From assembly GCF_003387475.1 (NCBI RefSeq), contig NZ_QUNO01000011.1:310001-374000 (forward strand): a stretch of 64,000 nucleotides of DNA, written 5' to 3'. The stretch comes from Kutzneria buriramensis (GTDB lineage: Bacteria > Actinomycetota > Actinomycetes > Mycobacteriales > Pseudonocardiaceae). The position numbers were made by a program, and so were the translations under genes. The notes beneath the pieces were generated by a model. The model saw only the letters and a list, made by a program, of their open reading frames with translations. It was not told the DNA's origin and made no database searches. This document shows, piece after piece, positions 1 to 64,000 of this stretch (positions within the stretch are counted from its first letter, which is position 1; each line of letters begins with the position of its first letter).

Positions 1-1
1 C

Positions 2-337
2 GATCCGGTGGACGGGCTGGCCGACGCCGCCGGCCGGCTGCCGGCGGAGCTGCCGCTGGTCGTGGTGGACAGCGGGCTGCGGCTGGGCGAGCGGGCCGGC
101 GACTACGTGGCGGCGCTGGGCAAGCTCGCCGCCGACCGGTCGATGTGGTGGGCCAGCGACGAGCCGTACGAGTCGGGTCTGCACGTGCTGATGCCGGGCC
201 GCGATGATCTTCCGGGTGAACCTGGCGAGGGCCTGCTGGGGTTGGTCCGTTGGTTGGACGGCCGTCCCCAGGCCCAGGCACTCGCCCGGACCGGCCGGCA
301 CGGCGCGCGGCTGGAGTGGTTGCCTCCCACCGGGTGA
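2..337 (+). CDS. C-terminal fragment of a DUF2332-like protein (5' end outside window)
   Basis: The reading frame is open from the first bases of the window to a TGA at 335-337, so only the last ~111 residues are present. The tail contains a hydrophobic strand (LPLVVVDSG), a WWASDE segment and an ending LDGRPQ...GARLEWLP. This resembles the C-terminus of DUF2332 proteins, which often end in DGRP...HG..LEWL. DUF2332 has no assigned function. The match is from memory of the family pattern and is only moderately secure. The gene converges on the Nudix gene, with a hairpin between them. Confidence 0.5.
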   Translation, partial: DPVDGLADAAGRLPAELPLVVVDSGLRLGERAGDYVAALGKLAADRSMWWASDEPYESGLHVLMPGRDDLPGEPGEGLLGLVRWLDGRPQAQALARTGRHGARLEWLPPTG

Positions 338-403
338 CACTCGTGGCGTGGCCGCGGTAGCCGGATTGGTGCTTTCGGGCGGTTTTGCGAACGGTCGAGA
401 TCC

Positions 404-440
404 CTTGCTTCGATGATCAAACCATGATCATCGAGGCAGG
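404..440. terminator. Hairpin between convergent genes
   Basis: A 10-bp perfect stem (TCGATGATCA / TGATCATCGA) with an AACCA loop is extended by six more pairs, two of them T-G wobbles. It lies between the stop codons of the DUF2332-like and Nudix genes and overlaps the Nudix stop. There is no T-tract, which is usual for actinobacterial terminators. Confidence 0.6.
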
Positions 441-856
441 ACGTTCCACGAGGTCAGGGCGTCCGCGAGACCCTCCGTGAGCAGGTTGCGCCGCTCGAGT
501 GTGGCGAAGGTCTCGGCGTCCACCCAGGCCGCCTCGGCGGCGTCGTCGCCCGGCCGGAGCGTGCCGCCTATTGGCTGGCAGGAGTAGTCGTGGATGTCGA
601 AAACGCCCACGGGAGCCGGACGGACGACCGATCCGATCAGGTGACCGACGATGACTCTGAGTCCGGTTTCCTCCCAGAGCTCGCGTTCGACCGCCCGCTC
701 GTCGGACTCGCCCTGCTCCACTCGGCCGCCCGGCACGGACCACAGTCCCTGACCTGGAGGTTTGCCTCGCCTAACCAACAGCAACCGGCCCCGCGCGTCG
801 TGTGCGATCCCGCCGACACAGCGGGTACGCTGGCCTTCGTCCGAGTCCATGAACAC
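428..856 (-). CDS. Nudix hydrolase
   Basis: A 142-residue protein with a complete Nudix box: GGRVEQGESDERAVERELWE followed by ETGL, fitting G-x5-E-x7-REUXEEXGU. Nudix enzymes hydrolyse nucleoside diphosphates linked to another group, using divalent metal held by the box glutamates. The sequence is a single compact Nudix domain without extra domains, so the substrate cannot be named. The start MFMDSDEGQR at 856 gives a normal family length. A cytosolic housecleaning role is an inference. Confidence 0.9.
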   Translation of the reverse strand: MFMDSDEGQRTRCVGGIAHDARGRLLLVRRGKPPGQGLWSVPGGRVEQGESDERAVERELWEETGLRVIVGHLIGSVVRPAPVGVFDIHDYSCQPIGGTLRPGDDAAEAAWVDAETFATLERRNLLTEGLADALTSWNVLPR

Positions 857-998
857 GCAGCGTAGCCGGATCTGGTGTCAAGCCAGTGGCGCTGACCCAT
901 GCGCAGTACAAAGCTCCCGAACCGAACCTTGGTGCGGTACAACCTTGTGCAGCGAGGGTGTGAAGGCTGCTGCAAGTACTTGGACGGGGTTGGTCGCC

Positions 999-1157
999 GT
1001 GAACCTGAAGAAGCTACTGATCTGGGCCGGCGTTGCGTTGGCGCTCTTCTTCCTGGTAAGTGCGCCCGCGTCGGCTGCTGGACTGGTGCACAATGTCCTT
1101 GGCGCCCTGCGGGGCGGAGCCGAGGGAGTGATCAGTTTCGCGCAGAACCTGTTCTAG
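999..1157 (+). CDS. Small single-pass membrane protein
   Basis: A GTG at 999 opens a 52-residue protein starting MNLKKLLIWAGVALALFFLV. It has two lysines, one strongly hydrophobic segment (residues ~5-25) and an amphipathic tail ending in ISFAQNLF. The segment ending in SAPASA could be a signal peptide or a membrane anchor. It lies 27 bp upstream of a PH-domain membrane protein and is probably co-transcribed with it. I do not recognise a named family. Confidence 0.6.
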   Translation: MNLKKLLIWAGVALALFFLVSAPASAAGLVHNVLGALRGGAEGVISFAQNLF

Positions 1158-1184
1158 CGCAGCTGGCGGGAGGGGAACGCGTCC

Positions 1185-1745
1185 GTGTTCGCACCCAGGG
1201 ATCCAGACGAGTACCTGCTCGGCACCGAGCGCAGGGTCATCCGGGTGCGACGGCACTGGGCCACACTGCTCTGGGACATCTTCGAGGCGGCGGCCCTGCT
1301 CACCGGGGCCGTGCTGATCTCGCACCTGCTGCCGTCCGATGCCACGATCTTCCAGAGCATCCTGTGGTACGCGGCGCTGCTGGTGCTGCTGCGGTTCGCC
1401 TACTTCGTGATCGAGTGGTGGGTGGAGCGCATCGTCGTCACCGACAAACGGTTCATGATCACCAGTGGCGTGTTCGTGACCAAGGTGGCGATGATGCCGG
1501 TCACCAAGGTCACCGACCTCACCTACGAGCGGAGCCTGGGCGGGCGCATGTTCGGCTACGGCACGCTGATCGTCGAGTCCGCCGGCCAGATCCAGGCGCT
1601 CAACAAGATCGAGTACCTGCCGCGGCCGGAGGAGGTCTACGACGCCATCTCGGAGCTGGTCTTCGGTGACAAGAAGGCGCAGGCCGAGCGCTTCTCGATG
1701 ATCAAGGCGCAACGCGCCGCCCGAGGCAAGAAGATGGTTCCCTAG
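1185..1745 (+). CDS. PH domain-containing membrane protein (bPH2/DUF304 type)
   Basis: A 186-residue protein from a GTG start. It has a short cytoplasmic N-terminus (DEYLLGTERRVIRVRRHW), two transmembrane helices at ~28-75 and then a bacterial PH-like domain: ERIVVTDKRFMITSGVF, a run around MMPVTKVTDLTYE, and GYGTLIVESAGQIQALNKIEYLP. This arrangement is typical of the YdbS/DUF304 bPH2 proteins, whose biochemical role is unknown. A strong hairpin terminator follows the stop codon, so this probably ends the transcript that begins with the small membrane protein. Confidence 0.85.
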   Translation: MFAPRDPDEYLLGTERRVIRVRRHWATLLWDIFEAAALLTGAVLISHLLPSDATIFQSILWYAALLVLLRFAYFVIEWWVERIVVTDKRFMITSGVFVTKVAMMPVTKVTDLTYERSLGGRMFGYGTLIVESAGQIQALNKIEYLPRPEEVYDAISELVFGDKKAQAERFSMIKAQRAARGKKMVP

Positions 1746-1764
1746 GAGACCCTTCGAGCTGTCG

Positions 1765-1796
1765 ACACGGCCCCGTCCCAAGGACGGGGCCGTGTT
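1765..1796 (+). terminator. Intrinsic terminator after the PH-domain gene
   Basis: A perfect 14-bp stem (ACACGGCCCCGTCC / GGACGGGGCCGTGT) with a 3-base CAA loop, followed by TTGT. It starts 20 bp after the stop codon of the PH-domain gene. Confidence 0.85.
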
Positions 1797-1817
1797 GTAT
1801 CGCCGGTGAGTGGTCGG

Positions 1818-1943
1818 TCGCGAGGCCGCCGCCGATGCCTGGACCGCGGGCAGTTTTCGATCAAGTCTTTCCATTGATCGAAAACTGACAAGGGAAGGCA
1901 TCGGCCTCGTGGGCGGCCGAGCCGCCGCGCGGGACGCGCGGCA
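1818..1943 (+). repeat. Structured intergenic repeat, family A, copy 1 (126 bp)
   Basis: The element begins TCGCGAGGC and ends in a hairpin with arms GCCGCGCG / CGCGCGGC (1924-1931 and 1935-1942). An outer stem pairs GCCGATGCC (1831-1839) with GGCATCGGC (1897-1905). An inner 14-bp perfect stem pairs CAGTTTTCGATCAA (1851-1864) with TTGATCGAAAACTG (1874-1887). The order of motifs (TCGCGAGG, GCCGATGC, TTTCGAT, TCGAAA, CAAGGG, GCATCGGC, GGCCGAGCC, terminal CG hairpin) is shared with the copies at 14072 and 18473, while the stem sequences differ in a compensated way. It fills the gap between the PH-domain terminator and the PHP gene. Confidence 0.85.
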
Positions 1944-1953
1944 AACTAGCACG

Positions 1954-2814
1954 GTGCCCATTGACCTGCATGCCCACACTTCCCGGTCCGACGGAACGGA
2001 CTCGCCTGCGGAGTTGATGGCGGCCGCGGCCGCCGCCGGCCTCGACGTCGTGGCGATCACCGACCACGACACCACCGCCGGCTGGGACGAGGCGGCCGCG
2101 GCGGTGCCGCCGGGCGTGCGGCTGGTGCCGGGGGCGGAGCTGTCCTGCCTGTCGCCGGACGGTCTCGGCGGCACCTGCACCGTGCACCTGCTGGCCTACC
2201 TGTTCGACCCGGAGTCGCCGGCGCTCAAGACGGAGCAGAGCCGGCTGCGGGCGGAGCGCCGGCTGCGGCTGCGGCGGATGGCCGAGCGGATGGCCGCCGA
2301 CGGTTTTCCCGTCGACGCGGACGACGTCATGGGCCGGCTGCCGGCCGACTCGCCCGGCGGTCGGCCGCACCTGGCGCAGGCGCTGATCCGTGCCGGCGTC
2401 GTGAGCAGCGTGGACGAGGCGTTCGCCAAGTACCTGGGCACCGGCAGCAGCTATCACGTGCCGCGCACGGACACCCCGGTGGAGACGGCCATCAACATGA
2501 TCGCCGACGCCGGCGGCGTCACCGTGCTGGCGCACCCGTTCGCCCGCTCCCGGGGCCCGATCGTGACGGCCTCGGTGGTCGCCGACCTGGCCGATCTGGG
2601 CCTGTCCGGCGTCGAGGTGGACCACCCCGACCACGACCGGCCGACCCGGGACCGGCTGCGGGCGCTGGCCGCCGACCTGTCGCTGGTCGTCACCGGGTCG
2701 AGCGACTACCACGGCACGAACAAGGTCGTCAGGCTCGGACAGGAGACCACCGCGCCCGACATGCTGGACGCGCTGGTCGACAAGGCGAGCGGAAGCCAGG
2801 TGGTCGTCGGGTGA
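1954..2814 (+). CDS. PHP domain metal-dependent phosphoesterase
   Basis: A 286-residue protein. The GTG at 1954 is preferred because the protein then begins MPIDLHAHTSRSDGTDSP, the first PHP motif, as in relatives; the longer open frame upstream would run through the repeat element. Further PHP motifs are ITDHDTTAGW and HPFARSRGP, with a C-terminal SSDYHGTNK. PHP enzymes bind two or three metal ions through these His/Asp residues. The nearest characterised relatives are YciV/RNase AM and related 3',5'-nucleoside bisphosphate phosphatases, so RNA or nucleotide turnover is a reasonable inference. It overlaps the MarC gene by 4 bp (GTGA). Confidence 0.85.
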   Translation: MPIDLHAHTSRSDGTDSPAELMAAAAAAGLDVVAITDHDTTAGWDEAAAAVPPGVRLVPGAELSCLSPDGLGGTCTVHLLAYLFDPESPALKTEQSRLRAERRLRLRRMAERMAADGFPVDADDVMGRLPADSPGGRPHLAQALIRAGVVSSVDEAFAKYLGTGSSYHVPRTDTPVETAINMIADAGGVTVLAHPFARSRGPIVTASVVADLADLGLSGVEVDHPDHDRPTRDRLRALAADLSLVVTGSSDYHGTNKVVRLGQETTAPDMLDALVDKASGSQVVVG

Positions 2815-3428
2815 TCTTCAACGTCACGCTGTACCTCACGGCGACCATCACGCTGACCGTGATCATGGACCCCACCGGCAACATCCCGGTGTTCCTGAGC
2901 CTGGTCGGCCGGCGCAGCCGCGAGTCCCGCAACAAGGCGGCCCGGCAGGGCGTGCTGGTGTCGCTGGCGGTGATCTCGCTGTTCGCCATCGGCGGCGAGG
3001 CGATCCTGTCCTACCTCGGCATCGGCATCCCCGCGCTGCAGGGCGCGGGCGGCCTGCTGCTGTTGCTGATCGCGCTGGACCTGTTGACGGGCAAGGGACT
3101 CACCGAGCCGCAGGCCGTCGAGGACGTCAACATCGCGCTGGTGCCGCTGGGCACGCCGCTGATGGCCGGCCCCGGCGCGATCGCCGCGACCATCGTGTTC
3201 GTGCGGCAGGCCAACGGGCAGATCGCCAGCTACCTGGCGCTGGCTGCGGCGATCCTGACCGTGCACCTGATCAACTACCTGGTGCTGCGCTACTCCGGCA
3301 TCGTGATCCGGCTGATCAAGGACAGCGGCATCGTGCTCGTCGCCAAGATCGCCGGCCTGCTGCTGGCCGCCATCGCCGTGCAGCTGGTGGCCGAGTCGGT
3401 GAAGGGGTTCATCGGCGGCGCGGCGTGA
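2811..3428 (+). CDS. MarC family integral membrane protein
   Basis: A 205-residue protein with about six hydrophobic helices. It carries the family hallmarks DPTGNIPVFLSL in helix 1, the GGLLLLLIALDLL helix, and a VPLGTPLMAGPGAIA loop between helices 3 and 4. MarC proteins (UPF0056/NAAT family) are inner-membrane proteins of unknown substrate; a role in multiple antibiotic resistance was proposed and later disputed. The GTG start overlaps the end of the PHP gene, indicating translational coupling. Confidence 0.9.
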   Translation: MIFNVTLYLTATITLTVIMDPTGNIPVFLSLVGRRSRESRNKAARQGVLVSLAVISLFAIGGEAILSYLGIGIPALQGAGGLLLLLIALDLLTGKGLTEPQAVEDVNIALVPLGTPLMAGPGAIAATIVFVRQANGQIASYLALAAAILTVHLINYLVLRYSGIVIRLIKDSGIVLVAKIAGLLLAAIAVQLVAESVKGFIGGAA

Positions 3429-3432
3429 CCGC

Positions 3433-3438
3433 TACGGT
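3433..3438 (+). promoter_or_regulatory. -10 box, leaderless promoter of the RecB-like gene
   Basis: TACGGT ends 6 bases before the GTG start at 3445. This spacing places the transcription start at or next to the start codon, the pattern of leaderless actinobacterial transcripts. Confidence 0.45.
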
Positions 3439-3444
3439 GGGTCG

Positions 3445-4281
3445 GTGCCAGATCAGCTCGGACTGTTCGAGAGCATGCCGCCCAAACTGGTGCGCGTCAC
3501 GCCCGCCAAGCTCGCCACCTGGACGGACTGCCGCCGCCGCTACCGGATGAACTACCTGGACCGGCCGACACCGCCCAAGTCCGGCGCGTGGGCGCACAAC
3601 ACGCTCGGCGCGGTGGTGCACAACGCGCTGCGCGCCTTCTTCGACCTGCCGGTCGAGCGCCGCACGCCGGAGCAGGCCGCGTCGATGGTCACCCGCAACT
3701 GGAAGGGCGACGGCTTCCGCGACGTCGACCAGCAGGCCGAATACCGGGATCGGGCCCGGGACTGGGTCGCGCACTACGTCGAGGACACCGACGTCAGCGA
3801 GGACCCGATCGGCCTGGAGCGCTGGGTTTCCGCGCCGGTGGGCCGGATCATCGCCGAGGGCCGGGTCGACCGCATCGACGTGCGCGACGGCGAGCTGGTG
3901 ATCGTCGACTACAAGACCGGCCGGCACGCGCTGACCACCGACGACGCGCGCGGCTCGCAGGCCCTCGCGCTGTACGCGGTCGCGGCCCGGCGCACGCTGC
4001 GCAAGCCGTGCCACCGGGTCGAACTTCACCACCTGCCGACACGGTCGGTGGCAGCCTGGGAGCACACCGACGACACGCTCGCCCGGCACGTGGCCCGCGC
4101 CGAGGAGAGCGCCGACGAACTGACGGTGGCCGGCGACACGCTGGCCGCGGGCGGCGACGCCGACATCCTGTTCCCGCCGGAGCCGGGCCGGCAGTGCTCC
4201 TGGTGCGACTTCCGGCGCAGCTGTCCGGAGGGCTCCGCCGTCGCCGAGGACCTGGAACCATGGTCCATGTTGGCGCCGTAG
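3445..4281 (+). CDS. RecB-family PD-(D/E)XK nuclease with Fe-S cluster cysteines
   Basis: A 278-residue stand-alone nuclease. The catalytic core is visible as GRVDRIDVRDGELVIVDYKTG, in which D and the E/YK pattern are the PD-(D/E)XK residues. An N-terminal cysteine (TWTDCRRRY) and a C-terminal CSWCDFRRSC trio match the iron-staple arrangement of AddB/Cas4-type nucleases, in which one early and three late cysteines hold a 4Fe-4S cluster. A similar protein in mycobacteria (Rv2119) is annotated as a RecB-family exonuclease. The GTG start follows a -10-like box closely. DNA-end processing is inferred; no helicase domain is present. Confidence 0.85.
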   Translation: MPDQLGLFESMPPKLVRVTPAKLATWTDCRRRYRMNYLDRPTPPKSGAWAHNTLGAVVHNALRAFFDLPVERRTPEQAASMVTRNWKGDGFRDVDQQAEYRDRARDWVAHYVEDTDVSEDPIGLERWVSAPVGRIIAEGRVDRIDVRDGELVIVDYKTGRHALTTDDARGSQALALYAVAARRTLRKPCHRVELHHLPTRSVAAWEHTDDTLARHVARAEESADELTVAGDTLAAGGDADILFPPEPGRQCSWCDFRRSCPEGSAVAEDLEPWSMLAP

Positions 4282-4295
4282 TCCACGGAGGTGAC

Positions 4296-4604
4296 GTGAC
4301 CGACACGATGACCGAGCCGACGAAGAAGACGGCCGGCCGCGGCGCGCTGCGCGGCGCCAGCGGCGCGGTGGCCGCATGCCTGGTGTTGCTGCTGCTCGCC
4401 GTCCTCGCGTCGCAGATCTTCTTCCAGTTCCAGGGATATCCCGGCCTGGGCTGGCCGGCCGTCGGCGGGCACGCGCTGGCCGCGGTGATCGCCGTGCTGC
4501 TGCAACGCCTCGCCGACCGGCGCGGCGGCGCGGCCTCCGTGCTGGCCTCGCTCGCCGTCATCGTCGACGCGGCGCTGACCTTCTGGCTCTTCTGGTGGTC
4601 CTGA
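4296..4604 (+). CDS. Small integral membrane protein of unknown function
   Basis: A 102-residue protein from GTG 4296 (MTDTMTEPTKKTAGRG), preceded by a good GGAG ribosome-binding site in CACGGAGGTGAC. After a basic cytoplasmic N-terminus it has three hydrophobic segments (AACLVLLLLAVLASQIFF, GGHALAAVIAVLL, LAVIVDAALTFWLFWW). It starts 14 bp after the RecB-like nuclease and probably shares its transcript. It stops 1 bp from the stop of the convergent hydrolase gene, with no terminator hairpin between them. I do not recognise a named domain. Confidence 0.65.
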   Translation: MTDTMTEPTKKTAGRGALRGASGAVAACLVLLLLAVLASQIFFQFQGYPGLGWPAVGGHALAAVIAVLLQRLADRRGGAASVLASLAVIVDAALTFWLFWWS

Positions 4605-4605
4605 C

Positions 4606-5499
4606 CTAACGGGCGTCGGCCAGCCAGGCCCGCCAGGTTGGCAGGACCGTGCCGAGCAGGCCGTCCGGGTTCTCCGTGTTGGGGGAGTGCTTGGCCCCGG
4701 TGACCACCGCGAAGTCGGCGTCGAGCCGGTCGGCCATGTCCCGCTGCGAGGCCACCGACCACGCGTCGTCCTGCTCGCCGCAGATCACCAGCGCCGACGC
4801 GCCCGCGGTGCGCAGGGCGGCGGCCAGCTTGGTCACCAGGTCCGGTTCGTAGCGCAGGCCGTCGGCCATGCCGAGCAGGCCCGCCTGCGTGGAGCGCAGG
4901 AACCGCTTGCGCTTGAACTCCTTCAGCTCGACCGGCACGTCCGCCCAGCCCGGGTCCTCCGCGGCGCGGGACTCCAGCACCTGGTGCGCGGCCTCCACGC
5001 CGTGCTCACGCAGGATCACCTCGCCCGTGTCCAGGGCGCTGCGGCGGTCACCCGGCGGCAGCTCGGCCGGCCCGGAGTCCATCAGCGTCAGGCCGGTGAC
5101 GGGGGCGTGCGCCAGCACGGCGGCGCGCACCACCAGGCCGCCGTAGGAGTGCCCGAGCAGCAGCACCCGCCGGCCGTCGGCGACGATCTTGGCGACGAGA
5201 TCGGCCAGCACCGTGCCCAGCGGCGCCGGCCGGTACGAGGACTCCTGCTCCGGCCCCGGCGACTCGTACTGGCCGGGCATGTCGATCGCCAGCACCTCCA
5301 TGCCGGCGTCCGAGATCGGATCGACCAGCGGCGCGAAGTCCTCCTTGGAGCCGGTGTAGCCGGGCACCAGCAGCGCCGTCGCGCCCAGGTCCGCGCCGGC
5401 GGCGGGCGCCCGCAGCGCGGCGATCGGCCCGTACCGTCCGGGCAGGTCCACCCGGGCGGCGCGGTTGGCGGTCAGCTGAGACGGTGGCGCGGCGCTCAT
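4606..5499 (-). CDS. Alpha/beta hydrolase
   Basis: A 297-residue single-domain alpha/beta hydrolase. The oxyanion-side motif is LLVPGYTGSKEDF, the nucleophile elbow is GHSYGG, and the histidine lies in GAKHSPNTENPDG near the C-terminus. The acid is probably in ICGEQDDAWS. The ATG at 5499 gives MSAAPPSQLTANRAARVDLP. The family covers esterases, lipases and thioesterases and the substrate is not readable. It follows the propeller gene by 44 bp on the same strand. Confidence 0.85.
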   Translation of the reverse strand: MSAAPPSQLTANRAARVDLPGRYGPIAALRAPAAGADLGATALLVPGYTGSKEDFAPLVDPISDAGMEVLAIDMPGQYESPGPEQESSYRPAPLGTVLADLVAKIVADGRRVLLLGHSYGGLVVRAAVLAHAPVTGLTLMDSGPAELPPGDRRSALDTGEVILREHGVEAAHQVLESRAAEDPGWADVPVELKEFKRKRFLRSTQAGLLGMADGLRYEPDLVTKLAAALRTAGASALVICGEQDDAWSVASQRDMADRLDADFAVVTGAKHSPNTENPDGLLGTVLPTWRAWLADAR

Positions 5500-5543
5500 G
5501 GCTGGGAGTCTGCCGCACCGTGCACGCAGCGTGTAGTACCGGA

Positions 5544-6923
5544 TCAGCGCATGGCGACGAGAGTGTCGCCACGCTGCTCCACCAGCACGTTGCCGAGCGT
5601 GGTCAGCCGCACCTGCCCCTGGTAGCCCTTGCGGTCCACCTTCACGTCCGTGCCGCGCACCCCGGTCACCGGATCCATTGAGGCCAGTCCACCCGGGACG
5701 GGCACGAGGATCTTGTCCGCGTACACCGTGCCGGCGCCGAAGGCGTCCATCGTCCACAGTGGCTCGAGGGTGGACCCGGACAGCGCCACCGTCTTGGCGC
5801 CGGTGAACCAGGTGATCACCCGCGCGCCGCCGGTGTTGGTGGTGGTCCAGCTGTTCGGCTCGCACTTGCCGGACTGATCGGGCGTCTGGATGCAGGTCAT
5901 CGCCACCGTCGACTGCACCTGCGAGTCGGGCGTGGCCGTCAGGTCGACGTTGTCGAGCGGCACGGTCTCGATCTGCGAACCGGTGTTGTTCCAGATCACC
6001 AGCCGGGCCGGATTGGGCAGCGCGATCGCCTCACGCTGGTCGGTCAGCGCCACGATCCGGCCGCCGTCGCCCGGCACCTGCACGCTGAACAGCACGTTCG
6101 GCCGCTCCGCGTCGTTGTCGGTGCCGCCCGGCCGCAGCAGGGTGAACCGGTTGTACTGCTCGTCCGGGCAGCGCTCGATCACGCCCAGCAGGCCGGGGCC
6201 GGCCAGCTCCGAGCTGTACACGCAGTTCAGCCGCGGCTGCTTGTCGTGGTTCACGATCGCCGTAACGGTGCCGTACTGCTGGGTCTGCACCAGGTCGGAC
6301 CGCCACGTGTCGACCAGCTTGGTGCCGCTGCTGGAGACGTAGGTGCCGTCGTACATGAGCTGGGTGTTCAGCTCGGCGTCGCCGTTGCGCTGCGCGCCGC
6401 GCTTGCCGGTCACGCCGTCCAGCTCGGTGACCTCGCTGCAGTTGTGCGTCTTGTGGTAGACGGCGAGCGCCTTGCCCCAGGCGGCGATGACCGTGCACAG
6501 GTCGAGGTTGCTGCGGTCGTAGCTCCACCGCGCCGCCCCGGTGACCGGGTCACGCCCGGTCACGGTGTGCTGGTCGCCCGTCACGACGGACGGGCCGACC
6601 GCCACGGGGTCCTTCGTGGCGCCGCTGGCCGCCCGCCACAGCTCCTTGAACTCCGGCGGCACCGACGTCGGCTTCGGCGGCACGGTCACGTCGCCCGAGC
6701 CGGTCACCGACGCCGTCGCGGCGGCGTCGCTGGTCTTCCACCACAGCGTGCCGCCGGCGGCGACGACCAGCACGATCAGCACGACCACGGCGTAGTCGCG
6801 CTTGCGTCGGAACCGCGTGCGCGGACCCGGGGGCGCCGGCGGCGGGACGTGCTCGGCGGACTCGTCGAGCACGTCCTCCTCGACCTCGGCGGCCACGGGT
6901 GCGCTCTGCTCGGGGCTCTCCAC
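5544..6923 (-). CDS. Membrane-anchored beta-propeller (PQQ-like) protein, Rv3212-type
   Basis: A 459-residue protein. It has an acidic and proline-rich cytoplasmic N-terminus (~1-40), one transmembrane helix (YAVVVLIVLVVAAGGTLWW, ~43-62) and a long extracytoplasmic region with strands of the type VTGRDPVTGAARWSYDR, LASMDPVTGVRG and GDTLVAMR, typical of PQQ-like propeller blades. Several cysteines (DLC, HNC, LNC, ERC, MTC, GKC) suggest disulphides outside the cell. It starts 5 bp after rhlE, the same pairing as Rv3211-Rv3212 in M. tuberculosis, where the partner is also of unknown function. Confidence 0.75.
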   Translation of the reverse strand: MESPEQSAPVAAEVEEDVLDESAEHVPPPAPPGPRTRFRRKRDYAVVVLIVLVVAAGGTLWWKTSDAAATASVTGSGDVTVPPKPTSVPPEFKELWRAASGATKDPVAVGPSVVTGDQHTVTGRDPVTGAARWSYDRSNLDLCTVIAAWGKALAVYHKTHNCSEVTELDGVTGKRGAQRNGDAELNTQLMYDGTYVSSSGTKLVDTWRSDLVQTQQYGTVTAIVNHDKQPRLNCVYSSELAGPGLLGVIERCPDEQYNRFTLLRPGGTDNDAERPNVLFSVQVPGDGGRIVALTDQREAIALPNPARLVIWNNTGSQIETVPLDNVDLTATPDSQVQSTVAMTCIQTPDQSGKCEPNSWTTTNTGGARVITWFTGAKTVALSGSTLEPLWTMDAFGAGTVYADKILVPVPGGLASMDPVTGVRGTDVKVDRKGYQGQVRLTTLGNVLVEQRGDTLVAMR

Positions 6924-6928
6924 GGGCC

Positions 6929-8641
<1,713 letters not shown>

Positions 8642-8887
8642 CGGCCTGGCTGGGCCGCTCGACCACGGCCGGGACGTTGTGTCTCGCCCGGCGGGCCGCG
8701 GGAGGGCCGACGAGGTTGTCGTGCGCGCACCCTGTCCGCATGGCGGCGATGGGGCCGCCGTGCTCGGTCAGCCCGGTGATGAGGTGGGACTCGTGGGGGT
8801 CGTCCCCAGGTCGCGCCGCCGCCATTACCAGGCGTCAGGGCCGGAGTCTACCTGCCCGGACGTGGTTTTGGCGCGCCCCGCGGCGGC

Positions 8888-8893
8888 TAGGCT
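8888..8893 (+). promoter_or_regulatory. -10 box, leaderless promoter of the ferritin-like gene
   Basis: TAGGCT lies 8 bases upstream of ATG 8902 with no ribosome-binding site between, as expected for a leaderless transcript. The rest of the 8642-8901 gap holds the 5' region of rhlE and nothing else I can name. Confidence 0.5.
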
Positions 8894-8901
8894 CTGCGCA
8901 C

Positions 8902-9558
8902 ATGAGCGAGGCGGACGAGGTTCTGGCTGAGGGCGTCGCGGATCTGTTGGGGGTGTTGGCATACGGCGAGCTGTCGGCGTTCGACCGGCTCGCCGAGGAC
9001 GCCCGCAGCGCGCCGACGCTGGCGGGGCGGGCGGCGCTGTCCAGCATGGCGGCCGCCGAGATCGGCCACTACCAGCTGCTGGAGCGGTACCTGGGGGAGC
9101 ACGGCGTGGCCGTGGCGGACGCGATGGCGCCGTTCGCGGGCGCGTTCGACGCGTTCAACGCCTCCACCGCGCCGCGGTCGTGGCACGAATCACTGGTGAA
9201 GGCCTACGTCGGCGACGGGCTGGCCGCCGACTTCTACCGGGAGGTCGCCGGCTGGCTGGACGAGCCGACCCAGAAGCTGGTGCTGGAGGTGCTGGCCGAC
9301 ACCGGGCACTCGGCGTTCGCCGAGCGCGAGGTCAAGGCCGCCTGCGAGGACGACCGCAAGGTCCGCGACCGGCTCACGCTGTGGGGCCGGCGGCTGCTGG
9401 GCGAGGCGTTGACGCAGGCCCAGCACGTGGTGGCCGAGCGGGACGGGCTGGCCGAGCTGATCATCCGCGGCTCCGGCGACCTGGCCGGCATCGGCGCCCT
9501 GTTCCGCCGCCTCCAGCAGTCCCACACCAAACGCATGTCCGCCCTAGGCCTCGGCTGA
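8902..9558 (+). CDS. Ferritin-like / MiaE-like di-iron fold protein (Rv3210c-type)
   Basis: A 218-residue, almost wholly helical protein. Acidic and histidine residues are spaced as in a four-helix di-iron bundle: [48 protein letters not shown] and [12 protein letters not shown]. Proteins of this type in mycobacteria are annotated as ferritin-like or tRNA-(ms2io6A)-hydroxylase-like. The exact reaction is not known. It occupies the same place beside rhlE and DUF3107 as Rv3210c. A 116-bp palindromic element begins 3 bases after its stop. Confidence 0.75.
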
Positions 9559-9560
9559 AT

Positions 9561-9676
9561 CCCCGCGAGTCGCGCTCTGGGACACCCCGAATGTCAGTTT
9601 CGGGCAGAAACGAGCCTCGGGTCTCAGATGTGCCTGAAACCTGCATTCCTTGTGTCCGTGAGCGCGACTCGCGGGG
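9561..9676. repeat. Long imperfect inverted repeat, family B element (116 bp)
   Basis: The arms CCCCGCGAGTCGCGCTC (9561-9577) and GAGCGCGACTCGCGGGG (9660-9676) are perfect 17-bp complements. Pairing continues inwards, with mismatches, through GGACAC / GTGTCC, GAATG / CATTC and TTTC / GAAA, so most of the 48-base arms can pair. It begins right after the stop codon of the ferritin-like gene and does not resemble the family A repeats. Its size and position suggest a mobile palindromic element or a very long terminator. Confidence 0.7.
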
Positions 9677-9769
9677 GTGTTCGCCGATGGCGGATGGGTC
9701 GGTGGCATGGGGGGACGGTTCGTTCTACTAGCCTGGTCGGCGAGAGCATGTTCGGATCCGGAGGTCAGC

Positions 9770-9991
9770 GTGGAGATCAAGATCGGCGTCGTTGAGAGCG
9801 CACGGGAGCTCCTTGTCGCCAGCGACCTGTCGCCGGACGAGGTCGAGGCGCTCGTCGCCGACGCGTTGGACGGCAAGCGGGCGGTGCTGACGCTGGTCGA
9901 CGAGAAGGGCCGCCGCTTCGTGGTCCCGTCGTCGCGGATCTCCTACGTCGAGATCGGCGCCGCCGACCAGCGCAAGGTGGGCTTCGCCTAG
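9770..9991 (+). CDS. DUF3107 family protein (TB9.4/Rv3208A-type)
   Basis: A 73-residue protein from GTG 9770, with a strong GGAGG ribosome-binding site 5 bases upstream. The sequence MEIKIGVVESARELLVASD, then a helix rich in Glu/Asp and the ending RRFVVPSSRISYVEIG, is the compact DUF3107 fold. The M. tuberculosis homologue TB9.4 is a small abundant protein of unknown function. A TAGCCT box at 9729-9734 could be its -10 element. A bidirectional hairpin follows. Confidence 0.88.
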   Translation: MEIKIGVVESARELLVASDLSPDEVEALVADALDGKRAVLTLVDEKGRRFVVPSSRISYVEIGAADQRKVGFA

Positions 9992-10005
9992 GACGCCAGC
10001 CGCGA

Positions 10006-10039
10006 ACGGCCCGGGCGGCATCCCTGCCGCCTGGGCCGT
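10006..10039. terminator. Bidirectional terminator between DUF3107 and DUF4873 genes
   Basis: ACGGCCCgGGCGGC (10006-10019) pairs with GCCGCCtGGGCCGT (10026-10039) around an ATCCCT loop: 13 base pairs with one G/T mismatch. It lies between two convergent genes. Confidence 0.8.
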
Positions 10040-10065
10040 CGCAGTGTCCGGAACAGTCCGAACCG

Positions 10066-10380
10066 TCAGTCGTGGGCCGGCGCCGTCTCCACCGCGAACG
10101 GCGGCCGGGACGTGCCGGTGACGCGGTAGCGCTGCCACGGGTCCGGATCGGACAGCGTCGCCGTCGCCTCGCCCTCCGGCGTCCGCAGCAGCAGTTCGCG
10201 GCGGCCGCCCTCGACCAGGTCGGTCACCGCCGGGTCGGCGTCGAGGCGGCCGTACCAGTGGTAGTAGCCGTCGATGGGCTGGAAGTGGCCGCGCAGCACG
10301 GCGCGCACCTTCAGCTCGCGCTCGCCGTCGACCAGCACGGCGTCGCCGGCGTAGCCCTCATCCCCGTGCTCGTCGGTCAT
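10066..10380 (-). CDS. DUF4873 domain-containing protein
   Basis: A 104-residue protein. The pattern GYAGDAVLVDGERELKVRA, then a GHFQPIDGYYHWYGRL core and a TATLSDPDPWQRYRVTGTSRPPF tail, is characteristic of DUF4873, a small beta-rich domain that also occurs fused to flavin monooxygenases. Its function is unknown. The ATG at 10380 overlaps the 3' end of the TetR gene by 23 bp, so both are on one transcript. The neighbouring AurF-type oxygenases make a link to oxidative metabolism plausible but unproven. Confidence 0.8.
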   Translation of the reverse strand: MTDEHGDEGYAGDAVLVDGERELKVRAVLRGHFQPIDGYYHWYGRLDADPAVTDLVEGGRRELLLRTPEGEATATLSDPDPWQRYRVTGTSRPPFAVETAPAHD

Positions 10381-11113
10381 CGCCGTCCTCTCCCTGCGTG
10401 TCGGGTTCCACCAGCCGCAGCGGCGGGTTCGGCTGGAGGCTCAGCGGCACCTGCGGGTCGATCGCGATGCCGCCGGAGCGCAGCAGGCCGTCCACCGCAA
10501 ACCAGATGATCTTGGTGAGGTAGTCGCTCAGGCTCTGCCGGGTCATCGACTGCCGCTCCAGCCACCAGTCGCCCGCTGCCTGCACCATGCCGACGGCCGC
10601 GTGCGCCCAGGGCTCGGCGCCGCCGGAGTCCATGTCGAACGCCCGCAGGTAGTCGCCGAGCAGGCGGGCCAGCGTGTTGGCGATGATCCGCTTGTCCTCG
10701 GTGGCGATGTCGGTCTCGACCGGTTTGTCGGTGAACGACCGCCGCACCACGAAGTGGTAGAGCTCGGGGAACTCCTCGATGGTGGCCAGGTACGAGTCGA
10801 CCGCGCGGTAGATCCGCTCGTACGGCGTGCCCTCGTCCACCAGGGCCGGCTTGAGCCGGTTCATCAGCAGGTCGGTGCCGCGCTGGCCTACGGCCAGGTA
10901 CAGGTCGGACTTGTCGGCGAAGTGCCGGTAGAGCACCGGCTTGGTCACGCCCGCCTCGGCCGCGATCTCGTCCATGCCGACGTCCGGCCCGTGCTTGGTG
11001 AGCGCGCGGATGGTGGCGTCGACGAACTCCTCGCGCCTGGCCTCGCGGTGCGCCCGCCACCGCTCGCGGCGCGCGTCCCCGCCGTCCGAGGACCTCTTGA
11101 CAGCTCGAGCCAT
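10358..11113 (-). CDS. TetR family transcriptional regulator
   Basis: A 251-residue regulator from ATG 11113 (MARAVKRSSDGGDARRERWR). The TetR helix-turn-helix is at ~30-75: EFVDATIRALTKHGPDVGMD, then EAGVTKPVLYRHFADKSDLYL. The C-terminal ligand domain contains WAHAAVGMVQAAGDWWLE and the LSDYLTKIIWFAVDGLL helix common in actinobacterial TetRs. It is transcribed divergently from an AurF-hydrolase-AurF cassette. A palindrome fitting a TetR operator lies in the 69-bp gap, so it probably represses itself and the cassette. Ligand unknown. Confidence 0.88.
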   Translation of the reverse strand: MARAVKRSSDGGDARRERWRAHREARREEFVDATIRALTKHGPDVGMDEIAAEAGVTKPVLYRHFADKSDLYLAVGQRGTDLLMNRLKPALVDEGTPYERIYRAVDSYLATIEEFPELYHFVVRRSFTDKPVETDIATEDKRIIANTLARLLGDYLRAFDMDSGGAEPWAHAAVGMVQAAGDWWLERQSMTRQSLSDYLTKIIWFAVDGLLRSGGIAIDPQVPLSLQPNPPLRLVEPDTQGEDGDDRRARG

Positions 11114-11131
11114 GTGACCCACGCTACCAGA

Positions 11132-11152
11132 GTTACCGTTACTTCCGGTAAC
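11132..11152. promoter_or_regulatory. Candidate TetR operator
   Basis: GTTACCG (11132-11138) and CGGTAAC (11146-11152) form a perfect 7-bp inverted repeat around a 7-base spacer. It lies between the divergent TetR and AurF starts, where autoregulating TetR proteins usually bind. Confidence 0.6.
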
Positions 11153-11182
11153 ACTAATCCGACTGGACCGAGCGGAGGAGCG

Positions 11183-12082
11183 ATGGCTCGATCGTTGAAG
11201 GTCGCCGACCGGGAGAAGACCGCCGAACGGCTGCTCAACTCCTCGGCCGACCGGTTCTACGACCCCGAGGTGGACATCGACTGGGCGGCGCCGCTGGCCG
11301 AGGACAAGTACTACATCCCGCAACACCGCAGTTCGCTGTACGGCACGGCGCTGTGGGACGGCCTGACCGAGCAGCAGCGCATCGAACTGACCAAGCACGA
11401 GGTGGCCAGCGTGGCCTCCGTCGGCCTGTGGTTCGAGGTGCTGCTGATGCAGATGTTGGTCAAGGCTGTCTACAACGCCGATCCCACCACGAGGCACGCA
11501 CAGTACGCCCTCACCGAGGTCGCTGACGAGTGCCGGCACTCGACGATGTTCGCGCGCATGGTGGAACGCATCGGCTGCCCCGCCTACGGGCCGCGCCGGT
11601 ACGTGCACCGACTGGGTAAGCTGCTGCCGACCATCGGCTACGGCCCGGCGATGTACGGCTCGATCCTCATCGCCGAGGAGGTCCTGGACCGCATGCAGCG
11701 CGAGGCGATGCAGGACGAGTCGGTGCAGCCGCTGGTCCGCATGGTCAACCGCATCCACGTCCTCGAGGAGGCCCGGCACGTCCGGTTCGCCCGCGAGGAG
11801 GTCGTGCGCGGCATGGAGAACATGGGCCGCGCCGAGCTGATGTACCAGCGCGAGCTGATCGCGTTGGTGGGCTTCTTCATCTGCCGCAGCATCATCAACC
11901 CGCGCGTGTACGCCGCCGTCGGGATCGACCCGAAGGTCGGCGAGCAGGCGGCGCTGCACAACCCGCACTACCGCGACACCATCCACTGGGCCGGTGAGCG
12001 GATCGTGAGCTTCCTCGACGAGGTGGGTCTCGTCGGCAACCCGGGGATGTCGTTGTGGCGCAAGTCCTTCCTCGTTCGGTGA
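11183..12082 (+). CDS. AurF-type di-iron oxygenase, copy 1
   Basis: A 299-residue protein with a GGAGGAG ribosome-binding site and ATG 11183. It shows the AurF di-iron pattern: a ferritin-like bundle with ELTKHEVASVASVG, ALTEVADECRHSTMFARM and HVLEEARHVRFAREEV, supplying the Glu and His metal ligands. AurF itself is a p-aminobenzoate N-oxygenase. Many actinobacterial homologues are annotated as di-iron oxygenases without known substrate. It shares long identical stretches with the second copy at 12957. GTGA overlap with the hydrolase gene indicates translational coupling. Confidence 0.88.
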   Translation: MARSLKVADREKTAERLLNSSADRFYDPEVDIDWAAPLAEDKYYIPQHRSSLYGTALWDGLTEQQRIELTKHEVASVASVGLWFEVLLMQMLVKAVYNADPTTRHAQYALTEVADECRHSTMFARMVERIGCPAYGPRRYVHRLGKLLPTIGYGPAMYGSILIAEEVLDRMQREAMQDESVQPLVRMVNRIHVLEEARHVRFAREEVVRGMENMGRAELMYQRELIALVGFFICRSIINPRVYAAVGIDPKVGEQAALHNPHYRDTIHWAGERIVSFLDEVGLVGNPGMSLWRKSFLVR

Positions 12083-12960
12083 CGCCCTGGGACGTGGCCG
12101 CGCGCAGCCGGTTCGTCACCTCCGACGGCACCGCTCTGCACGTGGTCGACGAGGGGCCGGCCGACGCGCAGACGACGGTGGTGCTGGTGCACGCCTGGAC
12201 CCTGGACCACACCTCGTGGGACCGCGTGGCGGCGACGCTGTCGCGGACGGTCCGGGTGCTTCGGTTCGATCACCGCGGACATGGCGGCTCGTCGCCCGCG
12301 CCCCGCGGCACGGCGACGATCGCCCAGCTCGCGGACGATCTCGCCGAGCTGATCGCGGACCGGGTGCCGACCGGCCGGATCGTGCTGGCCGGCCACTCCA
12401 TCGGCGGCATGACGATGATGGCGCTGGCGGAGCGAAACCCCGACCTGGTGGCGTCTCGCGTGACGGGGGCCGCTTTCGTGGCGACCTCCTCCGGTGGCCT
12501 GGACGCGTTGTCGCTCGGACTGCCGGAGCCGGTCGCGCGGGTGGTCCGTCGCGGCGAACGCGTCGTCAACCTGCGGCTGGCGAAGATGGAGCACCGCGCG
12601 CTGCTGCACAAGCCGCGGCTCGCGGAACCCGGCCTGCGCTGGCTGCTGTTCGGTCGCCGGCCGCGCCGACAGGACGTTGCTGCCACGGCCGAGCAGGTCG
12701 CCCGCGTGCATCCGGCGTCCATGGCGGGCTTCCGGTTCTCCCTGAGCGAGCACGACCGTCGGGCCGCGCTGGCCGTGTACGGCGGGATTCCGACCGTCGT
12801 GCTCGCCGGCGGCGCCGACCGGCTCACCCCGCCCGGGCACTCCCGGGTGATCGCCGCCGAGCTGCCGGCCGCCGAGCTGGTGATCTATCCCGGGGCCGGG
12901 CACATGCTGCCGCTCGAACGCTCGTTGGAAGTGACCACCAGGATCGGAGGACTGGCATGA
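12079..12960 (+). CDS. Alpha/beta hydrolase between the AurF paralogues
   Basis: A 293-residue hydrolase. GTG 12079 is chosen because it forms a GTGA overlap with the preceding stop. Motifs are VLVHAWTLDHTSWDR, FDHRGHGGSS, the nucleophile elbow GHSIGG, and a C-terminal GAGHMLPLE with the catalytic histidine. Its acid is likely in LAGGADRLTPP. It overlaps the next AurF gene by 4 bp (ATGA), so the three genes form one tightly coupled unit and probably act on one substrate. Confidence 0.85.
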   Translation: MTPWDVAARSRFVTSDGTALHVVDEGPADAQTTVVLVHAWTLDHTSWDRVAATLSRTVRVLRFDHRGHGGSSPAPRGTATIAQLADDLAELIADRVPTGRIVLAGHSIGGMTMMALAERNPDLVASRVTGAAFVATSSGGLDALSLGLPEPVARVVRRGERVVNLRLAKMEHRALLHKPRLAEPGLRWLLFGRRPRRQDVAATAEQVARVHPASMAGFRFSLSEHDRRAALAVYGGIPTVVLAGGADRLTPPGHSRVIAAELPAAELVIYPGAGHMLPLERSLEVTTRIGGLA

Positions 12961-13838
12961 TCGCCGACCGCGAGCGGACCGCCGAGCGGCTGCTCAACTC
13001 CTCGGCCCGCAACTCCTACGACCCCGACGTCGACATCGACTGGGAGGCGCCGCTGGCGCCGGACAAGTACTTCCTGCCGGCGCACCGGTGCACGCTGTAC
13101 GGGACGCCGCTGTGGGAAGGGCTCACGCAGGAGCAGCGGATCGAGCTGACCAAGCACGAGCTGGCCAGCATCGCGTCGGTCGGGATCTGGTTCGAGGTGA
13201 TCCTGATGGAGCTGCTGGTCCGGCACTCCTACAACGCCGATCCGCTCACCCGGCACACCCAGTACGCGCTCACCGAGGTCGCCGACGAGTGCCGGCACTC
13301 GGTGATGTTCGCGCGGCTGATCGAGCGGGTCGGCTGCCCCGCGTACGGGCCCGGCCAGACCGCCCAGCGGCTCGGCCGGTTGTTCAAGTCGATCGCCTTC
13401 GGACCGTCCATGTACGCGGGGATCCTGGTCGCCGAGGAGATCACCGACGCGTTGCAGCGGGAGTCGATGAACGACGACACCGTGCAACCGCTGGTGCGGA
13501 TGGTGAACCGGATCCACGTCATCGAGGAGGCCCGGCACGTGCGGTACGCGCGGGAGGAGGTGCTGCGGGACACGCCCAAGCTGTCACGGGCCGGCCTCGC
13601 CTACCACCGCGCCATGCTCGCCCGGACCGCGTTCATCGTCACCCGGGCGCTGGTGCACCCCAAGGTGTACCGGTCGGTCGGGCTCGACCCGTACGAGGCG
13701 CGGCGGGTGGCGTGGGCGAATCCGCACCACCGGGACACCATCCGCTGGGCCGGCTCGAAGCTGGTGTCCTTCCTCGACGAGAACGACCTCATCGGCGGCC
13801 CCAGCCGCCGCGTGTGGCAGGCGGTCGGACTGGTCTGA
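12957..13838 (+). CDS. AurF-type di-iron oxygenase, copy 2
   Basis: A 293-residue paralogue of the 11183 gene. The blocks RTAERLLNSSA, IELTKHELASIASVG, YALTEVADECRHSVMFAR, VQPLVRMVNRIHV and EEARHVRYAREEV are nearly identical between the two, so all di-iron ligands are retained in both. Differences cluster in the C-terminal third. A hairpin terminator lies about 100 bp downstream. Two oxygenase copies around a hydrolase suggests either a heteromer or two substrate specificities; neither can be decided here. Confidence 0.88.
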   Translation: MIADRERTAERLLNSSARNSYDPDVDIDWEAPLAPDKYFLPAHRCTLYGTPLWEGLTQEQRIELTKHELASIASVGIWFEVILMELLVRHSYNADPLTRHTQYALTEVADECRHSVMFARLIERVGCPAYGPGQTAQRLGRLFKSIAFGPSMYAGILVAEEITDALQRESMNDDTVQPLVRMVNRIHVIEEARHVRYAREEVLRDTPKLSRAGLAYHRAMLARTAFIVTRALVHPKVYRSVGLDPYEARRVAWANPHHRDTIRWAGSKLVSFLDENDLIGGPSRRVWQAVGLV

Positions 13839-13853
13839 CCTGCCGATTCCCCG

Positions 13854-13880
13854 CTGTCCACAGGCCCCGACTTGTCCACA
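13854..13880 (+). other. Pair of DnaA-box-like sequences
   Basis: CTGTCCACA (13854-13862) and TTGTCCACA (13872-13880) lie 18 bp apart in the same orientation. TTGTCCACA matches the high-GC actinobacterial DnaA box. Two boxes alone do not make an origin. The rest of the 13839-14225 gap holds a terminator and a family A repeat. Confidence 0.3.
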
Positions 13881-13937
13881 GGCGGCCCCGTTCCAAGATC
13901 GCCCGGACGCCCCCGGCGATAGGATGGAGCGGGGCCG

Positions 13938-13969
13938 GCCCCCAGGGATGGGTGGGGGCTGCTTTGTTG
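13938..13969 (+). terminator. Terminator of the AurF cassette
   Basis: GCCCCC (13938-13943) pairs with GGGGGC (13954-13959) across a 10-base loop and is followed by TGCTTTGTT. It ends the AurF-hydrolase-AurF transcript. Confidence 0.55.
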
Positions 13970-14071
13970 CCGGGCCGCGCGAATCCATTGGTCAGAGGCG
14001 TCGTCAGGTGCCGTTGGTCCCGCAGGCGACCGATGCGAGGCCTCCGCGGTGTGCATCCGGCAGCCCGACAT

Positions 14072-14220
14072 TCGCGAGGCCCCGCCGATGCTTCGCACGG
14101 TTGCTGGATTTCGATCGCCGCCACACACGCACCCACCACGGAGCCGATGCGGCGTTCGAAATCCAGCAAGGGCGAGGCATCGGCTCCAAAGGGGCCGAGC
14201 CCCGCGCGGAACGCGCGGCA
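14072..14220 (+). repeat. Structured intergenic repeat, family A, copy 2 (149 bp)
   Basis: The outer stem is GCCGATGCTTCGC (14084-14096) with GCGAGGCATCGGC (14172-14184). The inner stem is a perfect 14-bp TTGCTGGATTTCGA (14101-14114) with TCGAAATCCAGCAA (14156-14169), extended by CGCCGC / GCGGCG. The end hairpin is CCGCGCG-GAA-CGCGCGG (14202-14218). Relative to copy 3, CTGG/CCAG replaces CCGG/CCGG and CCGCGCG/CGCGCGG replaces CCGCCCG/CGGGCGG; both are compensated changes. The element ends 3 bases from the stop codon of the minus-strand TetR gene. Confidence 0.9.
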
Positions 14221-14225
14221 ATGAC

Positions 14226-14852
14226 TCAGTGCTGCAGGGGGAAGCCGCCGCCGATGCCGCGCCAGGCCAGGGTGGAGATCATCGCCACCGCGTCCTCCTT
14301 GGACACCCGGCGGTCGGTGTCCAGCCAGAACCGGGCCGTGACCTGGCTCAACCCGGTCAGGCCGACGGCCAGCAGCCGCGCCCGGTCCCGGTCCAGCGCC
14401 GCGTCGGCCATGATCGTCTCGGTGATGGCGTCGACGCTGGCGGAGGTGGCCCGCTCGATGGCCTGCTGCACGGCCGGCTCGCCGCGCAGGTCGGACTCGA
14501 ACACCATCCGGTACGCCTGGCCCTCGTTGTCGACGAAGTCGTAGAAGGCGCCGACGGCGGCCATCACGCGCTGCTTGTTGTCGGTGGTGGACTCCATGGC
14601 CTCGCGCACCGCGGCGACCAGCGCGTCGACGTGGCTCTCGAGCAGCGCCAGGTAGAGCTCCAGCTTGCCGGGGAAGTGCTGGTACAGCACGGGCTTGCTG
14701 ACGCCCGCCCGCTCGGCGATCTCGTCCATGGCGGCGGCGTGGTAACCGTTTGCCACGAACACGTCCTGCGCGGCGGCCAGCAGCTGGGCGCGTCGTGCCG
14801 ACCTGGGCAGCCGCACGCCACGCCCGATGCCCTGTTGTGCCGTCTCCGTCAT
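14226..14852 (-). CDS. TetR family transcriptional regulator, Rv3208-type
   Basis: A 208-residue regulator. ATG 14852 (MTETAQQGIGRGVRLP) is preferred over an upstream GTG because a GGGAGG ribosome-binding site precedes it. The HTH is at ~23-65: QLLAAAQDVFVANGYHAAAM, then ERAGVSKPVLYQHFPGKLELYL. The ligand domain includes VGAFYDFVDNEGQAYRMVFE. The sequence and the neighbourhood (DUF3107, DUF3152, moeZ) match M. tuberculosis Rv3208. It is divergent from an alpha/beta hydrolase gene, which it may control. Confidence 0.85.
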   Translation of the reverse strand: MTETAQQGIGRGVRLPRSARRAQLLAAAQDVFVANGYHAAAMDEIAERAGVSKPVLYQHFPGKLELYLALLESHVDALVAAVREAMESTTDNKQRVMAAVGAFYDFVDNEGQAYRMVFESDLRGEPAVQQAIERATSASVDAITETIMADAALDRDRARLLAVGLTGLSQVTARFWLDTDRRVSKEDAVAMISTLAWRGIGGGFPLQH

Positions 14853-14904
14853 CTCGCCTCCCACAAGCGTCACTCCGTGGCCGTGGCGACGGGGTCAACA
14901 AACC

Positions 14905-14918
14905 TTACTCGCCGGTAG
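14905..14918. promoter_or_regulatory. Candidate operator of the Rv3208-type TetR
   Basis: TTACTCGCCGGTAG is a near-palindrome (TTAC...GTAG). It resembles the TTAC-N6-GTAA sites seen for actinobacterial TetR regulators of lipid metabolism. It lies in the divergent gap between the TetR gene and the hydrolase gene. Confidence 0.4.
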
Positions 14919-15005
14919 TGCCGTGTGGTGACTTCCCTGCGTCCAGACATGTACAGAAGGTGTCCGGACTTCGCTATTGAGGTGAACAACAGGCATCCTG
15001 GTGGC

Positions 15006-16028
15006 ATGACGACCGTATCCTCGGCCGCGCCGCTCGGGGCCGGCATCCCGCTGACTCTGCCGACGCGCCCGCGGACGCAGTCGCTGACGAACGTGCCGCT
15101 GTCCACCGCGACGCTGCCCGCGCTCGATCTGACGATCCCGCCCTGGCCCGGCGAGATGATGACGTCCGGCGGCCTGACGCTGCACGTCCGCCGCGCGCCC
15201 GGCCCGGGCCCGGCCGCCCCGACCGCGGTCTTCGTGCACGGCCTCGGCGGCTCGTCCACGAACTGGACCGACCTCATGGGCCAGCTGGCCTCCCGGGTCA
15301 ACTGCATCGCCCTCGACCTGCCGGGATTCGGCCGCACGGCGCCGCCGGACGGCTACGACTTCAGCATGACCACCCACACCGACACGGTGGTCCGCTTCCT
15401 CGCCGGCCTGGACGGCCCGGTGCACCTGTTCGGCAACTCCATGGGCGGCGCGATCGCCCTGGCCGTCGCGGCCCAGCGGCCGGACCTGGTGCGCTCGATG
15501 ACGCTGATCTCCCCGGCCGTCCCGGATCTGCGGCCGGACCCCCGGCGCTGCGCCAACCCGAAGCTGCCGCTGACGTACCTGCCGGTGATCGGCCGGCGGT
15601 TCCGCAGCCGGCTGACGCCCCGCGAGCAGTCCCTCCAGATCCTCCGGCTGTGCTTCGCCCAGCCGGGCCTGATCCCCGAGCACCGCATCGACGAGGGCGT
15701 GCGCGAGACGATCGAGCGCAACGGCCTGCCGTACTACCGGGGCGCGCTCGCCGCCACCACGATCGGGTTGATTCGATCTTGGTTGGTGCCGGCCAACAGG
15801 TCGCTCTGGCGGGTGGTGCCCAAGGTCACCGCGCCGTCCCTGGTGGTGTGGGGCAACCAGGACCGCCTGGTCAGCGTGCGCAAGGCGCCGAGGACCGCTC
15901 AGCTGCTGCAACGCGGCCGGCTGCTGGTGCTGCCGAGGGTCGGACACTGCGCCCAGATCGAGCGCCCGGTCACGGTCGCCCGGGCCGTGCTGGGCATGTG
16001 GGAATCGGTCGACCGCGACCGGTGGTGA
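15006..16028 (+). CDS. Alpha/beta hydrolase
   Basis: A 340-residue hydrolase from ATG 15006. After a ~55-residue N-terminal extension (LDLTIPPWPGEMMTSGGLTL) come FVHGLGGSSTNWTDL, LDLPGFGRTAPP, the nucleophile elbow GNSMGG and the final LPRVGHCAQIERP with the catalytic histidine. The acid is probably in WGNQDRLVSV. The GNSMGG elbow is shared with meta-cleavage product hydrolases and haloperoxidase-like enzymes; substrate unknown. It is divergent from the TetR gene, suggesting control by that regulator. Confidence 0.82.
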   Translation: MTTVSSAAPLGAGIPLTLPTRPRTQSLTNVPLSTATLPALDLTIPPWPGEMMTSGGLTLHVRRAPGPGPAAPTAVFVHGLGGSSTNWTDLMGQLASRVNCIALDLPGFGRTAPPDGYDFSMTTHTDTVVRFLAGLDGPVHLFGNSMGGAIALAVAAQRPDLVRSMTLISPAVPDLRPDPRRCANPKLPLTYLPVIGRRFRSRLTPREQSLQILRLCFAQPGLIPEHRIDEGVRETIERNGLPYYRGALAATTIGLIRSWLVPANRSLWRVVPKVTAPSLVVWGNQDRLVSVRKAPRTAQLLQRGRLLVLPRVGHCAQIERPVTVARAVLGMWESVDRDRW

Positions 16029-16074
16029 GGCCCGCCTGCGCGGCGGTCCGTCACAACTGTGGCACTCTGGGCCG

Positions 16075-17196
16075 GTGACTCGGACGACACAGGAAGGCCG
16101 TGGCGGTGAGGGCAGCCCCGCCAAGCCCACGCCCAGCAACGTGTCGCCGATCCGTCCTGCCGTCACCCGCCGTCCCCCGGAGGAGCGCTACAGCAGCGGC
16201 GGCCGCCGAACGGCGGCGCAGCCGCTGACGGCGTCCTGGCGGCCCGAGCGCGGCGAGGGCAAGGCCGAGCCCGGTCGCGGCAAGCCCCGCAAGGGCGTGA
16301 AGGGCTTCGCCGCCACGTACGGCTGGCGGGTGTACGCGCTGCCGGTGCTGGTCGTCGTGACGGCGCTGGTGGTGTTCAACGTGGCCCGCTCGCCGGCGCC
16401 CGGCCCGGGCGGCAGCGGCCTGGACGGCTTCGCCGGCCAGAGTCCCACGACGACCACCAGCGGCCCACCGGTGGCCACCGAGAACAAGGCCGTGCCGGTC
16501 GACCCCAAGAACGGCACCGCCGTGCTGCCGCAGGGGGACAACTTCCCGCAGGCCGGCACCGGGACCTGGCACCTCGTGCCGGGCAGCGGCGCCAAGGTCG
16601 GCAACGGCCCGCACCTGTACCGCTACCAGGTGGCCGTCGAGGACGGCATCGATCCGACGGTCTACGGCGGCGACGACGCGTACGCGAAGACCGTGGAGAA
16701 CATCCTGTCCGATCCGCGCAGCTGGATCGGCAGCGGCTCGATCTCGCTCCAGCGGGTGGGCCCGGACTTCAAGAACCCCGACTTCATCGTCAGCCTCACC
16801 ACGCCCAACACCGACCACCGGCCGGACATGTGCGGCTACCAGATCCAGTACGAGGCGTCGTGCTGGAACGCCGACCAGAACCGCGTGGTGATCAACCTGG
16901 CCCGATGGATCCGCGGCGCGATGGCCTTCAACGGCGACATCGGCCTGTACCGCGAGTACGCCATCAACCACGAGGTCGGCCACGTGTTCGGCAACCCGCA
17001 CGTGGGCTGTGGCACCGACGGCGGGCTGGCGCCGGTGATGATGCAGCAGACCTTCGGTGTGTCCGACGACTACGTGTGGCAGCTCAACCAGGTCGACCCG
17101 TTCAACCGGACCGCGGTGCAGAAGGACGGCAAGGTGTGCCGGCCCAACGCCTGGCCGAACCCGCAGGGCGCGCCCGGCGGGCAGCCCACGCAGTAG
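16075..17196 (+). CDS. DUF3152 family membrane-anchored putative metzincin protease (Rv3207c-type)
   Basis: A 373-residue protein. A long basic/proline-rich cytoplasmic N-terminus (~1-80) precedes one transmembrane helix (VYALPVLVVVTALVVFNV, ~86-103), a Thr/Pro linker and the extracytoplasmic DUF3152 domain. Residues 299-309 read HEVGHVFGNPH, an exact HExxHxxGxxH metzincin zinc motif, and PVMMQQT a little downstream would fit a Met-turn. Cysteines at MCGY, SCWN, VGCG and KVCR suggest disulphides. The family is annotated only as DUF3152; protease activity is inferred from the motif. Confidence 0.8.
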   Translation: MTRTTQEGRGGEGSPAKPTPSNVSPIRPAVTRRPPEERYSSGGRRTAAQPLTASWRPERGEGKAEPGRGKPRKGVKGFAATYGWRVYALPVLVVVTALVVFNVARSPAPGPGGSGLDGFAGQSPTTTTSGPPVATENKAVPVDPKNGTAVLPQGDNFPQAGTGTWHLVPGSGAKVGNGPHLYRYQVAVEDGIDPTVYGGDDAYAKTVENILSDPRSWIGSGSISLQRVGPDFKNPDFIVSLTTPNTDHRPDMCGYQIQYEASCWNADQNRVVINLARWIRGAMAFNGDIGLYREYAINHEVGHVFGNPHVGCGTDGGLAPVMMQQTFGVSDDYVWQLNQVDPFNRTAVQKDGKVCRPNAWPNPQGAPGGQPTQ

Positions 17197-17299
17197 TCCG
17201 CCCATAGGGTGGGACGGGTTTCCCAGCGGGAAGACACTGGGGCAGTCTGGACGTTGCAGAGGGGGCAGGATGAATTCCCCCTGCGTCGAGGAGGAGCAG

Positions 17300-18472
17300 A
17301 TGCCGCTTCCGCCGCTCGTTGAGCCAGCCGCGGAGCTGACCAAACAAGAGGTCGAGCGCTACAGCCGCCACCTGATCATCCCGGACGTCGGGGTGGACGG
17401 GCAGAAGCGGCTGAAGAACGCCAGGGTGCTGGTGGTCGGCGCCGGCGGCCTCGGCAGCCCGGCCCTGCTGTACCTGGCCGCGGCCGGGGTCGGCACGCTC
17501 GGCATCGTGGAGTTCGACGTCGTCGACGAGTCCAACCTGCAGCGCCAGGTCATCCACGGACAGTCCGACGTCGGGCGGCCCAAGGCCGAGTCGGCCCGCG
17601 ACGCCATCGCCGAGATCAACCCGTTCGTCAAGGTGAACCTGCACCAGCTGCGCCTGGACTCGGAGAACGCGCTGGACGTGTTCCGGGACTACGACCTGAT
17701 CCTGGACGGCACCGACAACTTCGCCACCCGGTACCTGGTCAACGACGCCGCCGTGCTGCTGGGCAAGCCCTACGTGTGGGGCTCGATCTTCCGGTTCGAG
17801 GGCCAGGCCAGCGTGTTCTGGGACGACGCGCCCAACGGCCAGGGCCTGAACTACCGCGACCTCTACCCGGAGCCGCCGCCTCCCGGCATGGTCCCCTCCT
17901 GCGCGGAGGGCGGCGTGCTGGGCGTGCTGTGCGCGTCCATCGGCTCGATCATGGTGACCGAGGCGATCAAGCTGATCACCGGCATCGGTGAGACGCTGCT
18001 CGGCCGCCTGATGGTGTACGACGCGCTGGAGATGACGTACCGGACGATCAAGATCCGCAAGGATCCGGAGGCCAAGCCGATCACCGAGCTGATCGACTAC
18101 GAGGCGTTCTGCGGTGTCGTGTCCGACGACGCCCGGTCCGCCGCCGCCGGCCACACCATCACGCCGCTCGAGCTCAAGCAGAAGATCGACGCGGGTGACG
18201 ACTTCCTGCTGGTCGACGTGCGGGAGCCGCACGAGTACGAGATCGTCAAGATCCCGGGCTCGGTGCTGATCCCCAAGGACCGGATCCTGTCCGGCGAGGC
18301 GTTCGCCGAGCTGCCGCAGGACAAGCCGCTGGTGCTGCACTGCAAGTCCGGCGCCCGGTCCGCGGAGGCGTTGGCCGCGCTGCACCAGGCCGGCTTCAAG
18401 GACGCCGTGCACGTCGGTGGCGGCGTGCTGGCCTGGGCCCGCGAGGTCGACCCCAGCCTGCCGACGTATTGA
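17300..18472 (+). CDS. moeZ: Adenylyltransferase/sulfurtransferase MoeZ (MoeB + rhodanese)
   Basis: A 390-residue two-domain protein. The ThiF/MoeB domain (~1-270) has the ATP-binding VVGAGGLGSPALLYLA, a DVVDESNLQRQ segment and Cys201 in VPSCAEGGVLG. The rhodanese domain (~285-390) has the active-site loop CKSGARS with Cys348. MoeZ adenylates and thiolates the C-terminal Gly of sulfur carriers such as MoaD2 and CysO, feeding molybdopterin and cysteine synthesis. ATG 17300 is chosen because GAGGAG precedes it; ATG 17270 is an alternative. A family A repeat begins at the base after the stop. Confidence 0.93.
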   Translation: MPLPPLVEPAAELTKQEVERYSRHLIIPDVGVDGQKRLKNARVLVVGAGGLGSPALLYLAAAGVGTLGIVEFDVVDESNLQRQVIHGQSDVGRPKAESARDAIAEINPFVKVNLHQLRLDSENALDVFRDYDLILDGTDNFATRYLVNDAAVLLGKPYVWGSIFRFEGQASVFWDDAPNGQGLNYRDLYPEPPPPGMVPSCAEGGVLGVLCASIGSIMVTEAIKLITGIGETLLGRLMVYDALEMTYRTIKIRKDPEAKPITELIDYEAFCGVVSDDARSAAAGHTITPLELKQKIDAGDDFLLVDVREPHEYEIVKIPGSVLIPKDRILSGEAFAELPQDKPLVLHCKSGARSAEALAALHQAGFKDAVHVGGGVLAWAREVDPSLPTY

Positions 18473-18623
18473 TGCCGCCCGTTCCGGGCGGGGCTCGGCC
18501 CCTTCGGGGCCGATGCCTCGCCCTTGCCGGATTTCGACCGCCGCATCGGCTCCCTGGTGGGGCGCGTCGGGTGGCGGCGATCGAAATCCGGCGTGCGGGC
18601 GAAGCATCGGCGGGGCCTCGCGA
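18473..18623 (-). repeat. Structured intergenic repeat, family A, copy 3 (151 bp)
   Basis: This copy is in opposite orientation to copies 1 and 2. Its CG hairpin (CCGCCCG-TTC-CGGGCGG on the + strand) starts 2 bases after the moeZ stop codon. The outer stem is GCCGATGCCTCGC (18509-18521) with GCGAAGCATCGGC (18599-18611). The inner stem is GCCGGATTTCGA (18526-18537) with TCGAAATCCGGC (18581-18592). A GGCCCC-TTC-GGGGCC hairpin lies between the CG hairpin and the outer stem. Read on the minus strand it matches copy 2 over nearly its whole length. Confidence 0.9.
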
Positions 18624-18664
18624 TTGACCCTGTGGCGGTCCCCCAATTCGTCGGGGGCACAAGG

Positions 18665-18670
18665 TAGCGT
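18665..18670 (+). promoter_or_regulatory. -10 box, leaderless promoter of the TIGR02569 gene
   Basis: TAGCGT is 8 bases upstream of GTG 18679, with no Shine-Dalgarno sequence between. Confidence 0.5.
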
Positions 18671-18678
18671 CGCTCCCC

Positions 18679-19476
18679 GTGACGACCTCCCCGCAGCCTC
18701 CGCCGCCCCATGTGTGCGCGGCCTTCGGTGCGAGGGGCAGCGAGCCGGAGCTGATCGACGGCGGTCCGGTGTGGCGCTGCGGCGACGCGGCGATCCGCCC
18801 GGCGCCCAACCCGGCGGAGGCGGCCTGGGTGGCGCAGACGCTGGACGGGCTGGCCGTGGACAACCTCCGGCTCGGCCGCCCGCTGCGCTCGACGGACGGC
18901 CGCTGGGTCGTCGGCGGCTGGTCCGCCACCCGATACCTGTCCGGTCGCGCGGAGCCCCGGCACGACGAGGTGGTGGCGGTCTCGGTGCGCCTGCACGGGT
19001 CCACCGACACCATGCCGCGGCCGCGTTTCCTCGAGGCCCGTAAGGACGTCTTCGCCACGGCCGACCGCGCCGCATGGGGCGAGGAGCTCGTCGAACTGGA
19101 TCACGACAAGGGCGGCCGGCTGTTCGAGCTGGTGAGCCCGACGCGGGTGCCGATCGGGCTGAAGTCCCAGGTGGTGCACGGCGATCTGTTCGGCAACGTG
19201 CTGTTCGCGGGGGACTCGCCGCCGGCGCTGACCGACTTCGCGCCGTTCTGGCGGCCGCCGGAGTGGGCGGCGGCGGTGATCGTGGTCGACGCGCTGGCCT
19301 GGGGCGGCGCGGACCAGGGCATCCTCAAGCGCTGGGCGCACCTGTCGGAATGGCCGCAGGCGCTGGTCCGGGCGCTGCTGTTCCGGCTGGCGGTGCACGC
19401 CCTGCACCCGCGCTCGACGCCCCAGTCGCTGCGCGGGCTGGAGCGGGCCACCACCCAGATCCTCGACCTGGTCTGA
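18679..19476 (+). CDS. TIGR02569 family protein (Rv3205c-type, kinase-like fold)
   Basis: A 265-residue protein. The motifs VVHGDLFGNVLF (~170) and LTDFAPFWRP resemble the HGDxxxxNxL and DF/DW motifs of aminoglycoside-phosphotransferase-like kinases. The N-terminal lobe (VWRCGDAAIRPA, WVVGGWSATRYLSG) also fits that fold. TIGR02569 proteins are actinobacterial, about this length, and have no known function. It follows moeZ as Rv3205c follows Rv3206c. Enzymatic activity is uncertain. Confidence 0.82.
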   Translation: MTTSPQPPPPHVCAAFGARGSEPELIDGGPVWRCGDAAIRPAPNPAEAAWVAQTLDGLAVDNLRLGRPLRSTDGRWVVGGWSATRYLSGRAEPRHDEVVAVSVRLHGSTDTMPRPRFLEARKDVFATADRAAWGEELVELDHDKGGRLFELVSPTRVPIGLKSQVVHGDLFGNVLFAGDSPPALTDFAPFWRPPEWAAAVIVVDALAWGGADQGILKRWAHLSEWPQALVRALLFRLAVHALHPRSTPQSLRGLERATTQILDLV

Positions 19477-19514
19477 GCCTCGCACCACGTTCTGACCTGC
19501 GGTGGGAGGACCAC

Positions 19515-19530
19515 GTAACTCGCGTGCAAC
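19515..19530 (+). promoter_or_regulatory. GlnR-box-like site upstream of nirB
   Basis: GTAAC-N6-GCAAC (GTAAC at 19515-19519, GCAAC at 19526-19530) matches the gTnAC-n6-GnAAC half of the actinobacterial GlnR box. A second GTGAC follows 4 bases later. GlnR is the usual activator of nitrite reductase genes in actinobacteria. Only one good half-box is visible. Confidence 0.4.
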
Positions 19531-19575
19531 GCGGGTGACGCCGCGGGGTCACGGATTCTGCACAGCATTGGCCCC

Positions 19576-22020
19576 ATGACGCGGACACTGGTCGTGATCG
19601 GCAACGGGATGGTGGGCCACCACCTCGTGCGCACGCTCACCGAACGCGGCGGCGACTGGCGGATCGTCGTGCTGGCGGAGGAGCCGCGTCCGGCCTACGA
19701 CCGGGTGGCGCTGTCCTCGTACGTGGACGGCTGGGACGCCGGCAAGCTGGAGCTGGCGCCGGTGGACGTGGAGACCCGGCTCGGCGACAAGGTCGTGGAG
19801 ATCGACCGCGCCGCCCGCAAGGTCGTGACGGAGCAGGGTTTCGTGCAGGACTACGACGCCCTGGTGCTGGCCACCGGCTCGTATCCGTTCGTGCCGCCGG
19901 TTCCCGGCCACGACCGCGCGAACTGCTACGTGTACCGGACCATCGAGGACCTGGACGCGATCCGGGCCCACGGCGGCGTGAACGGCGTGGTGATCGGCGG
20001 CGGCCTGCTCGGCCTCGAAGCGGCGAATGCCTTACGGCTCATGGGGGTTCGCCCGCAGGTCGTGGAGCTGGCGCCGCGGCTGATGCCGTTGCAGATCGAC
20101 GAGGGCGGCGGCGCCCTGCTGCGCCGCGAGGTCCTGCGACTCGGCCTCGATGTCCACTGTGGAGTTTCGGTCGCCGGCGTCGAGGACGACCGCGTGGTGC
20201 TGTCCGACGGCAGCGAACTTCCCGCCGACATAGTGGTTTTCTCCGCCGGTGTTCGTCCCCGTGACGACCTCGCCCGCACTGTGGGGCTGGAGATCGGCGA
20301 ACGCGGCGGCATCGTCGTCGACGAGGGCTGCCGCACCTCGGACGAGTCGATCTACGCCGTCGGCGAGTGCGCCTGCATCGACGGCCGCGTCTACGGCCTG
20401 GTCGCCCCCGGCTACGCGATGGCCGACGTCGTCGTCGACCGGCTTCTCGGTGGAACCAAGGCCTTTCCCGGCGCTGACACCTCGACCAAGCTCAAGCTTC
20501 TCGGCGTGGACGTGGCCAGCTTCGGCGACGCCCACGCGACCTCGCCGGGCGCCCTCGAGGTCGTGCACAACGACCCGGTCTCCGGCTCGTACAAGAAGAT
20601 CGTGGTCTCCGACGACGCCCGGACCCTGCTCGGCGGCGTCCTCGTCGGCGACGCCGGCGCGTACGCCACGCTCCGCGCCTTTGTCGGCCGCCCGCTCCCG
20701 GCCGACCCCGGCTCGCTGATCGCCCCGGCCGGCGCCGCCACCAACACCGCGCTGCCCGACGACGCCCAGGTCTGCTCCTGCCACGGCGTCACCAAGGCGG
20801 ACATAGTCAAGGCGATCGGCGGCGGGTGCGCCGACGTGCCGTCGCTGAAGACGTGCACCAAGGCCGGCACCGGCTGCGGATCCTGCGTGCCGACGCTCAA
20901 GCAGCTGCTCACCAGCTGCGGCGTCGAGCAGTCCAAGGCGGTGTGCGAGCACTTCACCCAGTCCCGGGCGGAGCTGTTCGAGATCATCCGCGCGACGAAC
21001 ATCCGCACGTTCAGCCAGCTGGTCGCCGAGCACGGCACCGGCAGCGGCTGCGACCTGTGCAAGCCGGTCGTCGCCTCCATCCTGGCCTCGCTGAACAGCG
21101 GGCACGTGCTGGAGGGCGAGCAGGCCGCCCTCCAGGACACCAACGACCACTTCCTGGCCAACCTCCAGCGCAACGGCACCTACTCGGTGGTGCCGCGCAT
21201 CCCCGGTGGCGAGATCACCCCGCAGAAGCTGATGGTGATCGCCGAGGTCGCCCAGGACTTCGGGCTCTACACGAAGATCACTGGCGGGCAGCGCATCGAC
21301 CTGTTCGGGGCGACCGTGGACCAGTTGCCGCTGATCTGGCGCCGGCTCGTCGACGCCGGCTTCGAGTCCGGCCACGCGTACGGAAAGGCGCTGCGCACCG
21401 TCAAGTCCTGCGTCGGCAGCACGTGGTGCCGCTACGGCGTGCAGGACTCCGTCGGCCTGGCCATCGAGCTGGAGCTGCGCTACCGCGGGCTGCGCTCGCC
21501 GCACAAGCTCAAGGCCGGCGTCTCCGGCTGCGCCCGGGAGTGCGCCGAGGCGCGCAGCAAGGACTTCGGCGTGATCGCCACGGAGCACGGCTGGAACCTC
21601 TACGTGGGCGGCAACGGCGGCTTCACGCCCCGGCACGCCGACCTGATCGTGTCCGATGTGGACACCGTGGAGCTGGTCCGGATCATCGACCGGTTCGTCA
21701 TGTTCTACGTCCGCACCGCGGACCGTCTCCAGCGCACGTCCGCGTGGCTCGAGGCCATGGAGGGCGGCCTCGACCACCTGCGGGACGTGATCGTCAACGA
21801 CAGCCTGGGCATCTGCGCCGACCTCGAGGCCGCCATGGCGGCCCACGTGCGCGACTACGCCGACGAGTGGCGTGGCGTGCTCGAGGACCCGGTCAAGCTG
21901 GCGCGGTTCAGCTCGTTCGTGAACGCGCCCGGCGTGCCCGACCCCACGATCTCGTTCCGCGAGGAGCGCGGTCAGCGTGTACCCGTCAAGCTCGGAATCC
22001 CGGAGGTGTCGGCCCGATGA
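19576..22020 (+). CDS. nirB: Assimilatory nitrite reductase NAD(P)H large subunit NirB
   Basis: An 814-residue enzyme. The FAD/NAD(P)H module (~1-390) begins MTRTLVVIGNGMVGHHLV and contains VIGGGLLGLEAAN. Two BFD-like [2Fe-2S] segments follow (CSCHGVTK...CGSC and CDLC, ~395-500), then the sulfite/nitrite reductase half domain. The siroheme-4Fe-4S ligands are Cys612 and Cys618 (CVGSTWC) and Cys652 and Cys656 (GCARECAEA). It reduces nitrite to ammonium with six electrons in the cytoplasm. Overlap by ATGA with nirD and linked siroheme genes support the call. Confidence 0.96.
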   Translation: MTRTLVVIGNGMVGHHLVRTLTERGGDWRIVVLAEEPRPAYDRVALSSYVDGWDAGKLELAPVDVETRLGDKVVEIDRAARKVVTEQGFVQDYDALVLATGSYPFVPPVPGHDRANCYVYRTIEDLDAIRAHGGVNGVVIGGGLLGLEAANALRLMGVRPQVVELAPRLMPLQIDEGGGALLRREVLRLGLDVHCGVSVAGVEDDRVVLSDGSELPADIVVFSAGVRPRDDLARTVGLEIGERGGIVVDEGCRTSDESIYAVGECACIDGRVYGLVAPGYAMADVVVDRLLGGTKAFPGADTSTKLKLLGVDVASFGDAHATSPGALEVVHNDPVSGSYKKIVVSDDARTLLGGVLVGDAGAYATLRAFVGRPLPADPGSLIAPAGAATNTALPDDAQVCSCHGVTKADIVKAIGGGCADVPSLKTCTKAGTGCGSCVPTLKQLLTSCGVEQSKAVCEHFTQSRAELFEIIRATNIRTFSQLVAEHGTGSGCDLCKPVVASILASLNSGHVLEGEQAALQDTNDHFLANLQRNGTYSVVPRIPGGEITPQKLMVIAEVAQDFGLYTKITGGQRIDLFGATVDQLPLIWRRLVDAGFESGHAYGKALRTVKSCVGSTWCRYGVQDSVGLAIELELRYRGLRSPHKLKAGVSGCARECAEARSKDFGVIATEHGWNLYVGGNGGFTPRHADLIVSDVDTVELVRIIDRFVMFYVRTADRLQRTSAWLEAMEGGLDHLRDVIVNDSLGICADLEAAMAAHVRDYADEWRGVLEDPVKLARFSSFVNAPGVPDPTISFREERGQRVPVKLGIPEVSAR

Positions 22021-22358
22021 CTGCCGTACAGGAACGCACCTGGACCACCGTCTGCCGCTACGAGGACCTGCTGCCCGGGCGGGGCGTCGCCGCGCTGCTG
22101 GCGTCCGGCGAACAGGTCGCGGTGTTCCGCACGCAGGACGGTCTCCACGTATTGTCCAACCATGACCCGTTCAGCTGCGCGGCCGTGCTCTCCCGCGGCA
22201 TCGTCGGCGATCGTGGCGGCGTGCCCGTCGTCGTCTCGCCCGTCTACAAGCAGGCTTTCGAGCTGGCCACCGGCCGGTGCGTGGACGACGTCGAGGTCAA
22301 CGTGGCCACCTATCCGGTCGACGTCTGGGACGGGTACGTCCGGGTGGGCTCCCCGTGA
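22017..22358 (+). CDS. nirD: Nitrite reductase small subunit NirD
   Basis: A 113-residue Rieske-like protein starting within the nirB stop (ATGA). It contains the domain features VCRYEDLLPGRGVAAL, VAVFRTQDGLHVLSNHDPFS and VVVSPVYKQAFELATGRCV. The Cys-His pairs of true Rieske proteins are absent, as expected for NirD, which binds no cluster. It is the accessory subunit of NirB. The hemD gene overlaps its stop. Confidence 0.94.
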   Translation: MTAVQERTWTTVCRYEDLLPGRGVAALLASGEQVAVFRTQDGLHVLSNHDPFSCAAVLSRGIVGDRGGVPVVVSPVYKQAFELATGRCVDDVEVNVATYPVDVWDGYVRVGSP

Positions 22359-23467
22359 CTGAGGTCGACCCGCTCGCCGGCTACACCGTGGGGCTCACCG
22401 CCGCGCGGCGGGCCGAAGAGCTGGCCGCGCTGCTGGTCCGGCGCGGCGCGGCGGTGCAGCACGCGCCGGCGATCCGGATCGTGCCGCTGCTCGACGACGC
22501 CCAGCTGCGGGCCGGCACCGAGCAGCTGATGACCCGGCCGGTGGACATCGTCGTGGTCACTACGGCGATCGGCTTCCGGGGCTGGATCGAGGCCGCCGAC
22601 GGGTGGGGTCTCGGCGAGGACCTGATCAAGCACCTCGGCGACGCCGAGGTGCTGGCCCGGGGCCCCAAGGTCCGGGGCGCGGTGCGGGCGGCCGGGCTGT
22701 CGGAGGCGTGGGCGCCCGAGTCCGAGAGCAACGCCGAGCTGCTGGCCTACATGCTCGACAAGGGCGTCGCCGGCAAGCGGATCGCGGTGCAGCTGCACGG
22801 CGAGCCGCTGCCGGACTTCGTCAACGCGCTGCGCAACGCCGGCGCGGACGTGACGGAGCTGTCCGTCTACCGGTGGACCGCCCCCGCCGACACCAACCCG
22901 TTGGATCGGCTGCTGGACGCCATCGTCGGACGGCAGGTGGACGCCCTGGTCTTCACCAGCGCGCCTGCCGTCGCGTCAACTCTGGCGCGCGCCAAGGCCA
23001 CCGGCCGGCGCGAGGCCGTGGTGACCGCGCTGCGCAGCGACATCCTCGTCGCCTGTGTCGGCACCATCTGCGCCGGGCCGTTCACGCCGTACAACGTGCC
23101 GTGCGTGATCCCCGACCGGGCGCGGATCGGCGCCCTGGCGCGGACGCTGGCCGTCGAGCTGCCCGCCCGGGCGCAGCGGATCCGGTTCGCCACCGCCGAT
23201 GTGCAGGTGCGGGGCCAGGCCGTCATCGTCAACGGCGATCTTCGGCCCATCGCTCCCGCGCCCATGGCCGTGCTGCGGGCGCTGGCCGAGCAGCCCGGGC
23301 ACGTCGTGTCGCGGCAGCGGCTCATGGCCGCGCTCCAGCGGGATTCCACTCCCGTGCAGGAACACGCCGTCGAGACCGCCGTCGGGCGGCTTCGCACCGC
23401 CCTCGGGGAGCCTCGGCTCGTGCAGACCGTCGTGAAACGTGGTTATCGGTTGGCCTTGGAGGCTTGA
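22355..23467 (+). CDS. hemD: Uroporphyrinogen-III synthase fused to a winged-helix DNA-binding domain
   Basis: A 370-residue protein from GTG 22355 (GTGA overlap with nirD). Residues ~1-255 are a HemD domain (GYTVGLTAARRAEELAALL, VVVTTAIGFRGWIEA, DALVFTSAPAVAS). Residues ~270-370 are an OmpR-type winged helix (LRALAEQPGHVVSRQRLMAA, then ETAVGRLRTALG and TVVKRGYRLALE). The same fusion occurs in M. tuberculosis Rv0260c. HemD makes uroporphyrinogen III, the siroheme precursor. The DNA-binding half suggests it may regulate this cluster. Confidence 0.92.
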   Translation: MTEVDPLAGYTVGLTAARRAEELAALLVRRGAAVQHAPAIRIVPLLDDAQLRAGTEQLMTRPVDIVVVTTAIGFRGWIEAADGWGLGEDLIKHLGDAEVLARGPKVRGAVRAAGLSEAWAPESESNAELLAYMLDKGVAGKRIAVQLHGEPLPDFVNALRNAGADVTELSVYRWTAPADTNPLDRLLDAIVGRQVDALVFTSAPAVASTLARAKATGRREAVVTALRSDILVACVGTICAGPFTPYNVPCVIPDRARIGALARTLAVELPARAQRIRFATADVQVRGQAVIVNGDLRPIAPAPMAVLRALAEQPGHVVSRQRLMAALQRDSTPVQEHAVETAVGRLRTALGEPRLVQTVVKRGYRLALEA

Positions 23468-24153
23468 TGACGCTGGTGCTGGCCGCTCACGGCACCCGGG
23501 ACCCGGCCGGCGCCCTAGTCGTGGAGGACATCGCCGCCGCCGTTCGGCAACGCCTGGCCGTCGACGTCGAGGTCGCCTACGTCGATGTCCGTTCGCCGTC
23601 GCTCGCCGACGTCCTCCGCTCGGTCGACTCCGCCGTTGTCGTGCCGCTGTTCCTCGCCGCCGGCTATCACGTGCGCGTCGACGTGCCGTCCCAGGTTCTG
23701 GCGTCCGGCTGCTCGTCCGTGGTGGTGACGCCGGCCCTCGGCCCCGCTCTGTTGATGCTCGACGCCGTGTACGCCCGCCTTGTCGGTGCCGGGTGGGAGC
23801 ATGGGAACGCCGTCGTTCTCGCCGCCGCCGGCTCGTCCGATGCGCGGGCCGTCGCCGACGTCCACCGCGCCGCCCGGCGGTTGTCGCTGCTGACCGGCTC
23901 GGACGTGCAGGTCGGCTTCATCACCTCCGCCCAGCCCTCGGTGCCGGCGGCGGTGGCCGCTTGTTCGGCCGGCCCGGTCGCCATCGCGTCGTGGCTGCTC
24001 GCGCCCGGCCTGTTCCACCAGCGGCTCGCCGACATGGGCGCCGACCTGGTGTCGGAGCCCATCGGCGGTCATCCCCGCGTCGTCGACCTGATCGTCCGGC
24101 GCGCACAGGACGCCGGAATAGTTGACCTCTCAACAATGTTGGTGGGACAGTAG
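23467..24153 (+). CDS. Sirohydrochlorin chelatase (CbiX/SirB family)
   Basis: A 228-residue protein beginning MTLVLAAHGTRDPAGALVVE, with the chelatase HGTRDP motif. A second internal half starts near residue 115 (NAVVLAAAGSSDARAVADVH), the two-half architecture of CbiX. His75 in AAGYHVRVDVP is the likely second metal/acid-base histidine. It is expected to insert iron into sirohydrochlorin for NirB. The start overlaps the hemD stop by 1 base (TGATG). The siroheme methyltransferase gene is not in this window. Confidence 0.88.
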   Translation: MTLVLAAHGTRDPAGALVVEDIAAAVRQRLAVDVEVAYVDVRSPSLADVLRSVDSAVVVPLFLAAGYHVRVDVPSQVLASGCSSVVVTPALGPALLMLDAVYARLVGAGWEHGNAVVLAAAGSSDARAVADVHRAARRLSLLTGSDVQVGFITSAQPSVPAAVAACSAGPVAIASWLLAPGLFHQRLADMGADLVSEPIGGHPRVVDLIVRRAQDAGIVDLSTMLVGQ

Positions 24154-24178
24154 GCACATCCCGACGAGGAGGCCCCTC

Positions 24179-25168
24179 ATGCCCGCCGTCACCGCCGACA
24201 CGCTGACCCTGCCGCGGCTGCCCGAGCTGCCCGCCGTCACCATCGAGTGGCGGCCCGTGCTGAAGGTCGTCACCGCGGGCAAGTTCCTGGAGGGCGAGGG
24301 ATTCCAGGTCCGCCGGCCGTTCCCGAGCGCCGAGATGCCACTGGCCGACCCGTTCCTGCTGCTCGACCACATGGGGGCCGTCGAGTACGGCCCCGGCGAG
24401 GCCAAGGGCGCGCCGTGGCATCCGCACCGGGGCTTCGAGACCGTCACGTACATGATCGACGGCGTCTTCGAGCACGAGGACTCCACCGGTGGCGGCGGCA
24501 TCATCACCGACGGTGCCACCCAGTGGATGACCGCCGGCGCGGGGGTGCTGCACAGCGAACTGCCGTCGCAGGAGCTCGTGGCCAAGGGCGGCCTGTTCCA
24601 CGGCGTGCAGCTGTGGGTCAACCTGCCCAGGGCCGCCAAGTGGACGCCGCCCCGGTACCAGGACATCGGTGCGCGAGATGCCGCACTGGTGTCGAGCACG
24701 GACGGTGGGGCGCTGGTTCGTGTCATCGCCGGCGACCTCGACGGGCACAAGGGGCCCGGCGACACGTACACACCGATCATCTACCTGCACGCCACCGTCG
24801 CCGCCGGCGCGCAGCTCGACATGCGCTGGCCCACCAACTTCAACGCCATGGTGTACGTGCTGTCCGGTCGCGGCACCGTCGGTCGCGAGGGGCGACCCAT
24901 CGAGGAAGGGCAACTCGCCGACTTCGGCTTCGGCGAGGCCGTCACGCTCCGTGCCGCGGACACCCAGCCGCAGGCCGCCGCCAACGCCATGGACGTGCTC
25001 GTGCTCGGCGGTCGCCCCATCCGCGAGCCGGTCGCGCGCTACGGCCCGTTCGTCATGAACACCAAGGAAGAGATCTACCAGGCCATGGACGACTTCCAGG
25101 CCGGGCGGCTGGCCACCGTGCAGCCCCAGCACCTCGCCCACCGCAGCGACGCCGACACCGATCTCTGA
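24179..25168 (+). CDS. Pirin family protein (bicupin)
   Basis: A 329-residue protein with an AGGAGG-type ribosome-binding site. The N-terminal cupin carries the pirin signature WHPHRGFETVTYMIDGVFEH, then ITDGATQWMTAGAGVLHSEL, which supplies the three His and one Glu of the iron site. The C-terminal cupin has PTNFNAMVYVLSGRGTVG. Bacterial pirins include quercetinases and regulators of central metabolism. Its role beside the nitrite genes is unknown. An inverted repeat follows the stop. Confidence 0.92.
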   Translation: MPAVTADTLTLPRLPELPAVTIEWRPVLKVVTAGKFLEGEGFQVRRPFPSAEMPLADPFLLLDHMGAVEYGPGEAKGAPWHPHRGFETVTYMIDGVFEHEDSTGGGGIITDGATQWMTAGAGVLHSELPSQELVAKGGLFHGVQLWVNLPRAAKWTPPRYQDIGARDAALVSSTDGGALVRVIAGDLDGHKGPGDTYTPIIYLHATVAAGAQLDMRWPTNFNAMVYVLSGRGTVGREGRPIEEGQLADFGFGEAVTLRAADTQPQAAANAMDVLVLGGRPIREPVARYGPFVMNTKEEIYQAMDDFQAGRLATVQPQHLAHRSDADTDL

Positions 25169-25174
25169 CCTCAA

Positions 25175-25219
25175 CGGCCGCTCGATCGGGCCCGATTCGG
25201 GAACCCGGTTGAGCGGCCG
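25175..25219. terminator. Inverted repeat after the pirin gene
   Basis: CGGCCGCTC (25175-25183) pairs with GAGCGGCCG (25211-25219) across a 27-base loop that contains further GC pairing. It probably terminates pirin transcription ahead of the GNAT promoter. Confidence 0.55.
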
Positions 25220-25229
25220 CTGCCGCTCG

Positions 25230-25235
25230 TATAGC
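25230..25235 (+). promoter_or_regulatory. -10 box, leaderless promoter of the GNAT gene
   Basis: TATAGC lies 8 bases before GTG 25244, and no ribosome-binding site intervenes. Confidence 0.45.
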
Positions 25236-25243
25236 AATGCCCC

Positions 25244-25774
25244 GTGATACGTGGCGAGAAGACCGGGCTGCGGGCCCGGCAGGAGAGCGACGTCCCGGTT
25301 CTCCACTCCGAGCTCTACGACGACGTGGCGACCCGGTCGCGCGCCGACTCTCGTCCATGGCAACCCGTGCCTTCGGGACACTCACCTTTCGCCGTGACCG
25401 GACCGTCGGACGAGGCAGCCTGCTTCTCCGTGGTCGAGCTGGAATCGCAGGAGTTGGCCGGCGAGGCCCTGCTCTGGGGCATCGACACGCACAACCGGAT
25501 GGCGCACATCGGGATCGCCCTGCGACCGGCATTCCGCGGCCGTGGGCTCAGCGTCGACGTCCTGCACACGTTGTGCGAGTACGGATTTGCCGTGCGCGGG
25601 CTGCAGCGCCTCCAGATCGAGACCCTCACGGACAATGCTCCGATGCTCGCGGCGGCGGCAAAGGTCGGGTTCGTCCGCGAGGGAACGCTGCGGCGCTCCG
25701 CTTGGGCGTACGGCGAGTACGCGGACGGGGCCATCCTCGGCCTTCTCGCGGATGAATGGACGCCGCGGAGTTGA
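25244..25774 (+). CDS. GNAT family N-acetyltransferase (RimJ/RimL-like)
   Basis: A 176-residue single GNAT domain. The substrate-side N-terminus is GLRARQESDVPVLHSEL. The acetyl-CoA pyrophosphate loop is ALRPAFRGRGLSVDVLHTL (R/Q-x-x-G-x-G/A type), followed by LQIETLTDNAPMLAAAAKVG and FVREGTLRRSAW. This pattern is typical of RimJ/RimL-like enzymes that acetylate protein N-termini or small amines. Substrate unknown. Its 3' end overlaps the DUF4253 start by 19 bp. Confidence 0.88.
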   Translation: MIRGEKTGLRARQESDVPVLHSELYDDVATRSRADSRPWQPVPSGHSPFAVTGPSDEAACFSVVELESQELAGEALLWGIDTHNRMAHIGIALRPAFRGRGLSVDVLHTLCEYGFAVRGLQRLQIETLTDNAPMLAAAAKVGFVREGTLRRSAWAYGEYADGAILGLLADEWTPRS

Positions 25775-26559
25775 GCCAGCCACAGCACGACGCCGGCTTG
25801 GCGGACGTCATCGCCGGGTTGGACGCCCGCGATCTCGGCATCCAGCGGCGACACGACGACCGCCACCCGGTGAGCAAGCTCGCCGCCGACGACCCGGAAT
25901 CCGTCGCCCGGCAGCTGCGCGATGCCTTCCCGGAAACGGGCTACTGGCCGCTGCTGTTGTTGGAGGACATCACCTTCACGCCGGAACTGCCGGTGGACGC
26001 CGCCGACGGCTGGCGTCCCGAAGACCTGGCGACCGGCCTCGAGGCGGTGGAACTCGCCGCCGGCATCAGCCTCGACGAGGCCCCGCGCTGCGGCTTCTTC
26101 GGCAGCACACCGGCCGCCGAAAGGCTTCCGTTCCAACCATTCCCACCACGTCCCGACGAGGCGGCGACGCTCGGCCGGGGCTGGACCCAGCGCCAGCCGG
26201 CGCTCCTCGTCATGCCGACCCGCACGCCGGCGGACAGTCTGGCGCACATCGGATTCGGCGGCTGGAACGAAAGCCCGGCGACCACCGGCCACGTCCGATT
26301 CCACCGCCACCTCTGGGAAATCTGCGAGGGCATGGTCACCGCCGTGGGCTACAGCCGGATGAACGTGTCGATGCCCGGGCGCCCGCTGGAACCGCTACAA
26401 GCCTTCGAACTGGCCGACCGGATCTTCGACTACTGCAACGACATGGAGACCGTGCTGGCCGACTTCCTGTACGCCGACCCCGACGAGGAGGACTTCGTCG
26501 CCCTGCTCGCCGGCACGTTCACCGCCGGCCTGCCGACGCTGCCGCTGTGGTGGGACTGA
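25756..26559 (+). CDS. DUF4253 domain-containing protein
   Basis: A 267-residue protein whose C-terminal half fits DUF4253: QPALLVMPTRTPADSLAHIG, FGGWNE, RFHRHLWEICEGM, AVGYSRMNVSMPGRPLEP, then FDYCNDMETVLADFL and an ending in LPLWWD. The N-terminal third (ETGYWPLLLLEDI) is also typical. The family is widespread in Streptomyces and relatives and has no known function. It overlaps the GNAT gene and ends 3 bp from the convergent PaiB gene. Confidence 0.75.
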   Translation: MDAAELSQPQHDAGLADVIAGLDARDLGIQRRHDDRHPVSKLAADDPESVARQLRDAFPETGYWPLLLLEDITFTPELPVDAADGWRPEDLATGLEAVELAAGISLDEAPRCGFFGSTPAAERLPFQPFPPRPDEAATLGRGWTQRQPALLVMPTRTPADSLAHIGFGGWNESPATTGHVRFHRHLWEICEGMVTAVGYSRMNVSMPGRPLEPLQAFELADRIFDYCNDMETVLADFLYADPDEEDFVALLAGTFTAGLPTLPLWWD

Positions 26560-26562
26560 CCG

Positions 26563-27159
26563 TCACGGCCGGTGCCGCTCCACCTCCGCCGCCATCTCCT
26601 CGTCGCCGCGCTCCCGCAGTCCGCCGATCACCCCGTCGATGTCCGCCGCCGGTCGGTTCTGGCTGAGCTTGACCTTCGCCTCCACCCGGCTGATCGCCAC
26701 CTCCACACCGACGATCGCCCGCAGCTGACCGGCGACGAACGCCGGCGGGGCATCGTCCACGGACCACGTCGAGTCGTGCCGAGAAGTGAGCCGCCGCACC
26801 ACATCCTCAACCCATACCGGATCGTCGTGCACGGTCAAGGTCCCGTACACGTGGGCGGTGACGTAGTTCCAGGTCGGCACGACACGGCCGTGTTCGGCCT
26901 TGCTGGCGTACCAACTCGGCGAGACGTAGGCGTCGGGCCCGCGCACGATCACCAGTGCCTCGCCGGAGGAACGCCGCCACTGGTCGTTGTTACGGGCGAC
27001 GTGCCCGAGCAGGGCATGATGGTCGGCCTCGTAGACGAACGGCAGCAGGGTGGCGACGAGACCGTCGGCGGTGGCGGTGACGAGGTCGGCGGCGCCGTGG
27101 TTGGCGAGCAGCGCGCGAACGTCCTCGTCGGTGGCAGCGAAGTGCGCGGGCACGTACAT
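26563..27159 (-). CDS. FMN-binding PaiB-family protein
   Basis: A 198-residue protein from ATG 27159 (MYVPAHFAATDEDVRALLA). Family features are ADLVTATADGLVATLLPFVY, GHVARNNDQWR, SPSWYASKAEHGRVVPTWNY and VHVYGTL-type strands, with KVKLSQNRPAADIDGVI at the end. PaiB proteins adopt the flavin-reductase split-barrel. In Bacillus PaiB is a transcriptional repressor, but most homologues are uncharacterised. The start shares its A with the ATL stop codon, showing coupling. Confidence 0.88.
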   Translation of the reverse strand: MYVPAHFAATDEDVRALLANHGAADLVTATADGLVATLLPFVYEADHHALLGHVARNNDQWRRSSGEALVIVRGPDAYVSPSWYASKAEHGRVVPTWNYVTAHVYGTLTVHDDPVWVEDVVRRLTSRHDSTWSVDDAPPAFVAGQLRAIVGVEVAISRVEAKVKLSQNRPAADIDGVIGGLRERGDEEMAAEVERHRP

Positions 27160-27500
27160 CAGAACAGTCCCAACTGCGGTTGCTCGGGCTGCTCCGGCAC
27201 AGCCTCCTCCCAACGGTACTTCCGCAGGTCAACCTTGCCGTCCACGGACGGAACGCCCTCGGCTTCGAGCAGGCTGAGCTGCTCGTCGGCCAGGTGCGGC
27301 GCGCACGTCCCGTTGGCCCGCAGCACCCGCTGCCACGGCAGGTCGTGCCCGTTCTGCAACACCCGCCCGACCAGCCGCGCCGACGGCGCCCGCGAGATGT
27401 CGGCGACGTCGCCGTAGGTGGCGACGCGTCCGGCGGGAATCCGGGCGATCACGGCCCGCACCTGCTCGACGATCACCGGGTCGAGGATCTCGGCATCCAT
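27159..27500 (-). CDS. Alkyltransferase-like protein (ATL), MGMT family, Rv3204-type
   Basis: A 113-residue DNA-binding domain of the O6-methylguanine methyltransferase fold: VRAVIARIPAGRVATYGDVA, RLVGRVLQNGHDLPWQRVL. The active-site PCHR of true MGMT is PWQR here, with Trp in place of the acceptor Cys. It therefore cannot accept alkyl groups and is an ATL. ATLs flag O6-alkylguanine for nucleotide excision repair. The usual PWHR is further altered to PWQR. It lies between lipV and TIGR02569 in the Mtb-like order. Confidence 0.88.
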   Translation of the reverse strand: MDAEILDPVIVEQVRAVIARIPAGRVATYGDVADISRAPSARLVGRVLQNGHDLPWQRVLRANGTCAPHLADEQLSLLEAEGVPSVDGKVDLRKYRWEEAVPEQPEQPQLGLF

Positions 27501-27503
27501 CGG

Positions 27504-28265
27504 TCAAGCCTCGCAGAGGAACTCGCGCACCAGCGCACCGACTTCCACCGGCAGCATCAGGTACAGCGCGTGCCCGCTGTCCACCTCGTGCACGGTCAGG
27601 TCGTCGCCCAGCCGGTCACGCAGCGCCGCGACGAGTTCCGGTGACACGAAGTCCGCCTTCGTGGCGGGAAGCAGGAGTGTCCGCATACCTGGTGGCGGCA
27701 GCACCGGCCGCCGTGCCATCTCGCTCCACGCGGCCACCGCCATCACGGTCGAGTACCGCCGACGCCACTGACCATCCGGTTGCTGCACGAAGTTGGCGGG
27801 CACCTCCACCTCGACCGCCTCCGGCCGCCAGACGTCGGCGAAGGTGGCCCGTGCGGCGTCGAGGTCGGGCCACGTCTCCGGCTCCAGTTCCTCGAGCGCG
27901 ACCTCCTCGCACGTCACCGGCGACAGCCCGGTCGACGGGTCCAGCAGGGCGAGCCGCGAGATGCGTTCCGGCGCCATCGCGGTCACGTGCATCGCGGTCG
28001 CCCCGCCGAACGAGTGCCCGACCAGCGGCACCCGGTCGAGCTCCAGGGCGTCCAGCAGGTCGACCACGTCGGCGGCGTGCTGTTCCAACGTCCACGGCGG
28101 CAGCCGGGTCGAGTCGCCGTGACCACGCAGATCCGGCGCCACCACACGGAAACCCGGCAGCTGCTCGGCGAACCGCCGCCACCGGCCGCCGTGCCCGGAC
28201 AGTCCGTGCAGAAACACGACGGGCCTGCCGTCGGCAGGCCCGAACTCGTGGACGTGAAGTGTCAT
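27504..28265 (-). CDS. lipV: Alpha/beta hydrolase LipV-type
   Basis: A 253-residue hydrolase from ATG 28265 (MTLHVHEFGPADGRPVVFLH); ATG 28286 is an alternative. Motifs are FLHGLSGHGGRW, APDLRGHGDS, nucleophile elbow GHSFGG, and SGHALYLMLP with the catalytic histidine. The position next to the ATL gene and upstream of adnA matches M. tuberculosis Rv3203 (LipV), reported as a lipase/esterase. The stop is 3 bp from the ATL start, so the genes lipV, ATL and paiB form one operon. Confidence 0.8.
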   Translation of the reverse strand: MTLHVHEFGPADGRPVVFLHGLSGHGGRWRRFAEQLPGFRVVAPDLRGHGDSTRLPPWTLEQHAADVVDLLDALELDRVPLVGHSFGGATAMHVTAMAPERISRLALLDPSTGLSPVTCEEVALEELEPETWPDLDAARATFADVWRPEAVEVEVPANFVQQPDGQWRRRYSTVMAVAAWSEMARRPVLPPPGMRTLLLPATKADFVSPELVAALRDRLGDDLTVHEVDSGHALYLMLPVEVGALVREFLCEA

Positions 28266-28359
28266 GCGCGGATTATGCGCTGTCATCCCACCGATGCAGG
28301 AGGGATGCGGGGCCACCGCCGATCCGCCGCCAGCTCGACGGGGGCCCCGCAAATCGTGG

Positions 28360-29331
28360 TCAGCCGGTGAACTTCCCGATCACCTTGCTGAAATCGTTCG
28401 CACCCTGGGAGACACCGCTGCAGGTGTCGCCGTCGGTGCCGGAACCGCAGGCGCGGTCCCGATTGGCCGACCAGTAGGTCAGCCGGGCCAGGTGGTTGCC
28501 CTGGGCGTAGGACAGGATGCTGTTGAAGTTGGCCAGCGTCACGGTCTCGCCCGCGTTGTCGGTCTTCCCGTTCATGGACGAGATGCCCATGTGCGCGTAT
28601 GCCTGCGCGTCGGTCCAGCCGAAGGCGCTCTTGAGCTGTCCCTTCAGCCCTTCGGCCGCGGACTTGGTGTGCGCCCACATGTCGCCGCCGCTGCTGAAGT
28701 CGAACGGCATGATCGACCAGACGTCCACGCCGGCGCCCAGCGCCTTGCCCTGCTGGATCAGCCGCTGGCCGTCCGCGTCGGGACCGGACGTCGTGGTGCC
28801 CATGGTGACCACGACCTTGAGCCCGGGGTTGTTCTGCTTCACGGTCTTCAGCGCGCCGAGCACCCGGTCCTGCACCGAGTGGGTGCTCATCTCCGTGGCC
28901 TCGATGTCGATGTCGATCGCCTTGAGCGAGTACTGCGTGATCACCTTCTGGTAGGCCGCGGCCAGCGCGGACACGCTCGAGCAGTGCTCACCCAGCTTCG
29001 CCCCGCCCCAGCCGCCGAACGACACGATCACGTCGCCGCCGGCCTTGCGCACCGCGTTGATCGTGTTCGACGCGGCGGTGGCGCCGCCGTCGAAGGTCGG
29101 TGTGCAGCCCCCGTTGGACAGCACGAAGGCGATGGTGAACGCCTTGAGCCCGGTCGCCGACATCGTCGAGGCGACGTTCGGCTGCCAGCCGGCGCCCAGA
29201 TAGATGTAGGGCGATGCCGTCACCGGGTTGACGGCGGCCGGGGCCGCGTCCGCGACCGTGCCGGCCAGCGCCCCGGTGCCCACGAGGCCGGCGGTGAGCA
29301 GGGCCGCCAGGCCGCGTCGGGTCAGCTTCAT
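28360..29331 (-). CDS. Secreted GH18 chitinase-like glycosidase, paralogue 1
   Basis: A 323-residue protein with a GGAGG ribosome-binding site. A signal peptide (KLTRRGLAALLTAGLVGTG, cleavage near ADA-AP, ~30) is followed by a single GH18 barrel. The catalytic DxxDxDxE strand reads AIDIDIEAT, with Glu144 as the acid. SFGGWGG is the preceding strand and VWSIMPFDFSSGG the later one. No chitin-binding domain is present. GH18 enzymes hydrolyse chitin or other beta-1,4-GlcNAc polymers. A DasR-type operator lies 52 bp upstream. Confidence 0.88.
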   Translation of the reverse strand: MKLTRRGLAALLTAGLVGTGALAGTVADAAPAAVNPVTASPYIYLGAGWQPNVASTMSATGLKAFTIAFVLSNGGCTPTFDGGATAASNTINAVRKAGGDVIVSFGGWGGAKLGEHCSSVSALAAAYQKVITQYSLKAIDIDIEATEMSTHSVQDRVLGALKTVKQNNPGLKVVVTMGTTTSGPDADGQRLIQQGKALGAGVDVWSIMPFDFSSGGDMWAHTKSAAEGLKGQLKSAFGWTDAQAYAHMGISSMNGKTDNAGETVTLANFNSILSYAQGNHLARLTYWSANRDRACGSGTDGDTCSGVSQGANDFSKVIGKFTG

Positions 29332-29382
29332 CGACGTCCTCCGCAGGGTGAGTCAGGTCACAGGCGGTGAAGCGCTTTCCAC

Positions 29383-29398
29383 ACTGGACTAGACCAGT
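29383..29398. promoter_or_regulatory. DasR-type operator (dre) upstream of GH18 paralogue 1
   Basis: ACTGGACTAGACCAGT differs from the consensus DasR site ACTGGTCTAGACCAGT at one position. DasR is the GlcNAc-responsive GntR repressor of chitinase genes in streptomycetes. The site is in the gap between the divergent paralogues 1 and 2. Confidence 0.75.
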
Positions 29399-29504
29399 TG
29401 AAACCGTCAAGAAGGTAGACGATCGGGATCGGTTCAGAAGGGATTTCTGCGCCGAACGGCGGTGCGGTCGTTCGGCCGAACCGTCGATGGCGGTGCGAGC
29501 CCAA

Positions 29505-29520
29505 TCTGGTCTATACCAAT
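29505..29520. promoter_or_regulatory. DasR-type operator (dre) upstream of GH18 paralogue 2
   Basis: TCTGGTCTATACCAAT keeps the TGGT-N4-ACCA core of the DasR site. It lies 55 bp upstream of ATG 29576. Confidence 0.65.
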
Positions 29521-29575
29521 TGAGAACGCTCCACCGACCGCCGCGTGGTCCCTGCCCCGCTCCTGGAGGTCTGTC

Positions 29576-30571
29576 ATGCGCTTGCGCTCCCTGACCGTCG
29601 CCGCGATCGCCCTGCTGGGCGCGTTCACGGCGCCGATCGCCGCCACGGCCGCCGCGGCCCCGCAGTCCGCGGCCACCCCGCAGGCGGCCGGCTCGCCGAT
29701 CCCCGTCGCGCCGTACGTCGACATGGGCGAGTGGCCGACGCCCGTGCTGTCCACCATGGCGAAAGCCGGCAACCTCAAGGGGTTCACGCTGGGCTTCGTC
29801 ACCTCGGCCGGCTGCAAGGCCAGCTGGTTCAACGCCTACGACCCGCGAGCCGCCTGGCAGAGCAGCGAAATCGCCAAGATCCGGGCCGCCGGCGGTGACG
29901 TGAAGGTGTCCTTCGGCGGCGCCAGCGGCATCGAGCTGGCCCAGGCGTGCAGCAGCGTCAGCTCGCTGGCCGCCGAGTACAACGCCGTGATCAAGGCCTA
30001 CGGCCTGAAGTACGTCGACTTCGACATCGAGGGCGCGGCCGTCGCCGACCCGACCTCCATCACCCGCCGGTCCCAGGCACTGGCCCAGGTGCAGTCGGCA
30101 AACCCCGGCATCAAGATCTCGCTGACGCTGCCGGTGCTGCCGTCGGGGCTGGACACCAACGGGCTGGGCGTGGTCAAGGCGGCCAAGAGCGCCGGCGTCA
30201 ACCTCGACATGGTCAACATCATGGCGATGGACTACTACATGGGCTCGGCCAACCAGGGCGACCGGGCGGTGTCCGCCGCGAAGGCGACGCAGGCTCAGCT
30301 CAAGTCGCTGTACGGCCTGTCCGACGCGGCGGCGTGGAAGAAGGTCGGCGTCACGCCGATGCTGGGCGTGAACGACTCGCAGAACGAGATCTTCTACACC
30401 GCCGACGCCACCAAGGTCGTCAACTTCGCCAAGTCGGTGCACCTGGGCATGCTCGCGTTCTGGGAGGTCGGCCGGGACGCCAACGCCTGCACCGGCGCGC
30501 TCTACCGCTGCACCAACGTGCCGCAGTCGCCGTACGCGTTCTCCAAGATCTTCGCCGGGTACACCGGCTGA
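29576..30571 (+). CDS. Secreted GH18 chitinase-like glycosidase, paralogue 2
   Basis: A 331-residue protein with a GGAGG ribosome-binding site. The signal peptide (MRLRSLTVAAIALLGAFTAP) is followed by an Ala/Pro linker. The GH18 barrel has VSFGGASGIE and the catalytic YVDFDIEGAA, with Glu152. The region AYVDMGEW...GFVTSAGCKASWFNAY and the C-terminal RDANACTGALYRCTNVPQS are shared with paralogue 3. Cysteine pairs suggest two disulphides. No substrate-binding module is attached. It is divergent from paralogue 1, with two DasR-type sites between. Confidence 0.88.
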   Translation: MRLRSLTVAAIALLGAFTAPIAATAAAAPQSAATPQAAGSPIPVAPYVDMGEWPTPVLSTMAKAGNLKGFTLGFVTSAGCKASWFNAYDPRAAWQSSEIAKIRAAGGDVKVSFGGASGIELAQACSSVSSLAAEYNAVIKAYGLKYVDFDIEGAAVADPTSITRRSQALAQVQSANPGIKISLTLPVLPSGLDTNGLGVVKAAKSAGVNLDMVNIMAMDYYMGSANQGDRAVSAAKATQAQLKSLYGLSDAAAWKKVGVTPMLGVNDSQNEIFYTADATKVVNFAKSVHLGMLAFWEVGRDANACTGALYRCTNVPQSPYAFSKIFAGYTG

Positions 30572-30575
30572 GCGA

Positions 30576-30611
30576 GCGGGCCTCGCCCTCACCCTGAGGG
30601 GCGAGACCCGC
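30576..30611 (+). terminator. Terminator after GH18 paralogue 2
   Basis: GCGGG-c-CTCGCC(C)TCA pairs with TGAGGGGCGAG-a-CCCGC, with one internal mismatch and one bulge, directly after the stop codon. Confidence 0.6.
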
Positions 30612-30617
30612 GGTGAA

Positions 30618-30655
30618 CCGGGTCGGAAATTGGTGCGTACCAATTCTCGACCCGG
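30618..30655. promoter_or_regulatory. DasR-like operator inside a 38-bp inverted repeat upstream of GH18 paralogue 3
   Basis: The core AATTGGT-GCGT-ACCAATT (30628-30645) keeps TGGT-N4-ACCA. It is extended by CCGGGTCG (30618-30625) and CGACCCGG (30648-30655), so 15 of 17 arm positions pair. It ends 26 bp upstream of ATG 30682. Confidence 0.6.
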
Positions 30656-30681
30656 ATTCACTGCTCTTGGAGGAGTCCCCG

Positions 30682-31710
30682 ATGACCGTTCCCCCTGCCC
30701 GCCGCAAGGCGCTGATGGTCGGCGGAGTGATGGCGGCGGCCGTCGTGGTCGGCATGGGCGCGGTGCTCAACGCCGGCTCGCACGACGCGAACGCCGCAGC
30801 GAGCAACAACGCGGCCCGGCCGGCGGCGGCGACGAACATCACCGTCGCGCCCTACGTGGACATGGGCCTGTCCGCGGACAAGCTGTCCCAGTTCGCCAGT
30901 GCCAGCGGCATCAAGTCGTTCAGCCTCGCGTTCGTCACCTCCGCCGGCTGCAAGGCGAGCTGGTTCAACGCGCACAACATCTCCGACGGCTTCGGCCTCG
31001 ACCAGGTCAACAAGATCCGGGCGGCCGGCGGCGACGTGAAGGTCTCCTTCGGCGGCGCCACCGGCATCGAGCTGGCCCAGGCCTGCGCCGACGTCAACCA
31101 GCTGGCCGCCCAGTACAGCTCGGTCGTCAAGGAGTACAAGCTCACCCACATCGACATGGACGTGGAGGGCGCGGCGGTCGCCGACAAGGCCTCCATCGAC
31201 CGCCGGTCCCAGGCGCTCGCGTTGGTGCAGAAGCAGAATCCGGGCGTGAAGGTGTCGCTGACGCTGCCGGTGCTGCCCACCGGCCTGACCGCCGACGGCC
31301 TCAACGTCGTCAAGTCGGCCAAGGCCGCCGGCGTCGGCATGGACGTCGTCAACATCATGGCGATGGACTTCGGCACCGCCGAGCAGGACATGGGCGCGCG
31401 GGTGATCCAGGCCGCGCAGAGCACCGAGAAGCAGCTCAAGACGATCTTCACCGGGCTGTCCGACGCGCAGGCGTTCAAGATGCTCGGCGTCACGCCCATG
31501 CTCGGCGTCAACGACACCCAGACCGAGGTGTTCAGCCTGGCCAATGCCAAGGCGGTCGTGAACTTCGCCAACGCCCAGCACGTCGGCTACCTCGGTTACT
31601 GGGAACAGAGCCGGGACGCCAACGCCTGCACCGGCGCGCTGTTCCAGTGCACCAACGTGCCGCAGAAGGCGTTCGACTTCGCCAAGGTCTTCGCCGGCTT
31701 CAAGGGTTGA
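30682..31710 (+). CDS. Secreted GH18 chitinase-like glycosidase, paralogue 3
   Basis: A 342-residue protein with a GGAGGAG ribosome-binding site. An N-terminal hydrophobic segment (ALMVGGVMAAAVVVGMGAVL) acts as signal peptide or anchor. The GH18 catalytic strand is HIDMDVEGAA, with Glu162. Long blocks (RAAGGDVKVSFGGA, GIELAQAC, LPVLPTGL, MLGVNDTQ, RDANACTGAL) are shared with paralogue 2, showing a tandem duplication. Its own DasR-like operator lies upstream, so the three enzymes probably form one GlcNAc-controlled regulon. Confidence 0.88.
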   Translation: MTVPPARRKALMVGGVMAAAVVVGMGAVLNAGSHDANAAASNNAARPAAATNITVAPYVDMGLSADKLSQFASASGIKSFSLAFVTSAGCKASWFNAHNISDGFGLDQVNKIRAAGGDVKVSFGGATGIELAQACADVNQLAAQYSSVVKEYKLTHIDMDVEGAAVADKASIDRRSQALALVQKQNPGVKVSLTLPVLPTGLTADGLNVVKSAKAAGVGMDVVNIMAMDFGTAEQDMGARVIQAAQSTEKQLKTIFTGLSDAQAFKMLGVTPMLGVNDTQTEVFSLANAKAVVNFANAQHVGYLGYWEQSRDANACTGALFQCTNVPQKAFDFAKVFAGFKG

Positions 31711-31723
31711 TTCCTGTGCGGGG

Positions 31724-32497
31724 CTAGTCGTCGTACGGGTCGTCGGCGACCGAGCCGTACGACGACTCGTCGGAGTCGTCCGGGTCGATCAGCGCGAACC
31801 GGGTGCCGAGCGGGTCGGCCAGCACGGCGACCCTCCCGAGCGCCGACCGGTACGGCTTGAACCGCAGCCGTGCGCCGAGCCGCCGGGCCAGGTGCACGGT
31901 GGCGTCGAAGCCGACGTCCGGGTCGACGGCGAAGTGCGCGATCCACCGCGCCGGCACGTCCTCCGGGGTGCCCAGCGCCATGCGTACGCGGGCGAGGACC
32001 GAGTCCTCGCCCGCGTACCACACCATGTGGTCGAAGCGGCGGCCGTCGCCGAACTGCTTCTGGCCGTAGCCGAAGACCGCGCCGAAGAACCGGTCCGCGA
32101 GCGTCGCCCGCCACGTGACGAGTTCGGCCCACACCAGCGATCCCGGCACGCCGGCGGTGAAGTGGACGTGCTCGGACCGGCACAGTCCGACCGCCGTGCC
32201 GGTCGGGTCGAGCAGGATCGCGGTGTCGCCGCTGCGTTCGGCGAGCCGGCCGCCGTACCGGCCGGCCAGTCGCGCGGTCGCATCGATGTCGGGCGTCGCC
32301 AGGTACGGGGTCCAGCCCAGCCCCGGCTCGTCGGCGCGGCGCAGGCCGGCGACCGGCTCGCCGAACAGCGTGGCGGTGTCGTCGTCGAACTCCCAGCCGA
32401 ACAGGCAGCCGTAGAAGCGCGCGGTGGCGTCGGCATCGGGTGTGGCGATCTCGAGCCAGCACGGGCTGCCGAGCGCCGGCTTCGTGATGACGGACAT
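31724..32497 (-). CDS. VOC superfamily protein with two glyoxalase-like domains
   Basis: A 257-residue protein with an excellent GGAGG ribosome-binding site. Two tandem VOC modules are visible. The first (~8-115) has PCWLEIATPDADATARFYGC, FGWEF and LDPTGTAVGLCR. The second (~122-245) has LVWAELVTWRATLADRFFGA and a DPLGTRFALIDP end. Tandem-VOC proteins of this size are common in actinobacteria near resistance or stress genes and rarely characterised. The acidic C-terminus (DDSDESS...DDPYDD) is encoded by an inverted repeat. Confidence 0.85.
   Translation of the reverse strand: MSVITKPALGSPCWLEIATPDADATARFYGCLFGWEFDDDTATLFGEPVAGLRRADEPGLGWTPYLATPDIDATARLAGRYGGRLAERSGDTAILLDPTGTAVGLCRSEHVHFTAGVPGSLVWAELVTWRATLADRFFGAVFGYGQKQFGDGRRFDHMVWYAGEDSVLARVRMALGTPEDVPARWIAHFAVDPDVGFDATVHLARRLGARLRFKPYRSALGRVAVLADPLGTRFALIDPDDSDESSYGSVADDPYDD
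31727..31766. terminator. Inverted repeat in the VOC 3' coding end, possible terminator
   Basis: GTCGTCGTACGG (31727-31738) and CCGTACGACGAC (31755-31766) are perfect 12-bp arms with a 16-base loop. They lie inside the last codons of the VOC gene and 17 bp after the stop of the convergent GH18 gene, where they could terminate the latter. Confidence 0.45.
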
Positions 32498-32610
32498 GGG
32501 TCGCCTCCTCAGGTGTCGAAGAAGGTGCCTGGACTTGAGTATGTCATTACTTTCTCTTTACCTACAACCTCGGCGTCGGAACTGTCAGACCCTCGTGCTT
32601 CTATCGACCC

Positions 32611-35600
32611 GTGGCCCGTAGGAGCACTCCACTAGCCCTGGTGCGCCGGCCGGCGCAGCCTCCGCCCCGGCCGCGCTGGGACGCGACCGCGCGCCGGGTC
32701 CTGGAGCGCGAGGGCGGCCCGCTGCGGCTGCTCGGCGGCCCCGGCACGGGCAAGACGACGCTGCTGGCCGGCGTCGCGGCGGACCGGGTGCTGAACACGG
32801 GCGTGGACCCGGGGAGCGTCCTGGTGCTGACGTCCAGCCGGAAGGCGGCGGTGGCGCTGCGTTCGCAGATCACCCGCCTGCTCAAGGACCGGGGCCCGAC
32901 CCGCACGGCCCGTGAGCCGCTGGTCCGCACCGTGCACTCCTACGCGTTCGCGGTGCTCCGGCTGGTGTCCACAAAGGAGGGTTTGCCGCCGCCGAGGCTG
33001 CTGGCCGGCCCGGACCAGGACGCGATGGTGCGCGACCTGCTGGCCGGCGACATCGACCTCGGCGCGGGCTACTGGCCGGACAGCCTGCGCCCGGCGCTGC
33101 CGATCCCGGGGTTCGCGGCGGAGCTGCGGGACCTCATCCTCCGTGCGGCCGAGCGCGGCCAGGGGCCGGAGGACCTGGTGCGGCTGGGGCGTCAGCAGGG
33201 CGTGCCGGAGTGGACCGCGGCCGGCACCTTCTGGCATCAGTACGAGCAGGTCACGCTGCTGGCCGGCAGCGAGGCGCAGGAGTCGGCGGCCCCGGCCTAC
33301 GACGCGGCGGAGCTGGTGTCGAGCGCGCTGCTGGCGTTCGATCTCGACCCGGATCTGCTGGCCGGCGAGCGGCAGCGGGTCCGGCACCTGCTCGTCGACG
33401 ACGCCCAGCACCTGGACCACGAGCAGTTCCGGCTGATCCGGGCGCTGGGCGCGGCGGCGCACGAGTTCATCGTCGCCGGCGACCCCGACCAGGCGATCTT
33501 CTCCTTCCGCGGCGCGGATCCGACGCTGTTCCTGAACAACGGCGACGGCCCGGTCGAGGTGTTGAAGGTCGATCACCGGATGGCGCCGGAGATCCGCAGG
33601 GCGGTCGGCCGCCTGCACGCCCGCCTGCCCGGCGCGGGCCCGCAGCGCGAACTCCTCGCCCGTGAGGACGAGGAACGCGGCAGCGTGCAGATCCGCCTGC
33701 TCGCGTCGTCGGCGCAGGAGGCGACCTGGATCGGTGACCAACTCCGCCGCGCGCACCTGTTGGACGAGGTGCCGTGGTCGGAGATGGCGGTGCTGGTGCG
33801 GTCGACCGTGCACTCACTTCCCGTGCTGCGCAGGGCACTTCTCGCCGCCGGGGTGCCGCTGGCCGTCCCGGTCGACGAGCTGCCGCTGGCGCAACTCCCG
33901 GCGGTGCGGCAGTTCCTGGTGCTGCTCCGCTGCGCGGACGACCCGTCGGCGCTGGACCAGGACACTGCGGCGTACCTGCTCGAATCGCAGCTCGGCGGCG
34001 CGGACACGTTGGCACTGCGGCGATTGCGTCGCGGCCTGCGCCGCCTGGAGCTGGCCGCCGGGCGGGACCGGTCCAGCGGCGAGGCGCTCGTCGACGTGAT
34101 CAACGACAACGACGTGCTGGCGGCGCTGGAGGACAGCGAGGCGGTGCCGGTCCGCCGCATCGGCACGTTGATCAAGACAGCCCGGGCGGCCGTCGAGGCC
34201 GGCGCGAGCGTCGAACAGGTGCTGTGGCAGCTGTGGAAGGACAGCGGCCTGGAGCAGCGCTGGTCCCAGCAGGCCACCCGCGGCGGACCGACCGGCGCGC
34301 AGGCCGACCGCGACCTGGACGCCATCGTCGGCCTGTTCGACGCGGCCGCCCGATACGTGGACCGGTTGCCCGCCGCCAGCGTCGCCGGCTTCGCGGATTA
34401 CCTTACGGCGCAACAGATCGTCGGTGACTCGCTGGCGCCGACCGCGCCGCTGGGCGAGGCCGTCACGGTGATCACCGCGCACGCGGCGGCCGGCCGCGAG
34501 TGGACGGTCGTGGCCGTGCCGGGCGTGCAGGAGGGCAGCTGGCCGGACCTGCGCATCCGCGGCACTTTGCTTGGCGTGGAACGGATGCGGGACCTGCTCG
34601 ACGGCGTCGATCCCGGCGACGTGGTGTCGGCGACCGCGCCGCTGCTGGCCGAGGAACGCCGGCTGCTGATCGTCGCCGCCAGCCGGGCCAAGCGAACGCT
34701 GCTGGTCAGCGCCGTGCGGGGCGAGGACGAGCAGCCGTCACGGTTCCTCGACGAGTTGGAGGGCACCGCCGCCGACCCGGAGGCGGCGGTCCGCCCGGTG
34801 TTCACGCCGCCGCGCGGGCTGGTGCTGTCCGAACTGGTCGGCGAGCTGCGCCGGGTGTGCTGCGACGCGGAGGCGGAGCCGGGCCAGCGCCGCCGGGCCG
34901 CCGCGCAACTCGGCCGGCTCGCGGCCTCCGGGGTGCCGGGCGCGCATCCCGGTTCCTGGTACGGGCTGCCGGAGGTGTCCACCGACAGTCCGTTGTGGAC
35001 GGACGAGGACACGGTCAGCGTCTCCCCGTCCACGATCGAGGTGCTGAGCAAGTGCCCGCTGCGCTGGATGGTGGAGCGGCACGGCGGCGAGGACCCGGCC
35101 CAACTCGCCTCCATCACCGGCACCCTGGTGCATGCGCTGGCCCAGGCTGCGGCCAGCGGAGTGGACAAGCTGGAGCTTCGCGTGCGGCTGGACGAGGCGT
35201 GGGCGGCGGTGGACGCCGGCGCGCCCTGGTTCTCCCGCCGCGAGCGCAACCGGGTGCAGAAGATGCTCGACTCGTTCATGGCCTGGTTCGAGCGCAGCCG
35301 CGCCGAGCTGACCCAGGTCGCCGTCGAGCGGGACCTGACCGTGCAGGTGCCCAAGCAGGCCGACGGCCCGTGGCTGCGAGTGCGCGGCCGGGTGGACCGG
35401 CTGGAGGTCGACGACCAGGGCCGGCCCGTGGTCGTCGACATCAAGACGGGCAAGCAGCCGGTCACCAAGGACGAGGCCCAGGACCACCCCCAGCTGGCCG
35501 TCTACCAGCTGGCCACCCAGCTGGGGGCGTTCGAGGAGCTGGGCCTGTCCGAGGAGCCGGGCGGCGCCCGGCTCCTCTACGTGTCCAAGGAGGACAAGAA

Positions 35601-35793
35601 GACCGGTGCGGCGGAACGGGTCCAGGCGCCGCTGGACCCGGACACGTCCAAGGTGTGGCTGGCCACCGTGCAGGAGGCGGCGTCCTCCTGCGTGGGGCCG
35701 GAGTACACCGCGACCGAGAGCCCGGACTGCTCGCGCTGCCCGGCGCGGACGTCCTGCCCGCTGCACGAGTCCGGACGTCAGGTGGGGGAGTGA
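32611..35793 (+). CDS. adnA: ATP-dependent DNA helicase-nuclease subunit AdnA
   Basis: A 1060-residue UvrD-type helicase with a C-terminal nuclease, the length expected of AdnA (Rv3202c). Walker A is GGPGTGKTT (~42-50). Later motor motifs include VDDAQHLDHEQF and the GDPDQAIFSFRG region. The RecB-like nuclease has D943 and K945 in VVDIKTG. Iron-staple cysteines are in SKCPLRW and the final CSRCPARTSC. AdnAB resects double-strand breaks. GTG 32611 is the only sensible start. The 3' end overlaps the convergent PucR gene by 16 bp. Confidence 0.93.
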   Translation: MARRSTPLALVRRPAQPPPRPRWDATARRVLEREGGPLRLLGGPGTGKTTLLAGVAADRVLNTGVDPGSVLVLTSSRKAAVALRSQITRLLKDRGPTRTAREPLVRTVHSYAFAVLRLVSTKEGLPPPRLLAGPDQDAMVRDLLAGDIDLGAGYWPDSLRPALPIPGFAAELRDLILRAAERGQGPEDLVRLGRQQGVPEWTAAGTFWHQYEQVTLLAGSEAQESAAPAYDAAELVSSALLAFDLDPDLLAGERQRVRHLLVDDAQHLDHEQFRLIRALGAAAHEFIVAGDPDQAIFSFRGADPTLFLNNGDGPVEVLKVDHRMAPEIRRAVGRLHARLPGAGPQRELLAREDEERGSVQIRLLASSAQEATWIGDQLRRAHLLDEVPWSEMAVLVRSTVHSLPVLRRALLAAGVPLAVPVDELPLAQLPAVRQFLVLLRCADDPSALDQDTAAYLLESQLGGADTLALRRLRRGLRRLELAAGRDRSSGEALVDVINDNDVLAALEDSEAVPVRRIGTLIKTARAAVEAGASVEQVLWQLWKDSGLEQRWSQQATRGGPTGAQADRDLDAIVGLFDAAARYVDRLPAASVAGFADYLTAQQIVGDSLAPTAPLGEAVTVITAHAAAGREWTVVAVPGVQEGSWPDLRIRGTLLGVERMRDLLDGVDPGDVVSATAPLLAEERRLLIVAASRAKRTLLVSAVRGEDEQPSRFLDELEGTAADPEAAVRPVFTPPRGLVLSELVGELRRVCCDAEAEPGQRRRAAAQLGRLAASGVPGAHPGSWYGLPEVSTDSPLWTDEDTVSVSPSTIEVLSKCPLRWMVERHGGEDPAQLASITGTLVHALAQAAASGVDKLELRVRLDEAWAAVDAGAPWFSRRERNRVQKMLDSFMAWFERSRAELTQVAVERDLTVQVPKQADGPWLRVRGRVDRLEVDDQGRPVVVDIKTGKQPVTKDEAQDHPQLAVYQLATQLGAFEELGLSEEPGGARLLYVSKEDKKTGAAERVQAPLDPDTSKVWLATVQEAASSCVGPEYTATESPDCSRCPARTSCPLHESGRQVGE

Positions 35794-36965
35794 TTGACAC
35801 GACGTGACGTCTGCGGCGACGACGCCGCCTCGGGCGTCGACCAGACCGCGGTCGACCGCAGCCAGGTGTCCACGGCCCAGCGCCAGCGCAGCGCCTCGGC
35901 CAGCGAGCCCTCCGGCGGGGAGAACCCCGTCAGCTCGCCGAGCCGGCGCAGGCGGTGCTTCACGGTGTTGGGGTGCACGTGCAGTGCCAGCGCCGTGGCG
36001 TCCACCCGGCCGCCGTGGTCGAGGTAGGTCAACGCGGTCGACGCCAGCAACCGGTGGAACTCGTCGGTGCCGGCGAGGCCCGCCAACAGCTCGTCGGAGA
36101 GCATGCGCCCCAGCGCGGGATAGCTGTCGGTGACCAGGTCGACAGCCAGCTCGGTGAGGCGCACCGGCCCGACCAGGCCACGGCTGCGCCCGGTCTGGAG
36201 GGCCGCCCGGCTCGCCTGGTACGCCGCGGCGAGATCCCGCGGCAGCACCGGCGGCGCCACCACGGCGAGCACGTCGGCGACGGACGTCAGGTCCGGCAGC
36301 TGCACGGTGACGCCGCAGACGAGGCCGTCCACGGTGACGCAGAACGTCTCCGCCAGCGCCGCCTCCGCGCGGCGGGCCTGGCGCGGGTCGCTCACGTCGG
36401 CCAGCACCACGTGGTAGTGCCGGTCCTCGGCGAGGCCGGTGTTGACCACGCCGGTCGCCGGCCCGCCCTTGAGCAGCTCGCGCAGCGCCTGCACGCGGGC
36501 GGCCTGGGCGGTGCGGGCCAGCCGCAGCTCCGCCTCGCGGTAGGCCTCCACGAGCCGGTTCTGGAGCTTGTTGGCGTAGCCGTCCAGCTCCAGCAGCGCC
36601 GCCACGAAGTCGTCGGCGAGCATCTCGTGCTGGCGCAGCCGGCCGCCGAGCTCGCGCAGCACGTGCGCACGCCCGGTCTGGAAGCCGGCCAGCAGCGCCG
36701 ACAGCGGGACGCCCTGCAACGCGCGATCCGTCGCGAGCCGGTCGGCAGCCTCCACGCCCAGTCCGGTGGAGTCGATGAAGGCCGCCGACGCGACGCCCAG
36801 CAGAGCGGCGATGTGCCGCCGCACCTCGGCGACGGGGAGCGCAGCCACCTGCGGTGACTGCGCCCGGACCTCCGTCACCACACCGTCGAGCACGTCCGGG
36901 TCCGCCCGCATCTGCTCCATGATGCGGCGCAGCGTGGCGCGTCCAGCCGTCTCCTCGGTCGTCAT
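35778..36965 (-). CDS. PucR/CdaR family transcriptional regulator
   Basis: A 395-residue regulator from ATG 36965 (GAGG five bases upstream). The C-terminal PucR helix-turn-helix is clear: TALTYLDHGGRVDATALALH, then VHPNTVKHRLRRLGELTG. The N-terminal ~150 residues are helical (RsbRD-like: LDGVVTEVRAQSPQV, LLAGFQTGRAHVLRELGG), followed by a GGDEF-like central region. Inducer unknown. It starts 7 bp after the beta-propeller gene, in the same operon, between and antisense to adnA and adnB. Confidence 0.88.
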   Translation of the reverse strand: MTTEETAGRATLRRIMEQMRADPDVLDGVVTEVRAQSPQVAALPVAEVRRHIAALLGVASAAFIDSTGLGVEAADRLATDRALQGVPLSALLAGFQTGRAHVLRELGGRLRQHEMLADDFVAALLELDGYANKLQNRLVEAYREAELRLARTAQAARVQALRELLKGGPATGVVNTGLAEDRHYHVVLADVSDPRQARRAEAALAETFCVTVDGLVCGVTVQLPDLTSVADVLAVVAPPVLPRDLAAAYQASRAALQTGRSRGLVGPVRLTELAVDLVTDSYPALGRMLSDELLAGLAGTDEFHRLLASTALTYLDHGGRVDATALALHVHPNTVKHRLRRLGELTGFSPPEGSLAEALRWRWAVDTWLRSTAVWSTPEAASSPQTSRRVNHSPT

Positions 36966-36972
36966 GGTCACC

Positions 36973-38163
36973 TCAGGACAGCGAGCCGAGCACGGTCGGG
37001 TCGACCTTGGACACCCGTTCGCGCTGCGGGAAGGTGCCGACCGGGATGCGGGCGACCTCGGTGCCCGAGCGGTAGTCGACGACCGACACCGCGTTGGCCT
37101 GGCTCAGCGACACGTAGCAGTAGTTGCCGTCGGTGCTGGTCTGGCCCCAGTAGGGCAGGCTGTTCGTCGGGTAGTTGACGAATGCCTTGTCCACCAGGCC
37201 GTCGGTGTTCACCAGCGCCACGTAGTCGTCGATGGTGCCGACGTCGCACAGCGTCTTGCCGTCGCCGGACAGGGCCAGGCCGTGGTGCGCCGAGTTCTTC
37301 GGGTAGTCGTCCGGCTTGAGCGACTTGGCGTGGTCGCTGAACGGCTGGTTGACCGTGGCCACGATCTTGCCGGCGTTCAGGTCGTACTTGACGAAGCCGT
37401 TGAGGTAGGACAGCTGCGCGTAGAACGTGTTCCCGTCCGGCGCGACCAGGTTGGGCCGGATGCCGTGCGGGAACGTCCAGGTCTTGACCACCTGCATGGT
37501 GGCGGCGTCGATCTTGGTGAGCTGGAACGCGCCCTTGGCCCACTCCAGCGACTGCGGCAGCGAGATGTTGCCGATGCTGGAGTTGTAGACGTACTTGCCG
37601 TCGGGCGTGTAGTCGTTCTGGTGCGGGTAGTTGCCGGTCGGGGCCGAGCCGACGATCTGGCCGTTGGCGGTGTTGATGAACTCCGCCTTGTTGGCCGTGG
37701 TCGCCGACACCACGAACCGGGTGCCGTCGGGGGACAGCGAGGCGTGGTCGGCGTGGAAGCCGTCCAGCCGGGTGTGCCACAGCTCCTGCTTGCTGGCCAG
37801 GTCGAAGGCGGCCACGTCGTCGAGGTTGCCGCGGGACACGTAGAGCGTGCGGCCGTCGGGGGACAGGGCGGCGTCGTCGACGAACCGGTCGCCGCCCTCG
37901 ATGCCCTTCACGGTCTCGTACCCGATGCGCTGGATCGGGTCCATCTCGTTGATCCGCTGCTGGAGATCAGGTATGACGTTGAAGCTGCCGAGATTGGCGA
38001 AGCCGCTCTCGTCGATGAAGCTCACCGAGCCCGTCTGGCTGTTGCCCACGAGCAACACGTTCTTGAGCGCGGTGACGTGCGGTGCAGGGCTGGCGGTGGC
38101 TGCTGGGGCGGCGACGGACGCCGCGGCCAGCGCCGCGGCCAGAAGGATGCGCACGGTCGGCAT
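36973..38163 (-). CDS. Secreted YVTN-type beta-propeller protein
   Basis: A 396-residue protein with a signal peptide (MPTVRILLAAALAAASVAAP, cleavage near ATA-SP). Repeated blades have the pattern LSPDGRTLYVSRGNLDDVAA, LSPDGTRFVVSA, YTPDGKYVYNSS, and ALSGDGKTLCDVGTIDDYVA. These are YVTN/lactonase-like propeller repeats. No catalytic set can be assigned. It is the first gene of an operon with the PucR regulator. The adnB promoter is on the opposite strand about 140 bp upstream. Confidence 0.82.
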   Translation of the reverse strand: MPTVRILLAAALAAASVAAPAATASPAPHVTALKNVLLVGNSQTGSVSFIDESGFANLGSFNVIPDLQQRINEMDPIQRIGYETVKGIEGGDRFVDDAALSPDGRTLYVSRGNLDDVAAFDLASKQELWHTRLDGFHADHASLSPDGTRFVVSATTANKAEFINTANGQIVGSAPTGNYPHQNDYTPDGKYVYNSSIGNISLPQSLEWAKGAFQLTKIDAATMQVVKTWTFPHGIRPNLVAPDGNTFYAQLSYLNGFVKYDLNAGKIVATVNQPFSDHAKSLKPDDYPKNSAHHGLALSGDGKTLCDVGTIDDYVALVNTDGLVDKAFVNYPTNSLPYWGQTSTDGNYCYVSLSQANAVSVVDYRSGTEVARIPVGTFPQRERVSKVDPTVLGSLS

Positions 38164-38171
38164 CGGCCTAG

Positions 38172-38197
38172 TCTGGGTTAAATCGGTGTGACCCAGA
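38172..38197. promoter_or_regulatory. Inverted repeat upstream of the propeller-PucR operon
   Basis: TCTGGGT (38172-38178) and ACCCAGA (38191-38197) are perfect 7-bp arms around a 12-base spacer. They start 9 bp from the propeller start codon, so a regulator (perhaps the operon's own PucR) could bind here. Confidence 0.4.
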
Positions 38198-38304
38198 TAG
38201 ACGCGACCGGACCAATATGAAACTTCTTCATTGTTTGTGACGGACAACGGCTGCCCCGATCGGCCGCACGGCGGGTCCGTTTCGGTCTCTGAGGTGCGAC
38301 GACC

Positions 38305-38310
38305 TAGCGT
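38305..38310 (+). promoter_or_regulatory. -10 box, leaderless promoter of adnB
   Basis: TAGCGT lies 7 bases before GTG 38318. It shows adnB has its own promoter here, as needed once it is separated from adnA. Confidence 0.5.
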
Positions 38311-38317
38311 GGTGCCC

Positions 38318-41300
38318 GTGCAACTGGTCAGCCCGCAGGAGGTGGCGGCCGCGCTCGGCCTGCCGCCGCCGACGGACGAGCAGGCCGCGGTGATCGCGGC
38401 CCCGGCGCAGCCGGCGCTCGTCGTCGCCGGCGCCGGCGCGGGCAAGACCGAGACCATGGCTGCCCGGGTGGTGTGGCTGGTGGCCAACGGCCTGGTCACG
38501 CCCGACCGGATGCTCGGCCTGACCTTCACCCGCAAGGCCGCCCGTCAGCTCGGCGAACGCGTCCGGGCCCGGCTGCGGCGGCTGGCCGGCTCCGGCCTGC
38601 TGGACCAGTTGGACCCCGGCGGCGATCGGCGGGCGCTGGTGCTGTCGACCGAACCGACCGTCCTCACCTATCACGCCTACGCCGGCCGACTCGTCGGCGA
38701 GCACGGCCTGCGACTGCCCGTCGAACCCGGCGCGCGGCTGCTCACCGGCACGGCGTCGTGGCAGCTCGCGCACCGCGTGGTGGCGACGTGGACCGAGGAC
38801 CTGGACACCGACAAGGTGCCCGCGACCATCACCGGCTACCTGCTGGCGCTGGCCGGCGAGCTCGCCGAGCACCTCGTCGACCCGGACAAGATCCGTCGGC
38901 ACGCCGAGTGGCTGCAACAGGTGATCGAGTCCGCACCGAAGGGTCCGCGGCAACGCGCCGAGGTGCCCACCGCGCTGCGCGAAATCATCGCCGCGCAGCG
39001 GTTCCGGGTCGCCATGCTGCCGTTGCTCGACGCGTACCAGCTCCGCAAGCGCAAGGAGGCGGCGCTCGACTTCGCCGACCAGATGGCGCTGGCCGCACAG
39101 CTGGCCAGCGGCTTTCCCGAGGTCTCGGCGGGCGAGCGCAACCGGTACGGGGCCGTGCTGCTCGACGAGTACCAGGACACCGGGCACGCCCAGCGGGTGC
39201 TGCTGCGGTCCCTGTTCGGCATCGGCGGCGACCCGATGCCCGTCACGGCCGTTGGCGATCCCGCACAAGCGATCTACGGCTGGCGCGGGGCCAGCGCGGC
39301 CAACCTGCCCCGGTTCACCACCGACTTCCCGCTGATCGACTTCCCTGGGGCCGCCCCGCGCCCCGCCCCGAAGTACGGCCTGCTCACCAGCTTCCGGAAT
39401 CCGCCCGAGGTGTTGGCCGTGGCCAACGCCCTGTCCGGTCCGCTGCGCGCGGCCGGCCTCGACGTCGACGAGCTGCGCGCGAAGCCCGGCGCCACGCCTG
39501 GCGACGTGCACTGCGCCCTGCTGCCTGACGTGCGGGCCGAGGTCACCTGGTTCGCGGACGAGCTCGCGGCGCGGTGGGAGGCGCAGTTCGACGCCACCGG
39601 CAAGCCGCCGACCGCCGCCGTCCTGGTGCGACGCCGGGCCGACATGGACGCCATCGCCCACGCACTGCGCGAGCGGGGGCTGCCGGTGGAGGTCGTCGGT
39701 CTCGGCGGCCTGCTCGACGAACCCGAGGTGCGGGATCTCGCCAGCGCGCTTCGCGTGCTCATCGAGCCCCTTGCCGGCACTGCCGCCGCACGTCTGCTCA
39801 CCGGCTCCCGGTGGCGGCTCGGCGCCGCGGACATCGCCGCGTTGTGGGACCGTGCCGGCCAGTTGGCCGGGCGGCAGCGTCCCAGCAGCGGCGACGATCC
39901 GTTGGCCGCGATCACCGACGCGCTGCCCGGCGAGCACGCCGAGCAGGCCGGACTGGTCGACGCCATCGACGATCCCGGCGAACCCGAGAACTACTCGGAA
40001 GCCGGCTACAAGCGGATTCGCCGGCTGGGCCACGAGTTGGCGATGCTGCGGCGCCGGCTCGACCAGCCGCTGCCCGACCTCGTCGCCGACGTGGAACGCA
40101 CCCTGCTGCTGGACATCGAGGCCACCGCCCGGCCCGGTCGTGTCGGCCGCGCGCACCTCGACGCGTTCGCCGACGTCGTCGCCGACTACGCGTCCGCCAG
40201 CCCGTCCGCGACCCTGCCCTCGCTGCTGGATTACCTGCGCACGGCCGAAAACGCCGAGGACGGCCTCGAACCCGGCGAGGTCGAGGTCGCCGAGGACCGG
40301 GTGCAGATCCTCACCATGCACGCGGCGAAGGGCCTGGAGTGGGAGATCGTCGTGGTGCCGCACGTCGTGCGCAACGTCTTCCCCGGGCCGCGCAAGTCCT
40401 CGTCCTGGCTGAAGAACATCACCGAGCTGCCCGCCGACCTCCGTGGCGACAGTCAGGACCTGCCCAAGCTCAACCTCGCCGGCGCCTCCAACCGCAAGGA
40501 GGTCGAGGAGGCGATCGCCATCCACAACGAGGAGTTCGAGGAGAGACGCCTTGTCGAGGAGCGGCGACTGTGCTATGTGGCGCTGACCCGGTCGGAGCGA
40601 GTGTTGCTCGTTTCCGGGCACTGGTGGGGTGAGACGGGGGAGAAGCCGCGCGGCCCCTCGGAGTTCCTCGACGAGGTCCACGCCGTGTTGAGCGTCGGCG
40701 ACCGGCCGCCGGGCATGGTCGACGAGTGGGCGCCCGCGCCGGCCGAGGACGACGTGAACCCCCTGATCGCCGACGTGCGCACCGCGCGCTGGCCGGTGGA
40801 CCCGCTGGGCGCTCGCCGTCAGGCCGTCGCCGACGGGGCCACAATGGTCCTCGCCGCCATGGCCGATCTGTCCAACCCCGAACGTGAACATGTGGAGGGC
40901 GCACAACAGCCGGAAGAAGATCCCGAGGGCTGGGCCGCCGACGTGGACGTGCTGCTGGCGGAACGAGAAGCCGCGCGGAGCCGCCGCGAACTCGTCGCGC
41001 TGCCCGACCAGCTCACCGTCAGCCAGCTCGTCGAGCTCGCCGACGACCCCGACGCGCTCGCCCGCCGTCTCCGCCGCCCGCTGCCGTTCCCGCCGAACCC
41101 CTTGGCCCGGCGCGGCACCGCGTTCCACGCGTGGCTCGAACAGCGCTTCAAGTCCAACCGGCTGTTCGACCTCGACGAGCTACCCGGCGCCGCCGACGAC
41201 GTCATCGGGCAGGAGACCGACGCCGACCTCGCCCGTCTGCGCACTGCGTTCCTCGCCAGCCAGTGGGCCGACCGGGTGCCGGTCGACGTCGAGGTGCCGT

Positions 41301-41602
41301 TCGAGACCGAGGTCGACGGCGTCGCCGTGCGCGGCCGGATGGACGCCGTCTACGCCGATCCCGACGGCGGCTGGACCGTCGTCGACTGGAAGACCGGCGC
41401 CGTCCCCGAGGCCGACAAGCTGCCGGCCCTGTCGGTGCAGCTCGCCGCCTACCGGCTGGCTTGGGCGGCGCTCCAGAACGCGCCGGTGGACAAGGTGCGC
41501 GCCGCGTTCCACTACGTGCGGCACGACCACACTCTGCGCCCCGCCGACCTGCTCGACGCCGAGGGTCTGAAGCTGCTCCTCAGCACGGTGCCCAGGGCCT
41601 GA
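38318..41602 (+). CDS. adnB: ATP-dependent DNA helicase-nuclease subunit AdnB
   Basis: A 1094-residue UvrD-type helicase-nuclease. GTG 38318 is preferred (MQLVSPQEVAAALGLPPPTD) because a -10 box ends 7 bases upstream; GTGs at 38309 and 38312 are alternatives. Motor motifs are PPTDEQAAVIAA (Q motif), GAGAGKTET (Walker A), LTFTRKAARQLGERV, LLDEYQDT (Walker B) and LTRSERVLLVSG. The C-terminal nuclease has D1023 and K1025 in VVDWKTG. In mycobacteria AdnB supplies the essential motor of the AdnAB complex for end resection. Confidence 0.93.
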   Translation: MQLVSPQEVAAALGLPPPTDEQAAVIAAPAQPALVVAGAGAGKTETMAARVVWLVANGLVTPDRMLGLTFTRKAARQLGERVRARLRRLAGSGLLDQLDPGGDRRALVLSTEPTVLTYHAYAGRLVGEHGLRLPVEPGARLLTGTASWQLAHRVVATWTEDLDTDKVPATITGYLLALAGELAEHLVDPDKIRRHAEWLQQVIESAPKGPRQRAEVPTALREIIAAQRFRVAMLPLLDAYQLRKRKEAALDFADQMALAAQLASGFPEVSAGERNRYGAVLLDEYQDTGHAQRVLLRSLFGIGGDPMPVTAVGDPAQAIYGWRGASAANLPRFTTDFPLIDFPGAAPRPAPKYGLLTSFRNPPEVLAVANALSGPLRAAGLDVDELRAKPGATPGDVHCALLPDVRAEVTWFADELAARWEAQFDATGKPPTAAVLVRRRADMDAIAHALRERGLPVEVVGLGGLLDEPEVRDLASALRVLIEPLAGTAAARLLTGSRWRLGAADIAALWDRAGQLAGRQRPSSGDDPLAAITDALPGEHAEQAGLVDAIDDPGEPENYSEAGYKRIRRLGHELAMLRRRLDQPLPDLVADVERTLLLDIEATARPGRVGRAHLDAFADVVADYASASPSATLPSLLDYLRTAENAEDGLEPGEVEVAEDRVQILTMHAAKGLEWEIVVVPHVVRNVFPGPRKSSSWLKNITELPADLRGDSQDLPKLNLAGASNRKEVEEAIAIHNEEFEERRLVEERRLCYVALTRSERVLLVSGHWWGETGEKPRGPSEFLDEVHAVLSVGDRPPGMVDEWAPAPAEDDVNPLIADVRTARWPVDPLGARRQAVADGATMVLAAMADLSNPEREHVEGAQQPEEDPEGWAADVDVLLAEREAARSRRELVALPDQLTVSQLVELADDPDALARRLRRPLPFPPNPLARRGTAFHAWLEQRFKSNRLFDLDELPGAADDVIGQETDADLARLRTAFLASQWADRVPVDVEVPFETEVDGVAVRGRMDAVYADPDGGWTVVDWKTGAVPEADKLPALSVQLAAYRLAWAALQNAPVDKVRAAFHYVRHDHTLRPADLLDAEGLKLLLSTVPRA

Positions 41603-41611
41603 GCCGACTGT

Positions 41612-42166
41612 TCACGGGTGCTGGTCGGCGCCGTCCCAGTGCTGGAGCAGGACCGCGCCCGGCGCGGTGACGTGCGCGTACAGCACCTCGAGCAGCCACC
41701 GGCTGAACGGCGACGGCCCGAACTCGCTGGCCCGGTCCTCCGGCGCGACCTCGACCCGCGCCGGGCCGTCGTCGCCGGCGCGCACCAGGCCGACGCCGTA
41801 GTAGTCCAGCTCGATCAGCGGCCACGGGTCGTAGTCGGCGCTCTCGGGCACCAGCACGGCGCACGGCGCGAGGGTCATCAGTGTGCCGCAGGACTCCAGC
41901 GCCTGCTCGACGCCGGCCTCGGTGACCAGGATGCCGACCAGGTCGATCGCCGACACCGGCACCACGTCGTGGAAGGCGGGCTCGAACCAGGAGTGGAACC
42001 AGGACGGATCCGGCGCCGGCGGCCAGCCGTTGGCGGTGCGCCACTGGTGCACGTCCGCGCGCAGCCGAACCACGGCCGACACTCGCTGACCGAGGACGGC
42101 CACATCCGAGATCACCGTGCCGTGCCACCCGAGGGCGGACACAGCGTGCTGGGTTCGCGACTGCAC
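41612..42166 (-). CDS. Hypothetical protein
   Basis: A 184-residue protein from GTG 42166 (MQSRTQHAVSALGWHGTVIS). It has no signal peptide or membrane segment. Visible features are a Trp-rich stretch (ANGWPPAPDPSWFHSWFEP), a Cys pair (ESCGTLMTLAPC) and an ending in AVLLQHWDGADQHP. I do not recognise the family. It converges on adnB with a 9-bp gap. Codon-position GC preference looks like that of its neighbours, so it is probably a real gene. Confidence 0.6.
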   Translation of the reverse strand: MQSRTQHAVSALGWHGTVISDVAVLGQRVSAVVRLRADVHQWRTANGWPPAPDPSWFHSWFEPAFHDVVPVSAIDLVGILVTEAGVEQALESCGTLMTLAPCAVLVPESADYDPWPLIELDYYGVGLVRAGDDGPARVEVAPEDRASEFGPSPFSRWLLEVLYAHVTAPGAVLLQHWDGADQHP

Positions 42167-42238
42167 GCGATCATCCTATGGTCAGGGCCGCCGGGGCGAC
42201 AGGGTCTTGCAGATGGCCAATTGCAGGAAACATACGGC

Positions 42239-42607
42239 TCAGGCGGCCGAACGGCTCACCCGCAGCGCCCAGACCACCAATGGAACCTGGAGCGGAAGCC
42301 GCGCGACAGTGGCCAACCTCTCGGTTCGGGACCGGTTCCAGGCGTCCACCGCCATCTTCACGTTCGCCGGGAAGACGGCCGCGAACAGGGCCGCCGCGGC
42401 CAGCCCGCCGAGCCGCCGGGTGCGGGGCGTCGCCACCGCCGCGGCGACCGCCAGCTCGGCCACGCCGGACACATACGTCCAGGTCCGGGCGCTGCCCGGC
42501 AGCGTCGTCGGCACGATCCGGTCGTACGGCTTCGGGTAGGCGAAGTGGGTCACGCACGCTACGGCCAACAGGGCGGACAGCGCGAGCGCCGGACGGGCTG
42601 TGGTCAT
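42239..42607 (-). CDS. DoxX-like small membrane protein
   Basis: A 122-residue protein from ATG 42607 with four hydrophobic segments (ALALSALLAVACVTHF, VSGVAELAVAAAVAT, GGLAAAALFAAVFPANVKMA, LPLQVPLVVWAL). The pattern THFAYPKPYDRIVP...SGVAELAVAA and FPANVKMAVDAW is characteristic of DoxX-family proteins in actinobacteria. Function unknown. It is on the same strand as the hypothetical gene 72 bp downstream. Confidence 0.78.
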   Translation of the reverse strand: MTTARPALALSALLAVACVTHFAYPKPYDRIVPTTLPGSARTWTYVSGVAELAVAAAVATPRTRRLGGLAAAALFAAVFPANVKMAVDAWNRSRTERLATVARLPLQVPLVVWALRVSRSAA

Positions 42608-42760
42608 GGACCGAGCGTGACACGACGGGTCCCCTCCCGGCGAGGTGATGCGGGTCCCAGCAGGTCGAACGGGATGTGGTGGGGAAGTTACCACGACGTG
42701 ACCATGATCGGTTGAAAACTTACCTAAGCGGGGGAGGTGATCACCGGGTGGGCCGACCGT

Positions 42761-42766
42761 TACCCT
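42761..42766 (+). promoter_or_regulatory. -10 box, leaderless promoter of the K+ channel gene
   Basis: TACCCT is 8 bases before ATG 42775. Confidence 0.4.
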
Positions 42767-42774
42767 CCGGCAGC

Positions 42775-43833
42775 ATGAGCAGCAGCGGCGACGGCCTCGC
42801 GGGCCGCCCCGGACACGCCCTGGTCGGCGTGGTGCGGATGCCGGCCAACGGCGGCAGCCCGGTCCGGACGATCACCCGCCGCGTGCTGTTCGCGCTGCTG
42901 GCGCTGGTGGTCACCGTGGTCATCGTCTACGCCGACCGCGGCGGCTACCGGGACAGCAACGGCGTCGCCGGCCACGGCCTGAGCCTGATCGACTGCGTCT
43001 ACTACGCGCTGGTCTCGCTGACGGCCACCGGCTACGGCGACATCGTGCCGGTCACCGAGGCCGCCCGGCTGGTGAACATCCTGGTCATCACCCCGCTGCG
43101 GGTGCTGTTCCTCATCGTGCTGATCGGCACCACGCTCGAGGTGCTCACCGAGCGCTCCCGGCAGTCGTTCAAGATCCAACGCTGGAGGTCGAAGGTGCGC
43201 GACCACGTGGTCGTCGTCGGGTACGGCACCAAGGGCCGCGCCGCGGTCGCCACCCTGCTCGGCGAGGGCGTCGAGCCCGGCCAGATCGTCGTGGTGGACA
43301 TGACCAAGCCGGCGCTGGAGGCCGCCTCGGCCCGCGGCCTGGTCACCGTCACCGGCTCCGGCACCCGCTCCGACGTGCTGCGCGTTGCCGGCGTGCCGAA
43401 GGCCCGTGCGGTGGTCATCGCCACCAACCGCGACGACACCGCCGTGCTCGTCACGCTCACCGCCCGCGAGCTGGCGCCCAAGGCGCACCTCGTGGTGTCG
43501 GTGCGCGAGGCCGAGAACGAGCACCTGCTCCGCCAGTCCGGCGCCGACCAGGTCGTGGTGTCCAGCGAGACGGCCGGCCGGCTGCTGGGCATGGCCACCA
43601 GCACGCCGAGCGTCGTCGCCATGGTCGAGGACCTGCTCACCCCGGACGTCGGCCTGGCCATCGCCGAGCGCGAGGTGGAGGACGGCGAGGTCGGCGGCTC
43701 GCCGCGGCACCTGTCCGACATCGTGCTGGGCGTGGTCCGCAACGGCACGCTCTACCGGGTCGACGCCCCCGAGGCCGACGCCATCGAGACCGGCGACCGG
43801 CTGCTGTATGTCAAGAAGGTCACGCCCGCCTGA
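42775..43833 (+). CDS. Potassium channel with TrkA-N/RCK domain (Rv3200c-type)
   Basis: A 352-residue two-helix K+ channel. Helix 1 is at ~38-53. The pore loop and selectivity filter TATGYGD end at D89. The inner helix is ILVITPLRVLFLIVLIG (~100-118). The RCK domain begins DHVVVVGYGTKGRAAVATLL with a Rossmann GxGxxG-type site and is followed by a TrkA-C-like region. It conducts K+ gated by a cytoplasmic ligand bound to the RCK ring. The position after adnB matches Rv3200c. Confidence 0.92.
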   Translation: MSSSGDGLAGRPGHALVGVVRMPANGGSPVRTITRRVLFALLALVVTVVIVYADRGGYRDSNGVAGHGLSLIDCVYYALVSLTATGYGDIVPVTEAARLVNILVITPLRVLFLIVLIGTTLEVLTERSRQSFKIQRWRSKVRDHVVVVGYGTKGRAAVATLLGEGVEPGQIVVVDMTKPALEAASARGLVTVTGSGTRSDVLRVAGVPKARAVVIATNRDDTAVLVTLTARELAPKAHLVVSVREAENEHLLRQSGADQVVVSSETAGRLLGMATSTPSVVAMVEDLLTPDVGLAIAEREVEDGEVGGSPRHLSDIVLGVVRNGTLYRVDAPEADAIETGDRLLYVKKVTPA

Positions 43834-43913
43834 TTCCCGCCCTTCGCAGGGTTATGCCGGTCCTGACCCGGCGCTACGGTCCGTGCTGACCCCCTCACCC
43901 TGCGGGAGGACAC

Positions 43914-45317
43914 ATGGCACGGCGTCTGCCCCTGCCCATCGGCGGTGTCGCGGCGGCCATCGCCGCCGCGGCCGTTCTGCTGCTGCCCCAGGCCGCCACC
44001 ACGACCACGGTGGCCGCGACCGAGAGCACCCAGGCCGCGCAGGCCACCTTCGTGTACCGGGTCTCCGGCGCGCAGGCCAGCGCGGAGAAACTGTTCTCGT
44101 ACGGCTTCGACGTGATGGAGGAACGCGACGGCAACGACCTGTTCGTGCTCGGCACCGCCGCCGAGGGCGACCGGCTGCGGCAGGCCGGCTTCACCGCCAG
44201 CACCGAGACCGTGATGAACCCGCCGAGCTGGGCGCCGCCCAAGCCGCGCACGACCAACGCGCCGACCGCGGCCGACGCCGGCGAGACGTACTACGGCGGC
44301 TACCACACGGTCAACGCCCAGTACGCGCACATGGACCAGGTCGCCCAGCAGCACCCCGACCTGGCCACCTCGTTCACCTACGGCCAGTCCTGGCTGAAGT
44401 CCAAGGGCAAGGCCGGCTACGACCTCAAGGGCATCTGCATCACCAAGAAGCAGGCCGGCGACTGCGCGCTCAACCCGAACTCGGCCAAGCCCCGGTTCTT
44501 CCTGATGGCGCAGATCCACGCCCGCGAGATCACCACCGGTGACGTCGCCTACCGCTGGATCGACTACCTGGTGAGCAACTATGGCAGCAACAGCACGATC
44601 ACCGCGCTGCTGAACTCCACCGAGATGTGGGTGGTGCCGATCGCCAACCCCGACGGCGTGGACATCGTGCAGCAGGGCGGCAACTCGCCCAACCTCCAGC
44701 GCAAGAACGCCGACAACAGCCACGGCAGCAACTGCGGCTTCGGCGGCCAGATCGGCGTGGACCTCAACCGCAACTACAACACGCACTTCGGCGGCGCGAG
44801 CACGTCGACCGACCCGTGCAACGAGGTCTACAAGGGACCGTCGGCCGACTCGGAGATCGAGAACACCTCGCTGGAGGGCCTGTTCCGCAACCTGTGGCCG
44901 GCACGCCGCACCGGCACCGGCGTCACCGACCCGGCCCCGGCCGACACCAAGGGCATCATGATGACGATGCACAGCGACGGCAGCGTGGTCATCTTCCCCT
45001 GGGACTACAGCTCGTCCGTGCACACCGGCAACGACGCCTCGCTGCGGGCCATCGGCAAGCAGCTCGGCTCGATCACCGGCTACCCGTACGGCCAGGCCGG
45101 CCAGGTGCTGTACAACGCGTCCGGCAGCACCGACGACTGGTCCTACGACAAGCTCGGCGTCGCCAGCTTCACCATCGAGGTCGGCGACAACGCCAACCGC
45201 GGGTGCAGCGGCTTCCTGCCGAACTACTCGTGCCAGGCCAGCTTCTTCTGGCCCAAGATGCAGCCGGCGCTGGTCTACGCCGCGCAGCAGGCGGCGGCCC
45301 CGTACCAGAACCACTGA
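43914..45317 (+). CDS. Secreted M14 family zinc carboxypeptidase
   Basis: A 467-residue secreted protein with signal peptide RRLPLPIGGVAAAIAAAAVL and a propeptide-like region to ~120. The catalytic domain has the zinc ligands H202 and E205 (IHARE) and a third His in MMTMHSDGS. The substrate-binding GVDLNRNYNTHFGG and the general base Glu in SFTIEVGDN are present. The residue set of funnelin-type carboxypeptidases is complete, so it should be active on extracellular peptides. A strong terminator follows. Confidence 0.93.
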   Translation: MARRLPLPIGGVAAAIAAAAVLLLPQAATTTTVAATESTQAAQATFVYRVSGAQASAEKLFSYGFDVMEERDGNDLFVLGTAAEGDRLRQAGFTASTETVMNPPSWAPPKPRTTNAPTAADAGETYYGGYHTVNAQYAHMDQVAQQHPDLATSFTYGQSWLKSKGKAGYDLKGICITKKQAGDCALNPNSAKPRFFLMAQIHAREITTGDVAYRWIDYLVSNYGSNSTITALLNSTEMWVVPIANPDGVDIVQQGGNSPNLQRKNADNSHGSNCGFGGQIGVDLNRNYNTHFGGASTSTDPCNEVYKGPSADSEIENTSLEGLFRNLWPARRTGTGVTDPAPADTKGIMMTMHSDGSVVIFPWDYSSSVHTGNDASLRAIGKQLGSITGYPYGQAGQVLYNASGSTDDWSYDKLGVASFTIEVGDNANRGCSGFLPNYSCQASFFWPKMQPALVYAAQQAAAPYQNH

Positions 45318-45329
45318 ACCAACCGGCGG

Positions 45330-45370
45330 GAAGAAGGGGCGGAAGCCGACCTGGCCTCCGCCCCTTCTTC
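45330..45370. terminator. Terminator between the convergent M14 and subtilase genes
   Basis: GAAGAAGGGGCGGA (45330-45343) pairs perfectly with TCCGCCCCTTCTTC (45357-45370) across a 13-base loop; an outer CCAAC / GTTGG extends it. Confidence 0.85.
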
Positions 45371-45442
45371 GTTGGCTGACAAGTGGCGCGGGTGGCGCCT
45401 ACTTGAGCCCCAGCGGCAGGTAAGAGTCACCCGCGCCGGGCG

Positions 45443-48400
45443 TCACCCGACCGTGTAGCTGTACGGGAACGCCTTGAGCGAGTCGCCCGCGGTCGCGAAC
45501 TGGTTGTAGTCGTCCAGGTAGAGGAACCCGGAGACCTTGGCGCCCTTCGGCGCGGTCGGCGTGATGGTCACGCTGATCGTGCCGCTCTGACCCGGCTGCA
45601 ACACCAGCGGCGTCACGGCCGGCGCGTTGGCCTGCACCGTGCCGAGCCACGCGTCACCCGTGGACGAGGTGACCGCGGCGTCGAACAGCTGCGTGTGCGC
45701 GACGAGTCCGATGTTGGCGGTGTTCGCCTTGCTCGGGTCCTGGAACGGCCCGATCTGGTTGAGCTGGGCCAGCCACACGCCCGGCGTCATCTGCGGCGAG
45801 GTCAGCGAGGCGATCGCCACGTTGCCGGCGCCGGACCGCTTGAGCACCTCGGGCAGGCCGACGTAGGTCGACAGGTCCAGGTCGATCGGCTCACTCGACG
45901 ACGCCGCCGCGGTCAGGCCGGTCGTCTCCGTCGGGACGGTGAACTGCGTGGCGGTGAACTGCGGCAGCGGGACGTTCGCCGCCTGGTTGAGCGGCAGCAC
46001 CTGGAGGTCGTCGGACGTGGTCGAGCGGCCGTCGACGAAGTAGGACAGCGCCGCCTTGCCGGTGTTGCGCACCTGGAGCTGGATCGTGGTCGGCTTGCCG
46101 GCCGGCAGCGTGTGCGGCAAGTTGCCGACCCGCGCGTCGACCACGTTGTAGCGCAGCGAACCGCTGAACTTCTGCGAGGTGGCCGTGCCGGCGACCGGGT
46201 TGGCCGCCGCGACGACGAAGGTCCACTCGCCCGGCGCCGGGTCGCGCCGGTAGACCTGCACGGAGCGGCCGTAGCCGGTCGCGTTGTTCTTGGCGTCCAC
46301 CGACACCACGTTGTTCTGCGCGCTCAGCAGCTGGCCGTCCGGGCTCACCAGGTAGCCGTTGATCACCTGGTTCGGGTCGCCGGCCAGGGTGAGGTCGATG
46401 CCGAGGTCGCGCTGCCCGCGGGCCACGTCGAACCGGTACACGTTGGTCTGCGCCGGACCGCCGGGGCGGCCGTTGCCGCCGGTCAGCGTGCCGGTGAAGG
46501 AGCCGCCCCAGCTGGGCAGCTTGGTCCGCAGCACCACCGGCACCGCGAGCTGCCTGCCCTTGGAACCGTTGAGCTGCACCGCCGCGGCCAGGTCGCCGGG
46601 GTTGCCGGGGTTGGACACCAGCACGTGGAAGGTGCCGCTCTGGCCCGGCTTCAAAGTCAGCGAGGACGGGAAGACACCGCCGACGGTGACGTACTTGCTC
46701 GTCGCGAACTCCAGCGGGATGACGCCCTTGACGCTGTCGGGCGCCGCCCGGACCTCGATGAGCGCGGTCCAGTTGCCGGCCTTCGGCGAGTGCACGTCGA
46801 TGTGGCCGAAACCGGCCAGGCCCTGGGCGAGTGAGAAACCGGTGAGCGTGCCGGTCGGGTCGAGCAGGAACATCTGCACGATGCGGGGCCCGGAGTGTGG
46901 GTAGGCGAAGGAGGCGTCCAGGTGGTCGGCGCCCGCCGGCACGGTGAACGTCTTGGTTGTGTAGACGTACTTCGAGCCGTAGCCGCTGACCCAGGTCGGG
47001 GCCGTGGTCGAGGTGCCGTCGAGGGTGACGCTGGTGTGCTCGTCGGAGACCTGCTGGGTCAATGTCCGGTTGTGCGCGCTGACGGTCTGGGTGTCCGCGC
47101 CGGTGTTGGTCACCGTCAGGTCCTTGGCCTGCGGCTGACCCGGGTTGCCCTCGGCAAGGATCTGAGTCTGGTTCACGACCAGGTTGTCACCCTGCGCCGC
47201 CGGCGAACCGTTGCCGTCCTTGACCGACAGCGCCGCGCGCACCGCCTCGTAGGCGTTGAGCAGGCCGGCGCCCTGCCGGTCGGACGGGTCCAGGTTGTCG
47301 GTCGCGGTGCTGGTCAGCAGCTGCTTCACCAGCTGCGGCGCCGGCCGCACGCCGTGATGGGTGCGTTCGTACGCCTCGATCACCAGCGCGGCCGCGCCGG
47401 CGATCAGCGGCGAGGACATGCTGGTGCCGCCGAACGCCTGTACCGGCGAGCCCTGGCCCTTGGCGTTAGTGCAGTCGATGTAGATCTTCGGATTCGGCGT
47501 GCACAGCGCCCAGCCCTCGTCGCCCGGGGCGATCAGGTTGACCACGCGGCCGCGTTCGGTCACGCCGCCCGAGCTGATCGCGGAGACGTTGTCGCTGGCC
47601 CACTTGCCGCTGAAGCCCGGCAGCGCCGAGTACAGCTCGCTGTAGATGCGATACGTCGTCGACGCGCCAGCGGCGATGATCGCCGGGTCGCTGGCCACGT
47701 TGCCGATCGTGCCGTTGATGCCGGAGTCGCCGGAGCTGGCCACGATGGTGACGCCCGCGGCGATGGCCGCCCGGTTGGCCACCGACCACGGGTCGGTGTT
47801 GTTGTCCGGGTACGGGTTGCTGCCCAGCGACTCGTTGATGACGTCGACCTTGTCGACGTTCACCGCGTAGTCGACGGCCTGCACGATGGCCGATGTGGTG
47901 CCGAAACCGTTGGAGGCGATCGCCTTCAGCCCCACCAGCGACGCATCCGGCGCGACACCGCGGATCCGGATTGTACAGCCCGCCGGCAGCTGCGAGGCGG
48001 CGTTGGTGAAGTCGGCCAGGTCGTAGGTCTGCCGGCCCTGCGCGGCGATCGCGCTCGCGTCGCCGAACGCCTCAGCGTCCGCGCCAGGCGCCGCCACGCC
48101 CTCGCCGCTGAAGTCCTTGTAGTCGCTGAACACCCGGCTGCCGTCGGCCCGCTTGAAGTCCGGGTTGTCGATGTCTACGCCGTCGGCGATGTAGGCGACC
48201 TTGACGCCCTTGCCGGTGGCCAGGCTCGCGGCCTGAGGTGTGCTCGGGTTGTCGTAGGCGACGTGCGTGGTCTGGAGCGCCTCCGGCTCCAGCAGCGGCT
48301 TGCCCGGGTCGATCGGGCACGCGGCTCGGGACGTCGTCGCGGCCGGCGCCTGGTCGGCGGTGGTTGGCGATTCCGCCTTGCGCACCGACAAATCCGGGTA

Positions 48401-48739
48401 CACCGCCTGCACACGCGGATCACTGGCGAGATGCTGCTGCTCCGCGCCGGTCACCTTCGCGGCGAAGCCGTTGACCACGCTGAACTGCTTGACGTTCTCC
48501 GCGCCGGTCTGCTTCGCCTGGTCCACCAGCGGCTGCTGGTCGGACTGGGTCAGCGCCTTCCGGTGATCTGTGTCCCCCTTGGTGACCGGCGCGTCCGGGT
48601 GCTGGTCCTTGAGAACGACGATCACCGACTGCTTGGCGCCCTCGCTCAGATCGGCGGGCGCGGCAGACACCGCCGCCGGCACGACCGGCGCAAGCACCAG
48701 TGCGCCGACCGCGAGCGCGGCCAGTGGTCTTAAACGCAT
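45443..48739 (-). CDS. Large secreted subtilase-like serine protease with atypical catalytic residues
   Basis: A 1098-residue protein with signal peptide (RLRPLAALAVGALVLAPVV) and an I9-like propeptide (~36-120). The peptidase domain (~170-500) has Asp186 in VAYIADG and Ser440 in FGGTSMSSP. The usual His motif (HGTxVAG) is replaced by EAFGDASAIAAQG: Glu223 takes the place of His, followed by Asp227. The oxyanion Asn position is Asp338 in SSGDSG. The E-x3-D / D / S set is that of sedolisins (S53). The C-terminal 600 residues are beta-rich modules. S8-like by overall pattern; mechanism unproven. Confidence 0.82.
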   Translation of the reverse strand: MRLRPLAALAVGALVLAPVVPAAVSAAPADLSEGAKQSVIVVLKDQHPDAPVTKGDTDHRKALTQSDQQPLVDQAKQTGAENVKQFSVVNGFAAKVTGAEQQHLASDPRVQAVYPDLSVRKAESPTTADQAPAATTSRAACPIDPGKPLLEPEALQTTHVAYDNPSTPQAASLATGKGVKVAYIADGVDIDNPDFKRADGSRVFSDYKDFSGEGVAAPGADAEAFGDASAIAAQGRQTYDLADFTNAASQLPAGCTIRIRGVAPDASLVGLKAIASNGFGTTSAIVQAVDYAVNVDKVDVINESLGSNPYPDNNTDPWSVANRAAIAAGVTIVASSGDSGINGTIGNVASDPAIIAAGASTTYRIYSELYSALPGFSGKWASDNVSAISSGGVTERGRVVNLIAPGDEGWALCTPNPKIYIDCTNAKGQGSPVQAFGGTSMSSPLIAGAAALVIEAYERTHHGVRPAPQLVKQLLTSTATDNLDPSDRQGAGLLNAYEAVRAALSVKDGNGSPAAQGDNLVVNQTQILAEGNPGQPQAKDLTVTNTGADTQTVSAHNRTLTQQVSDEHTSVTLDGTSTTAPTWVSGYGSKYVYTTKTFTVPAGADHLDASFAYPHSGPRIVQMFLLDPTGTLTGFSLAQGLAGFGHIDVHSPKAGNWTALIEVRAAPDSVKGVIPLEFATSKYVTVGGVFPSSLTLKPGQSGTFHVLVSNPGNPGDLAAAVQLNGSKGRQLAVPVVLRTKLPSWGGSFTGTLTGGNGRPGGPAQTNVYRFDVARGQRDLGIDLTLAGDPNQVINGYLVSPDGQLLSAQNNVVSVDAKNNATGYGRSVQVYRRDPAPGEWTFVVAAANPVAGTATSQKFSGSLRYNVVDARVGNLPHTLPAGKPTTIQLQVRNTGKAALSYFVDGRSTTSDDLQVLPLNQAANVPLPQFTATQFTVPTETTGLTAAASSSEPIDLDLSTYVGLPEVLKRSGAGNVAIASLTSPQMTPGVWLAQLNQIGPFQDPSKANTANIGLVAHTQLFDAAVTSSTGDAWLGTVQANAPAVTPLVLQPGQSGTISVTITPTAPKGAKVSGFLYLDDYNQFATAGDSLKAFPYSYTVG

Positions 48740-49063
48740 GTGCGACTACTCCGAACTTCGATGGAAGACCCGGGATCCCCCGTGCCCTGCCACTCTTTGC
48801 GGCGGGCAAAGCCCGGACAACCGACGAAAGTCGGGAACAGCCGCCCACCAGACCACAGTTCCGCAACGGACCCGCGCGACACAGCCGAACGGCTCACAAC
48901 TCAGGACGACACCGAACGCCGACTCCACAAGGGATGGCACATCCCAGCTGAAGGGTTGACCCTCCACGCCGAGCCGCGTCTCGGCAACGATCTGCACGGC
49001 AGCGGCGACCGGTCGGCCCCCATGCCGAACCGCGTCTCCACTGTGGACCGCCCGAGACGCGGA
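48740..49063. other. Upstream region of the subtilase-like gene, no gene seen
   Basis: About 320 bp without a convincing reading frame. It holds the promoter/leader region of the minus-strand protease gene. GCCGAG-CCGCGT-CTCGGC (about 48970-48987) is a small hairpin, and CCGCGTCT...AGACGCGG at about 49030-49061 is an 8-bp inverted repeat. I cannot assign a riboswitch or a promoter box here. Confidence 0.4.
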
Positions 49064-49099
49064 CGAGCGGCCGGCCCCACGCTGGGGACCGGCCGCTCG
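49064..49099 (-). terminator. Terminator of the M16-M16-nudC operon
   Basis: CGAGCGGCCGGCCCC (49064-49078) pairs with GGGGaCCGGCCGCTCG (49084-49099), with one bulged A, around a 5-base loop. It lies 11 bp beyond the nudC stop. Confidence 0.8.
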
Positions 49100-49110
49100 A
49101 CCAGCGAAAC

Positions 49111-50079
49111 TCAACCCTTGGCCCAGGACTCCAGCATGCGGCGCGCGATCGAGGTGACGCCGGGGAGGATCAGCCCGGGACCGGTGCCGCCGGCGGCGAG
49201 TGCGGCGCGAATCTCGTCGCGGTGCACCCACCGGGCGTTCTCGATCTCACCCTCGGCGGGTACCAGCGGGAGCGTCGGATCGCCGATGGCGGCGAAGCCC
49301 ACCATGAGCGACCGCGGGAACGGCCACGGCTGGCTGCCGAGATAGTGCACGGACTCGACGGTGATGCCGACTTCCTCGCAGATCTCCCGCACCACACAAG
49401 CCTCGAGCGATTCGCCGCCCTCGACGAAGCCGGCCAGCACCGAGTACCGGTCCGGCGGCCAGATCGGCTGCCGCGCCAGCAACACCTGGTCGCCGCCGTC
49501 GTGCACGAGGCAGATCACGGCCGGATCCGTACGCGGGTACTCCTCACGTCCGCACCCGGTGCAGTGCGTCGCCCACCCGGCCCGCTTCGACTCGGTCCGC
49601 GACCCGCACTTGGCGCAGAAACCGGCGTTGTCGTGCCAGCTCAGCACGGCGACGGCGGTCGTCAGCAAACCGGCGTGCTCGTCGCTGAGCAAACCGCCGG
49701 CCAGCCGCAGGTCCTGCCACACCGGCTCGTCGGTGTCGGGCAGCACCGCGTCCCAGCCCATGCCCTCCTGCACCGGACCGTCCGGCTCGGCGCGTACGGC
49801 CCAGTAGCACAGGCCGTCCTGTTCACCGAGCAGCACGGCCCCGGCGGGCGGCACCGGTCCGAGCGGGGCGGTGGACCGGAATTCCAGCACGGGCACGTCG
49901 CCGTCACGCCCCATCGGCGCGCGGCCACGGCGGTCGACCGGCAGCAGCCGCGCCGACGGCCACAGCCGCACCAGCTCCTCCGCGTTGTCCCGCAGCAGAT
50001 CGTTGCGGGGCACCGCGGTCCGGGACAGCGCCGGCAGCTCGTCGAGCTGGAACCCGGCCGAGGTGGTGCAGGTGCTCAC
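49111..50079 (-). CDS. nudC: NAD(P)H / NAD-capped RNA pyrophosphatase NudC
   Basis: A 322-residue Nudix enzyme from GTG 50079 (GTGA overlap with the M16 gene). The zinc ribbon is CAKC...CTGC (~160-180). The Nudix box is GGESLEACVVREICEEVGI, preceded by GFVE. The NADH-specific SQPWPFP motif follows. This three-part signature identifies NudC, which cleaves NADH and removes NAD caps from RNA 5' ends. In Mtb it is Rv3199c, next to uvrD2; uvrD2 is not in this window. Confidence 0.94.
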   Translation of the reverse strand: MSTCTTSAGFQLDELPALSRTAVPRNDLLRDNAEELVRLWPSARLLPVDRRGRAPMGRDGDVPVLEFRSTAPLGPVPPAGAVLLGEQDGLCYWAVRAEPDGPVQEGMGWDAVLPDTDEPVWQDLRLAGGLLSDEHAGLLTTAVAVLSWHDNAGFCAKCGSRTESKRAGWATHCTGCGREEYPRTDPAVICLVHDGGDQVLLARQPIWPPDRYSVLAGFVEGGESLEACVVREICEEVGITVESVHYLGSQPWPFPRSLMVGFAAIGDPTLPLVPAEGEIENARWVHRDEIRAALAAGGTGPGLILPGVTSIARRMLESWAKG

Positions 50080-51446
50080 GGCAGCACCACACCGCCGATG
50101 GCCCGGAACTGCGGCGCGAGAACGTCGGCGTCGCCGACCACGATGCCGGTGAACCTCGACGGCGCGAAGTGCTTCTCCGCCGCCTCCGCCACCTGCTCGG
50201 CGGTCACGTCGGCGATCCGCATCGGCTGGTCCCGCAGCCACTCGTAGGACAGGCCGACCGCGCCGAGCGCCACCAGCGTCGCGCACAGCCCCGCCTGCGA
50301 CGAGGTCGAGGTGAGCAGCGAGCCGATCGCGTACTGCCGCGCGTTGTCCACTTCGGACTCGCTCGGCGGCGACAGCACCAGCCGGCCCAGCTCATAGCGG
50401 GTCTCCCAGAACGCCGCGGGCGTCACGCCGCTGGCCGTGTCGGCCTCGACCAGCACGGTCGCGTTGTCCTTGGTGAACTCGAAGTACGAGTGCGCGCCGT
50501 AGGTGTAGCCCTTGTCCTCACGGATGTTCTCCACCAGCCGCGAGGAGAAGTACCCGCCGAACACCAGGTTCGCCACCTGAAGCGCGGCGTAGCCGGGGTC
50601 GGTGCGCGGCAGCGCCTGCGCGGACAGCCGGATCTGCGACTGCACGGCGCCGGCCCGGTGCACCAGCCGCACATCGCCGGGCGTCAGGTCCGGCAGCTTC
50701 GGCAGCGACACCGCGCTCGCGTCGGACTGCCAGCCGGCCAGCGCGCCGCCCACGGCCGCCACGGCGCCGTCCGGGTCGATGTCGCCGACGAGCACCAGCA
50801 GCGCACCGCGCGGCAGCACGGCCGCCTTGTGCAGCGCACGCACCTGCTCCGGCGTCACCTCGCCGATCTCGGCGGCCTCCGGCATCTCCTTGGTGAACGG
50901 GTGGTCGCCGTAGCGGTGCTTCTGAAGCGCCTCGCGGGCGATGACGCTCGGCTGCGACCGCGCCATGGTGATGCGCTCGACGAGGCGCTCCGACTCTCGG
51001 GCCACCTCCTCGTCCCGGTACACCGCGCCGGTCAGGGCGTCCGCGAGCACGTCGAGCAGCACGTCCATGCCGCTGGCCAGCGCGCTGCCGCCGATGCTGA
51101 GCCGCTCCGGGTCGACCACGGACGACAGGTCGCCGCCCACGGCCGCGAGGTCGGTGTCGAACTGCGCGCGGTCACGGCGCTCGGTGCCGGTGAGCAGGAC
51201 GTTGGCCAGCACCTCCGCGCGCGCCGCGTGCAGCCGGTCCATGCCGGCGAAGGGGATGCGCAGCCGCAGCTCCACCATCGGCACGGATTCCTTGCGCACC
51301 GCGATGACCCGCAGCCCGTTGGGCAGCACGGTGTCCACAAGGGACGGCTGGCTGGCCGCCGTCTGCACGCCGAGCGCCGGCAGCGGGCGCGGCCCCTGCT
51401 CGGTGTGGCCGATCTGCTCGGCTGTGCGGTAGCTGGTGGTAGTCAC
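50076..51446 (-). CDS. M16 family peptidase, non-catalytic partner subunit
   Basis: A 456-residue M16-fold protein from GTG 51446. The zinc motif HXXEH is missing: the corresponding segment reads GMDRLHAARAEVLANVLLTG. The substrate-side features of the partner subunit are kept (GGYFSSRLVENIREDKGYTY, with the R/Y pair). It overlaps the catalytic M16 gene by GTGA, and the two probably form a heterodimer, as in other bacterial M16 pairs. Confidence 0.88.
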   Translation of the reverse strand: MTTTSYRTAEQIGHTEQGPRPLPALGVQTAASQPSLVDTVLPNGLRVIAVRKESVPMVELRLRIPFAGMDRLHAARAEVLANVLLTGTERRDRAQFDTDLAAVGGDLSSVVDPERLSIGGSALASGMDVLLDVLADALTGAVYRDEEVARESERLVERITMARSQPSVIAREALQKHRYGDHPFTKEMPEAAEIGEVTPEQVRALHKAAVLPRGALLVLVGDIDPDGAVAAVGGALAGWQSDASAVSLPKLPDLTPGDVRLVHRAGAVQSQIRLSAQALPRTDPGYAALQVANLVFGGYFSSRLVENIREDKGYTYGAHSYFEFTKDNATVLVEADTASGVTPAAFWETRYELGRLVLSPPSESEVDNARQYAIGSLLTSTSSQAGLCATLVALGAVGLSYEWLRDQPMRIADVTAEQVAEAAEKHFAPSRFTGIVVGDADVLAPQFRAIGGVVLP

Positions 51447-52726
51447 TGGTTGCCTCCGGCGGCGGGAACGACGAGCACGGCCCGGGAATCCGGCCGCAGG
51501 GCCTTGGCGGCGGCCGCCACCTGGTCCGTGGTGACGGCGCGGATCCGCTCCGGCAGCTCCGAGGCGAGTTCGGCGCGGCCGTGCAGCAGTTCCGACGCGC
51601 CGAACGACAGCGTGCGCGAGGTGATGCGGTCGTGGTCGCGGTGCATCGCCGCGGCCCACCGCGCGGCCACCCGCGCCAGCTCGTCCTCCTGCGGCCCGGT
51701 CGCGGCGAGCTTCTCCAGCTCGTCGTCGAGCACGCCGAGCAGCCGGTCCTCGGAGACCTCGGGGGAGTGCATGGCGGTCACCGTGAACGTGTCGGGGTCA
51801 CGCGCGTCGAGCGGCCCGAACAGGCCCGCGCTCACCGAGATGTCGGTGACCAGCGGCTCGCGGTGCACCATGCGCTGCTGCAACCGCGAGGCGTCGCCGT
51901 CGGACAGCACCGCCGAGAGCACCACGTTGGCCAGGTAGCCGTCGAGGTCCGTGCCCGGGTCCGGCAGCCGGTAGCCCACCGCGAGCGCCGGCAGCGGCGC
52001 GTGCGGGTCCTCGTGCACGGCGCGCTGCTCGCCCTGTGGCCACGGCTCGGCGAACGAGGGTCGCACCGGCGTCGGCCGCGTCGGCACGTCGCCGAAGTGC
52101 TTGTTCACCAGCTCGGTCGCCTGCTCCAGGGCGAAGTCGCCGGCCACCGTCAGCACCGCGTTGCCCGGTGCGTAGTAGGTGTCGAAGAACTGCGCGCAGT
52201 CGTCCAGGTTGGCCTGCTCCAGCTCGGTGAAGTCGCCGTAGCCGTTGTGCGCGTTGGGGAACGTCGAGTAGAGCACCGGAGGCAGCCAGATCCACGGGAA
52301 CCCGCCGTACGGCGTGTTCAGCACCCGCAGCCGGATCTCCTCCTTGACCACGTCGATCTGGTTGTTCAGGTTCTCCTGGGTGATGCGGGGCGCCCGCATC
52401 CGGTCCGCCTCCAGGAACAGCGCCCGCTCCAGCGCCGCCGACGGCAGCGTCTCGAAGTAGTCGGTGTAGTCCGGGTGCGTGGACCCGTTGAATGTGCCGC
52501 CGGAGGACTGCACGTGCCGGAAGTGCGCCAGCTTCTCCAGGCTCTCGCTGCCCTGGAACATGAGGTGCTCGAAGAGGTGCGCGAACCCGGTCCGGCCCTC
52601 GGGCTCGGAGCGGAAGCCCACGTCGTAGTGCACGCTCACGCCGACCACCGGGGCTGTGCGGTCGGGGGCGAGCACCACGCGCAGGCCGTTGGGGAGAGTG
52701 AACCTGTGCAGTTCCGGAGCGGCCAT
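51443..52726 (-). CDS. M16 family zinc peptidase, catalytic subunit
   Basis: A 427-residue peptidase. The inverted zinc motif HLFEH is at residues 50-54 (GFAHLFEHLMFQGSE), with the downstream glutamate in VVKEEIRLR. The N-terminus LPNGLRVVLAPDRTAPVVGV is canonical. It is first in the three-gene operon M16A-M16B-nudC. Bacterial M16 pairs degrade short peptides in the cytoplasm, and this protein has no signal peptide. Confidence 0.92.
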   Translation of the reverse strand: MAAPELHRFTLPNGLRVVLAPDRTAPVVGVSVHYDVGFRSEPEGRTGFAHLFEHLMFQGSESLEKLAHFRHVQSSGGTFNGSTHPDYTDYFETLPSAALERALFLEADRMRAPRITQENLNNQIDVVKEEIRLRVLNTPYGGFPWIWLPPVLYSTFPNAHNGYGDFTELEQANLDDCAQFFDTYYAPGNAVLTVAGDFALEQATELVNKHFGDVPTRPTPVRPSFAEPWPQGEQRAVHEDPHAPLPALAVGYRLPDPGTDLDGYLANVVLSAVLSDGDASRLQQRMVHREPLVTDISVSAGLFGPLDARDPDTFTVTAMHSPEVSEDRLLGVLDDELEKLAATGPQEDELARVAARWAAAMHRDHDRITSRTLSFGASELLHGRAELASELPERIRAVTTDQVAAAAKALRPDSRAVLVVPAAGGNQ

Positions 52727-52828
52727 GACACAGAGACTACGACGTCGCGAGGTCAGCCCAGGGTCGTAGGCAGCTGATCAACCCCTGGCGCGATGTCCGC
52801 CTACGGCTGAACTGGCGATTGTCGCCGC

Positions 52829-54259
52829 ATGAGCTTGTCAAGCCTGGCCGCGGCCACCGCGCTCGCTGTGTCCGCGGTCACATCCAACCCCGCCCCACTG
52901 CTGCCCGATCTGGGCAACGACGGCTACCAGGTCGCCGCCTACGACCTCACCTATGACGTCGATCCGGCGACCACGCTGCTACCCGGCACCGTGCGGATCA
53001 CCGCCGTCGCCGCTCGCCGGCTGTCCGAGTTCAAGCTCGACTACGCCGGCGGCGCCGTCGCCAAGGTGCAGGTCGACGGCCGCCCGGCGGCGTTCCACCT
53101 CGACAAGGAGAAGCTGGTCGTCGATCCGGCGACCGCGATCTGGGGCCCGTTCACCGTCACCGTCGACTTCACCGCCGACCGCGCCGCCCGGGTGCCCTCC
53201 GTCGTGGATCCCACGGCCGGCTGGAGCAACGATCCCGACGGCGGCTTCGCGTGGTTCGGGCAGCCGGACCGCGCGCACCTCTTCTTCCCCTGCAACGACG
53301 CCGTGAACGACAAGGCGTACTTCACGTACCACGTGACCGTCCCAACCGGATGGACGGCGGTAGCGAATGGCGCATTAGTTGCGCGACATGACACAAAATC
53401 CGCATCCACTTTCACCTACACGTCGGCGCATCCGCTCGCGACGCAGCTGGCGCAGCTCGCCGTCGGCAAGTACGCCCTCGTCACGGGAACCGGTCCGAAC
53501 GGCCTCCCGCTGCGCAGCGCCGTGCCGGATCCGGCGGCCGCCAAGCCGGTGCTGGACCAGCTGCCCAGCTACCTGGACTGGCTCCAGCAGCACATCGGCC
53601 GCCCCTTCCCGTTCGAGACGGTCGGCCTCCTCGGCGCCGCGAACCGGCCCATGCAGACGGACGCCCTGGAGACGCAGACCCTGCCCGTGTTCGAGGCGAG
53701 CGCGCTGACCAAGCCGGAGAACGGCTACGTGGTCGTGCACGAACTCGCGCACCAGTGGTTCGGCGACTCCGCCGGCATCGCCGACTGGAACGACATCTGG
53801 CTCAGCGAGGGCTTCGCCAGCTACTTCGACCACGTCTACACCGCCGAGCACGGCGGCCAGCCGCTCGCGGACTCGCTCAAGTGGTCCTACGAGGTGCTGG
53901 ATCCCGAGGTGCGGGCCAACGGCCTCGCGCCGGCGAATCCGGTCCGTCCCGACCTCGTGTTCGGGCTCGGCCGGGGCGAGGGCGCTCTGGTCGTCTACGC
54001 GCTGCACGAGAAGGTCGGCGACCAGGTGTTCCGCCGCATCATCGACACCTACCTGGACCGCTACCGTGACGGCTCGGCCACCAGCGCCGACTTCATCCGG
54101 GTGGCGACTCAGGTGAGCGGCCAGGACCTCGGCCCGTTCCTGCACGACTGGCTGTACGGCAGCACCACGCCGCCGATGCCCGGCCACCCGGACTGGACGG
54201 CTACGACTTCAGCGACCGCAGGTGCCCACTCTGCGCCAGCACCCCGTCCAGGGAGCTGA
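52829..54259 (+). CDS. Secreted M1 family metallopeptidase
   Basis: A 476-residue M1 peptidase with a short signal peptide (MSLSSLAAATALAVSAVTSN). The zinc motif HELAH (H304, H308) and the third ligand E327 (WLSEGFASY) fit HExxH-X18-E. The exopeptidase GxMEN loop is DALETQT, a variant common in this secreted subfamily. The N-terminal beta domain begins GYQVAAYDLTYDVDP. The gene lacks the C-terminal M1 helical domain. Its last 59 bp overlap the convergent DUF2207 gene. Confidence 0.9.
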   Translation: MSLSSLAAATALAVSAVTSNPAPLLPDLGNDGYQVAAYDLTYDVDPATTLLPGTVRITAVAARRLSEFKLDYAGGAVAKVQVDGRPAAFHLDKEKLVVDPATAIWGPFTVTVDFTADRAARVPSVVDPTAGWSNDPDGGFAWFGQPDRAHLFFPCNDAVNDKAYFTYHVTVPTGWTAVANGALVARHDTKSASTFTYTSAHPLATQLAQLAVGKYALVTGTGPNGLPLRSAVPDPAAAKPVLDQLPSYLDWLQQHIGRPFPFETVGLLGAANRPMQTDALETQTLPVFEASALTKPENGYVVVHELAHQWFGDSAGIADWNDIWLSEGFASYFDHVYTAEHGGQPLADSLKWSYEVLDPEVRANGLAPANPVRPDLVFGLGRGEGALVVYALHEKVGDQVFRRIIDTYLDRYRDGSATSADFIRVATQVSGQDLGPFLHDWLYGSTTPPMPGHPDWTATTSATAGAHSAPAPRPGS

Positions 54260-55934
54260 GGAACGCCGGGAAGCGGCTGGCGAACCGGTCCAAGTTGCGG
54301 GCGTGCTCGGTCTCGCCGAACCAGTACAGGCCGGGCGTGCCGTCGGCGTCCGGGTCGAGGCCGCGGAACGTGGTCAGCCACCGCTCGGTCTGGCCCAGCA
54401 CCACCGCGTAGGGCAGCGACCGGGAGAACACCATCTCCCGGTCGCCGTCCGGGATGTCAGTGGGTGACACGGTTGTCAGGTACGTCAACAAACCGCGCAC
54501 CTGCTGCAACAGCGCACTGCCCCGACGCGTGCGCGCCGGCATGGAGCGGGAGCCGGCGGCGAGCGCCGCGCCGGCTATGACCACCGCGAGTCCGAGCAGC
54601 GCGTGCCCGATGGTCAGCGCCAGCACCACCGTGAGCACGATGCCGAGCGCCACGATGCCCACGCCGCCCCACCACCAGCGGCTGCGCTCGGTGTCGGGGC
54701 GCCGCGCGAACCACTCCTTGGCCACGACGTCCGAGTACAGCGCCGCGCGCGCCGCCGCGAGATCCACGCCCTTGCCGCGCAGCTGCGACAGCTGCACCTG
54801 GTCGGCGTCACGGAGCAGCGACGCGTACACCGCCTTCTCGTACGCCGTCAGCGCGTCGTCGGCGGCATTACGGCGCACGATGCGCCAGTCGACGACGCCG
54901 TCGCCGCCCGGCACCTCGTCGATCCACAGGTAGTTGCGCACCGCGAGGTCGATGACCGTCGCCGTCACGTCGACGACGTCCACGTGCTCGTCGATGACGG
55001 TGCCGACCTGACCCGGCAGCACACCGTCGGGGGAGGCGAACGCCACGTGTCCCTGCGCGTCCTTCGCCAGCACCTCCACCGGACCGACGTCACCGGCGAG
55101 CGCCTTCGCGTCGCGGCCTCGCGCGTACCAGAGCAGGCCGAGACCGGCCAGCAGCAGCACGACCAACGCCACCAGGCCGATGCCCGTCTGGGGGGTCAAC
55201 GCGAACGCGGACCCCAGCGTGTTGGTCGACTCCACGCGCTCGTTCACCGGCACCGAGCCGCGCGGGAGCCCCACCGCGAAGTCCACGCGCTGCCCCGCGC
55301 CGAGCTTGTCCTGCTCGGCGGTCGGCACGCCGCCCTCGCCGATCTGCGACAGGTTGCACGCCGTCGTCGAATCGGGGTCACCGGCCAGACACGTGATGGA
55401 CTGCGGCTCTGCCGGCGTCACCACCGACACCGTGAGCCGGTCGATCGTCACGTCCCAGCCGCTGGCCACCTGCCAGCGCACGTCCTCCAGTTCGCCCTGG
55501 TCCGCGACGGCGCCGTCGACCACGTAGCTGATGGTCGAGGTGCCCGCGCCCACGTGCACCGTGAGGTTCTGGTCGTCCGCCGAGGCGCTGCCGTTGCCGG
55601 ACACCTTCGCGCCCGTCACGGTGAACACACGCTCGGTGTCCGGACCGGACACCAGCCGCAGCGGAGCCGTCCGATTCGCGGACTTCCCGGCCGGCACGGT
55701 GATCTGCTCGCTCACCGTGAGCTTGCCGTCCCGCTCGACCTTCAGCGCGATCTGCGTCTGCACGCCGTCGGACGGCGCGGCGGCATGCGGTGCGAACACT
55801 GCGCCTGCGGAGAACGTGAGCGTGGCCACGGCCAGCCCCCAGTTGGAGAACACGGGAGCGGACAATAGTGCAGCGCGCCTATCCTTGCGGCGGTATCCAC
55901 CAAGGGGGCGACGGTTGACCAGTGCCGCCCGCAA
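54201..55934 (-). CDS. DUF2207 domain-containing membrane protein
   Basis: A protein of up to 577 residues. A basic N-terminus and signal-like segment (FSNWGLAVATLTFSAGAVF) lead into an extracytoplasmic beta domain with a SITCLAGDPDS Cys pair. One transmembrane helix (GIGLVALVVLLLAGLGLLWY, ~245-265), a cytoplasmic wing, two further helices (~430-470) and a tail ending near HLRSLKS follow. This is the DUF2207 layout. The start is uncertain: TTG 55934 overlaps the divergent gene's start, and GTG 55853 is an alternative. Confidence 0.82.
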   Translation of the reverse strand: MRAALVNRRPLGGYRRKDRRAALLSAPVFSNWGLAVATLTFSAGAVFAPHAAAPSDGVQTQIALKVERDGKLTVSEQITVPAGKSANRTAPLRLVSGPDTERVFTVTGAKVSGNGSASADDQNLTVHVGAGTSTISYVVDGAVADQGELEDVRWQVASGWDVTIDRLTVSVVTPAEPQSITCLAGDPDSTTACNLSQIGEGGVPTAEQDKLGAGQRVDFAVGLPRGSVPVNERVESTNTLGSAFALTPQTGIGLVALVVLLLAGLGLLWYARGRDAKALAGDVGPVEVLAKDAQGHVAFASPDGVLPGQVGTVIDEHVDVVDVTATVIDLAVRNYLWIDEVPGGDGVVDWRIVRRNAADDALTAYEKAVYASLLRDADQVQLSQLRGKGVDLAAARAALYSDVVAKEWFARRPDTERSRWWWGGVGIVALGIVLTVVLALTIGHALLGLAVVIAGAALAAGSRSMPARTRRGSALLQQVRGLLTYLTTVSPTDIPDGDREMVFSRSLPYAVVLGQTERWLTTFRGLDPDADGTPGLYWFGETEHARNLDRFASRFPAFLSSLDGVLAQSGHLRSLKS

Positions 55935-56797
55935 AGCAGAGGGCGTCGATGGTGCTTCCGAGTGCTGCTCCGGTACGACGGATGTCGTTGGCGGACCGGC
56001 TCGTGCTGTTCGGTGTGGTGGGCTTCGCGCTGGCCATCCTGTTAGTGGTCCGCGTCATCGCGCCCACCGACGCCATCGCCGGCACCGCGCAGGCCGAGCC
56101 GCCGCGTCAGGTCGTCGCACTCGCGACCAACCCGCTGCTGACGTATCCGGCCTCGCTCGCGCCCACCACGTGCGACCTGCCCAAGTTCGGGCGCGCCGCC
56201 GACCAGTTACGCGCGTACCTGGAGGCCGAGCTCACCTGCCTGGACGCCGCGTGGAAGCCCGTCGTCACGGCGCTGAACATGCCGTTCCAGCTGACGAAGC
56301 TGACCATGGACAACAGCTCCGGCTCCTGCAAGTCGCGCGATGACGGCACCCCCGTCGCCTTCTACTGCGGCGCCGACAACGAGCTGCACATGCCGCTGCA
56401 GACCGTGCTCGACGGCACCGACGGCGTGCCGGCGGTGATTCTCGGCGTGATGGCCCACGAGTACGGGCACCACGTCCAGGACATGAGCGGCATCCTGCTC
56501 GCCGAGTCCCGCCGCGAGGCGAGCGCCGGCCGGGACACCCCGGCAGGACTCGAACTTTCCCGGCGGTTGGAGCTGCAAGCGAACTGCTTCGCCGGTATGT
56601 TCCTCGCCAGCGTTGCCGGGCGCGGCTCGGTCAGCCGGTCGATGGCCGGCGACGGAGCCGCCGCGTTCGCCGACGGCGGTGGCGAGAAGGACCACGGCAC
56701 CGCGCAGAACCAGGGGCGCTGGGCCGAGGTCGGGTACCAGCAGAACAAGACCGCCGCGTGCAACACGTGGTCGGCGGCGCAGGGGGACGTCAGTTGA
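55922..56797 (+). CDS. Neutral zinc metallopeptidase, tandem copy 1
   Basis: A 291-residue protein if it starts at GTG 55922; ATG 55949, preceded by GAGGG, is equally good. One transmembrane helix (RLVLFGVVGFALAILLVVRV, ~26-45) anchors an extracytoplasmic peptidase. The zinc motif HEYGH (H179, H183) is in GVMAHEYGHHVQDMSG, with the third ligand region RLELQANCFAGMFL. This is the Zn_peptidase (YpfJ-like) family, of unknown biological role. TTGA overlap joins it to copy 2. Confidence 0.85.
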   Translation: MPPAKQRASMVLPSAAPVRRMSLADRLVLFGVVGFALAILLVVRVIAPTDAIAGTAQAEPPRQVVALATNPLLTYPASLAPTTCDLPKFGRAADQLRAYLEAELTCLDAAWKPVVTALNMPFQLTKLTMDNSSGSCKSRDDGTPVAFYCGADNELHMPLQTVLDGTDGVPAVILGVMAHEYGHHVQDMSGILLAESRREASAGRDTPAGLELSRRLELQANCFAGMFLASVAGRGSVSRSMAGDGAAAFADGGGEKDHGTAQNQGRWAEVGYQQNKTAACNTWSAAQGDVS

Positions 56798-57915
56798 ATC
56801 CGTGGAACACCGGCAACGTGCCGCAGGGTCCGCTGCCGCCTCCCGTCCCCAGCCCGTACCCGCCGCGCATGCAGCCGCCGCCACCTCAGTACTACGGGCC
56901 GCCGCAGCCCCCGCAGTACAACCCGTACCCGATGCCGCCGGCGCGTCCGGTCATGCCGCCGCCGGTGCACGCCCAGATGGGGCGGCCGCCGCTACCACTG
57001 TCGCCCTACCCGCCACCTCCGCCACCAAGGCGGCCTTCGCGGCGTCCGTTCGTCACCCTGTTCCTCATCGGACTGGTGGTGCTGGGCGTCGCCGTGATCA
57101 GCCTCAACGGCCGCAACCGCAGCCAGCAGAGCAGCCCCCCGCCGCCGACCGGCCTGCCGACCTCCGTGCCCACGACGTCGCCCGGCGCCGGCGGCTCTGA
57201 CGGCGTCGACAAACTCGGCGACAACCCGTTGTTCAGCGCGAGCGGCGGCCCCAAGCAGGTGACGTGTCAGCTGCCGCGCTGGCAGTCGGTGCCGGCCGCG
57301 TCGAACGCGTACTTCACCGCCGCGTTGCCGTGCCTGGACGCGGCGTGGGCGCCCGTGCTCCAGTCCGTGAACCTGCCGTTCCACGAGCCGAAGCTCGCCT
57401 TCCCCAGCGGCAAGACGTGGAGCAGCCCGTGCGGGTCGGTGTCGCAGGAGGAGGCTGCGGCGTTCTACTGCGGCGGCGACCAGACCCTGTACATGCCGAT
57501 GTCCGGCCTCCAGACCGACGTCTTCGGCAACCACTCGGGCGCGTACCTCGCCGTCTTCGCGCACGAGTACGGCCATTTCGTGCAGGACCTCAGCGGTGTT
57601 TTAACCGCCGCGCACGAGAAGGAGTACACCGGCACCGACCCGGACAGCGCCGCCAGTCTCGAGGTCTCGCGCCGGCTCGAACTCCAGGCCCAGTGCTTCT
57701 CCGGGCTGTTCCTCGCCGCCGCCGTCAACCGCGGCTCCGTCGACCAGGCGGTCGCGCGGGACGCCGAGGACACCCAGGAGCGCGGCGACCAGCCCGGCGA
57801 GCGCCGCGACCACGGCACCAGCGCGCACGCGTCGGCGTGGTGGACGCAGGGATTCGTGAAGCAGACGGTCGCGCAGTGCAACACATGGGTGGCGAGCAGC
57901 TCCGACGTGCAGTGA
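56794..57915 (+). CDS. Neutral zinc metallopeptidase, tandem copy 2, with proline-rich N-terminus
   Basis: A 373-residue protein from TTG 56794, in a TTGA overlap with copy 1. Residues ~1-80 are Pro/Tyr-rich and cytoplasmic (PPPVPSPYPP, PPQYYGPPQPP). One transmembrane helix (FVTLFLIGLVVLGVAVISL) and a Ser/Thr/Pro linker follow. The peptidase domain has CLDAAWAPVLQSVNLPF, FYCGGDQTLYMP, AHEYGHFVQDLSG and RLELQAQCFSGLFL. All the motifs of copy 1 are present. Confidence 0.87.
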   Translation: MNPWNTGNVPQGPLPPPVPSPYPPRMQPPPPQYYGPPQPPQYNPYPMPPARPVMPPPVHAQMGRPPLPLSPYPPPPPPRRPSRRPFVTLFLIGLVVLGVAVISLNGRNRSQQSSPPPPTGLPTSVPTTSPGAGGSDGVDKLGDNPLFSASGGPKQVTCQLPRWQSVPAASNAYFTAALPCLDAAWAPVLQSVNLPFHEPKLAFPSGKTWSSPCGSVSQEEAAAFYCGGDQTLYMPMSGLQTDVFGNHSGAYLAVFAHEYGHFVQDLSGVLTAAHEKEYTGTDPDSAASLEVSRRLELQAQCFSGLFLAAAVNRGSVDQAVARDAEDTQERGDQPGERRDHGTSAHASAWWTQGFVKQTVAQCNTWVASSSDVQ

Positions 57916-57952
57916 CCCGCCACGCGGGGACCGATCAAGGGGGAGATCCGCA

Positions 57953-59185
57953 GTGACCCAGCCGCCCGGCTGGCAGCCCGGCTATGGCGGCGGCGTGCCT
58001 CCGCTGCCGCCGCCCGTGCCGAGTCCGTACCCGACGAGCTACCCGCCACCTCCGCCTCCGCCGGTGAACTACCCGCCGCCGGTAGCGCCGCCTCCGCCGT
58101 TCACCCCGCCGCCGGTGAACTGGGCGCGGCCGCCGGTCGTAGCACCGGTAATGCCGCCACCGCAGAGCGCCTGGCAGGGCCAGCCGCCACCACGGCGGTC
58201 CTCGCACGGTTGCCTGATCGCAGTCGTGCTGGTGGCGGTGGTTGTCGTCGGCATCGCCGCGATCGGCCTCAGCCACGCCGGACGCTCCCGGACAACTGCC
58301 AGCAGCGGCCACACCACGGCGACGTCGACCTGGTCCTCCGACCCGACGACGACCACCCGGCCGACCACGACGACGCCTCGGACCACCGCGTCGTCGCCTA
58401 CCTCGACGAGCCGGCACACGTACACCAGCACGCCGTCCCAGCCACCGACCAGCACGCAGCCGGCCGGCCCGCAGCCGGTGGTGAAGCTCGCCGACAACCC
58501 GCTGTTCGAGGTCGGCGGCCTGCCGGCGACGACCTGCAAGCTCAGCCGCTGGACGACCGATCCCGCCGGCGCAGAGCAGTTCTTCCGCAGCGCCGTGCCC
58601 TGCCTCGACGCGGCGTGGGCGCCGGTGATGCAGGCTGCCGGCCTGCCGTTCTTCAGTCCCAAACTGGCGTTCCCCAGGGGCACCTCGTGGAGCAGCCCCT
58701 GCGGCACGGTGACCTCGGACCGCGCCGCGGCGTTCTACTGCGACGGCGACAACACCCTCTACATGCCGTTCGAGGCGTTGCAGACTGCGCAGTACGGCGC
58801 GCATCCCGGCGTCTACCTGGCGTTGTTCGCCCACGAGTACGGACACCACGTGCAGGCGATGTCCGGCATCTCCAGGGCGTATGCCAACGCGCGGTTCACC
58901 AACAGCGACGGAAACAACGACGCCGGCTGGGAGTTGTCGCGTCGCCTCGAACTCGAGGCGCAGTGCTTCTCCGGCATGTTCCTGGCCGCCACCTCCGGTC
59001 GTGGTGACGTCGACGGCAATATCACGCGGGAGGCGCAGACCACGCAGGACCGCGGCGACCACAACGGACCACCGCGGGACCACGGCACGGACGACCACGC
59101 CTCGGGCTGGTGGAACACCGGCTTCCAGCGCAACAGCCTCGCCCAGTGCGACACCTGGCTGTCCAGCCCCGCCGACGTCGCCTGA
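57953..59185 (+). CDS. Neutral zinc metallopeptidase, tandem copy 3, with proline-rich N-terminus
   Basis: A 410-residue protein from GTG 57953 with an AGGGGGAG ribosome-binding site. It has a Pro-rich N-terminus (~1-80), a transmembrane helix (CLIAVVLVAVVVVGIAAIGL) and a long Thr/Ser/Pro stalk (~115-175). The catalytic domain has LADNPLFEVGG, CLDAAWAPVMQAAGLPFF, FYCDGDNTLYMP, AHEYGHHVQAMSG and RLELEAQCFSGMFL. It is close to copy 2, and the stalk is longer, so the peptidase is held further from the membrane. Confidence 0.88.
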   Translation: MTQPPGWQPGYGGGVPPLPPPVPSPYPTSYPPPPPPPVNYPPPVAPPPPFTPPPVNWARPPVVAPVMPPPQSAWQGQPPPRRSSHGCLIAVVLVAVVVVGIAAIGLSHAGRSRTTASSGHTTATSTWSSDPTTTTRPTTTTPRTTASSPTSTSRHTYTSTPSQPPTSTQPAGPQPVVKLADNPLFEVGGLPATTCKLSRWTTDPAGAEQFFRSAVPCLDAAWAPVMQAAGLPFFSPKLAFPRGTSWSSPCGTVTSDRAAAFYCDGDNTLYMPFEALQTAQYGAHPGVYLALFAHEYGHHVQAMSGISRAYANARFTNSDGNNDAGWELSRRLELEAQCFSGMFLAATSGRGDVDGNITREAQTTQDRGDHNGPPRDHGTDDHASGWWNTGFQRNSLAQCDTWLSSPADVA

Positions 59186-59201
59186 GTGGCAGGCTCGCGG
59201 C

Positions 59202-59954
59202 ATGGAGACGCGTGAGTGGATCGCCGCCGTGGGCGGCCAAGGCGAGCGGCTGGCGGCCGCCGCCGAGCAGGCCGGGCTGACCGCACCCGTGCCGACCTGC
59301 CCGGACTGGGTCGTCCGCGACCTGCTGCTGCACCTCGGCGGCGTGCACCGGTGGGCCGCGACGTTCGTCGGGCAGGCCCGCACCGAGCCGATCGACATCG
59401 CCGAGCCGCACGACATTGCCGACGAGTTGCCCGATGACGGCGGCCTGATCGCCTGGTTCCGGGCCGGCGTGACCGAGCTGGTGGATGTGCTCACCACCGC
59501 CCCGGCCGACCTAGATTGCTGGCACTTCATGCGGACCGCGCCGTCCGGGTCGTCGTTCTGGGCCCGGCGGCAGGCACACGAGACCACCATCCACAGCGTC
59601 GACGCCGAGGCCGCAGCCGGGCTGCCCTCGCCGATCCCGTCCGCGCTCGCCGCCGACGGCGTCGACGAGATGCTGTGCGGATTCCTGCCCCGCAACCGCC
59701 GGCTGCACGCCGACTCGGAACGATCCGTGCTGGTCAGCGCCACCGACACCGGCGATCACTGGCTCGTCCGCTACGGCCCCGAGCGGCCCGCCGCATCGCG
59801 TGTGCCGGAGGCGGTGAAGGCCGACGACACCATCGCCGGCACCGCCGCCGACCTGTACTTGTCGCTCTGGAACCGCCGCCCCTGGGACGGTCTCACCGGC
59901 GACGACGGGCTCTCCGGGCTCTGGGCCGACAAGGTCCAGGTCCGCTGGTCGTGA
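59202..59954 (+). CDS. Maleylpyruvate isomerase family mycothiol-dependent enzyme (TIGR03083-like)
   Basis: A 250-residue DinB-like four-helix protein. The N-terminus has VPTCPDWVVRDLLLHLGGVHRWA, the typical CPDWTVRDLLAHLG motif. A second metal/thiol motif is ARRQAHETTIHSVDAEAA. These histidines bind zinc in mycothiol-dependent enzymes of this fold. The C-terminal part (GTAADLYLSLWNRRPWDGL) is the SCP2-like end found in the family. Substrate unknown. It starts 16 bp after the third zinc peptidase gene. Confidence 0.85.
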   Translation: METREWIAAVGGQGERLAAAAEQAGLTAPVPTCPDWVVRDLLLHLGGVHRWAATFVGQARTEPIDIAEPHDIADELPDDGGLIAWFRAGVTELVDVLTTAPADLDCWHFMRTAPSGSSFWARRQAHETTIHSVDAEAAAGLPSPIPSALAADGVDEMLCGFLPRNRRLHADSERSVLVSATDTGDHWLVRYGPERPAASRVPEAVKADDTIAGTAADLYLSLWNRRPWDGLTGDDGLSGLWADKVQVRWS

Positions 59955-59958
59955 CGAG

Positions 59959-60579
59959 CTAGCCGGCCTCGCCGTTCGCCCGCTGGTGCGCCGTGGCCTC
60001 CGCCAGGCCGGACAGGTCCTCCGGCTCGGGGTTCCCCTCGACGGGCTTGAGCTCGTCGACCGGCTCCGCCTCCGCCTCGTCCTGGATCGGTGGGGCGGGG
60101 AAGGCCAGCGGCTCCTCGGCTCCGATCACGGGCGCCGGGGCCGCCATTTTCGGAACTGGCCGGTATCGGATCAGGTAGGCGTACAGCGCGCCGGCTGCGG
60201 CGCTGAGGCACAGCAGCAGAGCCGTGAGCCGGCCGTCCCGGCCGCCACCGACCTGCGCCGCGTCGGCCGCGTGTGCGCTGAGCTGGCCGTTCTCGTTCGT
60301 CACGACGACGTCCAGCACCGTGCCCTTGGCCTGGCCGCAGCCGTCCAGCGGGGCCTGCTTCTTCGAGCCGTCGACGGTGACCTCGACCATGTCGTGCGCG
60401 TTCGCGCCGCCGCACTGCGCCGAGGTCACCACCGTCGCCTTGGTGTGCACGGCCGACGGCGCGTCGGTGTTCGGGAAGCCGAGGGTCGGCCACCACACAA
60501 GCACCGCCGCGCCGATCCCGACCAGCCCGATGACCAGCAGGATCAGCACCCATCGCACCTGGGTCTGCCGAGCCGCCAC
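59959..60579 (-). CDS. Membrane protein of unknown function
   Basis: A 206-residue protein from GTG 60579. It has two transmembrane helices (WVLILLVIGLVGIGAAVLVWW at ~10-30 and LTALLLCLSAAAGALYAYLI at ~115-137) around an extracytoplasmic domain with cysteines at QCGG and GCGQ. A Glu/Pro-rich cytoplasmic tail follows (~150-206). It resembles conserved actinobacterial hypothetical proteins with DUF3592-like layout, but I cannot assign it firmly. It is on the same strand, 44 bp downstream of the lipoprotein gene. Confidence 0.65.
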   Translation of the reverse strand: MAARQTQVRWVLILLVIGLVGIGAAVLVWWPTLGFPNTDAPSAVHTKATVVTSAQCGGANAHDMVEVTVDGSKKQAPLDGCGQAKGTVLDVVVTNENGQLSAHAADAAQVGGGRDGRLTALLLCLSAAAGALYAYLIRYRPVPKMAAPAPVIGAEEPLAFPAPPIQDEAEAEPVDELKPVEGNPEPEDLSGLAEATAHQRANGEAG

Positions 60580-60623
60580 CCGTCCATCGTCCCAGACGGC
60601 CGGGCGTGTGGCACCCAGGCCCG

Positions 60624-61040
60624 TCAGGAACTCGGCGTCGTCGTCGGCGCGGCGCTGCTCGTCGGCGCGCCGCTGCTGGGGTGCGGCTGGGCCACCCGAA
60701 CGCTCAACGCCTGCTCACCCTTGACGATCGCGGTCACGCGCTGGCCCTGCTGCACGGGGCCGCCCTCGATCTTGGTCGTCGAATCCGTGGTCAACGTCTC
60801 AGTGCTGCCGTCCTTCTTGGTGACGACCAGTTGCGTGGCGGACACCGTCGACACCGTGCCGGCGACCCGGCTCTCACCGGCCGGCAGCGGCTTGGCCTTG
60901 CCCTTCGTGGGTTTCGCCGGGCTGCTGGCCGAGGTCGACGGCGCCGGCGCGCCGGAGGCGTCGGTCGAGCAGGCGGCGAGGGAGAAGCCGGCGGCCGCGG
61001 TCAGCACGAGCGCGCCGAGGGTTCGTGTCAGGGAGGTCAT
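60624..61040 (-). CDS. Putative lipoprotein with DUF5666-like domain
   Basis: A 138-residue lipoprotein from ATG 61040 with a GGGAGG ribosome-binding site. The signal peptide ends in the lipobox LAAC (Cys at ~24). After a Ser/Pro/Thr linker there is a single small beta-barrel domain: SRVAGTVSTVSATQLVVTKK, then TDSTTKIEGGPVQQGQRVTA and a final strand. This resembles DUF5666, which is built of such repeats. It is divergent from the two-component system and could be a target or partner of it. Confidence 0.78.
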   Translation of the reverse strand: MTSLTRTLGALVLTAAAGFSLAACSTDASGAPAPSTSASSPAKPTKGKAKPLPAGESRVAGTVSTVSATQLVVTKKDGSTETLTTDSTTKIEGGPVQQGQRVTAIVKGEQALSVRVAQPHPSSGAPTSSAAPTTTPSS

Positions 61041-61130
61041 GCACTCCACCGTCCCGGCCTCAGCTGAGCGGAGCCTGAAACGTCGGCGGGCCGCCGCCCG
61101 CGCCGACGGCCCGACCAGCAGAATGGGGCT

Positions 61131-61805
61131 GTGTCGGTCGCCCGGATCTTGATCGTCGAGGACACCGAGGCGATTCGCGCCGCGGTGCGCTCCGCCCTGC
61201 GTGACAGCGGCTACGAGGTGCTGGCCAGAGCCGACGGCCGCGAGCTGGAGGCCGATCTCAGCCAGTTCCGGCCCGACCTGGTCGTGCTGGACATCATGCT
61301 GCCCGGGCGGGACGGCTTCCAGCTGCTGGAGGTGATCCGGCGGGCCAGCAACGCCGGGGTGGTGATGCTCACCGCCCGTGACGGCGTGCCCGACCGTCTC
61401 CGCGGCCTCGAGGGCGGCGCCGACGACTACGTGCTCAAGCCCTTCGTGCTCGCCGAGCTCGTCGCCCGGGTGGGTGCGGTGCTGCGGCGGCTCGGGCGGA
61501 CGCCGTCCGCCGTGCAGATCGGCGACCTGCTCGTCGACGCCGACTCCGGCGTCGTGCTCTACGCCGGGGCGACCGTCGACGTCACCGCCACCGAGCTGCG
61601 GCTGCTCTGCTACCTGGCCGCGCAGCGTGGGCGCGTCGTGAGCAAGACGCAGATCCTCACCAGCGTCTGGGGCTACGAGGACTACGACCCCAATCTCGTC
61701 GAGGTGCACGTCAGCGCCCTGCGTCGCAAGCTCGAGGCGCACGGGCCGCGGCTGCTGCACACCGTTCGCGGACTCGGCTACGTGCTCCGTGTCGGTGCCA
61801 CATGA
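61131..61805 (+). CDS. OmpR-family response regulator
   Basis: A 224-residue regulator from GTG 61131. The receiver has the acidic pair in IVEDTEAI, phospho-acceptor Asp54 in VVLDIMLPG, T81 and Lys103 in YVLKPF. The winged-helix domain (~125-220) has TATELRLLCYLAAQRGRVVS, then VEVHVSALRRKLE and TVRGLGYVLRV. It overlaps the kinase gene by ATGA, so the two form a classic two-component operon. The signal is unknown. Confidence 0.93.
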   Translation: MSVARILIVEDTEAIRAAVRSALRDSGYEVLARADGRELEADLSQFRPDLVVLDIMLPGRDGFQLLEVIRRASNAGVVMLTARDGVPDRLRGLEGGADDYVLKPFVLAELVARVGAVLRRLGRTPSAVQIGDLLVDADSGVVLYAGATVDVTATELRLLCYLAAQRGRVVSKTQILTSVWGYEDYDPNLVEVHVSALRRKLEAHGPRLLHTVRGLGYVLRVGAT

Positions 61806-63145
61806 AAAGCGGCTCGCTACGGCTCCGGGTCACCCTTTCGGTCACCATCGCGCTCGCCGTGGTCCTCGTCGCACTGGTGGTGGTCATCGACGCGTTGTTC
61901 GGCCAGCAGACCGTGCGGGACGAGACCAACCTGATCCGGGACCGGGTGCAGCTCGCCAGGCAGTTGGAGAAGCAGCGCCTCAGCCCGGAACAGCTCTACA
62001 CGCGGCTGTCGATCGGCGGGCTCATCTCCGTTCGGATCACCGCGCCCAGCGGCCTCGTCGCCGGGACGAAGAATGTCGAGCCCGCCGCCACGCCCCCGCC
62101 GGTAACCGTCACCTACCGCAACGGCATCAAGATCACCTTCTCTGCCGACGCCGAGACCAAGCCGCAGGCCAACCTGCGTCGGCTGCTGGTCATCGTCGGC
62201 GTCTGCGCGCTTGTCGTCACCGCCTTCGGGCTGATCTTTCTCGTGCGGTTCGCGCTCCGGCCGCTCGACCACATGGCCACCCTCGCCCGTTCCATCGCCG
62301 GCGGCGACCGGGGCCGGCGGCTCGCGCCCGAACGCACCGACACCGAGATCGGCAGCACCGCAGAGGCCTTCGACAACATGCTCGACGAGCTCGAGGGCGC
62401 CGAGCTCAAGGCGCGCAACGCCGAGCAGCGCACCCGGCAGTTCGTCGCCGACGCCGCCCACGAGCTGCGCACCCCCGTCGCCGGCTTGCAGGCCGTCGCC
62501 GAGTCCGTGCTCCAGCAGAACGCCGACACCGATCCGGAGGAACGGGACCGGATGCTGCTGCTGCTCGTCCGGGAGTCCCGCCGCGCCGGCCGCCTGGTCG
62601 ACGACCTGCTCGCGCTCGCCCGCATCGACGCCGGCCTCGACCTCCAGCACGAGCCCGTCGACCTGCGTCACCTCGCCGACGCCGAGGCCGACCGCACCCG
62701 GGTGCTCGCCCCCGAGCTCGCCGTCGCCGTCGACGGTCCCTCCGTCGTCGTCCCCGGCGACCCGCAGCGCCTCGCGCAGGTGCTCGCCAACCTGATGAAC
62801 AACGCCCGCCAGGCCTCCGGCGGCCAGGGCCACATCACCCTCAGCGTCGGCGCCGCGGGCGGCTTCGCCCACCTGGTCGTCGCTGACGACGGCCCCGGTG
62901 TGCCCGACGCCGAGCGTGAGCGGATCTTCGACCGTCTCGTCCGCCTCGACGAGGCCCGCGCCAGCGCCTCCGGCGGCTCCGGCCTCGGCCTGCCCATCGC
63001 CCGCGGCATCTGCCGTGCCCACGGCGGCGACCTCGCCTGCGAGGCCCCACCCCCGGGCCACCGCGGCGCCGTCTTCCGCATCACGCTGCCACTGCCCGAC
63101 CAGCTCGACGCCCCCACGATCGCCTTCGCGCCGATTGCACCCTGA
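61802..63145 (+). CDS. Sensor histidine kinase
   Basis: A 447-residue kinase. The first transmembrane helix is at ~10-32, an extracytoplasmic sensor region at ~33-125 and the second helix at ~127-150. A HAMP domain follows (LRPLDHMATLARSIAGGDRG). The HisKA phospho-site is His220 in DAAHELRTPVAG. ATPase motifs are NLMNNARQAS (N box), DDGPGVPD (G1), FDRLVR and GGSGLGLPIA (G2). All residues needed for activity are present. Confidence 0.94.
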   Translation: MKSGSLRLRVTLSVTIALAVVLVALVVVIDALFGQQTVRDETNLIRDRVQLARQLEKQRLSPEQLYTRLSIGGLISVRITAPSGLVAGTKNVEPAATPPPVTVTYRNGIKITFSADAETKPQANLRRLLVIVGVCALVVTAFGLIFLVRFALRPLDHMATLARSIAGGDRGRRLAPERTDTEIGSTAEAFDNMLDELEGAELKARNAEQRTRQFVADAAHELRTPVAGLQAVAESVLQQNADTDPEERDRMLLLLVRESRRAGRLVDDLLALARIDAGLDLQHEPVDLRHLADAEADRTRVLAPELAVAVDGPSVVVPGDPQRLAQVLANLMNNARQASGGQGHITLSVGAAGGFAHLVVADDGPGVPDAERERIFDRLVRLDEARASASGGSGLGLPIARGICRAHGGDLACEAPPPGHRGAVFRITLPLPDQLDAPTIAFAPIAP

Positions 63146-63220
63146 GCTGGCAAAACCGTGCTTTTGCGACGTTATTCGCGTCGTAACGGCGAACGCTAGG
63201 CCGTCGATACCGGGCGCAGG

Positions 63221-63249
63221 AATGGTGTGCCCAGCATGGGCACACCATT
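63221..63249 (+). terminator. Terminator of the two-component operon
   Basis: AATGGTGTGCCC (63221-63232) and GGGCACACCATT (63238-63249) pair perfectly over 12 bp with an AGCAT loop. Confidence 0.75.
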
Positions 63250-63318
63250 AGGGGGAAGACCACGCGTCACGACGCTTAGTCGCGCTGACGGGTTCGGCTA
63301 CTTCGCCTGACGCCGGCT

Positions 63319-63348
63319 CGGGGGTGGGAACCGCGGTTCCCACCCCCG
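63319..63348. terminator. Perfect 30-bp palindrome, terminator before the convergent gene
   Basis: CGGGGGTGGGAACCG is followed at once by its own reverse complement, giving a perfect 30-bp palindrome 5 bp beyond the stop of the minus-strand ATPase gene. It is probably the terminator of that gene. Confidence 0.7.
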
Positions 63349-63353
63349 ACCAG

Positions 63354-64000
63354 TCACGGGTCCTCGCGGTCCAGGCCGGCGCCGTCCCACGTGGTGTGGG
63401 TGCACGCGACGCCCCGTCCGTTCTTGGGCCGCAGCACGTCGTAGATGTGCATGCGCGGGATCTTCGACGACACGCCCCAGCCGCTCGGCCAGGTGATCAC
63501 CCAGTCCATGTCCAGGTCGACGAGCAGCCCCAGCATGCGGGCGATCGTCGGGTCGTCGAGGCGCTCGAACGCCTCGTCCAGCAGCACCAGCCGCAGCGGC
63601 GCCTCGTCGCCGCCGCTGCTGACGGCGTCGTAGAACGACGCGGCGGCGGCGAACAGAGTCACGTACGACACGAGGCGGGTCTCACCGGAGGACAGCTGCC
63701 GGAGCCGCCGGACCCGGGGCTTGCCGTCGGGACCGCTGTCGCGGACCCGCACCGTGAACGAGTACCAGGTCCGGTAGTCCAGGGCCCGCGCCAGGATCTC
63801 GGCGTACCCGCTGGAGTGCGCGTCCCGCTCAGCCTCGATCCGCTCGGTGATCACCTGCCGCAGCAGGTCGTCCTGCTCGGACGTCCGGTCGGCCAGCGGC
63901 GTCCGCACGAGCTCCAGCGCCTGCTTGGTCCGGTCGTCGAGCGCCGCCGAAGGCCGCCATTCAAGTTGCACATGCACGCCCTGGCTGGACCGGGCCTGGT
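63354..64000 (-). CDS. C-terminal end of a TIGR02680/JetC-like SMC-type ATPase (5' end outside window)
   Basis: The frame is open from the stop at 63354 to the window edge, giving the last ~215 residues. The ABC signature is RQLSSGETRLVSYVTLFAAA. Walker B and D-loop are LVLLDEAFERLDDPTIARML. The tail DMDWVITWPSGWGVSSKIPR, then MHIYDVL and CTHTTWDG, is that of TIGR02680/SbcCD_C proteins. These long coiled-coil ATPases are the JetC subunit of Wadjet-type systems that act against plasmids. No jetD gene follows it downstream, where a convergent histidine kinase ends. Confidence 0.78.
   Translation of the reverse strand, partial: QARSSQGVHVQLEWRPSAALDDRTKQALELVRTPLADRTSEQDDLLRQVITERIEAERDAHSSGYAEILARALDYRTWYSFTVRVRDSGPDGKPRVRRLRQLSSGETRLVSYVTLFAAAASFYDAVSSGGDEAPLRLVLLDEAFERLDDPTIARMLGLLVDLDMDWVITWPSGWGVSSKIPRMHIYDVLRPKNGRGVACTHTTWDGAGLDREDP

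Follow-up and report, generated by a model that had tools for sequence, protein, structure and literature searches.

Three copies of a palindromic repeat lie in the 64-kb window analysed here (the whole 64,000-nucleotide stretch from the Kutzneria buriramensis genome, G000). Each was found where the original prediction had placed it, with the right ends corrected by a few bases (1818-1949, 14072-14224 and 18623-18469), and the ordered motifs and the stem changes matched on both sides that it had described are present in the copies. Copy 1 (1818-1949, + strand), of the short or ‘S' subfamily, comprises a long hairpin, a terminal hairpin supported by both sequence and fold (1924-1942, +; 8-bp stem and GGA triloop) and the tail AAACTAG, with the bases immediately after it, CACGG, resembling the target motif described below; it scores 76.8 bits with R1, a covariance model built from nine copies of the long or ‘L' subfamily from the same genome. 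Copy 2 (14072-14224, +; L) is the top R1 match in the genome at 178.2 bits, being itself one of the nine model-building sequences, and has the terminal hairpin CCGCGCG-GAA-CGCGCGG (14202-14218, +). Its right end is adjoined by CTCAG (14225-14229, +), in which TCA, on the opposite strand, gives the TGA stop of a convergent open reading frame (14226-14873, -); since the TCAG at this site is also found in the genome G004, where the element is absent, it is read as target. Copy 3 (18469-18623, -; L; 159.0 bits) carries the terminal hairpin CCGCCCG-GAA-CGGGCGG (18475-18491, -), and the stop codon TGA (18470-18472, +) of the open reading frame at 17057-18472 (+) stands against its right end. Each of the three folds far better than its 200 dinucleotide shuffles (z of -5.4, -9.0 and -9.1 for copies 1, 2 and 3, respectively).

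The element is about 120-165 bp long. From its 5' side, the structured strand starts with a near-perfect palindrome of 30-46 bp, passes directly into a GC-rich hairpin whose triloop is GNA, and finishes with a tail of approximately 6 nt (CAAARA-like; tail statistics come from a separate script that located hairpins in 105 of 109 copies, 87 of which were kept), so that the terminal hairpin and the tail sit outside the palindrome. In the folds, a bulge of 5-6 nt occupies the 3' side of the palindrome, 7-15 bp from its base. Of 109 own-genome copies, 19 lack a clean triloop stem; the triloop is GNA in 81 of the other 90 and in 29 of 30 elsewhere, against a chance expectation of about 5% per loop if copies are assumed independent. 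GNA loops make DNA hairpins unusually stable and nuclease-resistant, according to the available part of the source (PMC4686876). The closing pair is G-C in 64 of the 90, compared with C-G in the classic DNA mini-hairpin. Outside the home genome the whole plan (3'-side bulge, GC hairpin with GNA triloop, A-rich tail) recurs in 29 of 30 folds, and a GGA/GGA internal loop motif in 5 of 30. The two mutually exclusive folds that had been proposed do not hold for the family: of 93 aligned copies, only 24 could form the alternative pairing of GGGGCC with an adjacent GCCCC (at least 5 bp), and a two-state fold is thus not a family property.

Covariation, also claimed at the outset, is borne out by shuffled and slid controls. 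Compensatory change is observed at 30 of 48 pairs among 91 distinct sequences, as high a value being reached in 0 of 500 shuffles; 95.6% of cells are paired, and both-side changes occupy 308 cells versus 90 in shuffles, although the copies are related by descent and the cells are accordingly not independent events. Across three genera, 94.5% of cells are paired and both-side changes number 199, versus 52 in controls. Paired changes are present in every helix, and near-perfect arms are kept while the sequence turns over totally between genera. One conserved pair is U-G in 67 cases and C-G in 24, with no other types. Wobble pairs on the + strand are G-U in 145 cells and A-C in 26 (by pair, G-U predominates at 21 and A-C at 7, p=0.0125), an asymmetry that would also fit a folded RNA or a mutation rate that differs between strands.

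Copies extend well beyond the window. R1 gives 143 matches at E<=10, of which 35 hit an already counted place on its opposite strand; once these are set aside, at least 108 distinct places remain in the genome (103 at E<=1.0e-5). A terminal-hairpin pattern gives 64 matches, against 0 for the reversed-pattern control, including places beyond the R1 list; ten young S copies add further places to those 108. Many copies are present in four of six congeners, and outside the genus Kutzneria there are elements of unrelated sequence with the same structural plan. Copy counts are lower bounds, because only 150, 19 or 8 candidates were scored per genome in the wide searches. Within the reach of these searches, two genera (g16 and g21) include both carriers and non-carriers. 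Of 32 fetched contig stretches, those examined were all except the non-Kutzneria records L229, L232, L239, L248 and L254. One candidate, L267 (G399), was judged a false match. No plasmid matched the Kutzneria copy used as query, and a copy of the G109 type had one weak plasmid match, to a Nocardia farcinica record and over 25% of the query; phages gave no match to the G109-type copy, the sole query, and viral contigs gave 0 matches to one pattern of one S subgroup.

No described RNA family accounts for the repeat: none of 4227 Rfam models matched the window above its gathering threshold, copy 2 retrieving only microRNA models (E 0.22-0.96) far under their gathering scores. A linked RAYT-type transposase, suggested as a check by the original prediction, was not found in this genome; the Y1/RAYT domain PF01797 gave 0 matches in G000, G001, G003, G004, G005, G006 and G056 and one each in G002 and G109 (two of nine genomes searched). 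Scans for an ORF-bearing parent reached 190 nt and then 300-4000 nt upstream of each hairpin, in loci whose sampling is biased to copies. No clear ORF-sized version emerged among the 132 terminal hairpins of the Kutzneria loci. In the wider scan 13 of them were flagged; eleven look by eye like ordinary elements in which the mismatch limit had hidden the near arm, the others being L183 and L253. As in classical MITEs, the element is short, multi-copy and non-autonomous, with empty and filled sites; terminal inverted repeats with target duplication, likewise a MITE hallmark, were not found (young insertions, n=10).

Site comparisons between species show that the repeat is polymorphic. Two syntenic regions hold 15 own copies, and for 14 of these the terminal hairpin is missing from the site in one or more of the four congeners compared. 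The 60 site comparisons, sorted roughly and automatically by allele, comprise 37 with no terminal hairpin, 11 in the same orientation, 4 inverted, 6 with both, 1 masked and 1 unplaced. Empty, inverted and truncated alleles are all seen, with inverted alleles of copy 1 in G002 and of copy 3 in G005. Copy 3 occupies a spot that holds 74-108 nt of other sequence in congeners; G001, G002, G004 and G006 have a different hairpin there, and G005 has such a hairpin together with an opposite-orientation copy. Some filled sites are messy, several junctions differing by 3-12 nt from the empty allele. Judged from these site comparisons, the element has moved after the related species diverged.

The point of insertion can be read from the ten young S copies, which lie at one position inside another palindrome. 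Their left flank is GAGTCRCGC in seven of ten, GAGTCCCGC in L320 and a changed form in L318 and L321; the right flank is CACAGACACAC in six of ten and otherwise a variant. Since the uninterrupted host arms read GAGTCGCGC-T-CACAGACACACC (L066, and the opposite arm of L317), at most one base was lost and none duplicated, and target-site duplication was seen neither at the ten young insertions nor at the cleaner filled/empty sites. The opposite host arm lies within 250 nt in only three of the ten, and some young copies may therefore be duplicates of one composite unit. A CNCNG-like site (CTCAG, CACAG) adjoins the right end of the element. Copies lie mostly just behind genes: in 35 of 63 cases no more than 10 nt separate the right end from a convergent stop codon, and only 14 of 109 copies fall between two gene starts.

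Together, these observations make it somewhat probable that the repeat is a dispersed non-autonomous mobile element, moved in trans by a putative enzyme that reads folded structure and not sequence. Speaking against it are the lack of Y1 transposases in G000, the messy filled sites, the small number of young copies that keep the opposite host arm nearby, and the prevalence of G-C closing pairs in the triloop stems. The original prediction had named two options, a mobile element recognised by structure and a functional RNA. The first is well supported by the copies inside another repeat and by alleles that are polymorphic or inverted; the second is possible. We infer that folded single-stranded DNA would be the form in which the element is cut and joined, its 3' end and orientation being marked by the bulge and the GNA mini-hairpin, and that the element would insert beside a CNCNG-like site, which then flanks its right end, with no visible target-site duplication. 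Because insertions would survive at gene 3' ends, copies would build up against stop codons, TCAG being an NNC-TGA gene end on the other strand; resident copies would then place hairpins in 3' UTRs, with a possible effect on transcripts.

The structure might instead be kept for RNA work at mRNA 3' ends, as terminator, RNase barrier or stability element, its mobility being incidental. This is possible, if rather doubtful: the wobble asymmetry may indicate that the + strand is the folded one, copies are placed at gene 3' ends, several element-free congener sites have by eye another strong hairpin, and in Yersinia, ERIC at gene 3' ends is described as changing mRNA stability in the available parts of two sources (PMC10969869, PMC2229807). 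However, where the neighbouring gene is convergent, the element runs antisense to that gene's 3' end, and both orientations occur at one site, so that no single strand serves the neighbour. Furthermore, the hairpin census (separate from the tail script, and misfiling some copies) found no T-run after the terminal hairpin, and a bulge and GNA loop kept in families of unrelated sequence exceed the needs of a terminator.

Template-switching repair of quasi-palindromes could likewise produce symmetrical arms and compensatory changes without selection, and would account for near-perfect arms through total sequence turnover and for paired changes in every helix; it is nevertheless unlikely, in that the 5-6-nt bulge, the GGA/GGA loop and the U-G pair persist where repair should erase them. 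The structured strand, the missing duplication and the insertion beside hairpins and stop codons resemble the behaviour of two further families and would suit an element that is guided by RNA or of retro type: either a folded RNA travelling with a recombinase of the IS110 kind, or a SINE-like sequence that a group IIC intron carries along. This is a decidedly improbable reading, however, no target-pairing loop or intron-like part having been recognised in the element. High-copy extragenic palindromes at gene 3' ends would point to a REP/BIME family of the usual kind, with a RAYT transposase as its mover, but this is highly improbable given the sparse occurrence of Y1 transposase noted above, a unit length well above the 20-40 bp stated for REPs in the accessible text (PMC3733652), and the absence by eye of a GTAG or CGTC tag beside the terminal hairpin in the listed tails.

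Tentatively, the element may belong to a system of mobile elements spanning the actinobacterial class, set by shape alone (palindrome with 3' bulge, GNA mini-hairpin and tail) and spread via folded single-stranded DNA, in which sequence would turn over fully between genera while a putative enzyme polices shape, and different families would independently strike identical gene ends, as just after purH. If the mobile-element reading is right, these copies form a library that can be counted and is still evolving (about 100 or more in one genome, and several species), with a single process that reads structure deciding on every member. Natural variation could then reveal the rules that a shape-specific mobile element follows, and part of the rapid hairpin turnover behind genes in Kutzneria would be explained; an enzyme common to carriers would then be the search target for a candidate recombinase.

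Miniature elements derived from IS200/IS605 insert without duplication, adjoin a short fixed motif and have a hairpin near the end, and Helitron/IS91 elements have a hairpin near the 3' end. The Kutzneria element shares with the IS200/IS605 miniatures its duplication-free insertion by a short fixed motif and its hairpin near the end, but differs from them in pairing a long palindrome with a small hairpin in place of two separate end hairpins, and in that the partner enzyme (Y1) was not found in the Kutzneria genome. REP sequences of the GTAG and CGTC families are also extragenic palindromes located chiefly downstream of genes and measure 20-40 bp (PMC3733652), whereas the present element spans 120-165 bp. 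They have a tagged foot, and the GTAG class is RAYT-linked. ERIC (IRU/RU-1, 127 bp) is similarly palindromic, intergenic, found at gene 3' ends and known for effects on mRNA stability (PMC2229807, PMC10969869, each in part), but has terminal inverted repeats, TA termini and target duplication (PMC2229807); in the Kutzneria element a terminal hairpin and tail extend beyond the palindrome, and no duplication was seen. The YPAL/RU-2 element of Yersinia (168 bp), from an unrelated host, duplicates 3-26 bp of target, where no duplication is seen in Kutzneria, and is set apart by description, the available portion of the source mentioning neither a GNA terminal hairpin nor a conserved 3' bulge (PMC2229807). 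By the same partial account, YPAL/RU-2 is nonetheless comparable in being palindromic and non-autonomous, of similar length and with internal inverted repeats, and in targeting positions in or beside dyad symmetry, with both empty and filled sites known (PMC2229807).

The three copies of the structured repeat in the original prediction lie where they had been placed, at 1818..1949 (copy 1, + strand), 14072..14224 (copy 2, + strand) and 18469..18623 (copy 3, − strand), can be aligned end to end, and belong to a family that is a real, shape-conserved mobile repeat. The element (about 120-165 bp) consists of a long palindromic hairpin with a 3'-side bulge, a terminal GNA hairpin and a short tail, and its fold is far stronger than that of shuffled sequence (z of -5.4, -9.0 and -9.1 for copies 1-3, respectively). 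An initial pattern search of the home genome found nine exact starts, and none with the reversed pattern. A covariance model built from nine home-genome copies (R1) returned 143 matches at E<=10, of which 35 were discarded as opposite-strand re-matches of palindromes already counted, leaving at least 108 distinct places (103 of these at E<=1.0e-5), a lower bound because scoring covered 150 of the 10,230 first-look candidates. The family thus extends well beyond the three copies, and the working set comprised 109, one place being contributed by a pattern search. Two subfamilies are recognized, L (about 155 nt, including copies 2 and 3) and S (about 130 nt, including copy 1). No described RNA family was matched: no Rfam model reached its gathering score anywhere in the 64 kb window, and copy 2 drew just microRNA models, with scores far under theirs.

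The predicted stems do change in step. In the Kutzneria alignment (93 matches, 91 distinct), which was fitted to the model and in which kinship among copies inflates covariation counts, standard pairs make up 95.6% of 4334 cells, against 30-45% in slid controls, and both sides have changed in 30 of 48 pairs (308 cells, versus 13 pairs and 90 cells in shuffles), a value reached by none of 500 shuffles. A second, likewise fitted alignment of 29 sequences from both subfamilies and three genera is 94.5% paired, with 199 double-changed cells against 52 in the control. The two mutually exclusive folds that had also been proposed did not hold generally, the alternative hairpin (at least 5 bp) being possible in just 24 of 93 copies. 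Because G-U pairs outnumber A-C mismatches on the + strand (145 versus 26; 57 versus 25 after removal of the two most G-U-rich pairs; by pair, 21 favour G-U, 7 favour A-C and 20 show no difference, p 0.0125), it is probably this strand that forms the structure, either in RNA or in single-stranded DNA. The terminal hairpin bears on this choice: GNA occupies 81 of 90 clean triloops in the home genome (19 of the 109 copies are without a clean triloop stem), and GNA loops are known to form nuclease-resistant DNA mini-hairpins of high stability (PMC4686876), so that we lean towards single-stranded DNA, a preference weakened by the closing pair, which in 64 of the 90 Kutzneria copies is G-C rather than C-G. 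At four loci (L004:1671 and the right flanks of copies in L036, L086 and L102) the terminal hairpin and tail occur twice in tandem, which suggests that this module can duplicate by itself. In two further loci (L099 and L322), the S-type apical loop contains a partial copy of the terminal hairpin.

Among 150 genomes, R1 matched eight, including the home genome, with at least 19 matches in each of four congeners (G001, G002, G005 and G006), one in G004, none in G003, and the remainder in two other genera. Of 397 genomes from the order, a wider model (R2) matched 15, again including the home genome (6 of 86 genera, in two families). Of 394 genomes from the class it matched 4; two of these belong to another family outside the order and carry a single match each. 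In the other genera the sequence differs and the fold is the same. Among 30 folds taken from beyond the home genome (G004 supplied one and other genera the remainder, with several copies per genome), 29 show a 5-6-nt 3'-side bulge after 7-15 bp, followed by a hairpin with a GNA triloop (GAA, GCA or GGA). A stricter automatic shape test was passed by 22; in seven of the eight failures the measured gap before the terminal hairpin was wider. One locus failing the shape test, L267, was rejected as a false hit. In three genomes outside Kutzneria (G109, G318 and G353), some 40 nt to the left of the palindrome (ACGCAACC...GCGAGGCCCTGA) are alike between copies, and the left end of this group may therefore reach further out. 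A single weak match hints that the first of these genomes, G109, is close to Nocardia.

Mobility is illustrated by comparison of sites between species. At copy 3, a different hairpin replaces the element in G001, G002, G004 and G006, and G005 carries such a hairpin together with an opposite-orientation copy. For copy 2, the alleles range from a full copy in G001, through one lacking the inner stem in G006 and the base and terminal hairpin only in G002, to none in G004. The copy 1 site in G002 bears the element in opposite orientation, its right end adjoining the stop codon upstream. Two more syntenic regions were compared (15 home-genome copies against four congeners, 60 alleles). A rough automatic sorting, which mislabels truncated alleles such as those at L040, found no terminal hairpin at all in 37; of the others, 11 share the orientation of the home copy, 4 are inverted and 6 have both orientations, while 1 is masked and 1 unplaced. 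For 14 of the 15 copies at least one congener lacks the terminal hairpin at the site. Several empty alleles, among these and the sites listed for 36 congener copies put through this comparison, differ from the filled allele by 3-12 nt. Strong hairpins of other kinds occupy the same gene-end positions in congeners (L163-L172 at copy 3, and further syntenic sites). They often conform to an AAGGG/CCTTTCC...GGAAAGG/CCCTT type, whose copies differ by paired changes. It is as if hairpins behind genes were swapped for one another.

The ends are defined by ten near-alike S copies sitting within an arm of another palindromic repeat, whose uninterrupted form is GAGTCGCGC-T-CACAGACACACC (L066; opposite arm of L317). 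They are preceded by GAGTCRCGC in seven cases, by GAGTCCCGC in L320 and by a changed form in L318 and L321, and followed by CACAGACACAC in six, with variants in L313, L315, L317 and L320. Insertion cost at most one base (the T) and duplicated none. L320 fits the other arm type, found uninterrupted (CCCGCTCAGCGTCACACC) at another site in G005, and at least two of the events therefore seem independent. Just three of the ten retain the opposite host arm within 250 nt, so part of them may have spread as a composite. The host palindrome of these young copies (CCCCGCGAGTCGCGCTC...GAGCGCGACTCGCGGGG) is about 110 nt long with two arm types (L066:1068, L079:3046, L317 and congener-comparison sites). 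These junctions place the right end about 6 nt past the terminal hairpin; the C.C.G beyond it (position 11 is G in 77% of 87 tails) would then be target, consistent with TCAG being present in empty alleles (G004 at copy 2; G005, G002 and G006 at other sites).

By a simple codon-based gene caller (6 rows flagged for possible overlapping genes), the 109 copies lie between convergent genes in 36 cases, co-oriented genes in 58 and two gene starts in 14, with no right gene called in 1. A convergent stop codon falls within 10 nt of the right end in 35 of 63 cases, and a co-oriented stop within 10 nt of the left end in 17 of 68, both counts being of element copies alone. This gene-end bias would putatively reflect purifying selection and a target resembling the complement of NNC-TGA. 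The same gene end is occupied, at the stop codon, by elements of unrelated sequence in Kutzneria (L034) and G109 (L131); translated backwards from the stop, the two proteins share 74% identity across 330 residues, and that of L034 scores above the cut-off of the PurH model NF002049, identifying the shared gene as purH.

A search of the home genome for Y1 transposases came back empty. A partner survey covered 299 Kutzneria loci, a copy-biased sample of about 2.05 Mb including overlaps. The terminal hairpin accompanies a long hairpin in 83 cases and a short hairpin in 18, and 9 were solitary or spurious. When a partner arm was sought 300-4000 nt upstream, 13 of 132 hairpins were flagged; 11 of these look like ordinary elements, leaving two candidates (L183 and L253). 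Two home-genome contigs, C18 and C25, start equally far from a terminal hairpin (position 189 in both), a hint that the assembly breaks off within longer repeats holding the element.

A literature search by title and start of abstract, mostly outside subscription papers, found no description of the family, and the word ‘Actinobacteria’ occurs in neither PMC3733652 nor PMC10969869. The family is apparently undescribed and anatomically distinct, within a known kind, the bacterial repeats that are small and non-autonomous. Of the described kinds, YPAL/RU-2 comes closest, and its target duplications (PMC2229807) set it apart from the Kutzneria element.
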